NCBI RefSeq assembly: GCF_019977735.1
Contig: NZ_AP025018.1
Location: 7,320,580 to 7,384,579 of the forward strand
Length of the DNA: 64,000 nt
DNA from: Calothrix sp. PCC 7716
Lineage (GTDB): Bacteria; Cyanobacteriota; Cyanobacteriia; Cyanobacteriales; Nostocaceae
Direction of reading: 5' to 3'
In this document: positions 1 through 64,000 of the stretch, piece after piece
How positions within the stretch are numbered: the stretch's first letter is position 1
Layout of the letters: every line of letters begins with the position of its first letter
Translations under genes and position numbers: made by a program
Notes under the pieces: model-generated
Told to the model about the DNA's origin: nothing
Database searches by the model: none
The model's input: the letters and a program-made list of their open reading frames with translations, nothing else

Positions 1-593
1 CGTCCAATTTCAATTACCATCCCGTTAAAAAAGCTAGCCAACAAAAACCACAAACCGTTTAATGGAAATGGGGTGCCAGAAACCAACCAATCGCAGGCAG
101 TACCATAAAAATTAATTAGAGGCATAATTAGCATATGGCTCAACATATAAATTACAGGATTTGCTTTTAGCCACTTCGCTACAAAAAACTCTTGGCTCAT
201 TAACCCGATATAAAGCCAAACTCCACCCAACACCAATGCTAACCAAGGTGATAAATAAAAACTTGCACTCAACTGAATTAAGGCGCCAAAAATACTTACC
301 CAACCTAATTCATCTAAACTTACTAATCCTCTAGGAACGGGACGATAAGAACGGTAGCGCGCGTCTTCTGAAAAATCTTTAAATTCATCTGCTATCCGCA
401 GTTGTAGAAAGAAAATAAAAATAGTAGTAAAGGCAACTAATAATGAAGATAAATTTGGTAGGCTGCCATTACCACGCAACAAACCAGAATAACCTACCGC
501 AGAACCACTAAAAACTGCGATTAATATCCCGTTTTTAAAAACAGGAAAACGTTCTTTTTGATAAATCCACCATCGGTTTTGTTCTAGCAGCAT
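1..593 (-). CDS. UbiA-family prenyltransferase (partial, C-terminus beyond window)
   Basis: An open frame runs from an ATG at 593 off the left edge of the window, giving about 197 residues of an integral membrane protein with several hydrophobic helices. Residues about 60-85 contain LRIADEFKDFSED followed by RYRSYRPVPRGLVS, the aspartate-rich loop and basic RPxPRG stretch typical of UbiA-type aromatic or polyprenyl transferases, in which the Asp residues bind Mg-diphosphate. Family membership is fairly secure; the substrate cannot be told. Its ATG directly abuts the stop of the upstream gene (594-596), so it is probably the last gene seen of a minus-strand operon starting with the radical SAM gene at 3213. 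The C-terminal half is missing from the window. Confidence 0.8.
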   Translation of the reverse strand, partial: MLLEQNRWWIYQKERFPVFKNGILIAVFSGSAVGYSGLLRGNGSLPNLSSLLVAFTTIFIFFLQLRIADEFKDFSEDARYRSYRPVPRGLVSLDELGWVSIFGALIQLSASFYLSPWLALVLGGVWLYIGLMSQEFFVAKWLKANPVIYMLSHMLIMPLINFYGTACDWLVSGTPFPLNGLWFLLASFFNGMVIEIG

Positions 594-1025
594 TTATTCA
601 CTTCCTTCTGACTTAGCTCTCACAGTCAACTGAGCTTCTGCAATTTCTTCGTCATTCCAACCTTGCGCTCTGAGTCTGCTAGTAATTTGAGTTTCACTCC
701 AACCTTGCTTGATACCTTTTTCTATATAATCAATCAAAGAAATACTTTGAGGAGTTAGTGAAATATTCTGCTCCCTAAGAGCATCACTTCTTATTTCTGT
801 TGAATTATTTGGTACAAGAGTTCGCCCCAATAAATTTTCAATAACTTCGAGCGTTACCGAACCAAGAAGCCAGCAAAGAGGAATCCAAACTACTAAACTA
901 ATTCCGAGAGTGCAAAAAAGTGATACCTGAATTATTAACAATGCAGGCTGAATTCCACCAGACATTAAAGCCAGGGAACCAAATACAATGGGGATGCCTA
1001 TTAAAATTTTTATAAATCGTCTCAT
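594..1025 (-). CDS. small membrane protein of unknown function
   Basis: This 143-residue protein has two predicted N-terminal membrane helices (about residues 7-25 and 28-60), then a soluble tail. The tail ends in a helical segment starting LIDYIEKGIKQGWSETQI and continuing to GWNDEEIAEAQ, which resembles short C-terminal helix-pair domains of the SHOCT kind and repeats the motif G-W-x-(E/D)-x-(E/Q)-I. It lies 12 bp downstream of the duplicated membrane protein gene and directly upstream of the UbiA-family gene, so it is likely co-transcribed with both. I do not recognise a named family. No catalytic motif is visible; a scaffold or accessory role for the neighbouring membrane enzymes is only inference. 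Confidence 0.6.
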   Translation of the reverse strand: MRRFIKILIGIPIVFGSLALMSGGIQPALLIIQVSLFCTLGISLVVWIPLCWLLGSVTLEVIENLLGRTLVPNNSTEIRSDALREQNISLTPQSISLIDYIEKGIKQGWSETQITSRLRAQGWNDEEIAEAQLTVRAKSEGSE

Positions 1026-1037
1026 TTCCGATGCTTC

Positions 1038-2066
1038 CTATAAATTATTATCTAGAATATTTTCCCAATAACGTATAAAGGCAATCATTAATGCCATATA
1101 AAAAGGAACGGCAAATGCAATTTCAATAGGTATTTTTAAAACAGGCATAAACACACCTGTATAAAAATGTTGAGCGCTTTCACTATATACTCTAAAGCCA
1201 TTTCTAATAAATGTTGCTTCAATTGGTATAGCTAAAGATGTAGTAATACTCAATGCAATTAAAAATCTGTAAAGCATGGGAAAATGGCTAAAGAATTTTC
1301 CGACTAAAACAGCTGTTATACCGATTACGACAATCCAAATTCCAGGAATAAATAAGCTGATATCGTGGAAAATATATGACCACTGGGGAAATTTTTGATT
1401 TACCGCCATTGGTTCTACCATGACTTCAAATAAAAAGATACCTATGAAAGCAATTGTAATATCACGCAGCCATTTTCGACGTTTTAAAGGTACTAATGGT
1501 ACATCATCAATTACAAAACTCCAGTACTTATAGAAGCTAATAATCAAACCTGTAAACACGGGTGTGTAGTAGAAAATCTCTATTGGAACTCTGAAAATAA
1601 AAATGCCAGACACAACTTTGTTAACTTCTGGCGAGTAACCCCGTAAATTAATATTCACAGCCCATATTTCTAACGGTACAATTAAAAATGTCAAGATTCC
1701 CAAATAAATAAGAAATCTCTGTGACTCTTTCACATGGGGAAGTAACTTATCAATTACTAACACAGTAGTTAAAATCAAAGAAGTCCAACCAATTGTTAAA
1801 ATCCAGCTAACATCATGATATAAATAAGCCCACTCACCCATTCTATGATTTTTCCACATGGGCGCCGTAAACATTTCAAATATCAACACCCCCACAGCCA
1901 TAATACCAAACCGTTGCCACATTTTATCTTTAACTTTTGGCAAGAAAAACATACTTACTGCAAACCCCAAAGCAATAAATAATTCAAATATAATAATTGG
2001 CAGAGTTGGAGTCTTATCAAAATTGCATGTTGCAAGTATTGGAACCAGAGAAAAATCTGAAATCAT
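1038..2066 (-). CDS. polytopic membrane protein with tandem internal duplication, unknown function
   Basis: The start is placed at the ATG at 2066, four bases after the stop of the radical SAM gene; a longer frame from 2132 would overlap that gene by about 60 bp. The product is about 342 residues and largely hydrophobic. It consists of two homologous halves of about 145 residues. Half 1 has FEMFTAPMW, WAYLYHDVSW, PLEIW, RGYSPE and VPIEIFYYTP; half 2 has FEVMVEPMA, WSYIFHDISL, PIEATF, GFRVYSE and IPIEIAFAVP. The shared pattern E-x4-P-M, W-(A/S)-Y-x2-H-D-x-S and (V/I)-P-I-E-I suggests conserved polar residues within membrane helices, as in an intramembrane enzyme or carrier. I do not recognise the family. 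The neighbours (radical SAM, UbiA) hint at lipid or isoprenoid modification. Confidence 0.75.
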   Translation of the reverse strand: MISDFSLVPILATCNFDKTPTLPIIIFELFIALGFAVSMFFLPKVKDKMWQRFGIMAVGVLIFEMFTAPMWKNHRMGEWAYLYHDVSWILTIGWTSLILTTVLVIDKLLPHVKESQRFLIYLGILTFLIVPLEIWAVNINLRGYSPEVNKVVSGIFIFRVPIEIFYYTPVFTGLIISFYKYWSFVIDDVPLVPLKRRKWLRDITIAFIGIFLFEVMVEPMAVNQKFPQWSYIFHDISLFIPGIWIVVIGITAVLVGKFFSHFPMLYRFLIALSITTSLAIPIEATFIRNGFRVYSESAQHFYTGVFMPVLKIPIEIAFAVPFYMALMIAFIRYWENILDNNL

Positions 2067-2070
2067 AGTT

Positions 2071-3213
2071 TTACTTTCCACCAGAGACAACTTCTTTTTG
2101 TCGATATTGTGAATCTTTAATTTTGCACCCACCCCATTTAGACTGACAAAATTCAGGTAAAGTCGTTAACCTATCCCATATTTTCCAAAGTGGTTCTTGC
2201 AGAATATTGCCAAACTTAGCATGATTAAAATCGCAGGACATAATATCCCCGTAAGGAGAAGTATAAAAGTAGCTAGTACCACACGAACAACCAACACTTC
2301 GGTAGCTGCTAAAATAGGCAAAGAAAACAACTCCAGGATAACTATTATCTAAATTATATTTTTTCGCAGAATTAATCATAGACTCTACCCAATCTTGATT
2401 ATCAACTAAATCTAAACGTTCCTGATATCTTCCACTGGGTAACGCATCAAAAACTAAAACTTCATGAATTCCTATTTGTTTTCCTAACTCTACAATTCTA
2501 TCTAATTCTCCATCTTCATAAGATTCTGGAGTCATGGTAGTAGAAATTCCACAAGAAAACCCTAACTGTTTTGCTTTGCGTATTCCTTGAATAGCTTTAT
2601 CAAATAAACCTGGCTTTTGCCGAAACTTATCATGCTTTTCTGCTGTAGCAGCATCAATACTAATATAAACACTATCCAAACCAGCTTTTTTTAACTCTGT
2701 TGCTCGCTCAAATAAATTCCACCCGTTAGTAAATAATATAGTAGTCGCAAGACTTTTATTCACAGAGCTAATAATTTCGGGTAAATCCTCTCGCATTAAT
2801 GGTTCACCACCAACAAAATTAATTACAGAAACTCCTAAATCTTGAGCATCTTGAATTAATTTCTGTGACTGTTCAAGGCTTAAAATATTTCTATGTGCTT
2901 CTTCCACAGCCGAAAAGAAACTGCAATGCTCACAAGTCGCATTACAAATATCATTCACGGCAAAACTCATCATGTTGGGTAAATTCTTATTTTGAATTGT
3001 TCTATATAAAGCCCTAGAAATAAAATTTGCTGAAGGTTTACTGAACAAAGCTGGTGTTGACAAGGAATAAACAGGATAACCTTGCCGAAAATGAATAATT
3101 TTATTGTGGTTCAGATAAATTTGATAAAGAATTGTTACAAAATCTGTACTATAATTAAGTGCCCTAGTCGCAGTAAACCATTTAAGACGTAAATTCGTTA
3201 GCAAAGAGTTCAT
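2071..3213 (-). CDS. radical SAM/SPASM-like enzyme
   Basis: This 380-residue protein carries the radical SAM cluster motif CNATCEHCSFF near residue 88, with the Cx3Cx2C spacing that binds the 4Fe-4S cluster cleaving S-adenosylmethionine. It continues with the expected GGEP motif (FVGGEPLMRED) and the TNG strand motif (LFTNGWN). The C-terminal part has more cysteines (VGCSCGTSYFYTSPYGDIMS, then CDFNHAKFGN and a final GGCKIKD), which look like a SPASM-type auxiliary cluster region. Such enzymes modify peptides or small molecules by radical chemistry; the substrate here is unknown. It is the first gene of a tight minus-strand set with the duplicated membrane protein and the UbiA-family enzyme, which points to membrane lipid or isoprenoid chemistry (inference). 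Confidence 0.85.
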   Translation of the reverse strand: MNSLLTNLRLKWFTATRALNYSTDFVTILYQIYLNHNKIIHFRQGYPVYSLSTPALFSKPSANFISRALYRTIQNKNLPNMMSFAVNDICNATCEHCSFFSAVEEAHRNILSLEQSQKLIQDAQDLGVSVINFVGGEPLMREDLPEIISSVNKSLATTILFTNGWNLFERATELKKAGLDSVYISIDAATAEKHDKFRQKPGLFDKAIQGIRKAKQLGFSCGISTTMTPESYEDGELDRIVELGKQIGIHEVLVFDALPSGRYQERLDLVDNQDWVESMINSAKKYNLDNSYPGVVFFAYFSSYRSVGCSCGTSYFYTSPYGDIMSCDFNHAKFGNILQEPLWKIWDRLTTLPEFCQSKWGGCKIKDSQYRQKEVVSGGK

Positions 3214-3248
3214 ACGTATTCACTGATATTTTAAATCTCTGAAATAAC

Positions 3249-3277
3249 GTAGAGACGCGATTTCGGAGCGTCTCTAC
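3249..3277. repeat. GTAGAGACG/CGTCTCTAC palindromic repeat
   Basis: The arms GTAGAGACGC and GCGTCTCTAC flank a short loop, forming a hairpin between the radical SAM gene and the tandem repeat. Two more copies of this family occur at 6560-6589 and 6945-6972. It is an intergenic dispersed repeat, possibly acting as a transcription terminator or RNA stem. Confidence 0.8.
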
Positions 3278-3406
3278 AAATGATTACAGGATGCAAATTA
3301 ATTTTAATCAGTGTAAGTCTAAAAAAGATACTTTCTAATATCTTAAGAATATTTTTACTTTCTTTTAGTAAAATGTAACGGAATAAACTTGAAATAATCT
3401 CATGGT

Positions 3407-3510
3407 TGGAACGGGCAAGGATGCCCATTCCACAAGATGGATATACAAGATAGATAGACAAGATGGATATACAAGATGGATATACAAGATGGATAGACAA
3501 GATGGATAAT
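3407..3510. repeat. GGGCAAGGATGCCC repeat followed by six 13-bp tandem units
   Basis: A copy of the dispersed element GGAACGGGCAAGGATGCCC with the tail ATTCCACAAGA is followed directly by six units of the 13-mer CAAGATGGATATA (starts at 3433, 3446, 3459, 3472, 3485 and 3498; the second and fifth read GATAGA at the end). The first unit overlaps the CACAAGATGG tail of the dispersed element, so the array seems to have grown from it. No coding potential is evident. Confidence 0.85.
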
Positions 3511-3528
3511 TCAATTTTTGGAAGTTTT

Positions 3529-4041
3529 TTAGCAAAATATAGTGTTAATTTTGCTAAGACTTGCCCAGGTTTTATCACCAACGGCACCATCGGTAGTTAA
3601 ACCCGCACGTTTTTGTAGAGCTTTTACAGCGGTTTCAGTTCCAGCACCAAATTTACCGTCAATAATGCCTTTATAATAACCTTCAAGGGACATGCGTTCT
3701 TGAATAAGATTTACTAAATCACCTTGACTGCCTTTTTTGAGAACGGGTAAACCTACAGGCGCCCCTTTGTACAAAGATTTCCAGGTAGTATCACCAACTA
3801 TACCGTCATGTGTGAGAAACATTTGGTTTTGAAAGAGTTTTACCGCGTCGGTTGTTTTGGCGCCAAATATGCCATCAATAACTTCTTCGCCAGGAAATAC
3901 ACAGGTGCCTTTATTATCTAAATGTACAAAGACATGATATTGAAATAATAATTTTTGTAACTCTTTGACAGCTTCACCTTTGGCGCCTTGTTTTAGAATA
4001 GGTTTATTGAGTGGTGTTAAAGTATTAATTGTAGTTGTCAT
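3529..4041 (-). CDS. tandem peptidoglycan-binding (PG_binding_1) protein
   Basis: The 170-residue product contains two PG_binding_1-type domains. The first (about 14-90) has PILKQGAKGEAVKELQKLL, DGIFGAKTTDAVKLFQ and DGIVGDTTWKSL; the second (about 97-165) has PVLKKGSQGDLVNLIQ, DGKFGAGTETAVKALQ and DGAVGDKTWASL. This three-helix fold binds cell-wall peptidoglycan in lytic enzymes and exported proteins. There is no obvious signal peptide and no catalytic domain, so it may act as a bare binding module or use another export route. The first domain carries an insertion of about 12 residues (HLDNKGTCVF region). The gene lies 100 bp downstream of a paralogue at 4142-4651 in the same direction. Confidence 0.85.
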   Translation of the reverse strand: MTTTINTLTPLNKPILKQGAKGEAVKELQKLLFQYHVFVHLDNKGTCVFPGEEVIDGIFGAKTTDAVKLFQNQMFLTHDGIVGDTTWKSLYKGAPVGLPVLKKGSQGDLVNLIQERMSLEGYYKGIIDGKFGAGTETAVKALQKRAGLTTDGAVGDKTWASLSKINTIFC

Positions 4042-4141
4042 GATTTTTACTCTGGTGGTGACTATGGTGGTGAATATATATTTATAATCAAATTCGATTT
4101 GATTTATTCCGCAAACAAAATCTTAGAAACCCGGTTTCTTT

Positions 4142-4651
4142 TTAAGGTAGACATTCAGCTTCTTTGATTTGACTTAATAATAGCCAAGTGCCGTTACCTA
4201 TAATTCCATCGACATCTGAACGATTACGTCGTTGTAAAGATTTAACAGCTTCTTCTGTAGCTATACCAAAATCACCATCAATAGCACCTTGATAATCACC
4301 GCTAATAATTAATCGTATCTGAACGCGCGATACAAGTTCGCCTTTACTACCTCTTCTCAGTACTGGCATATTAATAGGCGCCTTTCTAATTAGTGCTTGC
4401 CAAGTAATATTACCTACAATACCATCGACCGTGAGAAATACTTGTCGCTGAAACGCTTTGACTGTATCTTCTGTATCATTACCAAAATCACCGTCAATTA
4501 AAGCTTCAGGAAGTCCAAAGATGCAAGCTAACGCAAAGGCACCATAATCATATAGAAGTGTTTGTAATTCCCTAACGTTGGCACCACGGTCGCCTTTTTT
4601 CAATACAGGTCTGTTGGTAGCTACTGGAGGTAAATTGCTTGCAGAAGTCAT
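4142..4651 (-). CDS. tandem peptidoglycan-binding (PG_binding_1) protein, paralogue
   Basis: The 169-residue product has the same architecture as the next gene: two PG_binding_1 repeats, the first with PVLKKGDRGANVRELQTLL, DGDFGNDTEDTVKAFQ and DGIVGNITWQAL, the second with PVLRRGSKGELVSRVQ, DGDFGIATEEAVKSLQ and DGIIGNGTWLLL. The pair almost certainly arose by gene duplication, since the domain order and the insertion in the first domain coincide. No signal peptide and no hydrolase domain are visible. It probably binds peptidoglycan; the biological role is unknown. It is transcribed away from proA, which starts 170 bp to the right on the other strand. Confidence 0.85.
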   Translation of the reverse strand: MTSASNLPPVATNRPVLKKGDRGANVRELQTLLYDYGAFALACIFGLPEALIDGDFGNDTEDTVKAFQRQVFLTVDGIVGNITWQALIRKAPINMPVLRRGSKGELVSRVQIRLIISGDYQGAIDGDFGIATEEAVKSLQRRNRSDVDGIIGNGTWLLLSQIKEAECLP

Positions 4652-4820
4652 TTCTGTGATTCCTTGTTATATATAATTAAATATTTAATTAGAGATGCTT
4701 ACAGGTAGTTGATACAATCAAGGGTCGTAGTATTTCGGATGGCGCCATCTAAAATATATTATGTTGGCTTTAAGACGTTACGATTGGTAAGTAGCAGAAG
4801 ATTATTGCGATATACAAGTT

Positions 4821-6128
4821 ATGACCGCTTCCCAAGTAGCTTACAAATCTTTAATTACAATTGCCCAACAAACCCGTTCGGCAGCACTTTCTTTGGCAGT
4901 ACTTTCGACTGAACAACGTAACCAAGCTATAGACACTATTGCTTTAGCCTTAGAATCAGCGCGTGATGAAATAATCAAAGCAAATATTGCTGACTGTGAA
5001 GCTGCTGTTGTTGATGGTATTGCCAAACCGCTTTATAAACGGTTGCAGTTAGATGAACATAAATTAAGAGATGCCATTACAGGTGTACGTGATGTCGGTA
5101 AGCTTGCTGACCCTGTAGGACATGTACAAATTCATCGCGAACTTGATACTGGATTAATTTTGAAGCGGGTAACTTGTCCGTTAGGAGTGTTGGGAATTAT
5201 TTTTGAAGCACGTCCTGAAGCTGCGATTCAAATTGTCTCACTCGCAATCAAATCAGGGAACAGTGTTATTCTCAAATGCGGTAAAGAAGCAGTACGCTCA
5301 TGCGAAGCTATAGTTAAAGCCATAAAACAAGGTTTAGCCCAGACTGCTGTAAACCCCGATGCAGTGCAGCTACTAACAACACGTGAAGAAACCTTAGAGC
5401 TACTCAAGTTAGATAAATATGTAGATTTAATTATTCCACGCGGTTCTAATTCATTTGTACGATTCGTTCAAGAAAATACTCGCATTCCGGTACTTGGACA
5501 CGCAGACGGTGTTTGCCATCTATATATAGATAAAGCAGCAGATATCGACAAAGCTATTACCATCGCTGTAGACGCAAAAACTCACTATCCTGCCGCATGT
5601 AACGCTATTGAAACAATGCTTGTTCATGCTGAAGTGGCGCCAACCTTTTTACCAAAAGTCTCAACAGCATTAGAGAATATGGGTGTTGAGTTACGGGGAG
5701 ACGAGCGAACTCGTGAAATTTTACCTAATATAACTACACCCACCGACTGGCAAACCGAATACAGCGATTTGATTTTAGCCATAAAAATTGTAGATAGCCT
5801 AGAGCAAGCAATTGAGCATATCAACAATTACGGTTCTAAGCACACTGATGCAATTATTACCGAAGACCCCAACGCTGCTTCTACTTTTTTAGCTTTAGTA
5901 AATGCCGCAGGTGTATATCATAACTGTTCCACCCGCTTTGCAGATGGTTTCCGTTACGGATTCGGCGCCGAAGTTGGTATCAGCACACAGCAAATGCCAC
6001 CACGTGGACCCGTTGGTTTAGAAGGTTTAGTAACCTACAAATATCAAATGACTGGTAACGGACATATTGCTGCTAATTATACAGGCGCCAGTGCCAAACC
6101 TTTCACACACCGTGACTTGAAAAACTAG
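4821..6128 (+). CDS. proA: gamma-glutamyl phosphate reductase (glutamate-5-semialdehyde dehydrogenase)
   Basis: ProA reduces gamma-glutamyl phosphate with NADPH to glutamate-5-semialdehyde, the second step of proline synthesis, in the cytosol. The 435-residue product spans the whole family length. Recognisable segments are the N-terminal helical part, the cofactor region [14 protein letters not shown], the strand [12 protein letters not shown], the catalytic cysteine near residue 260 in [13 protein letters not shown], and the C-terminal [18 protein letters not shown] block. The start at 4821 is the first ATG of the homologous region. No proB is adjacent, which is common in cyanobacteria. A hairpin repeat starts at the stop codon and may end transcription. 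Confidence 0.97.
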
Positions 6129-6190
6129 TAAGGTGGGCAGTGCCCACCTTACAGTGCTATATTATAATTAGACACACATCTAATTATAAT
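6128..6190. repeat. two consecutive hairpins between proA and the DUF2087 gene
   Basis: 6128-6152 is the palindrome built on AGGTGGGCA-G-TGCCCACCT, a dispersed family with further copies at 27722, 48247, 55732 and 60012 and degenerate ones near 57125 and 57393. 6161-6190 is a perfect 12-bp inverted repeat (ATTATAATTAGA and TCTAATTATAAT around a 6-base loop) that ends three bases before the start codon at 6194. The second hairpin would include the leader and may affect translation of the downstream gene. Confidence 0.8.
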
Positions 6191-6193
6191 ATT

Positions 6194-6511
6194 ATGCTTA
6201 ACAAACAATTTGACATATCGCTCGAACACGTTGAGGATGAAGTTTGGGCTGCAAAAGTCCTAAGTAACTATACAGTGGTTGATAAAACAAGCGCATTACC
6301 ACGTTTAAAGGATATTCCAGCGACTCGTAAAAAGCGCTTGGTAATTTTAAAATGGCTAGCAAGTCATTTTGACCAGGGTACCAACTATTCAGAAGCTAAG
6401 GTCAACGAAATTCTGAAGCAATTTCATCCTGATTGTGCTACGCTACGACGCGAAATGATAGGTTACAATTTGATGCAAAGAGAATCTGGTATTTACTGGC
6501 GCCAAAATTAA
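6194..6511 (+). CDS. DUF2087-type small protein
   Basis: The 105-residue protein begins at the ATG at 6194; an in-frame GTG at 6140 would put the dispersed hairpin repeat into the protein and is rejected. The central part (residues about 40-100) reads LKDIPATRKKRLVILKWLAS, then FDQGTNYSEAKVNEILKQFH and LRREMIGYNLMQRESGIYWR. This arrangement matches DUF2087, a winged-helix-like domain found alone or at the C-terminus of bacterial transcriptional regulators. Function is unknown; a nucleic-acid or regulatory role is plausible from the fold class. The gene stands alone between repeat-rich regions. Confidence 0.8.
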   Translation: MLNKQFDISLEHVEDEVWAAKVLSNYTVVDKTSALPRLKDIPATRKKRLVILKWLASHFDQGTNYSEAKVNEILKQFHPDCATLRREMIGYNLMQRESGIYWRQN

Positions 6512-6559
6512 GATTAACTATCTTTATAGTCTCTAGTCCTTCGATAAACCCAAAACCTT

Positions 6560-6589
6560 GTAGAGACGTGATGTTCCTCACGTCTCTAC
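6560..6589. repeat. GTAGAGACG/CGTCTCTAC palindromic repeat
   Basis: Second copy of the hairpin family seen at 3249-3277, with arms GTAGAGACGTGA and TCACGTCTCTAC. It lies about 50 bp after the DUF2087 gene and may serve as its terminator. The rest of 6512-7408 holds no gene I can support apart from further repeats listed separately. Confidence 0.75.
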
Positions 6590-6894
6590 GTACTGATAAT
6601 CATCGTAAAAATCCTTAACCGAGCAGTATTGCAGATGGTGGAAAGCATAGAGATACTGCTGGACTAACTCAAAAATTAGTGCAACATAATGTGCTATTAA
6701 GTAGGAAGGCGCAAAAAAACGAAAGTATGTAACGAAAAGTAAAGTTGCTCAAAAGCCTGTTTGCTCCTGCCCTCTGACTTCTGCCCCCTACCTTGTTTCA
6801 ACGATAAATATTTATGCCCACCTACTTAGTTTAATAGACGGCGCCTGAAGAATAACGAGATATAAAAAAAATCTATATTAACTATAAAATCTAG

Positions 6895-7003
6895 ATACAG
6901 CAGATTTCAGGTATATGAGGTACACAAATAATGCCCAAAACCTTGTAGAGACGCGACATGTCGCGTCTCTACATGTACCGCATTAACACAAAATCTGCTG
7001 TAT
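6895..7003. repeat. nested palindromic element (MITE-like)
   Basis: A perfect 28-bp palindrome at 6945-6972 (third copy of the GTAGAGACG family) is enclosed by a 13-bp perfect inverted repeat, ATACAGCAGATTT at 6895-6907 and AAATCTGCTGTAT at 6991-7003. The whole 109-bp unit could fold as one long stem with internal loops. It has no coding capacity. Confidence 0.7.
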
Positions 7004-7078
7004 ATTCTGGTGTCTAAAAACTACAAGACTAAGGTAAAAACCGAGATATACTGCAAACGGGTTAAATATAAACTTTGT

Positions 7079-7165
7079 CATGCTGAACGAAACGCAGTGC
7101 AGTGAAGCATCTTAGAGATTCTAGCCTGCGGCAAATGCTCCGCATTACGCTACGCGACTAATGAC
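7079..7165. repeat. dispersed CATGCTGAACG...GAAGCATCT and AATGCTCCGCATTACGC repeats
   Basis: The segment contains TCATGCTGAACG-like and GTGAAGCATCT words followed by GCCTGCGGCAAATGCTCCGC and ATTACGCTACGC. Related copies appear at 8130-8156 and, in opposite orientation, at 30239-30342. It is a dispersed intergenic repeat family without coding potential. Confidence 0.65.
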
Positions 7166-7408
7166 ATTTCTAAACCGTTCTTAGTATAGTCAATAATTCT
7201 TCAATCCTAAGACGTAATCAATACTTGTGTATTATTTTTCACTCTTTAGATAAACGTGTGAGATATCTTAAGTGATACATATATCTGCAATCTCAAAATT
7301 GAATTCAGTCGCAAGATAGTGTGTAATATTGTTACGAGAATATAAATTAGTAGATAAGAAATAACGAATCTACTATCCGATTTAATTTAATCCCCAAGGA
7401 GATTAACT

Positions 7409-7585
7409 ATGGACACTACTATGTTTGAATTAAGTTTAGAGCAACAATTTCAAATGCGCTTAATGCAAGAATCTGCTCAAGAATTAACCCGTGAACAAAT
7501 GTTAGATGTACTTATGCAAACTTCACGTATGTTAATGGTCAAAGATAACATTATTCGGAATTTAGTCAAAAGTGGAACTTTGTAA
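7409..7585 (+). CDS. nblA: NblA-family phycobilisome degradation protein
   Basis: This 58-residue frame starts MDTTMFELSLEQQFQMRLM and ends MLMVKDNIIRNLVKSG. It fits NblA proteins in length (about 55-65), in the N-terminal FELSLEQ-F-R block, in the central REQ.LD.L.Q helix and in the C-terminal MVKDNIIRNL block. NblA is an adaptor that ties phycobilisomes to the Clp protease so that pigment proteins are broken down when nitrogen or other nutrients are short. A strong ribosome binding site, AAGGAG, lies at 7396-7401, 7 bases before the ATG. A GTA-N7-TAC word at 7323-7335 resembles, but does not match, the GTAN8TAC site of NtcA. The gene is monocistronic. Confidence 0.9.
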   Translation: MDTTMFELSLEQQFQMRLMQESAQELTREQMLDVLMQTSRMLMVKDNIIRNLVKSGTL

Positions 7586-7649
7586 GGTTAGATGTGGAGA
7601 GTTAAGTCATATACTGCTGCTCTTCACTTTTCTTTAATAATTTTTTAGT

Positions 7650-8072
7650 TTATTTTTTATTGGCACAACCGTCTAAAACCTTGTTGCCCGAAATGAACGT
7701 TGCCGAATAATCATATTCTGTTTCAGACATTCCATCGCTGCAACCATTAACTTTCTTAATAATTAGCGTGTTATCACCACGAAGTTTATATACACGCACG
7801 GTATCAGGAGTGCGTCCGACTGAAGAAAGCGGTTGTACATAAGCGAAAGTTTGCTTTTTCGCATCGGGTGTTGAAAATATTATCGCGCGCTTACTTAAGT
7901 CAATATTCCAGAATGGTTCTGTACCTCGAATTTCAAACTCTATTGTTGCTGTTGAAGTGTTTGAGGGTAGCGGTGCGCTTTGAGCTTGTGTTACATAGTT
8001 TGTGATTAGCCCAACTGTCATAAGCAGAAAAAATGCGTATGCTATAATTTTTTTCCAAATAATTTTTATCAT
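7650..8072 (-). CDS. exported protein with GTEPFWNI motif (COG3650-like)
   Basis: The 140-residue product begins with a basic and hydrophobic signal peptide (about residues 1-32, ending near AQSAPLP). The mature part holds the motif GTEPFWNIDLSK and a C-terminal NGCSDGMSETEYDYSATF segment with a final conserved LDGCANK cysteine; the two cysteines could form a disulphide. The GTEPFW motif is typical of small exported proteins grouped in COG3650 and of related META-domain lipoproteins. Function is unknown. It is convergent with nblA and the gap between them is only 64 bp. Confidence 0.75.
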   Translation of the reverse strand: MIKIIWKKIIAYAFFLLMTVGLITNYVTQAQSAPLPSNTSTATIEFEIRGTEPFWNIDLSKRAIIFSTPDAKKQTFAYVQPLSSVGRTPDTVRVYKLRGDNTLIIKKVNGCSDGMSETEYDYSATFISGNKVLDGCANKK

Positions 8073-8129
8073 ATTAAGTAGTATTCATTATAAATTAAGC
8101 CTTTAATATATCATATTCAGTGCCAATTG

Positions 8130-8156
8130 TCATGCTGAACGTAGTGAAGCATCTAA
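8130..8156. repeat. CATGCTGAACGTAGTGAAGCATCT repeat copy
   Basis: A short dispersed repeat between the exported GTEPFW protein gene and the cruP-like gene; the arms AGATGCTTCAC-like and GTGAAGCATCT words recur at 7079 and, inverted, at 30312-30342. Confidence 0.65.
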
Positions 8157-8242
8157 TTGTTTATACTTGACTTATATAGATTCATCGCTGCGCTCAGAAT
8201 GACAGTTTTAGCATTTGAAGATATTAACAAAGGTAATTACTA

Positions 8243-10333
8243 TTAAATTACCTTTGGATTTTGGACGGTTGTTGTTGTGGCAGCGTGGGTAACTATTTGA
8301 TGCTTGGATGGTGGTTTACCCGTTTTAATTGCGTACTCAATAGCTAGCAGTCGTAACCATAAACCTGGGTTGCTTTCTAACCTTTTTTGATTTTTAGCGA
8401 GAAAGTTAGGATACCAATTGCCCAATAATGCACAAACTATTGCATGACGAGTAAAGTTGATATAATTACCTAACCATCGAAATAAATCTTTGGCGCCTGC
8501 TAATTCCCAAATCCACGGTAGTAAAGCGGGATTCTTTTTAGCTGCTTTGAGTGCGAGCAAGTTAAATGTTAACCAATCAAATCTATCTTTGATAAAGTTT
8601 TCGGCAACTTCTGGAGAAGAATCTGCCAGTAAGCCAAAGAAATTATTTAACATACAGTTGATGCGTTCAGGGGGTAAGAATTTTCCAGTTGGTACCATCA
8701 TCCCTTTAGAAAACATCCAAGTTACAGCAATGTTACTTTGAAACGCGCGTATTCTATTTAAATGTTGTGCGCTTAGTAAATCATGCTTTAAAGCACAGTC
8801 AAGAAGTTTGGTCAGACGTTCTAAGTTACGAACTAGTGAACCAAACCCTGTAAATACTAATGGAGATTGTAACGAAGCTGCATCTCCAATTGCCACTAAT
8901 CTATCAAAGGCAACGGTACGCGAGTTAGCGTTTGTGCTGAAATGTCCCGGTATATAACCAAATGTTGGCTTTTTCCACTCTAATGAATCGACGTCACAGC
9001 GGCGATATTCTGGCAATATTGTAAAAAAGTCTTCGTACATTTCCAATAATGAACCAGGATTTTTGGCGTTAACTTGATGGTAATGAAATAAATAAATCGT
9101 TAATTCATCATTTTCTCCAGGAAATAATTCCCAAATTAACTGCCGACCCCGTGATATATCACCATGACTATATAAAACGTCACCGTAATGTGAATCCCAT
9201 ACTCCTTTTGTAAATCCGCTGACAACTGCTCCTACTGTTGGACAAACGCTGTCAAATGCGCGACTGCCATTTAACTGCCAAGCTATTGGTGAAGCAGTTC
9301 CCATTGCATCTACTAGTAACCTTCCGCTGACTTTTGTTTCGGAATTATTAGTCAAATTTTTAACTGTAACACTGACTTGAGAATTATCTATATCAGCACG
9401 AATAAACTCTGTATTATCACAGATTTCACCTCCTGCAGCTTTCAACTTTTCTCCGCATAATTGCAGCCATTTATCTGATTTTAGTGCTATATTTAATACG
9501 GTTGGTGTATGTAATACTGGCGCCTTCAGTTTTTTGGGATTATTCGCGTCAAAGAATTTATTGAAACCATCTTTATACTCGCAGGCAATAATCGACTCAA
9601 CTTCATTTGAAGTTAACAAGCCTAAATTTATTAGGTTCTGAATTTCATCTCGCGAAATATTCCATTCGCGATTCATTCGTCCAAATGGCAAACGTTCGAT
9701 TAGTAAAACTTTATACCCAAGCCGCGCCATGACTGCTGCGTGAATAACTCCAAGGGCACCGCCAATGTAAATAATATCGTATTGGGGAGAAGTAGAATTT
9801 TGTTTTACATCTTGATGAGAAAAAATTACCTGCTGAGGTTGGGTGGGGTTTCTTACACCTTGGCGCCAGCGTTGTTCCCACCAGTACGCGCGTTTTAGGT
9901 CATATTCACCGTTAGGCATTTTTTGAAAGTACTTGACGGTACTTGGATAGTGTGGCACCAAGGCTTCAAATATAGTTTGCTTAGATAAATCAATTTCTGG
10001 TGGTTCAGGGTATTGATTGGGGAAACGGTTGCGAATTTCTATTGAAAGACGCTTGACAATTTGCGCTTCAGTAGGAAACTTACTATCTCCCCAGCGAAAA
10101 ACTTTCAAGTAAGTAGTTCGCTGTACTGACCATATAAATATCGAAAGTTCCTGAAGTTTGTCCGGAATAGTCGCTTTTTGGGCTGTAGAAGCTACTCTCA
10201 ATCGAATTCCGTCAGGAGTTCTTGATTTTGTACAAGTTGACTCATTTTGGAAAGGCGCAAAATCGTTTTGCAGCCAGTCTCGAACTGACGCTGTATCGGG
10301 GGTTGGGATTTCTAAATAAAGCAGTTGTTTCAT
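8243..10333 (-). CDS. cruP: CruA/CruP-type lycopene cyclase family flavoprotein
   Basis: The 696-residue protein has a specific N-terminal region (about 1-180), then a Rossmann FAD-binding motif IIYIGGALGVIHAAVMARLG near residue 190 and the signature GRMNREWNISRDE that marks the CruA/CruP lycopene cyclase family. A second flavin-binding stretch, AFDRLVAIGDAASLQSPLVF, follows near residue 470. CruA cyclises lycopene; CruP is the paralogue found in nearly all cyanobacteria and plants, where it limits singlet-oxygen damage. I choose CruP over CruA from the overall resemblance, with less certainty than the family assignment. The second glycine of the usual GxGxxG is replaced (G-G-A-L-G). The gene is monocistronic and divergent from 10494. 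Confidence 0.8.
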   Translation of the reverse strand: MKQLLYLEIPTPDTASVRDWLQNDFAPFQNESTCTKSRTPDGIRLRVASTAQKATIPDKLQELSIFIWSVQRTTYLKVFRWGDSKFPTEAQIVKRLSIEIRNRFPNQYPEPPEIDLSKQTIFEALVPHYPSTVKYFQKMPNGEYDLKRAYWWEQRWRQGVRNPTQPQQVIFSHQDVKQNSTSPQYDIIYIGGALGVIHAAVMARLGYKVLLIERLPFGRMNREWNISRDEIQNLINLGLLTSNEVESIIACEYKDGFNKFFDANNPKKLKAPVLHTPTVLNIALKSDKWLQLCGEKLKAAGGEICDNTEFIRADIDNSQVSVTVKNLTNNSETKVSGRLLVDAMGTASPIAWQLNGSRAFDSVCPTVGAVVSGFTKGVWDSHYGDVLYSHGDISRGRQLIWELFPGENDELTIYLFHYHQVNAKNPGSLLEMYEDFFTILPEYRRCDVDSLEWKKPTFGYIPGHFSTNANSRTVAFDRLVAIGDAASLQSPLVFTGFGSLVRNLERLTKLLDCALKHDLLSAQHLNRIRAFQSNIAVTWMFSKGMMVPTGKFLPPERINCMLNNFFGLLADSSPEVAENFIKDRFDWLTFNLLALKAAKKNPALLPWIWELAGAKDLFRWLGNYINFTRHAIVCALLGNWYPNFLAKNQKRLESNPGLWLRLLAIEYAIKTGKPPSKHQIVTHAATTTTVQNPKVI

Positions 10334-10493
10334 TTTTTTGGCAAATCTCTGAAAAATCTACTCATTAAGACAGATTTAACAAACCTGTAAATTGCGGTAA
10401 TATCCGCCCTATCAGCTAGATGAAAATTCAGTAAAGAAATTTTAAGAGTTTATCAAAAATTATCATCCATTAGTTCGCTCTTTACATCACGCC

Positions 10494-10724
10494 ATGAATT
10501 ATCCCATCCCAAACAGTCCAGAACAAATTTTTGACCTACGTCAGGCGCCAGTAGATGAAGAATTGGTAGCAGCTGCCATAGCAGGTGTAATCAAAATCGT
10601 CCGTGCCCAAGGTCAATCTCTCGAAGAACTCACGGCACAAGTACTTGCCGATGACTTGGTTCTCGATAAACAGCAACGTCGCTGGTTAAGTCAAGTAGTA
10701 GCCCAAGCATGGGACAGTTTGTAA
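10494..10724 (+). CDS. small conserved hypothetical protein
   Basis: The 76-residue acidic protein reads as an all-helical soluble protein: an N-terminal segment PNSPEQIFDLRQAPVDEEL, a hydrophobic helix VAAAIAGVIKIVRAQGQSLE and a C-terminal helix LDKQQRRWLSQVVAQAWD. There is no signal peptide, metal motif or catalytic motif. It looks like one of the short proteins widely conserved in cyanobacteria, but I cannot name it. It is divergent from the cruP-like gene and convergent with hisC, so it is transcribed alone. Confidence 0.7.
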   Translation: MNYPIPNSPEQIFDLRQAPVDEELVAAAIAGVIKIVRAQGQSLEELTAQVLADDLVLDKQQRRWLSQVVAQAWDSL

Positions 10725-10867
10725 CTGTTTGTCATCAACTTAAAATCAATAGATAACTGAATAGCGATTAAGAATGATTGTGAAATTATCTGATGTTGAT
10801 TGCCAATCACTAGATGCGCGGTGTGAGAGTCTCAAGTAGGTTTATATGAGATTGGCAATGATTCAGA

Positions 10868-11938
10868 TTAAGTTTGAGACAAACAATTGTAAAGGATATT
10901 ACTCAGCGTATCAGTTAATGTCTGATTTTGTTCGTCTGTGCCTACAGTAATGCGTAACTTATCATCAAGACCTGGTTGTTTGAAGTAACGTACAAGTATA
11001 CCGCGTTGCTTGAGTTCTAAATAAAGTGCTTCGGCTTTTGCATTTGGAGGTTGTACGAAGAGAAAGTTTGCCTGTGATTCCCAGACCTTAAAATCTAATT
11101 TTTGCAAGCTTAAGGCTAATTTGGTGCGGTTCAATTTTACCTTTTGACAGCATTCATTTTTGTAAAATTGGTCGCGCATTGCCTTGGAACCTACAGCACA
11201 AGCGATAGCGTCAATGTTATAGCTGTCTTTAACCTTAAACAAACCTTCGAGTATTTTGGGATTAGCAATACCAAATCCTAATCGCAGTCCTGCTAGGGAG
11301 TATCCTTTGGAAAGAGTTCGTAAGCTTATAACATTATCAAATTCGTTTAGAAGTGCCAAGGCAGATTCTTCGGCAAAGTCAACATATGCTTCATCAATAG
11401 CCAAAACTCCTTCTAGACGTGAAGCTAAACAGCGTAAATCATCTATTGGTACCGCGTGTCCATCAGGACTATTCGGTGATGCAATTAATGTTACGGCGCC
11501 GTTTGCCGCAACTAATTCTTCTATCGGCAACTTAAAATCTTCACCATAACTCACTTCTATGGTTTCTGTTGGCTGCATTGCTCCTAGAGTACGATACAAA
11601 ACATAAGTAGGCATTGGATACACAATTTTACGGGCGCCTTCGCTACAAGCTCGAATTAACACGTTTAAAATTTCATCACTACCATTACCAACAATTATCC
11701 AGTCACGTGGAACACCCAGCACATCACTAACAGCTTGTCGAAACTCGTTTGCATAAGGGTCAGGATAACGTCGTAAATATTCACTATCTATATTTTGCAA
11801 AACGGACATTGCCTGAGATGAAGGTGGATAAGGATTCTCATTCGTATTTAACTTAATAATTTTTGTACCAGGTGGCGCCTGTTCTCCAGGTACATAAGGC
11901 GCCATTGCATCAACATTAGAACGGAAATAAGAAGCCAT
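10868..11938 (-). CDS. hisC: histidinol-phosphate aminotransferase
   Basis: HisC converts imidazole-acetol phosphate and glutamate into histidinol phosphate and 2-oxoglutarate, using pyridoxal phosphate, in histidine synthesis. The 356-residue product covers the full fold-type I length. Visible features are LNTNENPYPPS at the start, the cofactor segment IVGNGSDEIL, ASPNSPDGHAVP, LAIDEAYVDFAEE, and the PLP-binding lysine near residue 211 in LRTLSKGYSLAGLRLGFG. The gene is single, as is usual for his genes in cyanobacteria. Its first 50 bp and its upstream region have a degenerate second copy at about 12466-12580. Confidence 0.95.
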   Translation of the reverse strand: MASYFRSNVDAMAPYVPGEQAPPGTKIIKLNTNENPYPPSSQAMSVLQNIDSEYLRRYPDPYANEFRQAVSDVLGVPRDWIIVGNGSDEILNVLIRACSEGARKIVYPMPTYVLYRTLGAMQPTETIEVSYGEDFKLPIEELVAANGAVTLIASPNSPDGHAVPIDDLRCLASRLEGVLAIDEAYVDFAEESALALLNEFDNVISLRTLSKGYSLAGLRLGFGIANPKILEGLFKVKDSYNIDAIACAVGSKAMRDQFYKNECCQKVKLNRTKLALSLQKLDFKVWESQANFLFVQPPNAKAEALYLELKQRGILVRYFKQPGLDDKLRITVGTDEQNQTLTDTLSNILYNCLSQT

Positions 11939-12465
11939 GATTATCGTCGGGGCAGGTTAATCAATATCCTAAAACGCTAATAAACATCTCGTAAACCCAC
12001 CCCCACATATCTAGTAGTCCATGCCATTAATTTTAATGACTTGTAGCACAGGCATCCTTGCCTGTGTACTTATGTGTCTTTTTTTTACCACAAAACCACA
12101 GAGTACACAGAGAAAGGAGAGCAAGAGGAGTGAACCACAAAGGCACAAAGAACACAAAGAAAGAATTATTGAGATACTAACCCACTCGTATCCGCTCGCA
12201 GCGCAAGCGCACGAAAGCAGAGTAAAGTTAGATGAAGCAATACAACGTCATCTTTTTGCCAAAGATATATCCGGTTTAGGATAAAAACGGCTATAATTAA
12301 CTAATAAAGTTCGCTCGCGTTACTCGCGGCGAATTTCCTTCACTAGTTAAAACCGCGTGGTTTCCGCACATCTCAAGGATATTTTTATGAATAACAATAA
12401 GCCTAAAGAGTTGAAACGCTACCAAATTGGTTAAAAAATTACATTTTATGAAAATTGACGTGTTT

Positions 12466-12580
12466 GTTCACAAGGTATACAAGGCACCATTGCATCAACA
12501 TTAGAACGGAAAAATATCGTAGGGGCGGGTTAACAAATATCCACACAACGAAGCGAAATATCTCGTAAACCCGCCCCCAT
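12466..12580 (-). pseudogene. decayed duplicate of the hisC 5' end and upstream region
   Basis: The segment around GCATCAACATTAGAACGGAA at 12491 repeats the hisC start region around 11908 with the same flanking order. The first part matches codons about 4-20 of hisC (the SNVDAMxPY region) with a few substitutions, including loss of the GGCGCC in that codon run (GGCACC). A deletion of about 12 bases removes the hisC start codon. The following GGGGCGGGTTAA and TCTCGTAAACCC words match the upstream region of hisC. It cannot be expressed as a protein. Confidence 0.65.
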
Positions 12581-12590
12581 CCAATATATA

Positions 12591-12638
12591 GAACGGGCAG
12601 GGATGCCCATTCCACAAGAGATGCCCATTCCACAAGAA
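12591..12638. repeat. GGGCAGGGATGCCC dispersed repeat with duplicated tail
   Basis: The copy GAACGGGCAGGGATGCCCAT is followed by TCCACAAGAG, and the tail ATGCCCATTCCACAAGA is then repeated directly. It lies just before the end of cimA and belongs to the family at 3407, 37782, 38082 and 61978. Confidence 0.8.
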
Positions 12639-12641
12639 AGT

Positions 12642-14258
12642 TTATATGATGTGAAGCGCGCAAAAGGCAGGCGCCCCTACATTTAACATCAACCCATATT
12701 CCAACCCCTCAACAACAGCCTGATACGAAGCATCTAAAATATTTGCTGACACACCTACAGTAGTCCAGCGCTGTAGCCCATTACGTGATTCTACTAACGC
12801 GCGTGTTTTGGCATTTGTACCCGCATTTGGATTAAGAATTCTGACTTTATAATCAGAAAGTTCAAATTCACTTATACGAGGATAAAAATTTATTAGAGCT
12901 TTGCGTAATGCTGCATCCAAAGCTGCCACCGGCCCATTACCTTCTGCGGCTTGTAGAATATCTTTACCTTCCACAGCAACTTTTACTGTCGCAAGGGCAT
13001 TATTTATTTCTTTCCCCCGTGCTAAGTCACAATGCACTTGAAACCCTTTGACTTCAAAAAATTGTTGCCTTGTACCTAATGCTTCACGCATCAGTAACTC
13101 AAAGCTCGCTTCTGCCCCTTCAAACTGATACCCTTCGCTTTCTAATACTTTTAGTCGCTCTAATATTTCTCGCGTCGCTGGGTTTTGTTTATTAAGTTCT
13201 ATACCAAACGTGCGCGCTTTTGCTACCACATTACTAACTCCTGCTTGTTCCGAAATTACAATCCGGCGCCTATTTCCTACCTGTTCTGGCTGAATATGCT
13301 CGTATGTCAAAGGATTTCGTTCTACAGCAGAAACATGTATCCCTCCTTTGTGAGCAAAAGCTGAACGTCCTACAAATGCTGCATGTTCATCTGGCGCCAA
13401 ATTAACTACTTCACTAACGAAACGACTCGTTTCTGCTAATTTGGCTATTTGGTTATCTTCTATACATTGATAACCAAGCTTAATTTGAAGGTTGGGTATT
13501 AAAGAACACAAATTAGCATTACCACAGCGTTCACCATAGCCGTTGATAGTGCCTTGAACCATTGTGGCACCTGCCATGACAGCAGCAAGGGCATTGGCGA
13601 CGGCGGTATCCGAATCGTTATGTGTATGAATTCCGAGTTTGACGGTGCCCAAATGACTGGTAACTTCGGATACTATTTGGCTGATTTCGTGGGGCAAGGT
13701 GCCGCCGTTGGTGTCGCACAAAACGATCCATTCGGCGCCTGCAGAAAGTGCTGTAGTTAGAGTTTGTAGAGCATATTCAGGATTATTTTTATAGCCATCG
13801 AACCAATGTTCGGCATCGTAAATAACGCAACGCCCTTGCCCTCGAAGATACTCAATACTATCGCGAATCATCGCGAGATTTTCTGATAAAGTAGTTTTTA
13901 TGCCTTCAATAACGTGTAAATCCCAAGATTTGCCGAAAATTGTCACCCAACAAGTGCCAGCAGCAAGGATTGCTTGTAACATTGGTTCTGTTGCAGCGGT
14001 TGTGTTGGGGCGCCGAGTTGAGCAAAAAGCTGTAACTTGTGCGTTCTTTAACGGTTCCGTTTGTAATTGCCAAAAAAATTGCACGTCCTTCGGATTCGCA
14101 CCCGGCCAACCTCCTTCAATAAATGGAACACCAAGCTCATCCAACGCGCGGGCAATTCGTAATTTGTCTTCAATCGACACCGATAAACCCTCACGTTGAG
14201 TGCCATCTCGAAGCGTGGTGTCGTAAAGCCAGATTTGAGGTGAAGAATTTTTGGTCAT
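12642..14258 (-). CDS. cimA: (R)-citramalate synthase
   Basis: CimA condenses pyruvate with acetyl-CoA to citramalate, the threonine-independent entry to isoleucine synthesis. The start is the ATG at 14258 (MTKNSSPQIWLYDTTLRDG); a longer frame from 14318 adds 20 unrelated residues. The 538-residue product has the HMGL-like TIM barrel with LYDTTLRDGTQREGLSVS, the substrate and metal motif LGIHTHNDSDTAVANAL, the NGYGERCGNANL loop, and the C-terminal LeuA-type dimer and feedback domain (about 390-530). The FIEGGWPGANPKD segment distinguishes this subfamily from leucine-type isopropylmalate synthases. It diverges from the ferredoxin-like gene at 14352. Confidence 0.92.
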   Translation of the reverse strand: MTKNSSPQIWLYDTTLRDGTQREGLSVSIEDKLRIARALDELGVPFIEGGWPGANPKDVQFFWQLQTEPLKNAQVTAFCSTRRPNTTAATEPMLQAILAAGTCWVTIFGKSWDLHVIEGIKTTLSENLAMIRDSIEYLRGQGRCVIYDAEHWFDGYKNNPEYALQTLTTALSAGAEWIVLCDTNGGTLPHEISQIVSEVTSHLGTVKLGIHTHNDSDTAVANALAAVMAGATMVQGTINGYGERCGNANLCSLIPNLQIKLGYQCIEDNQIAKLAETSRFVSEVVNLAPDEHAAFVGRSAFAHKGGIHVSAVERNPLTYEHIQPEQVGNRRRIVISEQAGVSNVVAKARTFGIELNKQNPATREILERLKVLESEGYQFEGAEASFELLMREALGTRQQFFEVKGFQVHCDLARGKEINNALATVKVAVEGKDILQAAEGNGPVAALDAALRKALINFYPRISEFELSDYKVRILNPNAGTNAKTRALVESRNGLQRWTTVGVSANILDASYQAVVEGLEYGLMLNVGAPAFCALHII

Positions 14259-14351
14259 AACGTTCTTAAGAAGCAAGACAACTACCGAGGTGATGTGTAA
14301 ATATACAACAGGAGACAAGAGAGACAGAAGTTAGAATTAAGTGGAAATAAC

Positions 14352-14690
14352 ATGCCAAAGGTACTAGCTCAGGGTAAAGCAATTGAATGTAAAAGTGGAG
14401 CAAACTTAAGAAAAGTTTTGCTCGCCAATGATGTTGACCTGTACAATGGCGGTTCTAATGTAATTAATTGTCGTGGTATCGGCACTTGTGGCACTTGTGC
14501 TGTTGAAATAGAAGGCTCAGTCTCACCAAGCAATTGGCGTGATAACGCTCGTCGTTCTCTGCCTCCTCATTCTCCCACCAGAAATTTACGTCTCGCGTGC
14601 CAAACTAAAGTATTAGGTGACGTAACAGTAACAAAATATGACGGATTTTGGGGACATGGTTCTCAAATTGTCTGGACTTCCCTTTCATAA
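14352..14690 (+). CDS. 2Fe-2S ferredoxin-like protein
   Basis: The 112-residue protein has the plant-type ferredoxin cluster arrangement, with cysteines in NCRGIGTCGTCAVEIEG (residues about 40-52) and a fourth in RLACQTKVLGD near residue 83. It differs from photosynthetic PetF in its sequence around the cluster and in a tail after the last cysteine, DVTVTKYDGFWGHGSQ, so it belongs to the less-studied cyanobacterial ferredoxin-like group. It should transfer single electrons in the cytosol; its partner is unknown. The next gene starts 51 bp downstream in the same direction and may be co-transcribed. Confidence 0.88.
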   Translation: MPKVLAQGKAIECKSGANLRKVLLANDVDLYNGGSNVINCRGIGTCGTCAVEIEGSVSPSNWRDNARRSLPPHSPTRNLRLACQTKVLGDVTVTKYDGFWGHGSQIVWTSLS

Positions 14691-14741
14691 GTGGAAGTAA
14701 TAAGGTGTACACGAATAAATTTAATTAAGGGGAATATTTAT

Positions 14742-15077
14742 ATGGGTAGATGGACACCACTAGTTTTGATGGCAGGCGGTTTAGCAATATTGTTAGGTAC
14801 TTTAATTGGTTCTTTGTATCCAATGGGTCCTCAAACTGCTCAGTCTCCTCAACAGGCGCCAAACCGAGCATCAAGCGTTTTGCCTGCTAACATCAATGTT
14901 AACAGCACAGCAACTGGTTCAGGCAATCGCGGCGCCGTGGCTCAAAACAACAACGCAGCTCCAAGCAACAATAATAATAGTTCAACCACAAACGAGACTA
15001 ATATCGACCAAAACCAATCTACAACTTCTTCTGGTTCTGATTCCAATGGCAACACGCCAATTAAGGCTTTATGGTAA
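14742..15077 (+). CDS. membrane-anchored low-complexity protein
   Basis: The start is the ATG at 14742, preceded by AAGGGG about 9 bases upstream; the frame is open further up but lacks a ribosome site. The 111-residue product has one hydrophobic helix, LVLMAGGLAILLGTLIGSLY, followed by a tail very rich in Asn, Ser, Thr and Gln (for instance QNNNAAPSNNNNSSTTNETN). It would be anchored in a membrane with a disordered tail. I do not recognise the family. A strong hairpin terminator follows at 15100-15133. Confidence 0.65.
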   Translation: MGRWTPLVLMAGGLAILLGTLIGSLYPMGPQTAQSPQQAPNRASSVLPANINVNSTATGSGNRGAVAQNNNAAPSNNNNSSTTNETNIDQNQSTTSSGSDSNGNTPIKALW

Positions 15078-15099
15078 GCAAGTAAACAATTATTAACAT

Positions 15100-15133
15100 A
15101 AAAGCACAACAGTAGTTATATTGTTGTGCTTTT
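15100..15133 (+). terminator. intrinsic terminator after the ferredoxin-like operon
   Basis: A perfect 11-bp stem, AAAAGCACAAC (15100-15110) and GTTGTGCTTTT (15123-15133), encloses a 12-base loop and is followed by GTTTTGTT. It begins 23 bases after the stop at 15077. Confidence 0.85.
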
Positions 15134-15296
15134 GTTTTGTTGCATTACGAGTTATGGGTAGTTACATCTGATGGCGTAGAATTTGCGTTATGAGTGTAAG
15201 TGTTAGGTAGTTGTAAGTCCTGAAGAGGAGTTGTAACATAAAGACCCTTGACGAATGACTAATTACTAACGGCTAATAACTAACGACTTGTGAGCA

Positions 15297-17267
15297 ATGG
15301 CTAGTGATATTTTAATTATTGGTGGTGGTATTATTGCTTTGGCAACCGCCATTGAGCTAAAGATACGGGGTTGCAATGTTACTGTAATCAGTCGCGATAA
15401 TAAAGCTGCTGCTACTACTGCTGCTGCTGGAATGTTGGCGCCTGATGCTGAGAAAATTTTACCAGGGGCAATGCGTGATTTGTGTTTAAGCTCACGTAGT
15501 CTTTACCCTGAATGGACAAGTAAACTCGAACAGCTTACAGGTATAAATACAGGATACTGGGCTTGTGGCATTTTAACACCAGTATATGACGTGAAAGTAA
15601 AAAATGAACAAGATAATCATTCTTATTGGTTAGACTTTCAAACAATTCACCAATACCAGCAGGGACTAGGCGAAGAAGTAATCGGTGGCTGGTGGTATCC
15701 TGAAGATGGACAAGTAGATAATCGTGCGCTAAGTCGAGCATTATTAACTGCGGCACAATCACTTGGTGTGGAAATAAAAGAAAATTGTCGCGTTAATGGT
15801 ATTTTAATTTCTGCGGGTCAAATTACAGGTGTACAAACTAGTGCAGGTGTAATGAGTGCTGAACATTACATCTTGGCAACAGGAGCATGGACAAACGAAT
15901 TGTTTCCTTTGCCTGTATATCCTCGCAAAGGGCAAATGCTAAGTTTGCGCGTTCCAGATTTTCTTACGGAATTACCCTTAAATAGAGTTTTATATGGTGA
16001 GGAAATATACATTGTTCCTAGGCACGATAGACGAATTATTATCGGCGCCACGAGTGAAGATGTTGGTTTTACACCTTACAATACTCCCACCGGAATTCAA
16101 AGCTTACTACAAAACGCGATTCGATTATTTCCGCAGTTAAAAGATTACCCAATAGAAGAAATGTGGTGGGGATATCGACCTGCAACTCCTGACGAATTAC
16201 CAATTTTGGGTGAAAGTCCTTATAAAAACTTAACCTTTGCCACAGGACATTACCGTAACGGCATTTTATTAACACCAATCACTGCATTACTAATTGCTGA
16301 CTCTATTACACAGCTAAGAAGTGATGCTTTACTTCAACATTTCCATTACTCTCGCTTTCAAAAAAACGAAAAAACCTCTACACCTATGTTTACCCACTCC
16401 GCCAACTTTAGTAACGGCAATATAGTAAAAAGCAATATTGAAACGAGACTATCACTTTCCAATTCTTTAGTGGCGCCTTCTGACTTGCTTCAAATTGCCG
16501 GAAAATCCTTTACTTCTCGTTTGATGACAGGTACAGGTAAATACCGTTCTATTGAGGAAATGCAAAAAAGTGTTGAAATGAGTGGTTGTCAAATTGTTAC
16601 TGTTGCCGTGCGACGAGTTCAAACTAATGCACCTGGACATGAAGGATTAGCAGAAGCACTTGATTGGGGTAAAATTTGGATGCTACCAAACACTGCTGGT
16701 TGTAAAACTGCTGAAGAAGCTGTTCGTGTGGCAAGATTAGGGCGTGAAATGGCGAAGCTATTGGGACAAGAAGAGAATAATTTTGTCAAGTTAGAAGTAA
16801 TACCCGATGCTAAGTATTTACTCCCAGACCCAATTGGGACATTACAAGCAGCAGAACAGTTGGTCAAAGAAGGATTTGCCGTATTACCTTATATTAACGC
16901 CGACCCAATACTTGCCCAACGTTTAGAAGAAGTTGGTTGTGCTACTGTAATGCCATTAGCGGCGCCTATTGGTTCAGGACAAGGAATACAAACAGCCGCC
17001 AACATCCAAATTATTATTGAAAACGCTAAAGTCCCCGTAGTAGTAGATGCTGGAATAGGCGCCCCATCCGAAGCAGCCAAAGCTATGGAAATGGGCGCCG
17101 ACGCATTGCTAATTAACAGCGCTATCGCTTTAGCACAAAACGCTCCAGCGATGGCACAAGCCATGAACCTCGCCGCAACTGCTGGGCGCCTAGCATATCT
17201 AGCAGGTCGAATGCCAACTAAAGACTACGCTAGCGCCTCCTCTCCACTAACAGGAACCATTAATTAG
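15297..17267 (+). CDS. thiO/thiG: bifunctional glycine oxidase-thiazole synthase fusion (ThiO-ThiG)
   Basis: The 656-residue product joins two enzymes of thiamine thiazole synthesis. Residues 1 to about 345 are ThiO, a flavin oxidase that turns glycine into iminoglycine, with the FAD motif [18 protein letters not shown], the [10 protein letters not shown] segment and the C-terminal [13 protein letters not shown] loop. Residues about 390-650 are ThiG, a TIM barrel that builds the thiazole ring, with [11 protein letters not shown], the Schiff-base lysine in FVKLEVIPD, and [18 protein letters not shown] plus [11 protein letters not shown]. Fusion lets unstable iminoglycine pass directly. Such fusions are known in Nostoc-type cyanobacteria. 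No TPP riboswitch is recognisable upstream. Confidence 0.95.
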
Positions 17268-17271
17268 GAGA

Positions 17272-17335
17272 AAGTGCTGAGTGCTGAGTAGGAAAAGAAC
17301 TCAGCACTCAGCACTCATTACTCAGCACTCTTTTT
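17272..17335. repeat. GCTGAGT repeat cluster forming a long hairpin
   Basis: AGTGCTGAGTGCTGAGT and its complement ACTCAGCACTCAGCACT face each other across a 9-base loop, and a third ACTCAGCACTC copy is followed by TTTTT at 17331-17335. The cluster starts 5 bases after the thiO/thiG stop and may terminate transcription. Further clusters lie near 23765, 24851, 30191, 30364, 48321 and 62146. Confidence 0.8.
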
Positions 17336-17418
17336 ATAAACTTTTGTAAATTAAGGTGAGAGTACTTATGCCTAGTTATGTAACATAAAGCAAAAGAACT
17401 TAAATAAAGGAACAATTC

Positions 17419-17589
17419 ATGCCTTATACCACAGAAGAAGGCGGTCGTCTTAATAATTTCGCAAGAGAACCAAAAGTATATACCGCAGAACCTCCAAATG
17501 ACGGGCAAAAGCGTAACTACATTTTTATGGGAGTTGCAGCATTTGTACTAGTTGGCGGTTTAATATTTGTGGCATTTTCGGTATCTTGA
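17419..17589 (+). CDS. psb34: Psb34-like photosystem II assembly peptide (ssl1498 family)
   Basis: The 56-residue frame starts MPYTTEEGGRLNNFAREPKV and ends with one membrane helix, NYIFMGVAAFVLVGGLIFVA. The N-terminus MPYTxEEGGRLNNFAxEPK is the hallmark of the ssl1498 family of light-harvesting-like peptides, which was found as Psb34 in photosystem II assembly intermediates, where it binds near CP47 and competes with Hlip proteins. AAAGGA lies about 9 bases before the ATG at 17419. A hairpin terminator follows at 17693-17726. The gene is monocistronic. Confidence 0.85.
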   Translation: MPYTTEEGGRLNNFAREPKVYTAEPPNDGQKRNYIFMGVAAFVLVGGLIFVAFSVS

Positions 17590-17692
17590 CCTTTAGAAAA
17601 TAATTCGTTCTTAAATATTTCTTCAAATTTGCGTCAAATTTCAGCATCTAAAACTTGAGAAAACCTCAAGCCAAAAAACTTGCTATCATTTT

Positions 17693-17726
17693 CAGGTTCC
17701 CACTCGTAGTGTGAACCTGCTTTTTT
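17693..17726 (+). terminator. intrinsic terminator downstream of psb34
   Basis: CAGGTTCCCAC and GTGTGAACCTG form an 11-bp stem with one mismatch around TCGTA and are followed by CTTTTTT. The rest of 17590-17916 shows no gene; the region before 17917 should hold the promoter of the TPR gene, but no clear site could be assigned. Confidence 0.8.
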
Positions 17727-17916
17727 ATTTGTTAAAATTACATAAAGTAGTGCGTATAATAAGATACTTGTTTTGCTAATAACTTTAAAATCACTATTTG
17801 TCCTGAACAGCAGGATTTAAAGTAGAAAAACGAAGTCATTGCAAGAGCTATAGGTAGCAAAAAGCAAATATCTCATCCAATTAAATGTAAACAGCAAGTA
17901 GGCATGTGACGCCACC

Positions 17917-20115
17917 ATGAGCGTGAATGAAGCTACACACTCAGAAAATTCAGCTTGGAACAAGCAAGTGTACCACCGTCTCAAGCTTGCCCTAAGTCTT
18001 GGCTTGCGGAGACAAGTCTTTTTGGCGGTGTGTGATGATTTAAACCTCCGAAATCAGGTGGCAGCACGGTTGCATTCAACACTGGCATATCCAGTTGGGC
18101 AGGTTTTGTACCAGCAGACCAATTTAATGGAAGCTAGTACATCAGCGTATCCGCGACTGGTAACGTTACGGTTGAATTTGAGTGACCCAAACCCTATTGC
18201 CCAAATTAACCAGTGGTTAATAAATTATCCACCACCAATTGTAGGTGGCACGAAAGATACTCCTGGTAGACCACTACCAATACCAGCATTTCAAATTGTT
18301 GGAGTTGAGCAGTTAACGCGACAACCTGTTGCAGCGCAGCGCTTATTTTTAAACTATTTGCGATTAACTGAACAGCGTATCTCAACACAGGAATCAAATC
18401 GATTTTTAGAGTCGAGTTTACTATTGTGGGTGCCACGTCCGTGGTTACATGCTATACAACAATCGGCGCCACAGTTTTGGCGGTGTCGAACGGGTGTGTT
18501 TACTTTTGCTGGAGAACCAACACCTACAGCTAAAACTAAGGGTTCAGAAAAGTTTTCATTGCAGGAAGTAGATTTAGGCAATCTGGAGGAATCTATATTA
18601 AATGATGCTATTCTTCCTGGTGGAGTAGGTAGCGAAGATGTATCATTTGATTTTCAAACAACCGAACAACCCGTCAATCGTAGCCACAAAAAGAAAGAAC
18701 CAAAACCGTTAAAATCAGAACTGCTCGCCGTAGGATTACCTAGTGATGAACCTCCAAGTAGAGAAACAAGTAGCGAAATTTCTAACGCACATGAACAGTC
18801 GCCACTGGAACATTTTACGTATATTACCAAAGAATTAGTCGAGCTTGTGCTGGCGACGTTAGATACTCGTGCAGAAGGTGAAACAACTTCACCCCAAGTA
18901 ATTTTAGAGGAAATTGAAGAATTACATAGTAAAAAAGCAGTTCCTGAAAGTTTAGCGCTTGGATATCAAAAGCTTGGTAATTTATATCGCTTACGAATTG
19001 AGCAGGGACAGTCTAACTTAGAAAGTTTAATGGTAGCGATAATAGCTTACCAAGAAGCAATTACGTATGATGAAGTATCGCCTCAAGTTCCTGATATATT
19101 GAACGACTTAGGGACTTTATATTGGATGTTGTACCGTACTCCTCCCAACTCAGAGGAGGGGCAGTCATATATCGAGCAAGCAATCGAGTTTTATCAACTA
19201 TCATTAAAATTAGTATCACCGCAAACCAATCCTGAAACTTACGCGCGGGTACAAAATAATTTAGGTACAGCATACGGTGACTTAGCGCGTTTTTCAAATC
19301 CAGCAGAAAACTGGCAGTCAGCAGTGACCGCATATTCCGAAGCACTGCGCTATCGTACTCCCGACATGGAACCGCTCAAATTTGCTGCATGTCAAAATAA
19401 CTTAGGCACTGCGTACTGGCACTTAGCACAGTACAACCTTCCTGTTGTGCATTTAAAGAAAGCCATTACCGCGTATAATTTCGCGTTGGTGTACTACACC
19501 CCTAATCAAGAACCCTTAAAATATGGGATGATTCAAAACAATATTGGTACTGCTTATTGGAATTTAGCCCAGTACGAACAAGAGTGCGAACATTTACGCA
19601 CTTGCATTGGCGCCTATAACGAAGCTTTAAAATTTAGAACACCAGCAAATCAACCTGCTGCATGTTCTGCTACACAAAATAATCTTGGAACCGCTTATTG
19701 GCATTTAGCAAATCAAGTTAAAACACCAAAAGAAGAACGACACGAATATTTAGAAAAATGCATTAAGTCTTATCAAGAAGCATTAAAGAACGCGCATTCA
19801 CTAAGCGGAATAACACTAAGCTTTGATGTTTTTGCCACGCATAACAACTTAGGGTTAGCGTACTATCAACTTGTTACCGATGCTTATTATGATGGAAATA
19901 AAAATGAACGCTCGCAACATTTAGAAGCTGCATTAGAAAACCATTTGCAAGCGCTTAATGGTATGAGTAAACAACCTGAAACGTATCAAACAACGCTCTC
20001 ATATATAATTAAAACTATACGCGAATTCCATAACGAACTAGGAATTCAAGGACAAAATCTAGCTTTATCTAAAGTTCCTGGTTCCTTGCTACCTGAGATT
20101 TTGCCTAAGTTGTGA
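17917..20115 (+). CDS. TPR protein with a conserved cyanobacterial N-terminal domain
   Basis: The 732-residue protein has three parts. Residues about 10-205 form a globular domain (LKLALSLGLRRQVFLAVCDD, RLVTLRLNLSDPNP, QIVGVEQLTRQPVAAQR, LLLWVPRPWLHAIQQSAPQF) that looks like a nucleotide-free relative of P-loop or AAA-like domains, because no Walker A motif is present. Residues about 210-320 are a charged linker. Residues about 330-690 carry TPR-like repeats of the form NNLGTAYWHLA with a spacing of about 46-50 residues. It lacks a signal peptide, so it is probably a cytosolic protein-interaction platform. I cannot name it. It is transcribed alone. Confidence 0.75.
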   Translation: MSVNEATHSENSAWNKQVYHRLKLALSLGLRRQVFLAVCDDLNLRNQVAARLHSTLAYPVGQVLYQQTNLMEASTSAYPRLVTLRLNLSDPNPIAQINQWLINYPPPIVGGTKDTPGRPLPIPAFQIVGVEQLTRQPVAAQRLFLNYLRLTEQRISTQESNRFLESSLLLWVPRPWLHAIQQSAPQFWRCRTGVFTFAGEPTPTAKTKGSEKFSLQEVDLGNLEESILNDAILPGGVGSEDVSFDFQTTEQPVNRSHKKKEPKPLKSELLAVGLPSDEPPSRETSSEISNAHEQSPLEHFTYITKELVELVLATLDTRAEGETTSPQVILEEIEELHSKKAVPESLALGYQKLGNLYRLRIEQGQSNLESLMVAIIAYQEAITYDEVSPQVPDILNDLGTLYWMLYRTPPNSEEGQSYIEQAIEFYQLSLKLVSPQTNPETYARVQNNLGTAYGDLARFSNPAENWQSAVTAYSEALRYRTPDMEPLKFAACQNNLGTAYWHLAQYNLPVVHLKKAITAYNFALVYYTPNQEPLKYGMIQNNIGTAYWNLAQYEQECEHLRTCIGAYNEALKFRTPANQPAACSATQNNLGTAYWHLANQVKTPKEERHEYLEKCIKSYQEALKNAHSLSGITLSFDVFATHNNLGLAYYQLVTDAYYDGNKNERSQHLEAALENHLQALNGMSKQPETYQTTLSYIIKTIREFHNELGIQGQNLALSKVPGSLLPEILPKL

Positions 20116-20291
20116 ATTAAGAAGATTTCCCCAAACCCCCTTAATAAGGATACATCCGAGCGAATAGTAGGTTTGACCTCTCACTCAAACGATTTAATAG
20201 GTTTTTGAGCAGGGCAAACGCACCTTATTTTTATAATGCTTACTAGTTTCTAAAACGGAAGATTAATTAAAATAGTAAGGAGAAGTAAGAA

Positions 20292-20705
20292 GTGTACATA
20301 CACAAATTAATGCTGGAGTTCGTACTTCTAGGCTTTCTACTGACAATACTTGTACCCTTAAAAACTATGGCTAAAGAAAATCATACGTTTAGTCTGCTCC
20401 CTGAAGGGGCGCGTATTATATCTGAAAAAGATGGTGAACGTATAGCGGAATGGAATGGCATCACTTTAGTAGATACGAGTAAAGAAAAACAAGCACAGCA
20501 GGCTATTCCAACGGTAGAAGAAGCAATAAAGAAAATAAAAATTGCAAAGCCCAAGAAAATGCACCGCTTTGATGATCCTAATACTGGAAATATAAATCCA
20601 CCATCTCAAATTGATCGGTCTCGGATTGTTCCTGGTACTAATGTAAAAAAAAAACTTAGTTTCGGATTAACAGTTAACTCATTAGTTAAAAATTTCAAAC
20701 TTTAA
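20292..20705 (+). CDS. small exported or membrane-anchored protein, GTG start
   Basis: The 137-residue product is best started at the GTG at 20292 because a full AAGGAG site lies at 20277-20282, nine bases upstream; the later ATG at 20310 has no such site. Residues 1-28 are hydrophobic (LMLEFVLLGFLLTILVP) and act as a signal peptide or anchor. The rest is basic and polar, with GARIISEKDGERIAEWNG and a Lys-rich tail. No family is recognised. It follows the TPR gene by about 175 bp. Confidence 0.6.
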   Translation: MYIHKLMLEFVLLGFLLTILVPLKTMAKENHTFSLLPEGARIISEKDGERIAEWNGITLVDTSKEKQAQQAIPTVEEAIKKIKIAKPKKMHRFDDPNTGNINPPSQIDRSRIVPGTNVKKKLSFGLTVNSLVKNFKL

Positions 20706-20928
20706 TTGTGTTTTGATTTTATATAATTCCTGCTTGTTTACTTGCTTTAATCATTTTTGCGTATTAATCTGCTTACCATCTTTTGAGCATGGCTTTCGAT
20801 CTGCTGCAACATCAAAGCTGACTTTTGCTTAATAATTGTGTCTGTAGAAAGGTCGGATTTCATATATGTTTCAAGAACTTGGTGTAAAATAGCTGTAGGG
20901 TGGGTTAACCTATATATTTATTGTCACA

Positions 20929-21315
20929 TTATGCCGCAATTGTACTTTCCTTACCACCATCCACATCTTTCTGTTTTGATTTTTGCTTAGATACTGGCTT
21001 CTTACGCGCGTTACTGGATACGCCCTGGTAGTCTAGATCAAAATCGCGCTGCTCAGTATGGCGAAATTCAACCAATTCATCAAGTTGAATCAACATTCGA
21101 TAATTCCCACGACTCTCACATATATAATTAATCGCACTTACTATTTGTATCCAACGTTTTTCGTTAATTTGTGGCAAATACTCAGCTTGGCGCCATCTAG
21201 TAACATTACTGACATCAATTTTCAATACACGCGCAAACTCGGTCGAGCCTATATCACGCTCGTCCATCAATCTCTTCAAATTCCAACGTACAGCGCCAAC
21301 TGCTTTTTTAGCCAT
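20929..21315 (-). CDS. XRE-like helix-turn-helix regulator
   Basis: The 128-residue protein has an N-terminal helix-turn-helix of the Cro/C1 (XRE) kind in WNLKRLMDERDIGSTEFARV and LKIDVSNVTRWRQAEYLPQI (residues about 9-48), followed by a second helical segment and a Lys/Ser-rich tail (KKPVSKQKSKQKDVDGGKE) that could bind DNA non-specifically. It is divergent from two unknown genes at 21519 and 22026, and the 203-bp gap contains a 30-bp palindrome, the layout of a repressor controlling itself and its neighbours (inference). Base composition does not stand out, though the region is poor in homologues I recognise and may be accessory DNA. Confidence 0.75.
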   Translation of the reverse strand: MAKKAVGAVRWNLKRLMDERDIGSTEFARVLKIDVSNVTRWRQAEYLPQINEKRWIQIVSAINYICESRGNYRMLIQLDELVEFRHTEQRDFDLDYQGVSSNARKKPVSKQKSKQKDVDGGKESTIAA

Positions 21316-21421
21316 TTAAAACCGCGCCTTCCAGTACCAAACACCTTCATCCTAAGACATAACTTCAGCAAAGAATAAACGTCAATGCCAAAATTATTAA
21401 CTTTTATTACAAATAATTTTG

Positions 21422-21490
21422 TATGTGCATCTATTACACATATAGTAAATAAAGAGAAATGTAGTTGGATACATATATGTAGCCAGCTAC
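21422..21490. promoter_or_regulatory. operator-like palindromes between the divergent XRE module genes
   Basis: 21461-21490 is a 30-bp sequence whose halves match at 13 of 15 paired positions, centred on TACATATATGTA with outer GTAG/CTAC and TGG/CCA words. 21422-21442 is a second inverted repeat, TATGTG and CACATA around nine bases. Both lie upstream of the gene at 21519 and divergent from the XRE gene starting at 21315, so they are good candidate binding sites for that regulator. Confidence 0.6.
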
Positions 21491-21518
21491 TAATACTAAA
21501 TCGAGCTTCGATCCTATC

Positions 21519-22019
21519 ATGATTACAACAATATACGCATCAGCGTCATTGGATAAAATTGATACACTAGACGGTTCAACATACGCGATACTAGAATTTG
21601 CACGCGCGCTAGTGAATGATAAACAATACTTACCAAGAGCCGATTTCGCCCTCCGGGCAAACTACGTTAACAACAAAATGGTGGAATCATTTGGTTGGAG
21701 TCAGGAGATAGTTCGCAGCTACATCAAACTGGGAATGGCATTTATCGATATAGAAATAAGGAAGCTGGTAACGATTGAGCCACGCACATTATTCAAAATC
21801 ACATCAAGCAAAAGGTTTGCAAGCGTGGTCTTTGGAATCAAAAACGCGGTTGGTCATATTACGCAACAATTCGTACAAAATCTGATTGATGGCTTAAAAG
21901 CGTCACGGGCAAGCAAACCCGACAAACCAACAATTTGGCGTGGTGAAAAGGACACAAGTCGTACATGTGTCATTCCTCCTATTAAAGAAGATGACCAGTA
22001 CACAGGTACGTCAATCTAA
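21519..22019 (+). CDS. unknown protein of the XRE-divergent module
   Basis: The 166-residue product is soluble and mixed alpha/beta in appearance, without signal peptide or membrane helix. Notable segments are STYAILEFARALVNDKQYLP, NKMVESFGWSQEIVRSYIKL and IEPRTLFKITSSKRFASVVF. The GWSQEIVRSYIKLGMAF stretch could be a helix-turn-helix like those in replication- or partition-type proteins, but this is weak. The C-terminus is basic and polar. It ends six bases before the start of the next gene, so the two form an operon. I do not recognise the family. Confidence 0.65.
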   Translation: MITTIYASASLDKIDTLDGSTYAILEFARALVNDKQYLPRADFALRANYVNNKMVESFGWSQEIVRSYIKLGMAFIDIEIRKLVTIEPRTLFKITSSKRFASVVFGIKNAVGHITQQFVQNLIDGLKASRASKPDKPTIWRGEKDTSRTCVIPPIKEDDQYTGTSI

Positions 22020-22025
22020 CGTGCG

Positions 22026-22706
22026 ATGGATGATGAAAAAATCACAGCACAAAGATTTGTTAGAGAAGCGGCGGCATTTACTCCTTCGGAGTCACTACGT
22101 GAACGGGAAGCTTTCAAATGTGGTGCCTTCAAGTTGGTAGGTGAATTGCCACCACACCTCAAAGCGATATTAGGTTTAGAGTATGAGGCGCCAACACCAA
22201 GTAATCATGAGAGTGAAGCCCAAGAAACAACAGCAGTAGGAGAAACGGCACCTGATGTTGAACAAGTACAAAAAGTAGTAGATAAAGTAGCACAAAAAAT
22301 AGTACAAATGCGAGAGGATGTGCAAGCCGAACAACCATCAGCAGAATCATATAGTGCGGCAGAAATTGCGGCACTGCTACGCGACTGCGATACTTGGCTC
22401 GAAATCACAGTAATTACTTCAAAGCTAGATAAGCCTACACGAATGGCATCTTGGTCAATGCTCACTAAAGAAGAACAAAACCGCATTTACGAAATAAAAT
22501 CAATTGCTACGGAAGAACAAAATCAAAATATCACCACTGATGAACCTGCATCAATCAAAGTCGGTGACATAGTAGTTTGGGACAACTGCTATCCTCACCT
22601 CAGTAGTTGGCAGCCTTTTAGAGTGCAGCGAATCGAAATTAATGGCTTTGTCAAACTCGAAAACGTGATCAATCTAATACCAATTGAAGAATTGAAATTA
22701 GCATGA
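22026..22706 (+). CDS. unknown protein of the XRE-divergent module
   Basis: The 226-residue product has three regions: an N-terminal part (RFVREAAAFTPSESLRERE, FKLVGELPPHLKAILGLEYE), an acidic Glu/Ala/Thr-rich linker with a possible coiled coil (about 65-105), and a C-terminal part with YSAAEIAALLRDCDTWLEI followed by SIKVGDIVVWDNCYPHLSSW, which has the look of a small beta-barrel (SH3-like or KOW-like) segment at about residues 180-220. No catalytic motif is seen. It is co-transcribed with the gene at 21519 and likely controlled by the divergent XRE regulator. Confidence 0.65.
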   Translation: MDDEKITAQRFVREAAAFTPSESLREREAFKCGAFKLVGELPPHLKAILGLEYEAPTPSNHESEAQETTAVGETAPDVEQVQKVVDKVAQKIVQMREDVQAEQPSAESYSAAEIAALLRDCDTWLEITVITSKLDKPTRMASWSMLTKEEQNRIYEIKSIATEEQNQNITTDEPASIKVGDIVVWDNCYPHLSSWQPFRVQRIEINGFVKLENVINLIPIEELKLA

Positions 22707-22808
22707 CTTGTCAATTTCATTAAAATAATATTAATATCTTCGCCCTTCTTTTCTTGCGGTAAAATAGATTACAAATTAGTTGTACATCAAGCTTACCAAA
22801 TAATTTAC

Positions 22809-23786
22809 ATGGACAATAAAACCAAAATCATTTTAGATACAGACCCAGGTGGCGATGATATTTTTGCGTTGCTGTGGCTTTTAAGTTTGGTGAAACAAGG
22901 TTTTGTGGAGTTGGTAGCTGTTACTACTGCTGAAGGAAATGTGAATGCTAAGACTACGTTTGCTTGTGCTAGTCAGGTGCTTAATTTTACTGGCTTTGCA
23001 GAAGTGGAGTTAGGTAAGGGAGTTGTAGAACCTACTGATATGGAGGATGCTGCTTATATTCACGGCGCCGATGGTATGGGAGGTTTATCAGAAAGTTTAC
23101 CTGATGTCAAGCACGATTATGAAAATGCACGCTATTCTGATGACATTATAATAGATAAGCTAAATGCCCACCCTTACGAAATAACTTTACTAGCTGTGGC
23201 GCCATTAACAAATCTTGCTGCTGCTGAAATCAAATCTCCTGGTATTTTAAGAAAAGCTAAAGAAATTATACTGATGGGTGGCGCCTTTGCAGTACCAGGA
23301 AACGTCACCTCACAAGCTGAGTTTAATATCGCTTTTAATGTTGACGCTGCAGAACTCGTATTTAATAGTCGTAATGATACTGTTGTATTGTCGTTAGATG
23401 TGACTAACGAGTTAATTTTTACAAAAGAAATGGCAGAAGAAGTTTATTTGTCTAACTCACAAAACCCTGTAGCGAAATTTATCGTGCAGTTATGTGAGTT
23501 TTTGACTTATACCTCATTAACTTACCGTCAGAGTGAAGGTATAAAAGGCTTTCTAGTTCATGATGCTGCGACTGTTGCTTATTTGTTTTATCCAGAAACT
23601 CTTTTACTACAACGCGCGCAAGTTGATATAGAAACAGCAGGTAAATTTACCAAAGGTCAAACCATTATAGATAATCGACACGTAGCGAAACATAAAGTCA
23701 ATGCTTGGGTAGCGTTACAGGTAGATGCTGTAAATTTATTGGCAAGTTTGGTAGAAGATTTAAAAGTACTGAGTACTGAGTGCTGA
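22809..23786 (+). CDS. inosine-uridine preferring nucleoside hydrolase
   Basis: The 325-residue protein belongs to the IunH family, which hydrolyses the N-glycosidic bond of ribonucleosides for salvage. The calcium-binding N-terminal cluster IILDTDPGGDDIFALL is intact, followed by VAVTTAEGNVN, the ITLLAVAPLTNLAAA block, LMGGAFAVPGNVTSQAEFN with conserved Asn and Glu, and VHDAATVAYLF carrying the C-terminal catalytic His and Asp. Substrate preference cannot be told. The last residues, KVLSTEC, and the stop codon come from the GCTGAGT repeat that begins at about 23765. Confidence 0.9.
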   Translation: MDNKTKIILDTDPGGDDIFALLWLLSLVKQGFVELVAVTTAEGNVNAKTTFACASQVLNFTGFAEVELGKGVVEPTDMEDAAYIHGADGMGGLSESLPDVKHDYENARYSDDIIIDKLNAHPYEITLLAVAPLTNLAAAEIKSPGILRKAKEIILMGGAFAVPGNVTSQAEFNIAFNVDAAELVFNSRNDTVVLSLDVTNELIFTKEMAEEVYLSNSQNPVAKFIVQLCEFLTYTSLTYRQSEGIKGFLVHDAATVAYLFYPETLLLQRAQVDIETAGKFTKGQTIIDNRHVAKHKVNAWVALQVDAVNLLASLVEDLKVLSTEC

Positions 23787-23850
23787 GTGATGAGTGCTGA
23801 GTGCTGAGTGCTGAGTGATATTCCTAACTCCTAACTCCTAACTCCTAACT
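23765..23850. repeat. GCTGAGT repeat cluster plus CTAACTC tandem heptamers
   Basis: Copies of GTACTGAGT, GCTGAGTGATGAGT and GCTGAGT run from 23765 to 23818 and are followed by four CTAACTC heptamers at about 23825-23850. The left part overlaps the last codons and the stop of the nucleoside hydrolase gene; the right part ends just before the stop of the minus-strand dehydrogenase gene at 23853. Confidence 0.8.
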
Positions 23851-23852
23851 TT

Positions 23853-24725
23853 TTATTCAGCGTCAGGGGATGAAGTCATTGCAGCAAAAAGTGAAGAGTA
23901 ATCAGAAGAAGCAAATGACATGCGAATTGCTGTATCAAGAATACTACGAACACCATCAATGCTATTGATATTCAGACCCGCATTTTTCGCTTCATCAATA
24001 AATAAATCTGTATCTTTCAGTAGATGTTTAGTAGGAAAACTAGGATTGTCATAATTATTATCAAGCATTCGCTGTAACTTGTTGTCAAAAGTTGGTGCGT
24101 ATAAAGCGCTTTCACGTAAAATTTGCATGAACACATTTACGTCTATATCTTGACGCTGTACAAATTTTAATGAGAGTGCAAAAGCTGCTGTCAGTGAACT
24201 AATTAGCTGGTTAAATGCTAGTTGTAAACCTGCCGCAGTTCCTACTTGTCCTACATATACAGGTTTTGGGCCAAAGTGTTTTAGTAATTCTAAATTACGC
24301 TGATACTGTTCGCGATAGGCGCCAACCATTACAATTAGTTTACCCTGAGTCGCTTCGGTAGTGCTTCCCAAAACAGGCGCCTCAATATATTCTCCTCCAG
24401 CAGCAACAACAGTATCACGAATTTCTTTGCTTTCGGTGGGGGTAATAGTCCCCATTTGAATCACAGTACGTCCAGCTAACATTCTAAAAGAAGTATCAGA
24501 AAGTAAAACACTGTAAATAGCTGGAGCATTAGTTAACATCAGTATTACACAGTCTGCGGCACGAATCGCATGGCGTGGGTGTTCAGCAATTTCTGCACCT
24601 TTCTCTTTGAGTGGCACCAATTTTTCTCTTGTACGGTTGTAAGCAATTAAATCTACATTTGCTTCTAATAACCGTTGCGCCATTGGCAACCCCATTAATC
24701 CTGTTCCCAGAAATGCCACCTTCAT
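23853..24725 (-). CDS. beta-hydroxyacid dehydrogenase family oxidoreductase lacking the catalytic lysine
   Basis: The start is placed at the ATG at 24725 (MKVAFLGTGLMGLPMAQRL); four extra residues are possible. The 290-residue protein has the NAD(P)-binding GTGLMG motif, VILMLTNAPAIYSVL, the substrate-binding segment IEAPVLGSTTEATQGKL (family: D/E-APVSGG) and the all-alpha C-terminal domain. The family's catalytic lysine, in G-x5-K-x3-N, is replaced by glutamine here (GTAAGLQLAFNQ). Substrate is therefore uncertain; 3-hydroxyisobutyrate, tartronate semialdehyde or an imine substrate are all possible. It is convergent with the nucleoside hydrolase gene. Confidence 0.85.
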   Translation of the reverse strand: MKVAFLGTGLMGLPMAQRLLEANVDLIAYNRTREKLVPLKEKGAEIAEHPRHAIRAADCVILMLTNAPAIYSVLLSDTSFRMLAGRTVIQMGTITPTESKEIRDTVVAAGGEYIEAPVLGSTTEATQGKLIVMVGAYREQYQRNLELLKHFGPKPVYVGQVGTAAGLQLAFNQLISSLTAAFALSLKFVQRQDIDVNVFMQILRESALYAPTFDNKLQRMLDNNYDNPSFPTKHLLKDTDLFIDEAKNAGLNINSIDGVRSILDTAIRMSFASSDYSSLFAAMTSSPDAE

Positions 24726-24850
24726 ACTGTATCCCAATACTTGTTCTTTATATTCTCTATCCTAATTGTTAATTATTTATATTTGAAAGTACAATCGCTA
24801 CGAACAATAGCTTCTTAATTAATAAATTATTTCAAAAGTTATTTAATAAC

Positions 24851-24967
24851 AGTGCTGAGTGCTGAGTGCTGAGTTCTGAGTGCTGAGTGAAGAATATTAT
24901 TCTTCCTACTCAGCACTCAGCACTTTCTACTCAGCACTTGATCAGCGCACTTTCTACTCAGCACTCA
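24851..24967. repeat. GCTGAGT repeat cluster, inverted arrangement
   Basis: Four GCTGAGT-type copies at 24851-24890 face several ACTCAGC copies at 24908-24967, with ATTATTCTTCC between them. The array would form a long hairpin between the dehydrogenase gene and the small membrane peptide gene. Confidence 0.8.
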
Positions 24968-24968
24968 T

Positions 24969-25064
24969 TTAGCCACCTGCTGCAAATGTTGCCATTATTA
25001 GCACCGAGAGTAAGATACCTGGGGTAAGTAGTCCTACTAACATTAATAAATCGTGAGTACTCAT
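24969..25064 (-). CDS. 31-residue single-helix membrane peptide
   Basis: The frame from the ATG at 25064 encodes 31 residues, starting MSTHDLLMLVGLLTPGILLS and ending IMATFAAGG, a single hydrophobic helix with short polar ends. AAGGT lies 7 bases upstream of the ATG. Length and shape match the very small subunits of cyanobacterial photosynthetic complexes (cytochrome b6f, NDH-1, photosystems), but the sequence does not match one I can name. The coding evidence is the ribosome site, the clean helix and stop, and its placement between a repeat cluster and a leader region. Confidence 0.6.
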   Translation of the reverse strand: MSTHDLLMLVGLLTPGILLSVLIMATFAAGG

Positions 25065-25174
25065 TGTTTTTACCTTGTGATTATTATTTTTAGCCTATGA
25101 ATAGACTTTAAACGTTGCAACACTGAATCGACTAGTCTTACAAAAAGATTAACAATGTTTTAATTTTTACTCTA

Positions 25175-26338
25175 TTAAAGCGAAGGATACGTCAAACCTT
25201 TGAGAGGTTGTGTGGGAGTAAATCCTTTGCTTTGAACCAAAACACCAAAATCTCCTAGTCCCATTGGGTCAATTAGTTGATGTAACGAGTCACGGCGCCG
25301 CAGCATGTCGGATACTGAAAGATTAGATTGACTCATAGTGGCAATTCTTTCTCCTAAACCTAATGCCATCAAAAACAAACCTTGCTGTGTAAATCCGACT
25401 TTAGCCAATCCGCAGGTTTCACCCCATCTTTCTAAAGCAGTAAAGTCTACATGTGTGGTGATATCTTGCTTTCCTATATTTATATATGGATTATCGTGGC
25501 GCCGATGTTGGTAATAGCATTGCAGTGTACCTTTATTTCTACGAGGATTATAATAACGATGTGCTGGGTAGCCATAGTCTATAGTAAGTACGTACCCATA
25601 CTGTAATTTATCGGCGACTTGCGTTAGCCAATTGAGTGCTGTTAAGTTAATTTCACTACGGTAACCTGTGGGGTAAATACTGATATCTATTTCGATTAAA
25701 TCAAGATATTGTCTGAGTTTTGGCGTTGAAGATTCATCAATAATTTCTATGAACGTATCTTGATTGACTTCTTGTACTGAGTTAGATACTCCAACATAAA
25801 CCTCTTTTAATTGCCCTGCTTCTACAACAAACTGATGTACAGGCAAAGCATCTACCAGTTCATTAGAAAAAAAACATCCAACTACTGAATTAATCTCTAT
25901 CTGTTCTAAATCGCACCAGTATGCAGAAAACCCTTGCAATTTTTCCTGCTGTACTTGTTTTAATAGGGGTGATTTTTCAACTATGGTATATTTCAAAACA
26001 GTAAATAAATCACTATGATGCATCTTTAGGTAATTTAAAATATCAACAGCTAAATAACCTTGTCCGGCGCCCATTTCTACAAGCGTAAACGGTGCTGGTT
26101 TTCCAAGAATTTCCCACATCTCGACAAATTGTATTGCCAACATTTCACCAAAGTCGGCGCCAAGGTGAACCGAGGTAAAAAAATCTCCACTTACGCCTAT
26201 ATTCGCTGCTTTTTGAGTATAATAACCGTAATTAGGATGATATAATACTATATCCATATATTCAGCAAAAGTAATTCTCTGTTCAACTTTGGAGGTGATA
26301 CAGGCAATAATTTCATTAGTAAAAGTTATAGGTTCCAT
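25175..26338 (-). CDS. MidA/NDUFAF7-type SAM-dependent methyltransferase
   Basis: The 387-residue protein matches the COG1565 family of class I methyltransferases. It has FAEYMDIVLYHPNYGYYT at the start, SGDFFTSVHLGADFGEMLA, the SAM-binding motif FTLVEMGAGQGYLAVDIL, then FFSNELVDALPVHQF and VLTIDYGYPAHRYYNP. The mitochondrial member NDUFAF7 (MidA) methylates an arginine of the complex I subunit NDUFS2 and is needed for complex I assembly. ndhH, the cyanobacterial counterpart of NDUFS2, lies 1.4 kb away in this window, so an NDH-1 assembly role is a reasonable inference. The gene is monocistronic. Confidence 0.88.
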   Translation of the reverse strand: MEPITFTNEIIACITSKVEQRITFAEYMDIVLYHPNYGYYTQKAANIGVSGDFFTSVHLGADFGEMLAIQFVEMWEILGKPAPFTLVEMGAGQGYLAVDILNYLKMHHSDLFTVLKYTIVEKSPLLKQVQQEKLQGFSAYWCDLEQIEINSVVGCFFSNELVDALPVHQFVVEAGQLKEVYVGVSNSVQEVNQDTFIEIIDESSTPKLRQYLDLIEIDISIYPTGYRSEINLTALNWLTQVADKLQYGYVLTIDYGYPAHRYYNPRRNKGTLQCYYQHRRHDNPYINIGKQDITTHVDFTALERWGETCGLAKVGFTQQGLFLMALGLGERIATMSQSNLSVSDMLRRRDSLHQLIDPMGLGDFGVLVQSKGFTPTQPLKGLTYPSL

Positions 26339-26537
26339 TGAAATATGTAGGGTGGGGTTGTGAACTAAGCAGTTTTAATATGACAATAATTTTGCAAATT
26401 TGATTATATATACCATAAGTAAGTTGGCGTACTAAAACGAAACTATATAAAGTTTTGTAAGAGTAAGTAAAGGTTTATGCTTTTACTTGACCTTAACCCC
26501 TTTAATACAGTTACATTTATTTGCACCGACTTAACTT

Positions 26538-27725
26538 ATGCGCCCAATACTACCAGGTGGCAAAATTCTGGTTGTTGATGATAATGCTGATATGCGTGAT
26601 TACTTACAGCGCATTCTTTCTGTACGTTGGAGCGTTGAAGTCGCAAATAATGGCGAACAAGCAGTAATGTCTATAATTAACAACCCGCCAGACCTTGTTG
26701 TTACAGATATGAATATGACGGGAAGTGATGGTTTAGCCTTGCTGCGGGAGATTCGTGCAAATCGAAATGCCATACCTGTATTAATGTTGACAGCACAAGC
26801 GGACGAAGAAACTGCTGTAAACGGTTTGTTTGAAGGCGCCGATGATTTTATAGTAGAGCCATTTGGGGCACGCGAACTAATAACGCGCGTTGTCGCACAG
26901 CTCGAGGTTAGTCGCATTCGGCAATATAATCGACAAGCAGTTTTAGCTTCTGAGGAACGATATTGTCAGTTGTATGAGAATTTACAAAAAAAAGAGGAAC
27001 AACTTGCTTATGCACAACGTGCTGCGGGCATAGGATTATGGAGCTATGATTTAAAGACAAATACAGGTTTTGTGACTTCAGAATGGCGCCATCTAATGGG
27101 ATATCCAGAAGAAGATGAAGCTTGGAGCTTTGCAAAATTTCTTATGTGTGTACATCGTGATGACCAAAAGCGAATTAAAGCGACTCATTGGAAAGCCGTG
27201 AATAGTGAATTAGGCTTGGATACCGAATTTCGTATCAACCACCCTGAAAAAGGGCTACAATGGATTCTCTCACGCGCTCAATATATTCCACCTACCGAGA
27301 ATAATGATGCAGCTCGTTTACTGGGTTACATTATGAATATTACTGAGCGTAAACAATTTGATGAAGCGCTACGTTTAAGCAATGAACGTTATAACTGCTT
27401 GAAAATGGTAACTGCGGCAATTGTCTGGACTGCGGCGCCGGACGGTCGCATTATAGAGGATGTACCAATGTGGGAAGCATTTACAGGTCAAACTCCTGCC
27501 GAGTATAAAGGTTATGGCTGGTTAAATGCACTACACCCAAATGACCGCGACCCAACTTTAACTCTGTGGATAGATGCGCTTGAAATAAAACACCCTATAG
27601 AAGTTTTATTTAGACTTCGCTTGCGTGATGGCACATACCAAGAAATGCTAGCAGTTGGGCTACCCGTTTTCGATGTAGATGGCAACGTATGGGAATGGGT
27701 AGGAACCGTTACGGAAGTAAGGTAG
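26538..27725 (+). CDS. receiver-PAS-PAS protein without output domain
   Basis: The 395-residue protein has a receiver domain (residues about 6-125), a helical linker and two PAS/PAC domains (about 160-275 and 285-395). The receiver keeps the acidic pair in ILVVDDNADMRD, the phospho-acceptor Asp in LVVTDMNMTGSDG and the Thr in VLMLTAQAD, but the conserved lysine before Pro-Phe is glutamate (FIVEPFGARELI). The first PAS ends YIMNITERKQFDEALRLSNE and the second ends WEWVGTVTEVR, where the gene stops. No histidine kinase, GGDEF or other output follows, and the stop lies at the edge of a dispersed palindrome. It is either a truncated hybrid kinase or a stand-alone sensor adaptor. Confidence 0.88.
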   Translation: MRPILPGGKILVVDDNADMRDYLQRILSVRWSVEVANNGEQAVMSIINNPPDLVVTDMNMTGSDGLALLREIRANRNAIPVLMLTAQADEETAVNGLFEGADDFIVEPFGARELITRVVAQLEVSRIRQYNRQAVLASEERYCQLYENLQKKEEQLAYAQRAAGIGLWSYDLKTNTGFVTSEWRHLMGYPEEDEAWSFAKFLMCVHRDDQKRIKATHWKAVNSELGLDTEFRINHPEKGLQWILSRAQYIPPTENNDAARLLGYIMNITERKQFDEALRLSNERYNCLKMVTAAIVWTAAPDGRIIEDVPMWEAFTGQTPAEYKGYGWLNALHPNDRDPTLTLWIDALEIKHPIEVLFRLRLRDGTYQEMLAVGLPVFDVDGNVWEWVGTVTEVR

Positions 27726-27746
27726 GGTGGGCAGTGCCCACCGTAC
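27722..27746. repeat. GGTGGGCAGTGCCCACC palindrome
   Basis: Another copy of the hairpin family seen at 6128. The stop codon of the REC-PAS-PAS gene (27723-27725) lies inside its left arm. It separates two convergent genes and may terminate both. Confidence 0.85.
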
Positions 27747-27755
27747 ACGTGCGAT

Positions 27756-28940
27756 TTATCGGTCTACGGAACCCATGATAATATCGATACTACCTAGAAT
27801 TACTACTATGTCGGCAACTTTGACACCGCGTAGCAATTGAGGCAGAATTTGGAGATTATTGTAGTCTGCTGGACGAATTTTAAAACGCCAAGGGAATACA
27901 TTATCATCACCAACCATGTAAATTCCTAATTCACCCTTACCGCTTTCAACACGCGCGTAAGCTTCACCTTTAGGAATTTTGAATGATGGAGAGACTTTTT
28001 TCGCAACAAACTGGTAATCAAAACCGTTCCACTCAGATTTTGCACCTTCCATCATTCTCTTGGCTTCGAGGTTTTCATAAGGTCCACCAGGAAGTCCTTT
28101 TAATGCTTGGCGAAGAATTTTGACTGATTCGCGCATTTCCCGCATCCGCACTACATAGCGTGCCATGCAGTCACCACCAGTTTCCCAATGTACTTCCCAG
28201 TCAAAATCATCGTAACATTCGTAGTGGTCAACTTTACGTAAGTCCCATTTCACACCACTAGCACGTAACATTGGACCCGAAAGTCCCCAGTTTATTGCTT
28301 CGTCACGGGTAATAGTACCAACACCTTCAATACGGCGCCTAAAAATTGGGTTATTTGTCACCAATTTTTCGTATTCGTCTATTTTAGGTACAATGTAATC
28401 GCAGAATTCAAAGCATTTGTCAATCCAACCATAAGGTAAGTCAGCAGCAACACCACCAACACGCCAATAGTTATTATTAACCATCCGATAACCTGTAGCA
28501 GCTTCCCACAGGTCATATATCAACTCACGTTCACGGAACTGGTAGAAAAAGGGAGTTTGGGCGCCAACGTCCGCAAGAAATGGGCCGAACCATAGTAAAT
28601 GGTTAGCGATGCGGTTTAATTCCAGCATTATCACGCGAATATATGACGCGCGCTTGGGTACGGTTATACCGGCAATTTTTTCTGGTGCATTTACAGTAAC
28701 AGCTTCGTTAAACATACCAGCTGCATAATCCCAACGACTCACGTAAGGGACATACATTATAGTACTGCGGTTTTCTGCGATTTTTTCCATTCCCCGGTGC
28801 AAGTAACCTATTACCGGTTCGCAGTCAATACAGTCCTCACCGTCGAGGGTAACAATTAACCGCATAACCCCGTGCATAGAGGGGTGATGCGGGCCCATGT
28901 TCAGCACCATCGGTTCGGTTCTAGTTTCAATTCGTGCCAT
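27756..28940 (-). CDS. ndhH: NAD(P)H-quinone oxidoreductase subunit H
   Basis: NdhH is the 49-kDa-type subunit of the cyanobacterial NDH-1 complex in the thylakoid membrane, which takes electrons from ferredoxin to plastoquinone for respiration and cyclic flow. The 394-residue protein covers the full length: the N-terminus [20 protein letters not shown], the quinone-site HRG segment [28 protein letters not shown], the [12 protein letters not shown] block and the C-terminal [16 protein letters not shown]. It stands apart from other ndh genes, as is normal in cyanobacteria. Its start is divergent from rsmH across 364 bp. Confidence 0.97.
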
Positions 28941-29304
28941 AAATTTTAGCGTTCTCCAGTTTGTAAAAATTTAAAATTGAACCGCGCACGATTGCTTTAG
29001 TTATGCTATGGTGTCCCAACGTGTAGGCACTTAGGCAATAAGATAAGATGTTTAGTTTTGTTGCACATATTCAATTATATTGATATTGAGATTGAACCAC
29101 ACAGCGGCGCCGGATTTTTTTAGGAATGTTGTCCCAAAAGGCTTAAAAATTGACCAGTAAAGACGCACAGACCAAATTTACCAATTTTACAGTTGTACAC
29201 TGTTGAAGTTAATATCTCAATCCCCAATCACAAGCATAAGAAAATACTTACCTGTTCACTGTGCAACATACAAGTCGCTTTTAGTCAATATTATATTGTT
29301 ACTT

Positions 29305-30210
29305 ATGAACCCCGACTCTTTAAAATCGCTTGCTCCCGAAGAACTGGCATTTTCCCATATTCCAGTCTTACCAACTGAAGTAATCTCTGGTTTGGCGGTG
29401 CGTGCGGGTGGTCACTATTTAGATGCTACAGTTGGTGGTGGCGGTCATACTCGTTTGATTTTAAATTCGGCGCCTGATGTTAGAGTCACAGCATTAGACC
29501 AAGATGAAGAAGCTTTGGTCGCTGCACAAAAGGAACTGTCGGAGTTTGGGGACTCTGTAAAATTTATTCATACCAATTTTGCAGCTTTTAACTACCCACC
29601 TCTTAATTATGATGGAATTTTGGCTGACTTAGGTGTAAGTTCGCATCATCTCGATACACCCGAACGTGGTTTTAGTTTCCGTAAAGAAGCTAATTTAGAT
29701 ATGCGAATGAACCAAAAGCAATCTTTAACTGCTGCGGATATTATCAACCATTGGAGTGAAGCTGACATAGTTGATATTTTCTTTAAATATGGTGAAGAAC
29801 GATTATCACGACGTATCGTTAGACGAATTATAGAAAAACGTCCATTTTACACAACTACACAATTAGCTGACACTATAGCATCTGCCGTACCAGCAAAATA
29901 CCGTCACGGAAGAATTCATCCTGCCACCCGTGTTTTTCAAGCATTACGCATCGCAGTTAACGACGAATTGAAAGTTCTCGAAACCTTTTTAGCAAAGGCG
30001 CCTGATGGATTGGCGCCTAATGGTAGACTCGTAATAATTAGCTTTCACAGTCTCGAAGACCGTTTGGTAAAACATTCTCTACGCGAATCACCTTTGTTAC
30101 AAGTGGTAACGAAAAAGCCAATTATTGCTACTGAAGAAGAAATTATCAAAAATTCCCGTTCTCGTTCAGCTAAGTTACGAGTTGCTCAAAAAGTGCTGAG
30201 TGATGAGTGA
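29305..30210 (+). CDS. rsmH: 16S rRNA (cytosine(1402)-N(4))-methyltransferase
   Basis: RsmH (MraW) methylates N4 of C1402 in the ribosomal decoding centre. The start is the ATG at 29305 (MNPDSLKSLAPEEL), which precedes FSHIPVLPTEVISGL; the frame continues 34 codons further up but this part is unrelated to the family. The 301-residue product shows the SAM motif YLDATVGGGGHTRLIL, LADLGVSSHHLDTPERGFSF, DMRMNQKQSLTA and the C-terminal RLVIISFHSLEDRLVK. The final residues KVLSDE and the stop are read from a GCTGAGT repeat. There is no adjacent cell-division cluster. Confidence 0.95.
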   Translation: MNPDSLKSLAPEELAFSHIPVLPTEVISGLAVRAGGHYLDATVGGGGHTRLILNSAPDVRVTALDQDEEALVAAQKELSEFGDSVKFIHTNFAAFNYPPLNYDGILADLGVSSHHLDTPERGFSFRKEANLDMRMNQKQSLTAADIINHWSEADIVDIFFKYGEERLSRRIVRRIIEKRPFYTTTQLADTIASAVPAKYRHGRIHPATRVFQALRIAVNDELKVLETFLAKAPDGLAPNGRLVIISFHSLEDRLVKHSLRESPLLQVVTKKPIIATEEEIIKNSRSRSAKLRVAQKVLSDE

Positions 30211-30408
30211 TGAGTGCTGAGTATAGTGAAGAGCATAAAATGTCATTCTGAGCGTAGCGTAATGCGGAGCATTTGCCGCAGGCTAGAATCTAAAAGATAT
30301 TGTGAAGTTATAGAGATGCTTCACTACGTTCAGCATGACACTCCAAACTCCAAACTCCGTTTCTCAGCACTCAGCACTCAGCACTCAGCACTCAGCACTC
30401 AGCACTTT
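30189..30408. repeat. composite of dispersed repeats between rsmH and a histidine kinase gene
   Basis: GCTGAGT-type copies at 30191-30223 overlap the end of rsmH. They are followed by the TCATTCTGAGCGTAGCG, AATGCGGAGCATTTGCCGC and GAGATGCTTCAC...CAGCATGACA repeats (30241-30342), and then by seven ACTCAGC copies at 30364-30408, which include the last codons and the stop of the minus-strand kinase gene. No independent gene is present. Confidence 0.8.
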
Positions 30409-31720
30409 TCACTCCTCTTGGTAATTCAACTTTAAAAGTTGAACCTTCTCCAAGTTGACTTTCAACAGTGATAGTTCCCAGCATTAGTTTGACAAGTTTG
30501 TCAACTATCGCAAGCCCTAAACCTGTACCTCCATGTGTACGGGAATAGGTTTGATTTACTTGTCGAAATTCTTGAAATATAAATTGAATATCGTTTTTAG
30601 AAATACCTATACCTGTGTCTCGCACTACTATTGCAATACGATTTTCAGATGCTTCATATACTTCAAGTATTACGCTACCTTTTTCGGTAAATTTAATAGC
30701 GTTATCGAGAAGGTTAACTAAAATTTGACGAACACGGTCGCTATCACCAATTATTGAGGGATTTTGTAACTGAACCTCAATTAATAATGATAATTTTTTG
30801 CGCTCTGCAAGGTGTTGTAGTTCTTGAGTAACCGTTTGAATGAGTTCAGCTAAGTTGAATTGTTGGGAGTTTAAACTTAACTTACCTGATTCTAACGCTG
30901 TAAAATCAAGGATATCTTCGATTAATGTTAGCAAATGCTTGGCATTATTGTATATTCGCTCTACCATGTTTTTTAACTGCGGCGCCAAAAGCTGATATGG
31001 TTGGCGTAGAAGCAGTTGAGCAAACCCTAATATTATATGCATGGGGGTACGCAGTTCATGCGACATCATCGCCATAAACTGTGACTTCAACCGTACAGTT
31101 TCTTGTAACTGTAAGTTTTCAGATTTGATTGCTTGCGCTTCTTCAGCTTGCTTACGCGCGCTAATATCACGTATCAACCAGTGAAAATGGATTTCGTCAT
31201 CAAGATTTTTGACTGTGTTTACACTAATTGTCGCAGGAAATGTTTGACCGTTTTGTTTACAAAAAATAACTTCCCAGTCTTTAAGCGTTTGTTCTGATGG
31301 TAGTCTCTGTAACTGATGATGAAATGCATGATGTTGATGTTGGGGTAAAAAATCAATCAATGATCTATTTGCCCAGACATTGAGTGAGTGAATTTGTAAT
31401 TGAAATAAATTAGCAGCAGCACGATTAGCATCTATGATATGGCCATCACGGTCAGTAATTAAATAAGCATCGGGAGCGAAGTCGAACAAATTGCGATAGC
31501 GCTGACGTTCAAGTTCTGCACTCTGATAACAGTTGGCTAATTGTTCTTTTTGATTTAGTAACTCATTGTGTGTAACTCGCAGTTCCTCTAAAGCATCGTG
31601 CAGTTGGTTAAAAGCTTGCACCAACAAACCTGGTTGTAGCACTGAGGGTTCAGCGAGACTTTGATTAAGTGTCTCCGTTCGTCGCTGCACTGCATTAATT
31701 TGTCGAGCAAATCTGTCCAT
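30392..31720 (-). CDS. PAS sensor histidine kinase
   Basis: The 442-residue cytosolic protein has an N-terminal helical region (about 1-75), one PAS/PAC domain (about 75-195), a HisKA dimerisation domain with the phospho-accepting histidine in FMAMMSHELRTPMHIILGFA (about residue 222), and a C-terminal HATPase with NLLDNAIKFTEKGSV, VRDTGIGISKNDIQFIFQEF and GGTGLGLAIVDKLVKLM. It has no receiver domain and no membrane segment. It is the last gene of the CheB-CheB-CheR-kinase-kinase operon and a close paralogue of the kinase before it. The last residues, KSAEC, and the stop come from a GCTGAGT repeat. Confidence 0.93.
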   Translation of the reverse strand: MDRFARQINAVQRRTETLNQSLAEPSVLQPGLLVQAFNQLHDALEELRVTHNELLNQKEQLANCYQSAELERQRYRNLFDFAPDAYLITDRDGHIIDANRAAANLFQLQIHSLNVWANRSLIDFLPQHQHHAFHHQLQRLPSEQTLKDWEVIFCKQNGQTFPATISVNTVKNLDDEIHFHWLIRDISARKQAEEAQAIKSENLQLQETVRLKSQFMAMMSHELRTPMHIILGFAQLLLRQPYQLLAPQLKNMVERIYNNAKHLLTLIEDILDFTALESGKLSLNSQQFNLAELIQTVTQELQHLAERKKLSLLIEVQLQNPSIIGDSDRVRQILVNLLDNAIKFTEKGSVILEVYEASENRIAIVVRDTGIGISKNDIQFIFQEFRQVNQTYSRTHGGTGLGLAIVDKLVKLMLGTITVESQLGEGSTFKVELPRGVKSAEC

Positions 31721-31841
31721 AACTCACATACCGCTATTTCCCCTTCATTTAATATCGTAGTTGGTTAATCCAATGATTCGACTCTATCTACAGTCAAGCT
31801 ATTGCCAGTACTTTAGGGTAGAAAATTTTTGTATACCAGAA

Positions 31842-33167
31842 TTAAACTTTGTTGCTGACTACTACTTTGGGTAATTCGACGCAAAAAGTAGAACCTTCAC
31901 CGATTTTACTATTAACAGAGATATTACCTTGCATTAACCTAACTAAATGGTTTACGATTGCTAGCCCCATTCCAGTACCATTGTATTTGCGTACAGTCGT
32001 TTGGTTGATTTGCCGAAACGCTTGAAAAATATATTTTAAATCTGTTTCGTCAATTCCAATTCCGGTATCTTGAACACAAATTGATATTTTGTTTTGTGGT
32101 AGTTCTTTGACGTGAATATCTACACTGCCTTTATCTGTAAATTTAATTGCATTAGAAACTAAGTTAACTAAGATTTGCTTGACTCGAATGCTGTCGTTAA
32201 TAACAAAATTATCTTGTAATTCCAGATTTAAATTGATTGCTAAATTTTTTGTTTGTGCGATTGGACGCAGTTCATTAATAGTTGATATTATTAATTCAGG
32301 GAAATTAAATTGTTGTAATTGTAACTGTAATCGATTGGACTCTAATTTAGAAACATCTAGCATATCTTCGATTAAATTTAATAATAGTTTGCCATTATTA
32401 ATAATTCTTTCTATCATCATCGAGCAATTTGATGAAGACTGCTTTTGAACTTGACGCTGAAGTAAACTTGCAAAACCTAAAATTGCATGTAATGGTGTGC
32501 GTAATTCATGAGATATTATTGACATAAATTGCGATTTCAATTTGGCAGATTCTTCGAGTTGCAAATTTTGCACTTCTACTGCACGCAATTTTTCTTCCGT
32601 TTGCTTACGCTCTGTAATATCTCGTAACATCCAGCGCCAACCTTGAACCTCACCACTTTCGTTTTTGACTGTAGTTGTACTGATAGAAACGTCAATTATA
32701 CTACCTCTGCGTGGTTGTACACGAGTTTCCCATTCCGAAATTCGCTCGCACTCATGCAGTCGCAATATTAAAGAACGAAATGCCCGACGTTCAGATTCTG
32801 CGATAAAATTAACCAAAACTTTGCCTTCAAGGAAATGCTTGGGGATATTAAGCATTTCAGCGGCAGCATTGTTTGCCTTTTGGATTTTTCCGTCGGTGTT
32901 AGTGACTACATAACCATCTGGCGCCAAGTCAAAAAGCTCTTGGTAACGTTCTCGTTCTTGAGCAAGTGAAAAATGTGCCTCTGCTAAACTTTGATTTTGT
33001 GCCCGTAATTCTTCATCTGCTACTTGCAACTCTTCTAAAGCAACATGAAGTTCCTCAACAGCTTGGACTAACAAATCTTGTTCGTGCAAAGGCGATTCAT
33101 TAATGTGTTGATTGATTTTTTGTGTATTTTTGTATACTTTTTGTATTTTTTGATGAAAATCATGCAT
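31842..33167 (-). CDS. PAS sensor histidine kinase, paralogue
   Basis: The 441-residue protein has the same plan as the next gene: a helical N-terminus (VEELHVALEELQVADEELRA), a PAS domain (about 80-195, DLAPDGYVVTNTDGKIQKAN), HisKA with FMSIISHELRTPLHAILGFA, and HATPase with NLVSNAIKFTDKGSV, VQDTGIGIDETDLKYIFQAF and GTGMGLAIVNHLVRLM. All catalytic boxes are intact. The N-terminal EELQVADEEL repeats resemble the coiled coil of the CheR-type protein encoded upstream, which may allow the two to associate. Co-transcription with the cheB/cheR genes is likely from strand and spacing (about 100 bp). No partner response regulator is encoded nearby. Confidence 0.93.
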   Translation of the reverse strand: MHDFHQKIQKVYKNTQKINQHINESPLHEQDLLVQAVEELHVALEELQVADEELRAQNQSLAEAHFSLAQERERYQELFDLAPDGYVVTNTDGKIQKANNAAAEMLNIPKHFLEGKVLVNFIAESERRAFRSLILRLHECERISEWETRVQPRRGSIIDVSISTTTVKNESGEVQGWRWMLRDITERKQTEEKLRAVEVQNLQLEESAKLKSQFMSIISHELRTPLHAILGFASLLQRQVQKQSSSNCSMMIERIINNGKLLLNLIEDMLDVSKLESNRLQLQLQQFNFPELIISTINELRPIAQTKNLAINLNLELQDNFVINDSIRVKQILVNLVSNAIKFTDKGSVDIHVKELPQNKISICVQDTGIGIDETDLKYIFQAFRQINQTTVRKYNGTGMGLAIVNHLVRLMQGNISVNSKIGEGSTFCVELPKVVVSNKV

Positions 33168-33266
33168 AAATATAACCTAAATCACCCCCAACATCTATAA
33201 AGTTATTAATAGTAGTGTTTTAATATATCTATCTGTAGAGGAAGTTATGTAGTCATTGTACGTATA

Positions 33267-35129
33267 TTAATCATCTAATTTTTCGCGCTCTTCCATAAGC
33301 AGTATTACTCCTTGAATATCTGTTCCTGTACGTCGTAGCGGGGTGCAGATGACATGGCACTGTATCAGGCGCCCCCGACGGTTTCTAGCATCAAGTAAAA
33401 TTTCGTAATAATCAGACTTTCCAGCAAAGATTTCGCGTATTGGTATTCTCAGGGGTTCGAGCGGTAAACCAATATCTAAGCTCATAAAGTGTTGTAACAA
33501 AACTTCATCGTTACGCAAACCCCATAAATCCTCTGCTTTGCGGTTCCAAATTAGAATATGAAAATCGGGGCTAAGAACAACCACACCCGCACGTAAACTG
33601 GTAAGTATCGACTCTAAAAAACTGTTAACGCGGTTGAGTTCTTCGCTGCGCTGACGTAATTCTTCGTTAATTGTCTGCAATTCTTCGTTAGTCGATTGCA
33701 GTTCTTCGTTCATGGTTTCGAGTTCTTCGTTCGTTGACTGAAGCTCTTCATTAGTAGTTTCAAGTTCTTCTACAGTCGATTGTAGTTCTTCGTTGGTTGT
33801 TTCTAATTCTTCATTTGTCGATTGGAGTTCTTCGTAAGCGGTTTCTAACTCTTGATTTGCATGTACTAATTCATTTTGTAACTGTTTGAAACGGGTAACG
33901 TCGGTAAATACAATTTTTACACCGACTAACTCAGCAGTATCACCATTTACCAATGGTATAATTTGTACATCAAAATATCTGATTTCTCGTTCCGAGTCAG
34001 GATGCTCAACATCTTTTAAAGTGATGCTACGGGCATTACTGCGAACTTGGTCGATACGCGAGCGTAACTCAACAGGACGGTAAGAAAGCTCTAAATCTTG
34101 TAAAGGGCGCCCGATATCGCGAAGATTGAGATTAAATATAGTTCTGGCTTGGTTATTGGCGAGTAATACAGAATTATTTAAATCAACTACAATTTGAGCA
34201 ACTGGGTCAATTTCAAAAGCCGCTTCGTGAATACGAATTTGGTCAATCATTTCTGGGGCAGTTGGCTGATTATCAGAATTAGACATGCTTAAAAGCATAT
34301 CGCGTAAGTTACCATTTACTACTTTGGTGAATAGTCGGCGCCGTAAATCTACTGGTGTAAATGAGTGGCTACGAGTCAACAACATTTCAGCTTTACCTAG
34401 AAACAGAAATCCACCATTATTAAGCGCGAAGTGAAAACGGTCAAGAATACGAGATTGTGTTTCGGTATTGAAATACATTAAAGTATTACGGCAAATCAGC
34501 AAATCGATTCTAGAGATTGGTGCATCCTGTACTAAATCATGGCGCCCAAAAATAACACAACGACGTAGTTCTTTAAGAACACTGTAGCGTCCATTAACGC
34601 GCTCAAAGTATTTTTCGAGTAAATTGTTAGGAATATCTTGTACATCTTTGGGATTGTAAATACCATGACGTGAATGATTAAGAGCTTCTGCATCCACATC
34701 TGTAGCAAAAACCTTAACGCGCCTAGAATATTCTTCCATACCAAGAGCTTCAGCAAGCAACATGGCAACAGTATAAGTTTCTTCTCCCGAAGCACAACCT
34801 GCACTCCAAACACGGATAGGTTTAGACACATGCTTACTGTTAATAATATTAGGAATAATTTCTGAAGCAATATACTGCCAAGCTTGTGGCTCTCGAAAAA
34901 AAGCGGTTACGTTTATCAATATAGTATTAAATAAATTTATAAACTCATCTGGGTGTACTTCCAAATAATCAAGATAATCATTGTAATTTTCTAAACCTAT
35001 AACTTGCATTCGCTTACGTATACGGCGACTTAAACTAGTACGCTTATAGCCACTAAAATCGAAACCACGGTTACGACGAATGTACTCTAATAAAGCTTCT
35101 AAATCTGGTTCTTGTTCGGTAGAGGTCAT
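33267..35129 (-). CDS. CheR-type methyltransferase with coiled coil and PAS domains
   Basis: The 620-residue protein starts with a CheR domain (about 8-275): RGFDFSGYKRTSLSRRI, the SAM site VWSAGCASGEETYTVAMLL and IDLLICRNTLMYFNTE. A PAS-like domain follows (about 300-410), then a striking coiled coil (about 412-500) made of 14-residue units such as ELQSTNEELETTNE, and a second PAS (about 505-615). CheR enzymes methylate glutamates of chemoreceptors. Here no receptor is encoded nearby, so the substrate may be the PAS or coiled-coil parts of this operon's own proteins (inference). The start is six bases after the stop of the upstream cheB gene. In many bacteria this protein is fused to CheB at its N-terminus. 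Confidence 0.93.
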   Translation of the reverse strand: MTSTEQEPDLEALLEYIRRNRGFDFSGYKRTSLSRRIRKRMQVIGLENYNDYLDYLEVHPDEFINLFNTILINVTAFFREPQAWQYIASEIIPNIINSKHVSKPIRVWSAGCASGEETYTVAMLLAEALGMEEYSRRVKVFATDVDAEALNHSRHGIYNPKDVQDIPNNLLEKYFERVNGRYSVLKELRRCVIFGRHDLVQDAPISRIDLLICRNTLMYFNTETQSRILDRFHFALNNGGFLFLGKAEMLLTRSHSFTPVDLRRRLFTKVVNGNLRDMLLSMSNSDNQPTAPEMIDQIRIHEAAFEIDPVAQIVVDLNNSVLLANNQARTIFNLNLRDIGRPLQDLELSYRPVELRSRIDQVRSNARSITLKDVEHPDSEREIRYFDVQIIPLVNGDTAELVGVKIVFTDVTRFKQLQNELVHANQELETAYEELQSTNEELETTNEELQSTVEELETTNEELQSTNEELETMNEELQSTNEELQTINEELRQRSEELNRVNSFLESILTSLRAGVVVLSPDFHILIWNRKAEDLWGLRNDEVLLQHFMSLDIGLPLEPLRIPIREIFAGKSDYYEILLDARNRRGRLIQCHVICTPLRRTGTDIQGVILLMEEREKLDD

Positions 35130-35135
35130 AAAAAA

Positions 35136-35705
35136 TCAATTGGCAACCAATTTTAATAAATTAGGAGCAATCTCCTTTAAAGGCAATATAAAATCTACAC
35201 ATCCAGTATTAATAGCATTAGATGGCATACTAAAAAATTGCGAAGTTGCTTCATCTTGGGCAATAACTTTACCACCTGCACGTTTTACAGCCATAACTCC
35301 ATCTTTGCCGTCTGCATCCATACCAGTTAAGACTATAGCAATAACACGTTCTTGAAAACTATTAGCTGCTGACTCAAACAATATATCCGCAGCAGGACGC
35401 ACATGACGTACTTTTTCGGCGTTTGATAAAGATAGCGTCGCATCAGGGTTAACAACTAAGTGCCAATTAGGAGGCGCCACATACACTACTCCAGGAGTTA
35501 AGATATCTAAGTCAGTCGCTTGTTTAACCAACAAAGGTGTACGTCGGTCAAGAATTTCGGCGAGATAACTCTGATAATTTGGGTCAAGATGCTGCACTAT
35601 CGCGATAGGTGTAGCAAAGTTTGCTGGTAAATTTGATAAAATTGTACTCACAGCTTTAATTCCACCGGCAGACGCTGCTAGCACCACTAAGTAGTGGTTA
35701 CTCAT
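35136..35705 (-). CDS. CheB-type methylesterase, single domain
   Basis: The 189-residue protein is a bare CheB methylesterase domain without receiver. It shows the catalytic serine in LVVLAASAGGIKAVSTIL, the histidine in AIVQHLDPNYQS and the aspartate in VIAIVLTGMDADGKDG, plus FSMPSNAINTG. CheB removes methyl groups from (or deamidates) glutamates of chemoreceptors. The 5' end overlaps the preceding cheB by eight bases and the 3' end is six bases from the CheR gene, so translation is probably coupled. Confidence 0.93.
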   Translation of the reverse strand: MSNHYLVVLAASAGGIKAVSTILSNLPANFATPIAIVQHLDPNYQSYLAEILDRRTPLLVKQATDLDILTPGVVYVAPPNWHLVVNPDATLSLSNAEKVRHVRPAADILFESAANSFQERVIAIVLTGMDADGKDGVMAVKRAGGKVIAQDEATSQFFSMPSNAINTGCVDFILPLKEIAPNLLKLVAN

Positions 35706-36756
35706 TTGTTGATTTTCGATTATTAGACGGTTGATTAAAGGAGTTTACGATTTCTTCTTCTTGGGTGCCACCATTTTGAATAAGTACACTACGAATAACT
35801 TCAGCGCGCGCTTCGGTGTCAAATGCATCTTGTTCCAAACGTTGTGCGGATAAATTTTGGTTACGGTCTCGCATCCTTTTAGACATACGACGAGCTAGCG
35901 ATGCTTTTTCTTCTAAAGCCCGAAATGCAATCCATAAAGCATCTTCTAGTGCATCAGATTGCTTCGCGAGTAAAGTCTCTGGAGAATAAGCATGACCAAT
36001 ACGGCATCGAAAACGAAACATACCTTTTTCTTGTAGTTCCCAAAGATTACCGCCACAATCTGGACAACTATACCCCGAAGGATTGCCAGGTTTATCGTCT
36101 GAGTGAAGCCTTGTTACACTAAATTCTGCCATATCAGATTCGTAATTCATTAATTCGGGAACATGCTGTTGATTTTTCGTTTCGACTGGTGTATTTACTA
36201 AATCTACTAGTAAAGATGGAATCGACGATAAAGGTACAATATGGTCGATGTCGTCAACATTCTCAATTGCGCTGCTCGGCATTCCACTATATAATGCGTC
36301 CGAAGGGTCTTGAACGACAGCTAAACCACCTCTTATTTTTACCGCCGCTAATCCAGCAGTACCATCATCAAGCGCACCAGTTAATATCACACCTATTACT
36401 CTGCCATCGTAAGCGCGCGCTGCGGTGCGAAACGTTGGGTCAATAGCTGGACGATGATTATTTTCTTTTGGTCCACGAACTAAATTAACGTAACCAGATT
36501 TTACGAGTAAGTGATAACCCGGTGGCGCCACATAAACATGCCCCGGTTCTATGACTTCTCCGTCTTTAGGATGATGCGCTGGTAAACGTTTAGCTCGGTT
36601 AAGAATTCTAGGTAATACACTAGTACCTTCAGAAGGCACATGAAGAATTACAAATATAATAGCATTGAGGTCAGACGGTAAATTCTTTACTAAATAAGTA
36701 AGTGCTTCAACTCCTCCTGCCGATGCTCCGACAACGATTATATCGTGATTGGGCAT
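35698..36756 (-). CDS. CheB-type methylesterase with C-terminal zinc ribbon
   Basis: The 352-residue protein has a CheB domain (about 1-190) with serine in VVGASAGGVEALTYL, histidine in FVILHVPSEGTSVLP and aspartate in LTGALDDGTAGLAAVK, again without a receiver domain. A C-terminal extension (about 225-340) has a zinc-ribbon-like YSCPDCGGNLWELQ and FRFRCRIGHAYSPE followed by a long helix; it is the part often found on stand-alone CheB proteins. This is the first gene of the operon, and two different CheB proteins are thus made from one transcript. Because neither has a receiver, control by CheA-type phosphorylation is not expected. Confidence 0.93.
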   Translation of the reverse strand: MPNHDIIVVGASAGGVEALTYLVKNLPSDLNAIIFVILHVPSEGTSVLPRILNRAKRLPAHHPKDGEVIEPGHVYVAPPGYHLLVKSGYVNLVRGPKENNHRPAIDPTFRTAARAYDGRVIGVILTGALDDGTAGLAAVKIRGGLAVVQDPSDALYSGMPSSAIENVDDIDHIVPLSSIPSLLVDLVNTPVETKNQQHVPELMNYESDMAEFSVTRLHSDDKPGNPSGYSCPDCGGNLWELQEKGMFRFRCRIGHAYSPETLLAKQSDALEDALWIAFRALEEKASLARRMSKRMRDRNQNLSAQRLEQDAFDTEARAEVIRSVLIQNGGTQEEEIVNSFNQPSNNRKSTNE

Positions 36757-36912
36757 TATGTTATTTCTCCTTTACAGCAATGTGTTTAAAATTCAACAAC
36801 ACTGCTTACAAAAAGTTAGCAGAATACGGCTAGCTTAACCACCTAGCTCAAAGGTGATTTTTACAAACCAGGTCATCTACCAAAAGTTATAAATTATAAT
36901 TATTACAAGATT

Positions 36913-37773
36913 TTAATTCTTGTAAACCAAGAATCCATTTATTGCGTCAAAGAGCGCTTCTGGTTCATCTGCACGAATTAAATGACTACTATTCTCAAAA
37001 ATTCTTAAATCAGAGTTTTTAATACCTTGAGCAATTTCTTCTGAAAATTCAGGAGCGCATATCCAATCATGGCGCCCACCGATTACTAATGTCGGAGCAA
37101 TAATCTTGTATAATTGGTCACGTACATCGTAAGTTCGTAGAAATCCACCAAATGCTTCATTAATAGCATCTATTGAGAGAATTTTATTATCCCAAACCTT
37201 TACAGAAGTATTTGGGTCATGTTTGAGTGAATACATCGGCGCCAGAATTTTAAAATAGTCGCGCAATTGTTCTTCATTTTCAAAATTACCATCCCAAAGT
37301 CGTTGAGCAATCAAATTTTGTGCTTCAGTTCCACGTTCAGCTAAAATTTGCTTTGCCCGTTCCAAGAATTTATAACTCGCAGTGCTGACAATAATAATAA
37401 GATGCGAAACATTTTGCGGGTAACGAATAGCATACGATAGTCCCACCATACCACCATACGAAGTACCGATAACAACAATTTTGTCAAGTCCTAAATATTG
37501 ACGCAAAGCTTCCATATCCTCGACATTATTATCGAGAGTGTAAGTTTCCTTGGCGCCGCGTTTAGAACGTCCTTGTCCACGGTGGTCAAAATATACTAAT
37601 TGCAGTCTACGTGTTAAAGTTGAAAAAGTCGGCTTGTAACCAGTATGGTCGGCGCCGGGGCCACCGTGAATTAAAAAAGCAGTAGGTTTTGTGTAGGTAC
37701 GATTATTTTCAACTACTACACTACACCCTTCAACATCAAAGAATATTTCCGTGTCTCTAATTTTAGCAAACAT
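36913..37773 (-). CDS. alpha/beta hydrolase, proline iminopeptidase-like (peptidase S33 family)
   Basis: The 286-residue protein has the alpha/beta hydrolase fold. The oxyanion motif is in FLIHGGPGADHTGYKP, the nucleophile serine in VVIGTSYGGMVGLSYA, the acid in VIGGRHDWICAPE and the catalytic histidine in FENSSHLIRADEP. The HGGPG motif points to the proline iminopeptidase or related S33 group; the true substrate could equally be an ester or lactone. There is no signal peptide. Its ATG shares one base with the stop of the small upstream gene (TAATG), so translation is coupled. Confidence 0.88.
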   Translation of the reverse strand: MFAKIRDTEIFFDVEGCSVVVENNRTYTKPTAFLIHGGPGADHTGYKPTFSTLTRRLQLVYFDHRGQGRSKRGAKETYTLDNNVEDMEALRQYLGLDKIVVIGTSYGGMVGLSYAIRYPQNVSHLIIIVSTASYKFLERAKQILAERGTEAQNLIAQRLWDGNFENEEQLRDYFKILAPMYSLKHDPNTSVKVWDNKILSIDAINEAFGGFLRTYDVRDQLYKIIAPTLVIGGRHDWICAPEFSEEIAQGIKNSDLRIFENSSHLIRADEPEALFDAINGFLVYKN

Positions 37774-38018
37774 TATTTTAACTCTTGTGGAACGGGCATC
37801 CTGCCCGTCTTAACATTTAGTATTTTTTGCCGAATACGAGCGACAATTTCGGGAGTTAATTCTGGTTCGGGATCAACTATTTCACGTTCAGCTAAAACTG
37901 CCTCAATTTCTTCTGGAGAAGCTTTTTTTGAATTTTGTAAAAACTGAGTAAAGGACTGCTTTTGCTCTTGTCTTTCTTCTATAGATGTTGCCCGAACTGA
38001 GTAATTTGAATAATTCAT
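37773..38018 (-). CDS. small acidic protein with repeat-derived C-terminus
   Basis: The 81-residue protein is helical and charged: SIEERQEQKQSFTQFLQNSK, ASPEEIEAVLAEREIVDP and LTPEIVARIRQKILN. Its last residues, KTGRMPVPQELK, are encoded by a copy of the dispersed GGGCATCCTGCCC repeat at 37782-37811. The stop overlaps the hydrolase start as TAATG. The size, charge and position resemble antitoxin-like or adaptor proteins, but no toxin is adjacent and I do not recognise the family. Confidence 0.65.
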   Translation of the reverse strand: MNYSNYSVRATSIEERQEQKQSFTQFLQNSKKASPEEIEAVLAEREIVDPEPELTPEIVARIRQKILNVKTGRMPVPQELK

Positions 38019-38081
38019 AACTAGTTACTTTTTGTAAAAAGAAAGTTGAATTTTACAGCCACTTAATATTAATTTACAATT

Positions 38082-38110
38082 GGGACGGGCAGGGATGCCC
38101 GTTCCACAAG
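38082..38110. repeat. GGGCAGGGATGCCC dispersed repeat
   Basis: GGGACGGGCAGGGATGCCCG followed by TTCCACAAG, eight bases before the end of the ABC ATPase gene at 38118 and about 70 bp upstream of the small gene at 38018. Inverted relative to the copy inside that small gene at 37782-37811. Confidence 0.8.
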
Positions 38111-38117
38111 AGATTTA

Positions 38118-39989
38118 TCATGAGGCTTGGCGTTGCTTAATTCTTTCAGCGCTACCTGTAGGAATTGATGCAATGAGCTTTTGCGTATATTCTTGTTTGG
38201 GTTCGCGGTAAATTTCTTCGGCTCTACCTTCTTCGACAATTTGACCACGGTTCATGACCATAATTCTATCACTCATAAATTTGACTACGCTTAAATCGTG
38301 GGAAATAAATATATAAGTCAAGCCAAATTCTTCTTGCAGTTCTTTGAGCAAGTTTAATACCTGTGCTTGTACAGATACATCGAGTGCTGATACTGACTCA
38401 TCGCAAATAATAAATTTAGGATTTAATGCGAGAGCGCGTGCTATACAAACCCGTTGCCGTTGTCCTCCAGAAAATTGGTGTGGGTAGCGGTTCATTGCGT
38501 CAGCACTAAGTCCAACTCGTTCGAGAAGGTATGCTGCACGTTCGCGCTGTTCTTTTTTGCTTTTACCGATACTGTGAATTACTAACGGTTCCATTATTGC
38601 TTCCCCAACTTTCATGCGTGGGTCGAGGGCACTAAAGGGATTTTGGAATACAATTTGCATCTGGCGCCGTAATTTTTGTAATTCTTCACCTTTAAGTACA
38701 GTAATATCGTTATTTTCAAAGATAATTTGTCCGCTAGTTGGTTCAATAAGTCGTAACAATGTACGAGCGAGCGTACTTTTTCCACATCCCGACTCACCCA
38801 CAAGTCCCAAGGTTTCACCGCGTTTGATATCAAACGATACATCATTTACTGCCCAGAAGTAGCGTTTAGTACCGCCAAATACTCCTTTTATAGGAAAACC
38901 GACTTTAAGATTTTTGATTTGTACGAGTGCTGGTTCTTTCTCAAGGTTATCTAGGCGCCGATTAATTTCTTCAAAACTAATTTCAATAGGTTCTGAGGGT
39001 GATTTACCTTGAATAATCATTTCTCCTGTTGGTGTTTCTTCAACGCTCATATAGTCAGAAACGGTAAGAAGTTTCACAGGACGACTATTAAGTGTTGGAC
39101 GACAAGCAACTAATCCTTTAGTATATGGATGCTGAGGATTGTTAAAAATTTGATTAGAGGCGCCTTGCTCAACGACATTACCTTTATACATTACAGCGAT
39201 ATTGTCAGCAACTTCAGATATTAAGCCTAAATCGTGAGTAATAAAAATCAACGCCATATCGCGCGTTTGTTGTAACTCGCGTAGCAAATCAATAATTGTT
39301 GCTTGCACAGTAACATCAAGCGCAGTAGTAGGTTCATCAGCAATTAATAATAACGGGTTACAAGAAATAGCCATAGCTATCATCACCCGTTGCAGTTGTC
39401 CCCCCGAAAGTTGATGGGGGTAACGTTGGAGCATTGAATCTTTGTGCAGGTTAACTAGCTCAGAAATTTTTTGAGCTTCCACAGATGAACCAGTTTGTTT
39501 TGCTGTTTCTAAATACTGCGCGCGTAACTGCTCATCGCTAGGGAGAAGCTTCACCTCTTGCAAACCAGCGATAGCTTTTTGTTTAGCTTCACCAGCAGAA
39601 ATATTTTGGTGACGTAAAATAGCTTCAATAAGCTGATAACCAATAGTAAATACAGGATTAAGCGAACTCATCGGTTCTTGGAAAATCATCGCAATATCAC
39701 CACCCCGGTAAAGCTGCATTTGCTTCGCAGGTAGTTCCACCAAGTTAACGGGTGGAGTATTTGGTTGAGGAGAAAACAAAATTTCACCGTTAGTTACCCG
39801 TCCCGGAGACTGTAACAAACCCATAACAGCAAACGAAGTAACAGACTTACCGCTTCCAGATTCTCCTACAATGCCGAGAGTTTCGCCACGACGCAGGTCA
39901 AACGATATATTATCAACAGCTTTGACGGTTCTACCATCTCCTGGAAACTCTACACGTAAGTTGCGAACGGATAATATAGTATCACTCAT
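38118..39989 (-). CDS. ABC transporter ATP-binding protein, fused DppD-DppF/GsiA type
   Basis: The 623-residue protein carries two complete ATPase domains. Domain 1 (about 5-290) has Walker A GIVGESGSGKSVTSFA, signature HQLSGGQLQRVMIA and Walker B LLLIADEPTTALDV; domain 2 (about 355-610) has GLVGESGCGKSTLART, QFSGGQRQRVCIA and FIICDESVSALDV. Each is followed by the oligopeptide-type C-terminal extension (NPQHPYTKGLVACRP, EPKQEYTQKLIASIP). It would drive import of peptides or glutathione-like solutes across the inner membrane. No permease or binding-protein gene is nearby, so the partners must be encoded elsewhere. Confidence 0.93.
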   Translation of the reverse strand: MSDTILSVRNLRVEFPGDGRTVKAVDNISFDLRRGETLGIVGESGSGKSVTSFAVMGLLQSPGRVTNGEILFSPQPNTPPVNLVELPAKQMQLYRGGDIAMIFQEPMSSLNPVFTIGYQLIEAILRHQNISAGEAKQKAIAGLQEVKLLPSDEQLRAQYLETAKQTGSSVEAQKISELVNLHKDSMLQRYPHQLSGGQLQRVMIAMAISCNPLLLIADEPTTALDVTVQATIIDLLRELQQTRDMALIFITHDLGLISEVADNIAVMYKGNVVEQGASNQIFNNPQHPYTKGLVACRPTLNSRPVKLLTVSDYMSVEETPTGEMIIQGKSPSEPIEISFEEINRRLDNLEKEPALVQIKNLKVGFPIKGVFGGTKRYFWAVNDVSFDIKRGETLGLVGESGCGKSTLARTLLRLIEPTSGQIIFENNDITVLKGEELQKLRRQMQIVFQNPFSALDPRMKVGEAIMEPLVIHSIGKSKKEQRERAAYLLERVGLSADAMNRYPHQFSGGQRQRVCIARALALNPKFIICDESVSALDVSVQAQVLNLLKELQEEFGLTYIFISHDLSVVKFMSDRIMVMNRGQIVEEGRAEEIYREPKQEYTQKLIASIPTGSAERIKQRQAS

Positions 39990-40068
39990 ATAGTTGTGTA
40001 TGAATATTAACTAAAAATTATTTGGATTTTAACACTACATTTGGCGATTGTATGTTGGACGCTGCTGA

Positions 40069-40181
40069 TCCCCCCTAACCCCCCTTGATAAGGGGGGAAT
40101 AAGAGTGCTACTTTAACCCCCTTTATTAAGCGGGGACAAAAGTACTTTAACCCCCCCTTATTAAGGCGGGGCAGGGGGGGA
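40069..40181. repeat. CCCCCCTTA / TAAGGGGGG repeats
   Basis: The stretch holds three imperfect copies of the ACCCCCCTTATTAAGG type with matching GGGGGG arms, forming stem-loops. The remaining part of the 39990-40721 gap shows no gene; near 40494-40527 there is a CCAGTACTACTGG repeat copy. Confidence 0.75.
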
Positions 40182-40493
40182 TTTCAATTTGTGTGTACAC
40201 TATAGTTAATAAAGGCAGCAACAAAAGCGAATATTATAACTACACTTTAAGCCGCTAGAATTTATGTTTTCGTTTACAAAACTTTATATTTAAATTACAG
40301 CATTGCTCCTTCAAGATACAAAAGCGATAATAGCAAGTGTCGTTATGGGAATATGGTGTATAAGAGGGATTTAGCTAATTGCATTACTTATGGATACAGA
40401 CGCAGCATTACCTGAATATTAGACTTCGGTCTACTTCATTAAATATGTATCGAGTTCTGAATGCCAAGAAAATAAAGGCAGGGGGAGTTCCAC

Positions 40494-40527
40494 ACCAGTA
40501 CTACTGGTTAAATAAACAGGTAGTACT
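40494..40527. repeat. CCAGTACTACTGG-type repeat (degenerate copy)
   Basis: CCAGTACTACTGGTTAAATA is followed by ACAGGTAGTACT, an imperfect inverted repeat. Better copies occur at 44829-44861 and 46537-46569. Confidence 0.65.
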
Positions 40528-40721
40528 ATTAAAAGTCCCCGAAGGTATAAAATATTGATAGTAAGCGAAGCATCTAGGTAATCGTGATATACACTCCTGT
40601 GCTTGACTACGGGACTCATCACATATCAAGATACTTTTAAAAAGATTTGGCTTATTTTTGCATAACTTCCAAAGTCTGAGAAATATACGTAGGTAGAAGG
40701 CTAAACAGAGAATGGAAAAAC

Positions 40722-41234
40722 ATGAACTTCAAACAAACTGCTTTGCTTGGAATTTTAGTAGTAGGAATTGGAACGGTTAGTGCAGAGTCAGCAGGTGCAA
40801 GAAATCAAAGAGTAAAAACACCTGTAACCGCACCTTCAACTCAGATTACTCAATCTTCATCATATGTAATCGCTCAATTAACAGAAGCAAGCTCTCCAAT
40901 TTATGGAATTTGGAAGCTCAAATTTAGCGTTAATGGAATTGTTCATGAAAGCGTTCTTGCGATGAATGGGTATTCGGGAGCAATGAGAACTAGGTATTTT
41001 GACCCAAATTTAAGACGGACGCAGGCTGTAGACCAAACAATCAGACTTAAGTCTTCATCGCAAGGGTTAGTTTTAGTGGGATATAATCCTGTTTACGCTG
41101 GAACTACCAGAAGACACCCTACTTACAATGCTGACAACTTTTTGATTTCTGTTCAGCCTAATGGTTCGAGAGCTATTTATACTTGTGATACTGCTAGGCA
41201 GTGTTCGGCTGTAGATATAGAAACTATTAAATAA
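40722..41234 (+). CDS. small secreted protein of unknown function
   Basis: The 170-residue product starts with a signal peptide (MNFKQTALLGILVVGIGTVS, cleavage likely near AESAGA). The mature part contains IYGIWKLKFSVNGIVHESVL and MNGYSGAMRTRYFDP, then a segment LKSSSQGLVLVGYNPVYAGT and a pair of cysteines in YTCDTARQCSAVDI. The pattern suggests a beta-rich periplasmic domain stabilised by a disulphide. I do not recognise the family. It stands alone between long non-coding stretches. Confidence 0.7.
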   Translation: MNFKQTALLGILVVGIGTVSAESAGARNQRVKTPVTAPSTQITQSSSYVIAQLTEASSPIYGIWKLKFSVNGIVHESVLAMNGYSGAMRTRYFDPNLRRTQAVDQTIRLKSSSQGLVLVGYNPVYAGTTRRHPTYNADNFLISVQPNGSRAIYTCDTARQCSAVDIETIK

Positions 41235-41743
41235 TCACATTTGTCTTACCACTTATTCAAAAAAACCCAGCGATTAATTAGCCGCTTATCGGAGTAAATT
41301 AATTTGTAACAATTTATTTGAATTTAATTTACGTATTATGAAGAATTTTACTGTTGCGGCGCCTGCATCACCAAGCTATTGTAACTGAAGCGTTAATCGT
41401 TTCAGGTGTCGATAGCAGATGCTCCACAATTACAGGTAATGGTGTCATGGATTTATCGTATCTTTAATTTCTAAAACGCTCTCCTGATGCTATAGTATCG
41501 CTATAGACAATTTAAAGATGATTCCACGGCTTTTTTCATGACGGAATTTTATTGCAATTTGTAACAAAGTCCTAATCAAGCTTGTGCATGACATTAAGCA
41601 TTATTTAAAACTATGCAACATAAAATTTTATTTTGTTCTTGACATCGATTTGGTTTTATGATTATCGGTGAAAATATAACTGGCTTTGAGTTGTTATGTG
41701 CGCGCTCTTTGTAAATAGATGATTTATATTATTTATATTATTC
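41235..41743. other. intergenic region without an identified gene
   Basis: This 509-bp AT-rich stretch lies between the small secreted protein gene and the broken exoprotein gene. A GC-richer part at about 41355-41460 may be a coding relic, as it is read for short open stretches in more than one frame, but I could not identify it. No convincing promoter or RNA gene was seen. Confidence 0.5.
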
Positions 41744-44700
41744 ATGACAAATAAACAGAGTTGGCTTTACAAGTTACTGGTATGCAGTCTGATATCCACT
41801 CATCAACCAGCGCAAGCCCAAATCACTCCTGATAACACTTTAGGGGCAGAAGGTTCTCGCCTGACACCTAATATTTTAATTAATGGTGCTTCTTCCGACC
41901 GGATTGATGGCGGCGCCGTTCGTGGCAGTAATCTTTTCCATAGCTTCACTGAATTTAATATTAAATTGGCAACGCAGCAGCAAATAGTGGAGATAGCGGA
42001 GATATCAATATTGCTGCTGGGAATATCACAATTGCTGGAGATGGAAGAAACTTAACAAGTAGTATTGCTACTTTCACTAGTAGTCAAGGCAATGCTGGGA
42101 AACTGACTCTAAATGCTAATGATATCAACATTACTAAGGGCGGTTCCGTTTTGGTTTCTACTGGCAGTACAGGTAACACAGGTGACTTGACAATTCAGGC
42201 GAGGAATTCAGTTAACATTACTGAAAATGGGAATTTAGCTCTTTCTGCACTAAGTTCAGGTTCAACGGGCAACTTGCGGATTGAAACAGGCACGCTCAAA
42301 ATCGAAAATACAAATGGAATAGGCGCCTTTTCCAGTGGTTCAGGAAGTGCAGGCTCTATCTTCATTCAAGCAAAGAATGCATTTGAAGTAATTAATGGTC
42401 AAATTATTACAGGTGCCCTGCTTGAAAGTAAAAGTCGAAGTGATATTACTATCGACACAAAGCGATTCAATCTTACAAATGGCGCCGCATTGGTTACAAA
42501 CACATTCGGTGCTGCTGATGCGGGCAACATTGTCATTCGAGCCAGTGAGTCAGCGTCAATGAGTGGTGTTTCACCATCTAATTCTCTATATAGTTTTATA
42601 TCAAGTGCTACTGCTGGGGAACGAGAAGATAGCACTGGCAACATCATAAAAGCAACGGGCAATGGTGGCAATATTACAATCGAAACACCACGATTAACCT
42701 TAAGCGATGGAGCAGGAGTTAGTACTTCATCGCTACAAAGTAGGGGCAATGCTGGAAATATCACTATCCGCGCTCTTGATGTTGAACTTGATGGATTTGT
42801 GGCATTACCTGATGCTGATTTCGCTCGAACTAAAATAGCTACAAATATCGTTCTTAGTGACGCGGATGTGAAAGCAGGTACGTTGAGCATTGATACCGAG
42901 CGGTTGCGACTTAGTAATGGCGCCTATTTGGACACATCAGTTCAAAGTGGACGAGGACAAGCTGGTAATTTAATAGTTCGTGCTAGTGACTCAATTGATA
43001 TTGACGGTCAAGGTCCCCCAAACCGCGATAATGTACCATTATCATCGGGTTTCTTCGCTCAAGTGCAAATAGGAGGCATCGGTTCTGGTGGTAGCATAAA
43101 TGTTGAAACAGGACGCTTGAGCTTAAGCAATGGCGGACAAATTTCTGCGGCAACCTTTGCTACTGGCAATGCTGGAAATATTTTGATTAACGCAGGTCAA
43201 ATTGATTTGCGTGGGTTTCCCTCTCGGATATCAACAGAGGTTTATGAAAAAGCTGTAGGCAATGCAGGCGATATCCGTATCAACACGCAGCGGTTAAATT
43301 TACAAGATGGAGCAGATATATCCTCTACCACCTCTGGCAATGGAAGTGCGGGTAATTTAACTATTCAGGCAAGAGACATTGTATTTAACGGTGCAGCCAG
43401 CAGATTGCTCTCATCAGTTGAAGAAACTGCTAACGGAAATGGTGGTACTGTTAACATTAACAGCAATAGCTTAACTATTCTAAATGGTGCTTTCATTAGC
43501 GCCCGTACTAATGGACAAGGGCGTGCAGGTGATATATTTATTAATGCAAAAGATAGCATCACATTAGATGGCACTCAAGACGGTTCATCTAGCGTTATTA
43601 GCGCCAGAAGCACAGCAAAGGCAACTTTAGGTAGCGGGCAAATTACCCTCAATACTAACGCCTTAAGTTTAAATTCTGGAGCAAATATCCTTGCTACCAC
43701 AGCAAATACTGAACCAGGTGGTAACGTCAGTATTAATGCTAACACTATCGATATTACAAACGGCGGACAAATTCTGACTTCAACAAGCAGTAGTGGACAA
43801 GCAGGTAATATCACTCTCAATGCCAAAAACGTTAACCTAGCTGGAATTGATAGCACTTACGCCCAACGACTTAACGAGTTTGGGCGCCCAATTGTGACGA
43901 GTATTAGCGAAGCTAGCGGATTGTATGCTAATACAACAGGAGAATCCTCTGGTAAAGGTGGTACTATTCGTGTCAACGCAGAAAGATTGAATATTCGTGA
44001 CCGCGCAAGCATTTCTGTTGATAGTCGCGGTAGTGGTGTAGCTGGTGATATTAATGTTAATTCCCAGTCAGCACGACTAAGCGGCGCCAATATTGTTGCG
44101 GAAACAGCGTCTCAAGATGGCGGTAACATCAATATTGAAAATACAGATTTATTATTATTACGTCGAGGTAGCCTGATTTCAGCAACAGCAGCAGAAGGCG
44201 GTAACGGCGGTAATATTAAAATTAATGCTCAAGCAATTGTGGCAGTTCCCAAAGAAAACAGTCGTATCCGTGCAAACGCCGTTCGCGGAAACGGTGGAAA
44301 CATCAATATCAACACTCTTGGAATTTTCGGTATTAAAACATCACCTTTTCCTCTAGAAGAAAGTGACATTACTGCTAGTTCCCAACTCGGTGTTCAAGGG
44401 CAAATTTCCATCACTCAACCTGATGTTGACCCCACCCAAGGAATAATTGAACTGCCAAATGAAGTTGTTGATGCCAGCAACCAAATAGGTCAAACCTGTC
44501 CCAGAGGTTCAAACGCCAAACCTTTGGGTGAGTTTGTTGTCACCGGACGCGGTAGTTTGCCACCTAACCCTCTGCAACCGCTAGCAGGTACAACTACCCC
44601 TACTCCACTAGCAACTTTGGATGGAAAATTCGCAAACAAACCATTCAACATACCTACCTCTACTCCACCCGAAGCAATTGTCGAAGCTCAAGGTTGGGTG

Positions 44701-44796
44701 AAAACTGCCGACGGTCAAGTTATACTTACTGCCTCTGCACCAGAAGCTACACCGTCTGCATCTCTAACAACTGCTATATGTTCTGTGTCTAAATAG
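41744..44796 (+). pseudogene. two-partner-secretion (filamentous haemagglutinin-type) exoprotein, broken
   Basis: The first frame (41744-42055) has a signal peptide and the start of the TPS secretion domain: QITPDNTLGAEGSRLTPNIL, DRIDGGAVRGSNLFHSFTEF. Right after FNI the sense continues in another frame from about 41965 (GNAAANSGDSGDINIAAGNI) without interruption into the long frame ending at 44796. The remainder of the TPS domain (normally NPxGI and related motifs over more than 200 residues) is absent, so there was a deletion that also shifted the frame. The long part is a beta-helix of repeats such as GNAGNITI and LSNGGQISA, and it ends with the usual QTCPRGSNAKPLGEFVVTGR tail. It would not be secreted or made as one protein. 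Confidence 0.8.
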
Positions 44797-44828
44797 CTAC
44801 GAGTTATAAAATTAATAATTTTGTGGCG

Positions 44829-44861
44829 CCAGTACTACTGGTTACGTTAACCAGTAGTACC
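44829..44861. repeat. CCAGTACTACTGG...CCAGTAGTAC inverted repeat
   Basis: CCAGTACTACTGGTTACGTT and AACCAGTAGTAC form a hairpin about 30 bp after the exoprotein pseudogene. The same unit recurs at 46537. The remaining 44862-45102 has no gene and presumably carries the promoter of the TPR gene. Confidence 0.75.
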
Positions 44862-45102
44862 AAAAGTCAAGGGCAAAAATTAGAGAAACCTTTATTCCTC
44901 AGCAATTTACTCTACTTTACGTACTGTAAGTAGTTTATTAATTCATGTTTATGCGTAATTTTGCATAAGTATCCCCAGCCCAGAGGTATGTAGTTGTAGG
45001 AGCTAATTTAAATAATTCCCAAGGCTTGTAATAGACGAGAGTATAAATGCTCTCTCGTTCTCCAATGGGAATGTCCAAAATCTAACTACAATTACTAAAA
45101 CT

Positions 45103-46485
45103 ATGGTTGTCTCAATGAGAACACGACGTAAAGGTTTCGTTGGTTTATTTTTGACTGTAGTAGCAGCTGTAAGCATTTCTTCACTCTTCTTGTCATCACA
45201 AGCTTCTGCTTACCCAACAGCAAAGCAAAATTACCTTATAAGTAAGAACAACGTAGAAAAGCAGAATACTAATAAGTTGTTTGAGCAAGGTCTAGCTCTT
45301 GAAAGTGCAGGTGAGTATAAAAAAGCTGAAGCAATTTGGCGCCAAATTTTACAAGTCGAGCCAAAAAATTCTGAAGCTTACCTGAATTTAGGTAATAATC
45401 TTTACCACCAGCGTAAAATAGACCAAGCAATTGCTGCTTACCGCAAAACTATTGAAATTAATCCCAATTATGCTGATGCTTATAGTAATATCGGGATGAT
45501 GTTGGGTATTCAAGGAAAATTAGATGATGCAGTTGTACATTTTAAAAAAGCTATTAAAATTGACCCTAATCATCGTTTAGCTAATACCGGAATAAGTATT
45601 GCGTTACGCTTGCAGAATAAGCTGGATGAAGCAGTTGTCGCTTATGGTAAAGCTATTGAACTTGACCCAGAAAATACTACTTTATATCTCGATTTAGGAG
45701 ATATATTAGGCAGACAGAATAAGTTAGATGAAGCACTCACAGCTTACAGCAAAGCTACTGAAATTAATCCTGGGTCTTCTCAAGCATATGTTGGAGTCGG
45801 CAATATCTTGACTCAACAGAGAAAATGGGAAGAAGCTCAAACAGCTTACAACAAGGCAATTGAAATTGACCCTAAAAATGCTTATGCTTGGTCAAGCTTA
45901 AGTCATGGATTACGATTGAATAATAATCAGCAATCTGCTGTCAGCGCTGCTCGTCAAGCCATCAAACTTAATTCAAAATTAACTACTGCTTATAATGCTT
46001 TAGGCGCAGCATTAGGTTCACAGAATCAATTTGATGAAGCTATTTTTGCTTATCGACAAGCACTTGAATTAGACCCAAATAATTCTGATATTCGTACTAA
46101 TTTAGCTGAAGCCTATTACTATCAAAACAAGTTTGATGAAGCATTTTCAACTGTGCAGGATTCAATTAAGCAAGATGGTAGTGCTTTTAGTTATGCCTTG
46201 CTGGGTAATATCTTACAAAAACAGAACAAGCTTGATGAAGCTATAGAAGCTTACTGTCAAGCTTTAAATCTTCCCAATGAATTAATTACCACAAGACCGG
46301 GAGAAACTGATTGGGTTCTTACCTACTCTCATGCAATGGCACATAATGGTTTGGGGCTAGTGCTAAAACAACAAGGAAAGCTAGAAGCAGCAATTAAAGA
46401 ATTTGAGCTTGCAATTTCTGTTGATAGTGACTTTATGACTGCTAAAGAAAATCTTAAGCAAGCTCAACAACGTGTGAAGTTATAA
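45103..46485 (+). CDS. exported TPR-repeat protein
   Basis: The 460-residue protein has a signal peptide (about residues 5-36, GFVGLFLTVVAAVSISSLFL, ending SSQASAYP), then about ten tetratricopeptide repeats covering nearly the whole mature part, for example SEAYLNLGNNLYHQRKIDQA and ADAYSNIGMMLGIQGKLDDA, each 34 residues long. TPR superhelices bind proteins or peptides; this one probably acts in the periplasm or cell envelope. The ATG at 45115 is an alternative start. It shares no operon with its neighbours. Confidence 0.85.
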   Translation: MVVSMRTRRKGFVGLFLTVVAAVSISSLFLSSQASAYPTAKQNYLISKNNVEKQNTNKLFEQGLALESAGEYKKAEAIWRQILQVEPKNSEAYLNLGNNLYHQRKIDQAIAAYRKTIEINPNYADAYSNIGMMLGIQGKLDDAVVHFKKAIKIDPNHRLANTGISIALRLQNKLDEAVVAYGKAIELDPENTTLYLDLGDILGRQNKLDEALTAYSKATEINPGSSQAYVGVGNILTQQRKWEEAQTAYNKAIEIDPKNAYAWSSLSHGLRLNNNQQSAVSAARQAIKLNSKLTTAYNALGAALGSQNQFDEAIFAYRQALELDPNNSDIRTNLAEAYYYQNKFDEAFSTVQDSIKQDGSAFSYALLGNILQKQNKLDEAIEAYCQALNLPNELITTRPGETDWVLTYSHAMAHNGLGLVLKQQGKLEAAIKEFELAISVDSDFMTAKENLKQAQQRVKL

Positions 46486-46536
46486 GAGTTTATAAGTTCA
46501 TGCGCCAAAAGCTTTAATGGATATACATTTCGCCGC

Positions 46537-46569
46537 GAGTACTACTGGTTAACGTTAACCAGTAGTACC
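46537..46569. repeat. AGTACTACTGG...CCAGTAGTACC inverted repeat
   Basis: AGTACTACTGGTTAACGTTA followed by ACCAGTAGTACC makes a near-perfect palindrome with GGTTAACGTTAACC at its centre, 50 bp after the TPR gene. The rest of 46486-46907 holds a GTTGGGTGGAGG/AACCCAACCTAC hairpin at about 46756-46790 and no gene. Confidence 0.75.
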
Positions 46570-46907
46570 AAAAAAAATATAGTATATAGTTATTACATTT
46601 ACTACTACCCATACCCGCAAAATATGAGAAGTATATATAGCTAAAGCTTCTAGTTAAAGAAGTTTATATGTTGGGGTGGCAACTACGGGACGGCGCTGTA
46701 AAAGCTATTAATTTGATTGTAGGTTAAGTAACGCGCGCTTATGCTCAAATTTTATGTTGGGTGGAGGCTTTGCGGAACCCAACCTACGACTACGACTGGG
46801 TGCTAATTTACCGTAATGACTCTGTTGTTAATGATACATTGCACAGGAGATAATATTGTAATAGGTTTAATTTTCAGCACAAGGATAAAAATAATTTTTT
46901 AATTAAT

Positions 46908-48134
46908 ATGCCAGATAAAAAACAAAGTGGATGTGGATGTTCGAGTATTCCAATCTCAGTTATTTTACTGTTTTTAGGAGGTTGTTACTGGTGGTTTATA
47001 CATTTAGGTAATTTAAATAAGATAGTTAGTTATGCAACTAGCTTTTTGCCGAATAATCAACCAGCGACTATTCCTGTTATAAAGGAGGCGCCAAGCACGT
47101 ATGAACCCATTGCAAAGCTCCCACAGGCGCCAATTGTTACATCAACAAACTCACCACAAGCACCTACACCTATTAGTACGCCAACGAACATACCACAGGC
47201 GCCAGTTAGTACACCAACAACGAAACCACAAGCACCATTAGCTCAAACTCCTTGGGATAAAAAAGCTATTAGAGGAATTTATTTAAGTAGATATCAAGTT
47301 ACCAATAATGCTGACGAGCAAACTATTCGTGAACGAGTTCGTTATTATCGCGCACAAGGAATTAATACGCTTATTCATGGAGTTTGGGGTAATGGCTGTA
47401 CTATGTATAATAGCGAAGTGTTGCAGCAAACCCTTGGATTTAAAAGTTGTCCAAATCAGTTTCAAGATAAATGGTTAGATTGGATGATTGATGAGGCACA
47501 TAAACAGGGGATGCAAGTTCATGCTTATTTTGAAAAGGGTATTAAAATAGATAAGAATAGTCCTATTTATGATATGGCTGTTTCTAAAAAGTGGCTTGTG
47601 CCTGGTGTTGATAAAACCTATGCTGGAATAGACCATTATGTTCTGGATGTGGAAGTTCCAGAGGTGGCTAATTTATTTAAGAAAATCTCTGTTGAATTTG
47701 TTCAGAAGTATTCAAATATTGATGCAGTGCAATGGGATGATTACTTAGGTTATCATGCTGAGTTGCCTGGTCAAGTTGACCGCACTGCTCATTTAACTAA
47801 GTTTGTGCAGGAAATGATAGCTGATATCAAAAAGGCTAATCCAAAGGTTAGTTTTGATATTTGTCATCATAACCCTTATTGGGCTAAACGTTATTTTGCT
47901 GCTGATTTACTTGCTTGGAAAGTTGATAGAATTTTTATTCAAGCTTACAATGATGCTAATTTTAAAGAAGAGTTGAATTATGCTCAAAATTATGCTGGGG
48001 TGGCAATTACAGATTATCAGTTTAGTCGCTTGAAGGAGTTGATTGATAATAATAAAATTAAGAGTATTTTAGTTTTTCCTTTTTCTGGAAAGCCTGAAGA
48101 AACTGCTGCTAAGGTCAAGAGGATTATAAAATAA
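46908..48134 (+). CDS. membrane-anchored glycosidase-like protein (GHL10 family)
   Basis: The 408-residue protein has a cytoplasmic Cys-rich start (SGCGCSS), a membrane anchor (IPISVILLFLGGCYWWFI), a Pro/Thr-rich linker with near-repeats of QAPxSTPTN (about 60-110), and a TIM-barrel domain (about 118-405). The barrel has KAIRGIYLSRYQVTNNADEQ, INTLIHGVWGNGC, MIDEAHKQGMQVHAYFEKG, VQWDDYLGYHAELPG and DRIFIQAYNDANFKEEL, fitting the glycosyl hydrolase-like 10 family. It would work on the outer face of the membrane on cell-wall or capsule glycans (inference). The acidic residues in QWDDY are likely catalytic candidates. Confidence 0.82.
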   Translation: MPDKKQSGCGCSSIPISVILLFLGGCYWWFIHLGNLNKIVSYATSFLPNNQPATIPVIKEAPSTYEPIAKLPQAPIVTSTNSPQAPTPISTPTNIPQAPVSTPTTKPQAPLAQTPWDKKAIRGIYLSRYQVTNNADEQTIRERVRYYRAQGINTLIHGVWGNGCTMYNSEVLQQTLGFKSCPNQFQDKWLDWMIDEAHKQGMQVHAYFEKGIKIDKNSPIYDMAVSKKWLVPGVDKTYAGIDHYVLDVEVPEVANLFKKISVEFVQKYSNIDAVQWDDYLGYHAELPGQVDRTAHLTKFVQEMIADIKKANPKVSFDICHHNPYWAKRYFAADLLAWKVDRIFIQAYNDANFKEELNYAQNYAGVAITDYQFSRLKELIDNNKIKSILVFPFSGKPEETAAKVKRIIK

Positions 48135-48149
48135 TTAATGTTCTATGTC

Positions 48150-48366
48150 ATTCCTTTGTGTCCTTTGTGACGAGCGTGGTTCTCTCCTCTCTGTGTACTC
48201 TGTGCCTAATAAGGTAAAAGTCTCAATTGTAGTAAAAGTCTCAATTGTAGGGTGGGCAGTGCCCACCTTACTTTTAGGACGGCTGGGGACAGCCGTTCCA
48301 CAAGATGTTCCACAAGAATACTCAGCACTCAACACTCAATACTCAGCACTCAACACTCAGCACTTT
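48150..48366. repeat. composite of dispersed repeats between two convergent genes
   Basis: From left to right: CCTTTGTGTCCTTTGTGACG and CTCTCTGTGTACTCTGTG (inverse of the stretch near 12088), a doubled GTAAAAGTCTCAATT unit, a GGTGGGCAGTGCCCACC palindrome at 48247-48271, a GGACGGCTGGGGACAGCCGT hairpin with TTCCACAAGA tails, and ACTCAGC/ACTCAAC copies at 48321-48366. No gene is supported here. Confidence 0.8.
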
Positions 48367-48370
48367 CAAC

Positions 48371-48961
48371 TTAAACTTTTACTTCATTCGCAAAGTTAGC
48401 CCAGCGGACGAAGTGGAAGGCGCCTGCGACGGAACCCCATGCGTGTTCATCGGTTTCAAAGTCTCGTCCTCGGTCTAGGCTGAAAAATTCTTTTTCACTA
48501 ATTTCAAATTCGTTGTCTAGATAGGTTTTTTTGCCGTCACGTTCGACTACACAACCTTTGCCTGGTTCGACTTTGCCTTTAAAGCTTGTACCTGTCCACT
48601 CAACTATCATGTTGCAACCGGGCATTTTTACGAGTTCGTCTTGTGTTAATGATTGTAAACGTTCGGGTTCGCGCGAGGCGCCGTAATATTTTTCTTCGTT
48701 TTTAAGGGTATAGTGTTCAATCTGAATATGGTTATCAGATGGTATTAACTTCATTACGCGCATTCGGTAAGGTTGATTAAGCGCAAAATGATAAGCTTGT
48801 TCAAGAAACAGTGTAACTCCAGATAAAAGTTCTTGGGGCAAAGGGCGGATGCATACACGGATGTGAGCAAAAAAAGGTGGGTTTTCGTAAGCTTGTTCTT
48901 GGTTACTAAAGTCCGCTGCCATCAAGCGCGCTAAAGATGCAACATCTGTAGAATGTGTCAT
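48371..48961 (-). CDS. cpcT: CpcT/CpeT-family chromophore lyase
   Basis: CpcT-type lyases attach phycocyanobilin to a cysteine of phycobiliprotein beta subunits (Cys153 of phycocyanin) during phycobilisome building. The 196-residue protein fits the family length and has the N-terminal LARLMAADFSNQEQAYENPP, the HIRVCIRPLPQEL block, EQAYHFALNQPYRMRVMKL and the C-terminal DRGRDFETDEHAWGSVAGAF. CpcT and CpeT are hard to separate by eye; CpcT is the more likely since the gene is not in a phycoerythrin cluster. It is monocistronic and ends next to a repeat array. Confidence 0.9.
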   Translation of the reverse strand: MTHSTDVASLARLMAADFSNQEQAYENPPFFAHIRVCIRPLPQELLSGVTLFLEQAYHFALNQPYRMRVMKLIPSDNHIQIEHYTLKNEEKYYGASREPERLQSLTQDELVKMPGCNMIVEWTGTSFKGKVEPGKGCVVERDGKKTYLDNEFEISEKEFFSLDRGRDFETDEHAWGSVAGAFHFVRWANFANEVKV

Positions 48962-49108
48962 TATGCCAGTTTTGGATAATCTAATCGGGTCAAAATTGAT
49001 TCATACTGCTACTTTTATTGTAGAGCTTGTAGCAACTTCCAGGGCAGGAGAATTTTTGCTTTGATGCCGTCATTGACTATATATAGTTAAAAATAAGGAA
49101 AATTCATT

Positions 49109-50323
49109 ATGCGTCGTTTAAGTGTTATTGCTGCCTTAACTTTATCTTTAATATCAACTTCTTCTGTACTGGCACAAACTAAAAAACCACAGTCACCTGA
49201 TAAGTTTCCTCCAAACCCTTTAGAAATAAGAGTTTCTGACCCATTACTACCCGCGCGCAAGCTCGACCAACAACCTTTAACTCCTAGTGAACAACAGCAG
49301 TTAGAAGCAGCACTAAATAATCTTAACCAAGAAGCTATTGCCAAACTTCAAGCAGGTAATAGAGAAGAAGCTTTTGATACTTGGAACCGAGAGTTACGTT
49401 TACGTAGATATTTAGGAAATTTAGCAGAAGTAGAAGCTTTGTCAAGAGTTGGTGAAATTGCTTGGCGAGAAAATGACCGTCCACAAGTACAATATATTAC
49501 ACAACGGTTACAGTCGATTCAAAAACCGAAGAAATCACAACCTGTTACTGACTTAGAGGTACTACGCGCGCTAGGTCAAGCTTACCAAAATGTACGGGCG
49601 CCTAAACTCGCAATTGAAGTTTACAACCAAGTGCTAACACAAGTACGACAACAGCAAAATACTACAGCAGAATTAGAAACTTTAACTACAATTGCGTCAA
49701 TTCACATGAGTTGGTTTGATTATGTTCAAGCAGCAACGACTTATGAGCAATTGTTGAGTTTAGCTTCAACTAGAGGTGACCGAGCTAACGAAATAACATA
49801 TTTAGAACAGCTAGCTTATATATATGACCAAGCAAGACTACCGCAGCAGTCAGTTACTGTTCGTAACAAACTAGCAGCAATTTACACGAAAGATAATAAT
49901 TTAGCAGAACTGCCGACATTAAAGATGGCTATAGGTAATAGTTACGAAGCTTTAGCGAAACAAGACCCTAGTCAATTAGAGAATGCATTTCAAAATTACC
50001 AACAAGCTTACACCATCGCTTGGGAACAAGAGCAATTCGTGCGCGCGGGTGAAGCGTTACAAAAGTTAGTAGCACTATACCGCTCGCAAGGGCAAATCGA
50101 TGAAGCACTGCAAACGAGCCAAATTTTACTCCAAAGCGAAGAACTCGCTGGTAATTTCTATGGGATGATGACCACTTACGACCAAATTGGACAAATGCAC
50201 TTGCAGCGTAAACAGTTTCCTCAAGCACGGAATGCTTTTGAAGAAGGACTCAAAATAGCTCGACAGCTACAATACGAAGATGGTTACTTCTCTGAGCAAA
50301 TTCAAAAAATCCCAACGAATTGA
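49109..50323 (+). CDS. exported TPR-like protein
   Basis: The 404-residue protein begins with a signal peptide (MRRLSVIAALTLSLISTSSV, cleavage near LAQTKKP). The mature part has a Pro-rich start (PPNPLEIRVSDPLLPARKL) and then degenerate tetratricopeptide repeats (about 75-395) with patterns such as AIEVYNQVLTQVRQQQNT, AATTYEQLLSLASTRGDRAN and ALQTSQILLQSEELAGNFYG. It is probably a periplasmic helical scaffold; the partner is unknown. Homologues with this plan are common in filamentous cyanobacteria. It is transcribed alone. Confidence 0.8.
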   Translation: MRRLSVIAALTLSLISTSSVLAQTKKPQSPDKFPPNPLEIRVSDPLLPARKLDQQPLTPSEQQQLEAALNNLNQEAIAKLQAGNREEAFDTWNRELRLRRYLGNLAEVEALSRVGEIAWRENDRPQVQYITQRLQSIQKPKKSQPVTDLEVLRALGQAYQNVRAPKLAIEVYNQVLTQVRQQQNTTAELETLTTIASIHMSWFDYVQAATTYEQLLSLASTRGDRANEITYLEQLAYIYDQARLPQQSVTVRNKLAAIYTKDNNLAELPTLKMAIGNSYEALAKQDPSQLENAFQNYQQAYTIAWEQEQFVRAGEALQKLVALYRSQGQIDEALQTSQILLQSEELAGNFYGMMTTYDQIGQMHLQRKQFPQARNAFEEGLKIARQLQYEDGYFSEQIQKIPTN

Positions 50324-50476
50324 AGACGTAAATGTAACAACACCCAGACAAAAGCTATTTTTTCTGTATATGAAGCAACCTTTTTTACGCCATTAACCGT
50401 ATTTACTCGGAATAGTTCGTCGTGTAATATTCTCTAGTGCAACATTTGTAGTTATTGCAATTGGGCTATTGAGTAA

Positions 50477-50905
50477 ATGGAGAGGAATGTGAACAGACCT
50501 TCATACGTTTTTATTGATCGCGGTGTAGAGGATTACCAAACCCTACTAGAAAATGTCAAGTCTGGCTATCAAGTTATCCTGCTAGATAGAGAGCGCGACG
50601 GCATTGCTCAGATTAGCGAAGTTTTGCAAAGCAGCCAAGAGGTTGCATCCGTCCATTTAGTAGCACACGGCAGCCCAGGTTGCTTATATCTAGGTAATAC
50701 TCGGCTCGATTTCAACAGCTTGCGGCAATATGCAGGTTATTTGCTTTCTTGGCGCCTTTCCGCTTCAAAAAACCTAGGAAAATCTGGAACTCCTAAATCC
50801 ACGCACAATCGCGGTTCATTGTACGATTTCCTCCACCCATCTCAGGATGGCACTCTAACCGTCCTAACGAGGACTTGCAAACGTCTGTTCATTCGGGTAA
50901 TTTAA
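50477..50905 (+). pseudogene. N-terminal fragment of a DUF4347 exoprotein, cut by an insertion
   Basis: The first 92 or so residues match the DUF4347 domain found at the start of large cyanobacterial exoproteins: YVFIDRGVEDYQTLLENVK, IAQISEVLQSSQEVASVHLV, then AHGSPGCLYLGNTRLDFNSL and RQYAGYLLSW. From about 50755 on the sequence no longer fits and belongs to the inserted element. The domain resumes at about 52817 with ADILIYGCRVASKG. The two parts once formed one reading frame; as it stands this piece makes only a truncated peptide. Confidence 0.8.
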
Positions 50906-52815
50906 TCCACCTGAGTCAATATACTCATTGGCAACCGAATTACCAAATTCAAGGAAACTATTCTCAGTTGTCCCGTTGCGTAAGCTAGAGGAGGCTGTTG
51001 GCCTAGGCTGAAAGAAAGAGTGTCGGGCTGAACCTTTCACCCTCTTACTGATTGCGTTCCAGTATGACCAGACGTGCTTCTTGGGTTCCTTACCTTCGTA
51101 GGCGGTTCTGGCTGGAACGCTCTCAGAGTAGTTCATTGCACGGCGTGCAAGTACTAATGCTGCAGAACAACCTGAATTCATCCCGTAAGTGGACATAAAT
51201 TTTGCCATGCCAATTAGAGATGAGTACGCAGGATTAACGGTAATTAATTTAATTCCTAATTTAAAGCATCTTGAGGAAAGTAATTCATAAAAACGCCGAT
51301 AGGCAAAACCAGAAATCATCCGATTATAACGTTTATGTTTGGCGCCATTATTTAGTTGTGCTTTTTTAGCATCAAAATCTAATTCTTCAATAACAATGGG
51401 GCATTTAAAAGCAAGTGAAGCGGTTGTCAATTCTGTGACGACTGATGCTAAGACTGCCTCTGTTTGATTATGGGACAAACTATGAAGATTAAATTTAATG
51501 TCTCCAAATCGTTTGGGATTGCCATCAGCATTTACTTTACACCATGCAACCGAGTTGATATTTAAATCTACACCGATACAACCCAACATGACTGAATCAG
51601 ATGTGATGGGTCGATATACATCAACTGTAATATGTACCTGCCAGACACCATATTTATGTTGAATTATCCGGTAAGTAATCGCTTGTCCACATGCCCATGC
51701 TTGTCTAATTTCTTTGTCACCATAGCCATTTAGATTAATTGGTATTTCTACATACTCACCATACTTCGCTTCTAAAGCATAAGGCACACGAATTTTTAAT
51801 ATGTCAAGAGAATCTTTCTCGAAACCGATAATTAATTGACAAACTTGATTCCCGTTTGACTCGTCCTTACTGCCAACAAAATAAATGGTTTCTTTATTGC
51901 CTAAATTCACGTGCAATTGTTTTGATTTTAAATGTTTAAGCTGAGACCTGTACTTATGTAACTTGCGTTTTTGATGATGGAGCTTATTTTTCGCACTCTG
52001 GTAATAGGTGCCTGTATCGCGTCCAAAAGCTCTCGATGATGCTTGGTCAAATTGGGGTTTATATTTTGATGGTATTTTTGCTTTTTTACCTGGCTTTGCA
52101 GTTTGATTATATTTAACGACTGCTTGTAAATATTCAATATGCTTTTTTACTTTCTTTTCGAGGGCATCGACTGAAGCTTTTAAAGATTTTATTTTCCCTT
52201 CAAGAGTTTTTATATGTCGTGCAGATGATTCTTTCGAGCTTTTGATTTCGCCTTCTATAAATGTAATAATACTCGAAGCTTGACGCTTATTAATTGCAAA
52301 CCTATCTTGCAGGGTCTTATTCAAAGAAGTCAACTTTTGATTTTCAAGCAATCCTTTAAGACTAAATATTGATGCCGACATCGAAATGGCTGCATAGTCT
52401 GCCAAAAACAAACCTGAATTGGTATCTGTATGTATTTGCTTTACATAAGTTTGCTTTCTTAACGGCATTTAATACACCCTTTTATATCAATTCCACGACT
52501 TTAATTATTATATATTTATTATTATATATTTTACTCGCTTCGAGTCAATTAAGAATTATTACAAATGATGTTGAAGTAAGGAGGAAGAAGGAATTCGTAA
52601 TAGCTAATAAAAATGCGCGTTCTGATGTCCTTGCTTCAATCCCACTTTTTTAAAGGTGGGTACTTAGATGCGAATTTCTTCGTGAATAATACATACTTAT
52701 TTTTCGGAGTTTATTATGTATAAATATTTACTACTGAATCATTATCCTCAGAATTATCGAGATTTTAAATCAATAATCCTATGAAATCCTATGATTTTGG
52801 GTTACTGCTGATAAC
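50755..52815 (-). mobile_element. IS200/IS605-related element carrying a TnpB-related gene only
   Basis: The limits are inferred from where the DUF4347 gene is interrupted: its left part is readable to about 50752 and its right part from about 52817, leaving about 2.05 kb. The element encodes only the TnpB-related protein (50864-52468) and no tnpA transposase, like the IS1341 kind. A GGGTTA/TAACCC hairpin at about 52798-52816 and a CCCACTTT/AAAGGTGGG hairpin near 52641 lie at the tnpB 5' side; a CCATC/GATGG hairpin near 50838-50852 lies beyond the 3' side, where omega RNA is usually encoded. The exact ends and target tetranucleotide were not determined. Confidence 0.7.
50864..52468 (-). CDS. 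TnpB-related RuvC-like protein without zinc ribbon
   Basis: The 534-residue protein has an N-terminal region with a long coiled coil (about 60-190), a beta-rich wedge-type region (about 200-285) and a RuvC-like C-terminal domain. RuvC-I Asp is near residue 301 in CIGVDLNINSVAWCKV, RuvC-II Glu near 361 in PIVIEELDFDAKK. The segment expected to hold the third acid reads NPAYSSLIGMAKFMSTYGM and NSGCSAALVLARRAMNYSE, with no Asp, and the CxxC zinc ribbon of canonical TnpB is absent. This is the TnpB-related accessory protein group. Canonical TnpB are RNA-guided nucleases; whether this one cuts DNA is uncertain. The last 60 residues are low in similarity and may be read from omega-RNA-type sequence. 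Confidence 0.85.
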   Translation of the reverse strand: MPLRKQTYVKQIHTDTNSGLFLADYAAISMSASIFSLKGLLENQKLTSLNKTLQDRFAINKRQASSIITFIEGEIKSSKESSARHIKTLEGKIKSLKASVDALEKKVKKHIEYLQAVVKYNQTAKPGKKAKIPSKYKPQFDQASSRAFGRDTGTYYQSAKNKLHHQKRKLHKYRSQLKHLKSKQLHVNLGNKETIYFVGSKDESNGNQVCQLIIGFEKDSLDILKIRVPYALEAKYGEYVEIPINLNGYGDKEIRQAWACGQAITYRIIQHKYGVWQVHITVDVYRPITSDSVMLGCIGVDLNINSVAWCKVNADGNPKRFGDIKFNLHSLSHNQTEAVLASVVTELTTASLAFKCPIVIEELDFDAKKAQLNNGAKHKRYNRMISGFAYRRFYELLSSRCFKLGIKLITVNPAYSSLIGMAKFMSTYGMNSGCSAALVLARRAMNYSESVPARTAYEGKEPKKHVWSYWNAISKRVKGSARHSFFQPRPTASSSLRNGTTENSFLEFGNSVANEYIDSGGLNYPNEQTFASPR

Positions 52816-55708
52816 CCTTGCTCAATGCGCTGACATTCTTATCTACGGTTGCCGTGTTGCTTCCAAGGGATGTACCGATATTTTAAAACCCCTGCACGCA
52901 TTGACGGGAGCAAGTATCGCTGCATCAAGTCAAGAAGTCGGTAAAGGCAAATGGGAACTTGATAAACAAATTGGCGATGTTACCGCAGCCTTGGCATTTA
53001 CGTCCCAAGTACAACAAAGTTATGCAGGTACTCTTAGTGCTGGTTTTGCCCTTAGCAACAACACTCTAATTTCTTTTGATACTGGAAATCCCAGTAATAA
53101 TACCAGTACTATCCCAATTACTGGTTTAGGGACAGATAGCCTATTAAGTATAGACTTTAGACCCCAAAACGGGAAGTTGTATGGAATTGCTGCTGATGGT
53201 GCGGGTGGTGTCAAACTTTACGTTATCAGTATTCAGACCGGAGCAGCTACTCAAGTTGGAACATCAGCCTCATTCGTCGATGCTAGTGGGGCGCCCATTG
53301 CCATCAACAGAAATGCCAGCTTTGGGATTGATTTCAACCCAACCGTAGATCGTATTCGCGTTGTAAATTCCGATGGTTTAAACTTCCGCATTAACCCAAA
53401 TAATGGGGCAGCAGTTGATGGCAACGCGACTGCAGCAGGGAACCAACTAGACGCTAATATCAGCGGTGGTACTACTACAGTTGATGCCACTGCCTACACG
53501 AACAATGTTCCTAATGCTACGGTAACTACACAATATACCCTGGATGCAAATAGGAACGCGCTATTTATCCAGAACCCACCTAATAATGGTACTCAAACGT
53601 CAGTACTGCCAATAACTCTAGGTGGCGCCCCATTAGACTTTACAGCTGCCAATGGGTTTGACATTCCATCAGGCGTGAATGTCACTACATCGAATGCTCC
53701 AGCTACTGGACAGGCATTTAGCGCCCTCACTGTTGGTGGTCGGACTGGGCTATATGGGATTGAACTATCTACTGGTGTTGCCACGTTAATTGGGGCGATT
53801 GGTTCGGGTACAGTTCCAGTCCAAGGCTTCGCAGTTCAAAGTTCGGCTGTTGCTAATAGTACACCGCTCATCGGAATCAATAGATCGGGACAATTACTCC
53901 GCTTTAATAGTGCTACACCCGGTACAGCTACCAGTGTGGCAATTACTGGACTAGTTACAAGCGAGACGCTGGTAGGTATTGATTTTCGTCCAGCAACAGG
54001 GCAACTATTCGGCTTAGGTGTCAACAGTACCAACGGTTCGAGTAGTTTGTACATTATTGATCCACAAACAGGAGCCGCTACAACAGTTGGTACAGTTACT
54101 GATGCCGCAGGTAGTCCAGTTTCATTGGCAGGTAGTACTCAGTTTGGTATCGACTTTAATCCGACCGTAGATCGCATCCGCATCGTCACCAACACCGGAT
54201 TAAACTTTCGCGTCAATCCCAACAATGGCGCCTTCGTTGATGGGGATACTGTGACAGCAGGCACTCAGCCAGATGGCAGAATTAATGGCAGTACTACTAC
54301 AGTCGATGCCACTGCTTACACTAATAGCTTTGGTGGTGCTACTGTTACAACCCAATACACGTTGGATGCAAACAGCGACAGGCTATTTATCCAAAACCCA
54401 CCCAACAATGGTACTCAGACAATACCATTGGCAGTAACTCTTAACGGTAGCCCACTTAATTTTGATGCCGTTAACGGCTTTGATATTCCTTCTACCGTGC
54501 GGACAACTGCATCAAATGCACCGACATCCGGACTAGGTTTCGCAGCTTTAACGGTTGCTGGCGCCACTAATCTTTATACGATTGACCTCTTAACTGGTGC
54601 TGCAACCAATCTCGGCGCCATTGGTTCAGCTACAACGGGACTAATCGGCTTAACCGCTGCTGAAACCCCTATTAATCCCACCCTTTCTACCAACTTTGCC
54701 TCTAACGGCAGAGCAGTTACCGCAATTGGGGGTAATTCTCCAAGCTTCGTGCAGTTTTCCCTAACCAGAAAGGAAAACGCATCTGTTAACGAACTCGTTG
54801 CTTTCAATGTTGATGACGAGCTAGGTAGTATTAATGGCATTGCTCCTGGCGCCACAGGTTATCTCGAAGCTGCTATAGCCCGCTCGCGCGTTATTTTCTC
54901 TACAATTGCTAACAATCCTAACGGTTTTGGAAACGGACAATCGAGCATTCTAGATTTTGGCGCAAATGCACGTTTCTCTACCTTTTTAATCCAAAACGGT
55001 AGCCTTGATGGGTTACGAGCAGGACAAGTACCAAACAGTAGCGTTATTTTCAGCAATCAAACTTCGCTACGGGTAAGTAACGCGATTGCCACTGGCGCCA
55101 CCTTCAGCTTTGAGGACAACCCCAGTAACAACAGTGTCTTCAATGACGCAGTGGTACAGGTAGGTTTGGTTAATCAAGGCGCCGCAGTAGTATCAGCTTT
55201 ACAAAGTCAGGGACAAGGAGAATTGCTCGATTTGCGTTCTCTCACAGGACAAGTTAATGCCACTTTTACTATCAATCGCGAAGCAGCGTTCGATAATTCC
55301 GTTGGGTTCTATCGTGTCGTAAATCGGGACGGAGGAATAGATACTAATGGCGATGGAACGACGGATATTCTGCCGGGAACAGCAGGTTACACCCAAGCAG
55401 CTATAAATAATCGCGTAGCTTCTATTGACTTGAGGGTGGGGAACCAACAGACAGCGAATATTACAGGACAGTTTACGGGTGGCTCTATTTACGTTCCCTT
55501 CTTAATTGCAAACGGAACAGTGGCTGAAGTTGTCAGCGGGCAGAAGTTAAATGACGTGTACTTGCCGTTTTTAGGAGCGAATGCCGATAGAGTCGATCAT
55601 GTTCGTCTATTAGGCAATAATACCTTTGGCTTCGAGGATTTGTCAGGTGGAGGGGACAGGGACTTCAATGATGTCATTGTTCAAGTCAATTTCTCTAACA
55701 ACGCCTAG
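52781..55708 (+). pseudogene. C-terminal part of the DUF4347/DUF4394/DUF4114 exoprotein
   Basis: The 975-codon frame begins a few codons inside the inserted element and continues the DUF4347 domain with ADILIYGCRVASKG and LHALTGASIAASSQEVGKG. Two DUF4394 domains follow (about 85-350 and 355-625), each with GIDFNPTVDRIR, NFRxNPNNGA and QNPPNNGTQT. The end carries two DUF4114-type modules (about 650-790 and 800-975), the last with LLGNNTFGFEDLSGGGDRDF and NDVIVQVNF, a calcium-type acidic loop. The intact protein would have been a large secreted or surface protein. Without its N-terminus this part has no start signal; whether it is still translated from 52781 is unknown. Confidence 0.8.
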
Positions 55709-55731
55709 TAGTTCATGTCATGTCGTTCGTT

Positions 55732-55756
55732 GTAGGGTGGGCACTGCCCACCTTAC
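55732..55756. repeat. GGTGGGCACTGCCCACC palindrome
   Basis: A copy of the family at 6128, placed between the ends of two convergent genes (55708 and 55763), where it may terminate both transcripts. Confidence 0.85.
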
Positions 55757-55762
55757 TATCAG

Positions 55763-57016
55763 CTACTTGTTCAAAATTTCGTAGAGTTTGTCTTCAAATT
55801 TTTGCATACAAGCAGGCCAGTCAAATTCAAGGATACCAGAGCGCGCTTGTTGTTTCATTTGTGCTTTTAACTCTGGGTTAGAGAGAATGGTAATTACTTT
55901 GTTGGCAAAGTCTACGGGGTCATTTGCTTCTGCAAGAAAACCATTAACTCCTGGGGTTACTTGTTCGGATGTTGAGGGAGCTTTTGCTAAAACAATGGGT
56001 GTTCCCGATGCGAGTGCTTCGTTGTTGGAGGTACAAAAGTTTTCGGTAGTTGATGGGTTGACAAATACATCCGCACGCGCGTACCATCCTAGTAATTCGG
56101 CGCCGTATGATTCACCCCAAATGGTGATACCATCGTACTTTTCTGCTAGGGTGCGAACTTCTTCGTCTAATGGACCACTACCAATTATTACCAAATGAAC
56201 ATCGGGAATTTTTGCAGCTACATATGGGAATGCTTCAATAAGTTGGGTGACGTTCTTTTCTGCGGTAATTCTACCGACGAATAATAATGTGGGTCGTTTG
56301 TCGTCGGGTATGGGGTCATGAACAATATTTGCAGGTTGAAACTTTTGACAGTCAACACCCTGATATGGTACATATTCGCTGCGCTGTGATTTAAATTCTT
56401 GGTAGCGAGCTAACTGTTCGCGCGAAGGGAAAAAATTATAATCGTAAACTTCGCTAAATTTCTTAATAGTTATTGGTAGAATTGGGCGTACTAAGTTAAA
56501 GAATTTATCACCTAAGTAATATTTGATATAAGCGACTATATCAGTATGGAATAATGAGACTGTTGGTGTACCTGTTAACTTACCATATTCGGCGCCTATA
56601 GGACGACCATAACCTTGAAGATATAGCGAATAAAACCCTCGTAATTGTGCAGCTTCTTCAATTATTACAACATCAGGTTTAAATTCTTTTAATAACTCCG
56701 TATCGCTCCAATACCGATAATTTAACGGTTGAGGAAGTGATTTATAAAATATGAGTGGTTGAGTAGGAAAAGCATAATGTGAAAAATTAGGGAAAGATTT
56801 TATATCATCGAGTCCCGGCATTGAACGCTTAGATAACTTTTTGGGATATTTATCATTACACTCTGGATGTATAAGAAAAACACTATGTCCTTGCTTAAGT
56901 AACCAATGAACTCGATGGTGTACACCAATTGAAACTCCCGTTAAAAAAGGAGCATACAAACTGGTAATTATTGCAATTCTAAGTGGTCGCTTATTCATAG
57001 TATTAACGTTATTCAT
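55763..57016 (-). CDS. GT4-family glycosyltransferase
   Basis: The 417-residue protein has the two Rossmann-like halves of GT-B glycosyltransferases. The N-terminal half starts IAIITSLYAPFLTGVSIGVH; the C-terminal half has TLLFVGRITAEKNVTQLIEA, VHLVIIGSGPLDEEVRTLAE, WYARADVFVNPSTTENFCTS and the E-x7-E motif region NNEALASGTPIVLAKAPSTS. The first half resembles sulfoquinovosyl- or mannosyl-lipid transferases, but the acceptor is unknown. Start could be the ATG at 57016 or 18 bases later. It begins the set of envelope-type genes that runs to the right edge. Confidence 0.88.
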   Translation of the reverse strand: MNNVNTMNKRPLRIAIITSLYAPFLTGVSIGVHHRVHWLLKQGHSVFLIHPECNDKYPKKLSKRSMPGLDDIKSFPNFSHYAFPTQPLIFYKSLPQPLNYRYWSDTELLKEFKPDVVIIEEAAQLRGFYSLYLQGYGRPIGAEYGKLTGTPTVSLFHTDIVAYIKYYLGDKFFNLVRPILPITIKKFSEVYDYNFFPSREQLARYQEFKSQRSEYVPYQGVDCQKFQPANIVHDPIPDDKRPTLLFVGRITAEKNVTQLIEAFPYVAAKIPDVHLVIIGSGPLDEEVRTLAEKYDGITIWGESYGAELLGWYARADVFVNPSTTENFCTSNNEALASGTPIVLAKAPSTSEQVTPGVNGFLAEANDPVDFANKVITILSNPELKAQMKQQARSGILEFDWPACMQKFEDKLYEILNK

Positions 57017-57122
57017 ATATCAACAATTTTTCCGTGTATAAATATAACGTAGGTTGGGTGGAGGAACGGAACTCAACCTACAACTCTAAATTTCGGTGTA
57101 TAAATATAACCATTACGTAATT

Positions 57123-57415
57123 ACGTAAGGTGGGCAATGCCCACCCAGCCCTTTCAACGCGAACAGTAGAACTACTAGAGCGGCGCTTGAAACCCCCATT
57201 CTTACGTTACCTAAAAATTAAGCTTTTTAGTCATCCACCTAATTTACTCACGAGAGCATATCAAAAATGGTCAAGATGGCGCCGTATATATTGTTCATTT
57301 TTTGAACGATATCCCGCAAAGCTTATTATTGGGAAGTTAATTGAACATGTATTTTAGGTAATTTTTTTAGTACTATTGTTCACGTTGAAAGGGCTGGCAA
57401 TGCCCACCCTACAGA
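57123..57415. repeat. about 290-bp unit bounded by inverted repeats
   Basis: The left arm (about 57125-57165) contains GTAAGGTGGGCAATGCCCAC and AGCCCTTTCAACGCGAAC; the right arm (about 57379-57412) contains GTTCACGTTGAAAGGGCT and GGCAATGCCCACCCTAC, its inverted form. Inside lies a frame reading LKPPFLRYLKIKLFSHPPNL and RAYQKWSRWRRIYCSFFERY up to a stop at 57357, which has a protein-like basic composition but cannot be assigned. The rest of 57017-57631 has a GTAGGTTGGGTGGAGG/CAACCTAC hairpin near 57050 and AT-rich leader sequence. Confidence 0.55.
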
Positions 57416-57631
57416 TATGCTAATAGTTAATTTAAATATCAATTGAATTATTAGCAACAATATTTATATTTTTCTAAATTTATATAGTTACTGATTAACT
57501 TTTTATGTCTCCTTTGCAATACGTTTATCCAATAAAAGTATATTCAACCACAGAAATAATATTTTGATAAGTTAAATTAGCTATTAAACTCAATCAATTC
57601 ATAACTTTTCGCTTCAATCAAACAAATATTT

Positions 57632-58453
57632 ATGACAACCATCGCTGGAAAAAACGTACTCTTGACAGGCGCCTCTGGAGGTATCGGTGTATATATAGCG
57701 CGTGCATTAGCCAAACAAGGAGCTAATGTTATCTGCGTAGCGCGTTCAGAAGCTACACTCTCTTCATTAGTTACAGAGATAAAACTAAGTGGTGGTAAAG
57801 CAACTAGTTTTCCATTTGATATTAGTAAACTTGAAGAATTACCTAAGTTAATCGAGCAAATTACTCAAACTGTCGGTGGAGTGGATATTTTGATTAATAA
57901 CGCTGCTATCGAAAAATACTCTGCATTTCAGAATTATTGCTTAGATGATATTCGTTCGATTTTAACAACAAATTTAATGGCTGGAATGGAGTTGACGCGG
58001 TTATTACTACCTGGAATGATAGCGCGTGATAGCGGTCATGTAGTCAATATATCTTCAGGTTCAGGTAAAAAAGGGGCGCCATATAACAGCATTTACTCAG
58101 CGACTAAAGCTGGGTTAATTATGTGGACAGATTCTTTACGTCAAGAACTAGCGGGTAGCAATGTTCGTGCAACAGTAGTTTGTCCTGGATATACGAATGC
58201 GGGAATGTTTTTAGCATTTGGTTTATCTGCACCAAAAATGGCGCGCGTTTCTGAGCCAACCGATGTAGCGAATGCAATATTACACGCAATTGAAAAAAAT
58301 TATGGTGAAGTCATGCTAGATGGCTTTTTGACTAAAATACTTTTTGCGTATATACAGCTTGTTCCTGATTTTGGTGACAGACTCTATAGATGGATTGGTT
58401 TAACTAAACTCAATCAAACATGTGCTACTAACCGGATGGGAACTAAAGGTTAA
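57632..58453 (+). CDS. short-chain dehydrogenase/reductase
   Basis: The 273-residue protein is a classical SDR: cofactor motif VLLTGASGGIGVYIARALAK, DILINNAAIEKYS (NNAG-type), the catalytic serine in VVNISSGSGKKG and the YxxxK pair in YNSIYSATKAGLIM. The basic residue after the second strand (CVARSEATL) favours NADPH. The C-terminal part (ILFAYIQLVPDFGDRLYRWI) is hydrophobic and may touch the membrane. It is followed after 7 bases by the GMC oxidoreductase gene, which suggests the two act on the same alcohol/ketone or lipid substrate. Confidence 0.9.
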   Translation: MTTIAGKNVLLTGASGGIGVYIARALAKQGANVICVARSEATLSSLVTEIKLSGGKATSFPFDISKLEELPKLIEQITQTVGGVDILINNAAIEKYSAFQNYCLDDIRSILTTNLMAGMELTRLLLPGMIARDSGHVVNISSGSGKKGAPYNSIYSATKAGLIMWTDSLRQELAGSNVRATVVCPGYTNAGMFLAFGLSAPKMARVSEPTDVANAILHAIEKNYGEVMLDGFLTKILFAYIQLVPDFGDRLYRWIGLTKLNQTCATNRMGTKG

Positions 58454-58460
58454 AAAGCAT

Positions 58461-59996
58461 ATGAACAATAATCATTATGATGTAATTATTGTTGGTACAG
58501 GCGCCGGTGGAGCTACTTTAGCATATCAACTGGCGCCAAGCGGCAAAAAAATTTTAGTACTCGAACGTGGTGATTTTTTACCAAGAGAAAAAGCAAACTG
58601 GAATCCGCAACAAGTTTTACAAGCATCTATTTACCGTAATGCTGAGAATTGGAGTGACAAACACGGTAAACCTATCAACACCAATACACATTATTATGTA
58701 GGTGGAAATACCAAGTTTTACGGTGGCGCCTTATTTAGATTCCGTGAAAAAGATTTTGAGCAAGTTACTCACCACGATGGTGTTTCTCCAGAGTGGATAT
58801 TGAAATATCGTGACTTGGCACCTTATTATACGATTGCAGAAAAACTCTATGAAGTACATGGACAGAGCGGTTTAGACCCTACTGAACCATTACAAGAAGC
58901 TTACCCCTTTCCTGCTATTACCCATGAACCTCATATTCAAGCTATCTATGAGCGTTTAAAAGATAAAAACTTTCATCCTTTTTATTTACCTCTATCAATC
59001 AAACTTAATCAAACCAATTCCTTACTAAGTGCTTGTATTCGCTGTGATACATGCGATGGTTTTCCGTGTTTTCTCAACGCCAAAGCTGACGCGGATATTA
59101 ACTGTATGCGTCCAGCAATGAAACATTCAAATGTAACTTTAATAACTCGTGCAAAAGTTTCACACTTACATACTAGTGCATCCGGGAAAGAAGTTACTGG
59201 TGTTAATGTAGAAGTTGCTGGAAAACCAAGATATTACTCAGCTAATATAATTGTACTTGCTTGCGGCGCCGTTAATAGTGCGATTTTGCTGTTAAAATCT
59301 GCTAACCACCAACACCCCAATGGGTTAGCGAATAGCTCAGGTTTGGTTGGACGGAATTACATGGCACATAAGTTTGGAGTCGTTTTAGCATTATCAACAC
59401 AAGCGAATCCGACAGTATTTCAAAAAACAATGGGATTTAATGATTTTTATTGGGGTGAACAAGATTTTCCATACCCAATGGGTAGCGTACAGATGCTAGG
59501 TAACATTCATAAAGAAAGAGTACTTGCCAATGCTTCATTTCTACCTTGCTTTATAGCAGATAAAATTGCAAATCATTGTGTCCCTTGGTTACTAATAACA
59601 GAAGACTTACCTGATTCTAATAATCGTGTTTATCTCAAAAATGACAAAATACGTTTGGACTATACCAGTAATAATAATAAAGCATTTAACCGTTTGATGA
59701 AACGCTGGATTGAAGTTTTAAAATCTATTAAGGACAGATATAAATTAAGACAATTATCTATATATCATGCCGAGAAAATGTCTATAAAAGAAGTCGGACA
59801 TCAATGTGGTACATGTAGATTTGGGGAAGACCCTAAAACCTCTGTACTCGATATTAATTGCCGCACGCATGATATTGATAATTTATATATTGTAGATAGC
59901 AGCTTTTTCCCTTCAAGTACTGCAATAAATCCATCATTAACTATTATGGCAAATGCTTTGCGTGTAGGTGAGCATTTACTTACTAGATTGACATAA
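58461..59996 (+). CDS. GMC-family FAD-dependent oxidoreductase
   Basis: The start is the ATG at 58461, 7 bases after the SDR stop; the longer frame from 58422 overlaps that gene. The 511-residue protein has the FAD motif VIIVGTGAGGATLAYQLAPS, the GMC segment YYVGGNTKFYGGALFRFRE, a Cys-rich loop CIRCDTCDGFPCFLNAKADA (about residue 198), IIVLACGAVNSAILLLKSA and the C-terminal active-site block VGHQCGTCRFGEDPKTSV with NPSLTIMANALRVGEHLL. GMC enzymes oxidise alcohols or glucosides. The substrate is unknown, but pairing with an SDR and neighbouring glycosyltransferases suggests a lipid or sugar alcohol. Confidence 0.9.
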   Translation: MNNNHYDVIIVGTGAGGATLAYQLAPSGKKILVLERGDFLPREKANWNPQQVLQASIYRNAENWSDKHGKPINTNTHYYVGGNTKFYGGALFRFREKDFEQVTHHDGVSPEWILKYRDLAPYYTIAEKLYEVHGQSGLDPTEPLQEAYPFPAITHEPHIQAIYERLKDKNFHPFYLPLSIKLNQTNSLLSACIRCDTCDGFPCFLNAKADADINCMRPAMKHSNVTLITRAKVSHLHTSASGKEVTGVNVEVAGKPRYYSANIIVLACGAVNSAILLLKSANHQHPNGLANSSGLVGRNYMAHKFGVVLALSTQANPTVFQKTMGFNDFYWGEQDFPYPMGSVQMLGNIHKERVLANASFLPCFIADKIANHCVPWLLITEDLPDSNNRVYLKNDKIRLDYTSNNNKAFNRLMKRWIEVLKSIKDRYKLRQLSIYHAEKMSIKEVGHQCGTCRFGEDPKTSVLDINCRTHDIDNLYIVDSSFFPSSTAINPSLTIMANALRVGEHLLTRLT

Positions 59997-60011
59997 ATAT
60001 AGTAGCGAGTC

Positions 60012-60036
60012 GTATGGTGGGCAGTGCCCACCCTAC
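60012..60036. repeat. GGTGGGCAGTGCCCACC palindrome
   Basis: Copy of the 6128 family between the convergent ends of the GMC oxidoreductase (59996) and the glycosyltransferase gene (60042). Confidence 0.85.
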
Positions 60037-60041
60037 AAATG

Positions 60042-61946
60042 CTAAAAGTATGAGTGCTGCTTTTTGTTATATGAGGTGTAGAATGATTTCCAATCGTTGA
60101 GATATATGTAACGTAGCAACTGCCATGTTCCTTCTGAGCCAAATTGACCTAGTTGTGCTAATCTAGATGCATGTTCGGACATTTTTGCTAAAGCAGATTC
60201 TGGTAATACTGCCATACAATACATTGCACACAGTAAAGATTTTTGTACTGATTCCATAACTTTATTATTCGTGAATAGGGTTGATAAACCTCTATCTTCA
60301 GAATAATCAGGAATACATAAACCGTTGAGGGCAACAGTGAAGTTATTAGTAGCGTTTACAATTAAATCTTCGATTGTTCTAGCTATTTGTTCGTCTTTTT
60401 CAATCTTGAAGCTGCCAATTCTGTCTCCTGGACAGTAAAAATGTCTTCTAGTTCCTTTTTCCATTGCGACTAATGGAACTCCACAAGCTGCTGCTTCTTC
60501 GTGTGTAATACCATATGTTTCTGTGTCTGAAGCGCTAACAAAGAAACCATGACGCAAACGAACAAAGTTATATAGCGTTGGTAAGAGGTGATTTGGCACT
60601 AGTCCTGTGACTGTTACGCTGTCTCCAAATCTTTTTTCTAACTCAGATGCAGCATATCCGGCGCCGATAAAGATAAAATGAACTTTATCTTTCATGCCTT
60701 TACACTGAAGCAACTGTTCGTAAACATTTATCAAAATTGAAATATTCTTCTCGTCGCTTAACCGACCAACGTATAAAATACATCTTTTAGATATTTTCTC
60801 TGGGTTCGTGGCAATGTCTATTAATGCCAAAGCGCTTTTATTAGAAAGCATTTCTAATTCGTGTGCGTAGTTGACTCGTTCGACAAAAGTCTCTACAGAT
60901 GGTTGATAAACCTTAAACCGCGATAAATCACATCCTAATGGTAGCTCCCAAACAGGCGCCTTGATACAATATCTAGCTATATCCTCTGGCCGTGAAATAG
61001 TCACAGCATCACAACGGTTAACAAAAAGAGATACCTGTTGTTTGAGAAAAAATCTTAAAATATTAGCTAGAAGACCACCAATACCAACTAATGGGCTTTT
61101 TGGACATTCATCGCCTCTTCTAATAAAATCGTATGTTAGTTGTATTAAATTATGCGACCTTGAGTGTCTCAGATGGTTTACATACTTACTAACTTCTACT
61201 TCTAACTGTTTATACTTATCAGTAAATATAAGTTTGACTATCATTTTTACAGCTTTGACTATTAAATCTTGCAGTATTCCCAGTAATTCAAATAATCGAA
61301 AGAAAAAAAACGCAGATAACCCAGATTGTAAATAAGTCCAAAATTTCAATAAGAATGTTATACTCAAGTATTTTAACTTAGTTGATGCATAAATACCCCC
61401 TCTGGCGCTTTCTATAATTATTTTTAATATAAATTTTGAATCTATAAGCTTATAAAAGTCCAAAATAATACTTTTAAGATAGTTTGGAAAATAAGTATCT
61501 ACTTCTGTGAAGACTGTATTAATTAATTTTACTTTTTTACCTTTAGATTTCATAACTTTAGCAGCTATATAACCTGAAGTTTCGGTAGCTGTAAAAGTTC
61601 CAAATGTATGAATTATATCAGGATTCTCTTTTATAATATCTTGAATTATGCTGAGATGAATTGGAATTAAATCAACTAAGAAGGGGAAAACACTGGGTGG
61701 AGATAATGGAAAAAGCGCGCGAGTAGTAATATTAGGTTTACTTTGCTTAATAGTAACGTTAGAAAAGGGATGATATTGCTGTGTTTTTGTACCTAGACAG
61801 TAAACTATTAACTCAATATCAATATCTTTTGCTGATTGATTAATCCAGTCATTGACCATTTGTTGGAAACCAGTAGTACTACCTTCAACGGCGCCAGTCC
61901 CAAGATAATCAGCGCACATCACAACTTTGATTTTATTTGAATTCAT
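60042..61946 (-). CDS. GT4-like glycosyltransferase with a large hydrophobic insertion
   Basis: The 634-residue protein starts with a GT-B N-terminal half (VVMCADYLGTGAVEGSTTGF, IIHTFGTFTATETSGYIAAK). Residues about 165-290 form an unusual insertion rich in hydrophobic helices (FWTYLQSGLSAFFFFRLFEL). The second half is a typical GT4 domain with CILYVGRLSDEKNISILINV, VHFIFIGAGYAASELEKRFG, FVSASDTETYGITHEEAAAC and GVPLVAMEKGTRRHF, which includes the E-x7-E nucleotide-sugar motif. A C-terminal helical part (about 545-634) follows. The insertion may anchor the enzyme to a membrane. The end is convergent with the GMC oxidoreductase gene. Confidence 0.82.
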   Translation of the reverse strand: MNSNKIKVVMCADYLGTGAVEGSTTGFQQMVNDWINQSAKDIDIELIVYCLGTKTQQYHPFSNVTIKQSKPNITTRALFPLSPPSVFPFLVDLIPIHLSIIQDIIKENPDIIHTFGTFTATETSGYIAAKVMKSKGKKVKLINTVFTEVDTYFPNYLKSIILDFYKLIDSKFILKIIIESARGGIYASTKLKYLSITFLLKFWTYLQSGLSAFFFFRLFELLGILQDLIVKAVKMIVKLIFTDKYKQLEVEVSKYVNHLRHSRSHNLIQLTYDFIRRGDECPKSPLVGIGGLLANILRFFLKQQVSLFVNRCDAVTISRPEDIARYCIKAPVWELPLGCDLSRFKVYQPSVETFVERVNYAHELEMLSNKSALALIDIATNPEKISKRCILYVGRLSDEKNISILINVYEQLLQCKGMKDKVHFIFIGAGYAASELEKRFGDSVTVTGLVPNHLLPTLYNFVRLRHGFFVSASDTETYGITHEEAAACGVPLVAMEKGTRRHFYCPGDRIGSFKIEKDEQIARTIEDLIVNATNNFTVALNGLCIPDYSEDRGLSTLFTNNKVMESVQKSLLCAMYCMAVLPESALAKMSEHASRLAQLGQFGSEGTWQLLRYIYLNDWKSFYTSYNKKQHSYF

Positions 61947-61977
61947 AATTAATCACACTTTTATTAAAACATTCTCT

Positions 61978-62172
61978 CTTGTGGAGCGGGCATCCCTGCC
62001 CGCCTGAAATTTAGGAGACGGGCAAGGATGCCCATCCCACAAGATGCCCATCCCACAAGATGGTCTATGATGAAATAGATGGTCTATGATGAAATAGATG
62101 GTGTATGCCACTCAACTTTGATAGTTATAAGTTATGAGTACTTTCTACTCAGCACTCAGCACTCAGCACTTT
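61978..62172. repeat. composite of dispersed and 19-bp tandem repeats
   Basis: 61978-62060 holds two copies of the GGGCATCCCTGCCC/GGGCAAGGATGCCC family with TCCCACAAGATG tails. Then come two full and one partial 19-bp units GATGGTCTATGATGAAATA (starts 62059, 62078, 62097), and ACTCAGC copies at 62146-62170, which end eight bases before the epimerase stop. Confidence 0.8.
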
Positions 62173-62177
62173 ATACC

Positions 62178-63146
62178 TTATTGCTGCTGTAACCATTGTT
62201 TGGTTAACTGCATACCCTCGTCGAGGTTGATTTTGGGTTGGTAGTTTAGAAGATTTTTCGCTTTGGCAATTGAGTAAGCGTAAGGACGAGTCATAAAGTC
62301 TACTGACTCTGGTAATATATCAGCTTCTTTACGGAAGAGTTTTTGTCCTTGGTGACGCAGTTGTAAGAATAGTTTGATTTCGTCTTTGGGTAGTGAAAAT
62401 GGAGGCGCCAAGTTTACTGTTGCAGCCAAACGGGTAAAATATTCTTTCCAGGTGGTTTCACTTCCATCGGTGATGTTAAATATTTCGCCATATGGTTGTT
62501 TTTCGATGGCAAGAAATACAGCTTCCACAAGGTTATCTATATATACATGGTTCATTACACCCTTACCATCGTTGACGCAAGCGAACATATTTTGGCGCAT
62601 CATTGTGACAGGACGAACTACCCAAGGTATACTGCCTGGGCCATATACATCTCCTGCACGAATGATAACTACCCCAAATGATGGGTCGTTAAATTTGAGA
62701 ATGGCATCTTCTGCTTCAATTTTGGTTTGGCAGTAGGGATTATTATCACCCTTTAATTTGCCGTCTTCAGCGATGTTATTCAAGTAGTCGAACCCATACA
62801 CTAAAACGCTCGACATGTGAATAAAAGTTTTAGCACCAGCTTTTTTCGCTGCACGTGCTAAAGTTACGGTACCATCGACGTTAACTTTCTGAAAGTCTTT
62901 AAGCTTACCTCCTTCTTTGGTAATTTCGGCTGCGTGTAAAACTATATCTACACCCTGACAAGCTTTTTCAAGGATTGCGGAGTCATTAATATCACCAGTA
63001 ATTACGTCAATTCCTAGTTGGTTTTGTTTATTTTTATCTGGTGTTAATTGAAATCCCTTGACTTTCATTCCTCGCTGAATTGCGAGTTCTGCCGCACGCT
63101 GTCCGATACATTCGTTGATGCCAGTGATAAGTATGGTTTGATTCAT
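62178..63146 (-). CDS. NAD-dependent epimerase/dehydratase family protein
   Basis: The 322-residue protein is an extended SDR. It has a cofactor motif of the GxxGxxG type changed to TILITGINECIGQRAAELAI, so only part of the glycine pattern is kept. Further features are VDIVLHAAEITKEGG, the active-site serine in TFIHMSSVLVYGFDYLN and the YxxxK pair in NPYCQTKIEAEDAIL, plus GVVIIRAGDVYGPGSIPWVV. Members act on nucleotide sugars, sterols or other alcohols; VLHAAEITK and the GPGS block are shared with 3-beta-hydroxysteroid-type and sugar epimerases. It follows the DevC-type gene by 16 bases and is probably in the same operon. Confidence 0.88.
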   Translation of the reverse strand: MNQTILITGINECIGQRAAELAIQRGMKVKGFQLTPDKNKQNQLGIDVITGDINDSAILEKACQGVDIVLHAAEITKEGGKLKDFQKVNVDGTVTLARAAKKAGAKTFIHMSSVLVYGFDYLNNIAEDGKLKGDNNPYCQTKIEAEDAILKFNDPSFGVVIIRAGDVYGPGSIPWVVRPVTMMRQNMFACVNDGKGVMNHVYIDNLVEAVFLAIEKQPYGEIFNITDGSETTWKEYFTRLAATVNLAPPFSLPKDEIKLFLQLRHQGQKLFRKEADILPESVDFMTRPYAYSIAKAKNLLNYQPKINLDEGMQLTKQWLQQQ

Positions 63147-63162
63147 AAAGAAGAGTGAGTTG

Positions 63163-64000
63163 TTAGAAGATATCGGCAGGGTCAGCTAGACGTAATTTGT
63201 TAATGGCTAAAATACCAGAGATGAGACACATTAAAATTGTGGAAACAAACACAATTACCGCATTTTGAAAGGTCATCATTATTGGTAATTTGGTTGTATC
63301 CATTGCAAAGTCATATAAGCCGAGAGAAAATATGAAGCCTGGAAGATAACCTAAAATAGCTAAGATTATTGCTTGCTGCAAAACTACCGTTAATAAATAA
63401 TTATTCTCGTAACCAATAGCTTTTAAAGTCGCGTAAGCAACAAATTGGCTAGAAATATTGCTGTAAAGAATTTGATAGACTATTACTACCCCAACTACTG
63501 AACCCATTGTCAACATCAGGTTTAAAATAAAGCCTATAGGTGTTCTTGCAGCCCAATATTGCTTTTCGTAGCTATTAAATCCAAGTTTTGTGAAAACCCT
63601 GACATCACTAGGAAGGTTTTGACGTAGGTTTTTCAATGCTTTTTCGGGGTCGGCGCCTGGTTTTAGAGTAATTACACCTAAATCAATTCTATCAGATGGA
63701 CGACTAGCAAAAATCCTTAAAAAGGTTGAGTCGCTAACAATTAAATTTCCATCAACTCCGAACGAAGGACCAATACTAAATAAACCTCCTACTCTAACTC
63801 GATAACCAGTAGAGTTATTGAAAGGAAAAACTTCTACCATCACCGGGTTAGCTTTGTCTTGGCTAAATTGAAGAGGAATATCACCAAAGTAAGGTCGTGA
63901 GTCTCTGTCAAAAAGTATCACATCAGGAATTTTTAATTTATCCATATTACCTTCAACTTCAGGAAGGTTAATTACGGATTTTCCTGGTTCTACTCCTATA
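63163..64000 (-). CDS. devC: DevC-type ABC exporter permease (partial, N-terminus beyond window)
   Basis: The frame is open through the right window edge, giving about 279 C-terminal residues of a MacB/FtsX-type permease. The periplasmic region has KLKIPDVILFDRDSRPYFGD, DSTFLRIFASRPSDRIDLGV and FTKLGFNSYEKQYWAARTPI, followed by three membrane helices (FILNLMLTMGSVVGVVIVYQ, VVLQQAIILAILGYLPGFIF, AVIVFVSTILMCLISGILAI) and the LRLADPADIF ending. These match DevC proteins of DevBCA exporters, which with TolC export heterocyst glycolipids in Anabaena; several paralogues exist per genome with other cargo. An ATG at 63945 is internal because homologous sequence continues upstream (PGKSVINLPEVEGN). 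Confidence 0.85.
   Translation of the reverse strand, partial: IGVEPGKSVINLPEVEGNMDKLKIPDVILFDRDSRPYFGDIPLQFSQDKANPVMVEVFPFNNSTGYRVRVGGLFSIGPSFGVDGNLIVSDSTFLRIFASRPSDRIDLGVITLKPGADPEKALKNLRQNLPSDVRVFTKLGFNSYEKQYWAARTPIGFILNLMLTMGSVVGVVIVYQILYSNISSQFVAYATLKAIGYENNYLLTVVLQQAIILAILGYLPGFIFSLGLYDFAMDTTKLPIMMTFQNAVIVFVSTILMCLISGILAINKLRLADPADIF

Follow-up and report, generated by a model that had tools for sequence, protein, structure and literature searches.

What keeps the hexamer GGCGCC so frequent in DNA from which the cyanobacterial repeat HIP1 is missing is the question raised by this window (the whole stretch of 64,000 bp analysed, 39.05% GC). The function of HIP1 itself has been an open question for decades. 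An exact count gave 110 GGCGCC sites in the window, one per 582 bp, with first bases at positions 282, 1861, 3758, 3859, 3982, 4377, 4741, 5636, 5964, 6084, 6498, 6840, 8492, 9519, 9862, 10544, 11495, 11633, 11874, 11898, 12670, 13265, 13393, 13734, 14009, 14855, 14931, 15437, 16044, 16472, 16961, 17058, 17094, 17185, 18465, 19609, 21189, 22187, 23064, 23198, 23280, 24318, 24376, 25294, 25498, 26066, 26156, 26835, 27085, 27434, 28334, 28560, 29106, 29469, 29997, 30012, 30981, 32920, 33368, 34106, 34337, 34541, 35473, 36524, 37071, 37238, 37552, 37651, 38663, 38954, 39159, 41358, 41912, 42322, 42481, 42919, 43883, 44083, 44825, 45338, 47087, 47126, 47198, 48419, 48677, 49597, 50751, 51341, 53290, 53624, 54227, 54560, 54614, 54848, 55094, 55178, 56099, 56591, 57278, 57668, 58075, 58500, 58532, 58725, 59265, 60660, 60955, 61890, 62404 and 63652. 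GGCGCC is the most frequent 6-mer of the window, and base counts predict about 3.5 copies; the sequence-only reading had put the sites at about 110, one per 580 bp, with about four expected by chance, and was accurate in this. A maximal-order Markov model predicts 56.7 copies and gives GGCGCC the highest z-score (7.1), with an excess of just 1.9-fold because the model's 5-mers come from the motif itself. This test was set aside (1.9-fold) in favour of dinucleotide and base models; the dinucleotide observed/expected ratio (O/E) is 20.9 in a 264-kb sample of the genome that includes the window, and by neither z-score nor ratio does GGCGCC lie near Markov expectation. The base 5′ of the site in the window is T in 39, C in 31, A in 29 and G in 11 cases, and the base 3′ is A in 40, T in 33, G in 26 and C in 11. 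As flanking bases vary, the repeat unit is the hexamer, as had been read from the sequence, with a preceding G and a following C disfavoured.

The abundance extends over the 12.37-Mb genome, which holds 20,380 GGCGCC (1,648/Mb) against seven copies of CCGCGG, the same letters backwards, which together with reversed HIP1 served as control; the four smaller contigs sampled (C2–C5) also carry the site. Within the 264-kb sample, sites lie inside called ORFs (378, 1.84/kb) and outside them (70, 1.21/kb), and 196 of 334 Gly-Ala codon pairs are written GGCGCC. The initial description of sites in genes and gaps therefore stands, whereas speaking of both strands makes no sense for a palindromic site. 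Spacing was more even than random in two of six stretches, the window (fraction of simulations 0.031) and one from genome G065 (0.001), and less even in a third, from G061 (coefficient of variation (CV) 1.21, fraction 0.995). Gap CVs were 0.84–1.21 across the six, and gaps <150 bp were slightly fewer than expected (261 versus 286, sums); regulated spacing as a general rule is not supported (2/6 more even, 1/6 less even).

HIP1 (GCGATCGC) is described in the part of Elhai 2015 (PMC4390886) used here as a cyanobacterial repeat occurring about once per kb genome-wide and linked to orphan methyltransferases (CGATCG m5C; GATC). GGCGCC is like HIP1, as described there, in its density near one per kb, its genome-wide spread and its tie to orphan methyltransferases, and differs in being another sequence, a hexamer rather than an octamer and without GATC. 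Exact counts gave zero HIP1 octamers and zero CGATCG in the 64,000-bp window. HIP1 is at background in the genome as a whole (66 copies versus 64 for the reversed control), so it does not occur elsewhere at a density similar to that of GGCGCC, and the seven genomes of the genus hold 31–163 copies (reversed controls, 37–75). The proposal that GGCGCC occurs in place of HIP1 is thus borne out by counts, genome-wide and genus-wide. GATC and CGATCG are strongly avoided in the genus, which would leave HIP1 unable to persist. Conversion of HIP1 to GGCGCC at the same place found no support: none of the four HIP1 copies of relatives that aligned to the window is GGCGCC there, the window reading GCTATAGC (twice), CCCATTGC and GCGATTGC opposite them.

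High GGCGCC abundance is conserved throughout this genus of filamentous cyanobacteria, as far as it is sampled. All seven genomes, among them Calothrix PCC 7103, Calothrix NIES-4105 and Dulcicalothrix desertica PCC 7102, hold 7,475–20,380 copies (1,150–1,711/Mb, genome sizes rounded); the other 210 genomes of the family hold 0–1,053, at most 111/Mb. Three features of an alternate HIP in the sense of Elhai 2015 are present here: a grossly over-represented GC-rich palindrome (about 1000–2000 per Mb), few or no HIP1 copies alongside it and a methyltransferase whose predicted site fits (an M.HindV-like gene, 7/7). The kind is not new, the swap of HIP1 for GGCGCC having already been published for Calothrix PCC 7103, which itself belongs to the genus studied (G061). 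Elhai 2015 (PMC4390886) names GGCGCC as the alternate HIP of Calothrix PCC 7103 and D253, linked to GrCGyC methyltransferases; the hexamer, the loss of HIP1 and CGATCG and the methyltransferase class are the same here. It also describes exceptional HIPs as sporadic and not in clades, an observation rather than a definition, from which the present case departs: the trait is not sporadic because 7/7 genomes of one genus have it. Among the matches listed in a search of mostly open-access literature, no other title on a GGCGCC HIP was found. New are the genus-wide trait (7/7), the orphan methyltransferase locus without nuclease, the conservation, the codon-matched retention, the one-base spectrum and one case of gain. 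A genus in which HIP1 has been swapped, with a single enzyme as candidate and genome sequences for several strains, makes the HIP1 question testable, and genus-wide persistence weakens one of the two arguments that Elhai, in the sections used, gives for selection on HIP1 itself rather than on any methylated site.

Two m5C methyltransferase clusters, formed from the hits fetched in a PF00145 search (PF01555 and PF02086 types were outside its scope), are present in 7/7 genomes; the clustering left out three full-length PF00145 hits (G060:C4:342899, G063:C2:257137 and G061:C7:2457477) and several fragments. A relative of the second cluster is annotated next to a Cfr10I/Bse634I nuclease, a type that recognises RCCGGY. 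The first, HindV-like, has a plasmid relative annotated hindVM (55.5% identity), occupies one syntenic place in six of the seven genomes and matches PF00145 (E 1.3e-62) and TIGR00675, with a PCQ motif in all seven (L173–L179). According to the portion of PMC2413257 drawn on, M.BsaHI methylates the central C of GRCGYC, and its homologues share recognition residues around a TL motif, a conserved R followed two residues on by G or A. The R and A/G are present in 13/13 enzymes (ten from the genus, three from outside), with a residue count from the T of TL that differs by one from the wording there and an order and spacing that agree. Given this likeness to the M.HindV/M.BsaHI family (PMC2413257 and RIMS-seq, PMC8565308, each in part), the genus enzyme is predicted by homology to act on GRCGYC.

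Outside the genus, relatives of this gene mostly adjoin RE_HindVP-type nuclease genes with a SPERRF motif (6/9 neighbourhoods), and the adjacent nucleases match PF09519 (E 2e-154 and 9e-161). A protein query of the RE_HindVP family matched 0/7 genus genomes and 45/217 family genomes, fragments included. The HindV-type methyltransferase of the genus is therefore an orphan, its partner nuclease having been found in none of the seven genomes searched; this sets it apart from the type II system HindV, and GGCGCC is hugely enriched, not depleted. The enzyme alone is insufficient, because 52 other family genomes have the same type without a GGCGCC excess; in one of them, G191, HIP1 is also low (574) and the nuclease gene is interrupted, but GGCGCC occurs just once. 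Nor does the predicted specificity alone explain the motif, since GACGTC and GACGCC, both within GRCGYC, are depleted in the genus. The sequence-only reading, which had suggested a different methylase or repair context and a possible orphan GGCGCC methylase, is partly supported: a matching candidate, an M.HindV/M.BsaHI-family gene, was found in 7/7 genomes and the nuclease in 0/7; this gene is not sufficient (52 genomes), and on the repair side neither Vsr nor MutH was found in the genus.

The sites are conserved far above background, synonymous bases included. Two independent close pairs kept 301 of 347 GGCGCC, a higher share than for the remaining hexamers made up of G and C only (528 of 765; p = 7e-11), and in distant pairs GGCGCC retention (0.738 versus 0.407 for all hexamers) ranks first of 3,694. 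Where both genomes share the preceding codon, GCC inside GGCGCC keeps its third base in 149/152 close cases, versus 346/414 for GCC after non-Gly codons; the values for the pair G063/G064 are 28/29 versus 31/77. A GCC that follows a different Gly codon was retained in 48/52 (close) and 27/36 (distant) cases, near the GGCGCC values, with codon identity unmatched; with the preceding codon identical it was kept in 6/9 and 1/6, against 499/512 and 305/316 inside GGCGCC, a matched control that sums GGT and GGA/GGG over few cases and non-independent pairs. Alignments <300 bp, gapped hexamers and overlapping HSPs were dropped before counting. Pooled pair counts re-use genomes and are not independent, and the main test was repeated on independent pairs. 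Comparison with close relatives thus finds GGCGCC both genus-wide (7/7) and kept above background.

GGCGCC is probably, in our judgement, the alternate HIP of the genus (the Calothrix PCC 7103/Dulcicalothrix clade), methylated by the orphan enzyme and kept by a site-wide force. Acquisition would most simply predate the split of the seven sampled species. The predicted M.HindV/M.BsaHI-type enzyme would methylate the third base (GG-m5C-GCC), and the methylated site may take the role of methylated HIP1 in other cyanobacteria, perhaps by serving DNA repair, replication or chromosome machinery as a dense methyl mark; we know of no reader protein for GGCGCC. Either purifying selection for the mark or a methyl-dependent repair bias could be the site-wide force that creates and keeps sites. 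Against this explanation, seven related genomes amount to one evolutionary event. Protection of the hexamer at synonymous sites, the sites on the four smaller contigs (C2–C5) and retention outside ORFs in close pairs (34/43 versus 59/98 for other all-GC hexamers) also fit a binding site of a chromosome protein (recombination, segregation or nucleoid organisation) that is selected itself, with methylation incidental. We consider this quite unlikely: matching orphan methyltransferase orthologues in 7/7 genomes would be coincidence, and it is difficult to see how a binding protein's specificity could have changed along with about 20,000 sites.

One-base differences are in most comparisons chiefly C3-to-T, C3 being the cytosine methylated by M.BsaHI (55/78 in close pairs; 7/20 in the pair G000/G063), and the state most often seen in the partner, by a wide margin, is GGTGCC/GGCACC (182/258 close, 80/141 distant). 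A frame-0 contrast of C3-to-T (9/158) with C6-to-T (2/152) was not significant (p = 0.06). C3-to-T occurs at 0.0556 per GGCGCC site, or about 0.028 per cytosine, only roughly 1.4 times the rate at other CpG (0.0196). Protection of the remaining positions therefore contributes as much to the C3 excess as deamination does, and the skew is only suggestive of site methylation in vivo. The commonest partner state would also be the substrate of Vsr-like very-short-patch repair, which would return T:G at methylated C3, and hence GGTGCC, to GGCGCC. However, PF03852 was found in 0/7 genus genomes and 1/217 of the family, GGTGCC is not depleted (dinucleotide O/E 1.2) and such repair would not protect other bases; the known Vsr family as driver is largely refuted, and repair of this type is highly improbable here. 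Terminal branches carry 49 GGCGCC losses and 8 gains, a skew that does not show ongoing gain and would fit a relic, the force having stopped and the sites now decaying. Yet unpurged, slightly harmful losses and quick reversals yield the same skew, and the sites are still protected, because codon-matched retention is far above background, distant pairs included; we regard a relic as very unlikely.

In Elhai's ratchet, a published model (Elhai 2015, PMC4390886, in the part used), G-m5C-dependent mismatch repair fixes mutations that create GG-m5C-GCC until there is about one site per 1000 bp, and the sites are functionless. The internal-C methylation that it needs is what M.BsaHI performs (PMC2413257, in part), the one-base spectrum is compatible and acquired DNA seems to gain sites with time, some with amino-acid changes; the more even spacing of the window and G065 stretches and the slight shortage of gaps <150 bp (261 versus 286) also agree with it. 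In the remaining four stretches spacing is not significantly more even than random, and in G061 it is less even; sites lie close together almost as often as chance predicts, although under the ratchet a site already present should end the drive in its vicinity. The nicking enzyme it requires is hypothetical; a MutH homologue (PF02976) was found in 0/7 genus genomes and 2/217 of the family, one of them above the cut-off. Losses outnumber gains (49 versus 8), protection of bases besides C3 is no obvious prediction, and neither G060 nor G064, both with the trait, showed the second methyltransferase copy that Elhai 2015 invokes for PCC 7103. We see the ratchet as possible, though on the unlikely side. 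A bolder and somewhat less likely idea is that a methyltransferase left an orphan by the loss of its nuclease has, since the genus ancestor, made its own methylated site self-spreading through a methylation-dependent repair bias ('site drive'), which would write GGCGCC into the genome, new genes and even protein (Xaa to Ala after Gly) with no site function needed.

For the alternate HIP, evidence of gain comes from stretches still with HIP1, which are often GGCGCC-poor: the DNA around three of the four sampled HIP1 clusters has 2.0–5.0 GGCGCC per 10 kb (that around the fourth, 12.0–14.2), and such clusters are presumably imported. In the window, a 975-aa ORF (52781..55708, + strand) with 88.2% DNA identity to a Cyanomargarita calcarea gene (L021) holds eight GGCGCC and no HIP1, and the L021 gene has none and two, respectively. 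Three sites differ from L021 by one synonymous base (54227..54232, GGCGCG; 54560..54565, GGCGCT; 54848..54853, GGCGCA). Four are Gly-Ala where L021 has Gly-Ser (53624..53629, GGTAGC), Gly-Val (54614..54619, GGTGTA), Gly-Phe (55094..55099, GGCTTC) or Gly-Thr (55178..55183, GGCACA), and opposite the site at 53290..53295 L021 reads GGTAGC, beside a HIP1 that the window gene lacks. Neisseria and Pasteurella have DNA uptake sequences, which share with GGCGCC a very high copy number and a short motif, and a dense, genus-specific motif might be an uptake signal or a mobile repeat. This is scarcely credible here: HIP1-bearing DNA, taken as acquired, is GGCGCC-poor in 3/4 clusters, the opposite of an uptake signal, the motif constrains synonymous coding sites and flanks vary freely.

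Beyond the genus, the family genome G071 has 603 GGCGCC versus 87 for the control. The phylum sample comprised 386 genomes drawn from a larger group. G284, of the same order and another family, has 9,489 GGCGCC (reversed control, 2,450), a GC content near 54% over 75 kb and an M.HindV-like gene (55% identity) that three congeners searched did not have; it is just a possible second case, because its enriched unit is GGCGCY (GGCGCT/AGCGCC 6.2-fold, GGCGCC 3.8-fold) and GACGCC is enriched, not depleted. Samples of 80 kb from G194 and 27 kb from G182, both low in HIP1, were not enriched in GGCGCC; genome-wide, G194 has 326 copies versus 9 for the control. In G420, where no M.HindV-like gene was found (best match 1e-24), HIP1 is enriched in the 25 kb seen, partly N, and GGCGCC numbers 2,493 versus 38 for the control. 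Some other genomes of the phylum hold thousands of GGCGCC and have control counts of about the same magnitude.

An exact count returned 110 GGCGCC sites in the window (39.05% GC), the figure that the sequence-only reading had estimated by eye, and none of the HIP1 octamer GCGATCGC or of CGATCG. Genome-wide (12,367,066 bp in 10 contigs), GGCGCC occurs 20,380 times, or once per 607 bp, compared with 7 for its letter-reversed control, CCGCGG. HIP1 occurs 66 times versus 64 for its reversed control, and the absence first noticed in the window is therefore not offset by a higher density elsewhere. The excess over chance also held: in a 264-kb sample of the genome, GGCGCC reached 34 times its base expectation and 20.9 times its dinucleotide expectation, and GATC and GGCC stood at 0.12 and 0.09 of expectation with CGATCG at zero. 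Four smaller contigs (C2–C5, ~20 kb sampled from each) contained 6.5–15.5 GGCGCC per 10 kb.

The same substitution of GGCGCC for HIP1 was present in all close relatives surveyed. Among 217 genomes of the family, GGCGCC counts were 7,475–20,380 in all seven of the genus (the Calothrix PCC 7103/Dulcicalothrix clade) and 0–1,053 (at most 111 per Mb) in the other 210, where the genome with the highest count had a still higher control (1,270). HIP1 was near control in the genus (31–163 copies; controls 37–75) and mostly in the thousands elsewhere in the family, where low counts were found in G182 (30), G191 (574) and G194 (535). Named loci gave 16.1–18.2 GGCGCC per 10 kb in Calothrix PCC 7103 (G061), Calothrix NIES-4105 (G063) and Dulcicalothrix desertica PCC 7102 (G060) and 0–1.7 in other cyanobacteria. 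Passages of Elhai 2015 (PMC4390886) name GGCGCC as the alternate HIP of Calothrix PCC 7103 and D253, report two GrCGyC methyltransferases and a damaged CGATCG methyltransferase alongside it, propose a model of G-m5C-dependent mismatch repair and describe exceptional HIPs as sporadic rather than following clades. The genus-wide presence seen here contradicts this last statement, for GGCGCC.

Conservation of sites was assessed in alignments of 169–292 kb from each of six genus genomes, mostly around the methyltransferase. At 92.65% identity, the kept fraction of GGCGCC was 0.840 versus 0.702 for all hexamers and 0.664 for other all-GC hexamers, placing it third among the 3,880 hexamers that occurred 120 times or more. 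In the comparison at 83.9% identity the fraction was 0.738 versus 0.407 and 0.434, the highest of 3,694. Independent pairs kept 301 of 347 GGCGCC versus 528 of 765 other all-GC hexamers (p = 7e-11); a further such comparison gave 52 of 87 versus 99 of 277 (p = 1e-4). For the same codon, the synonymous third base was better kept inside the motif than outside it (distant pairs, inside/outside: GCC 0.859/0.496, GCG 0.893/0.499, GGC 0.785/0.512 and CGC 0.740/0.598). With an identical preceding codon, independent close pairs kept the third base of GCC in 149 of 152 cases in GGCGCC, compared with 346 of 414 where GCC followed a codon other than Gly; the corresponding figures between Calothrix NIES-4105 (G063) and its congener G064 were 28 of 29 and 31 of 77. 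Gly-Ala codon pairs were written GGCGCC in 196 of 334 cases in our genome's sample (2.4% expected from codon use) and in 0 of 193 and 0 of 364 in relatives. Outside called ORFs, GGCGCC was kept at 34 of 43 sites versus 59 of 98 for other all-GC hexamers, and its density there, 1.21 per kb, indicates that translation is not the cause.

Leftover HIP1 is clustered: 23 of 50 listed sites (66 in all) fall in three regions of contig C1, at about 3265–3305 kb, 4842–4920 kb and 6415–6431 kb, and the stretches fetched there (L265–L271, chosen for holding HIP1) contain 22 of the 66. GATC was raised in most of these stretches (9–35 per 10 kb; 1.6 in L266, between two clusters). Around three of four HIP1 clusters (L265, L269 and L270–L271), GGCGCC dropped to 2.0–5.0 per 10 kb versus 16.5 genome-wide; the fourth (L267–L268) had 12.0–14.2 and was poor over a few kb only, and four ordinary chromosome stretches had 8.0–15.6. 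The GGCGCC-poor regions look like recently acquired DNA that is not yet filled, and the HIP1 regions are probably imports that have ameliorated to differing extents, which would make them a natural clock for GGCGCC gain. Within the window, a 975-aa ORF (52781–55708), which shares 88.2% DNA identity with a Cyanomargarita calcarea gene, is likely to have been acquired horizontally. It contains eight GGCGCC and no HIP1, versus none and two in that gene; at three of the eight the two sequences are a single synonymous substitution apart, and four or more turn the residue after Gly into Ala. Because GGCGCC is absent from all 44 hexamers aligned in relatives (few genes, non-independent), gain on the side of our genome would be the simpler reading of these sequence differences.

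A profile search identified 16 PF00145 stretches in our genome and 9–17 per genome across the seven genus genomes, and clustering, which took in fetched PF00145 stretches, left two clusters common to all seven. The first (370–398 aa) is probably the RCCGGY enzyme DmtD, because a plasmid relative (52.5%) is annotated together with a Cfr10I/Bse634I-family nuclease. The second (319–337 aa) includes our genome's HindV-like gene (G000:C1:10950497-10951489), to which the genus copies are 83–92% identical; a plasmid relative (55.5% identity) is annotated hindVM. The R and G/A recognition residues given for M.BsaHI homologues in part of PMC2413257 were present in all 13 enzymes examined. The gene occupies the same syntenic position in six of seven genomes, beside a RuBisCO-like gene (PF00016 match in our genome) and a conserved ~680-aa gene (shorter in G065). 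The seventh, G062, has its intact copy elsewhere; its contig C29 ends in a fragment of the gene, close to the methyltransferase that neighbours the gene in G060 and G061, which suggests the same position. Extra copies (~60% identity) were patchy, some on plasmid-size contigs. No such copy was seen in G060 or G064, and the trait therefore does not depend on having two.

Outside the genus, the HindV-like gene adjoins a gene of the RE_HindVP nuclease family, intact or split, in six of nine neighbourhoods; two of these neighbours matched PF09519 at E = 2e-154 and 9e-161. Of 27 distinct loci outside the genus, 21 contained the SPERR[FY] motif (25 of 33 counting re-fetched stretches), and it was absent from all 53 stretches of the genus. 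The nuclease itself was found in 45 of the 217 family genomes, fragments included. A matching orphan methylase, which the sequence-only reading had proposed seeking, was thus recovered as a predicted GRCGYC-type enzyme in seven of seven genus genomes, with its partner nuclease in none. HindVP comes from H. influenzae Rd (PMC2413257, in the portion consulted), for which the RIMS-seq paper (PMC8565308), in an excerpt, lists GRCGYC with a P value short of the method's usual threshold.

Presence of a HindV-like enzyme is not sufficient for GGCGCC excess. The 52 non-genus genomes with such an enzyme (matches at E < 1e-100, some with internal stop codons) had a median of 1.0 GGCGCC per Mb and a maximum of 42.6, versus 1,150–1,711 in the genus, and 51 had >1,000 HIP1; the exception, G191, had an interrupted nuclease gene and one GGCGCC. 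The combination of enzyme, no nuclease and background HIP1 was limited to the genus, which fits the idea, as set out in part of Elhai's paper, that HIP1 loss opened the way, but the seven related genomes amount to one event. The earlier suggestion of a different methylase or repair context therefore stands in part: the matching enzyme type is present in all seven genus genomes but does not suffice in the 52 others, and homologues of Vsr and of MutH were each found in 0 of 7 genus genomes.

One-base differences were dominated by C3-to-T (third base of GGCGCC; or G4-to-A) in independent close pairs (55 of 78) and G063/G064 (14 of 19), but this change made up just 7 of 20 in G000/G063. Excerpts of Elhai 2015 state that the methylated base is unknown for every GrCGyC enzyme; the M.BsaHI target had already been determined as the central cytosine, corresponding to C3 (Neely and Roberts 2008, PMC2413257, in the relevant section). 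Per cytosine, the C3-to-T rate was just ~1.4 times that of other CpG, and the skew therefore also reflects protection of other bases; it is consistent with methylation and no proof of it. Terminal branches carried 49 GGCGCC losses versus 8 gains, a skew that fast reversals and unpurged losses can each yield, and we drew no firm conclusion from it. Spacing was close to random overall (two of six stretches more even, one less even), which counts weakly against a drive that halts near existing sites. We propose that putatively methylated GG-m5C-GCC would serve as a mark in the role of methylated HIP1 in other cyanobacteria, and that the entire site may be maintained by selection or by repair bias.

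Another palindrome, CGCGCG, had 29 copies in the window and was likewise over-represented, at 5.2 times its dinucleotide expectation in the 264-kb sample and 5.7–8.5 times in other genus samples, with conservation below that of GGCGCC (0.667 in close and 0.479 in distant pairs). Many palindromes were extremely avoided in our genome and the genus samples: GTGCAC, GTCGAC, GCATGC, CCATGG, TTCGAA and GAGCTC were each at zero in the 264-kb sample, which, with the rarity of CCGCGG across 12.37 Mb and of GATC and GGCC (~0.1 of expectation), suggests that these genomes have been, or still are, exposed to many restriction systems. The words ACTCAGCACT and AGTGCTGAGT recur partially at several places in the window (TCAGCACT 20 times, AGTGCTGA 15 times) and are perhaps short tandem repeats. 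In another family, genome G284 (L234–L238 and L253) contained 9,489 GGCGCC with strong GGCGCY enrichment, and no SPERR nuclease motif was seen beside its M.HindV-like gene. Three searched congeners had far fewer GGCGCC and lacked that gene, and in 20 kb of the congener G230 (L251) the enriched words belonged to another family, centred on CAGGCC and GGCCCTG.
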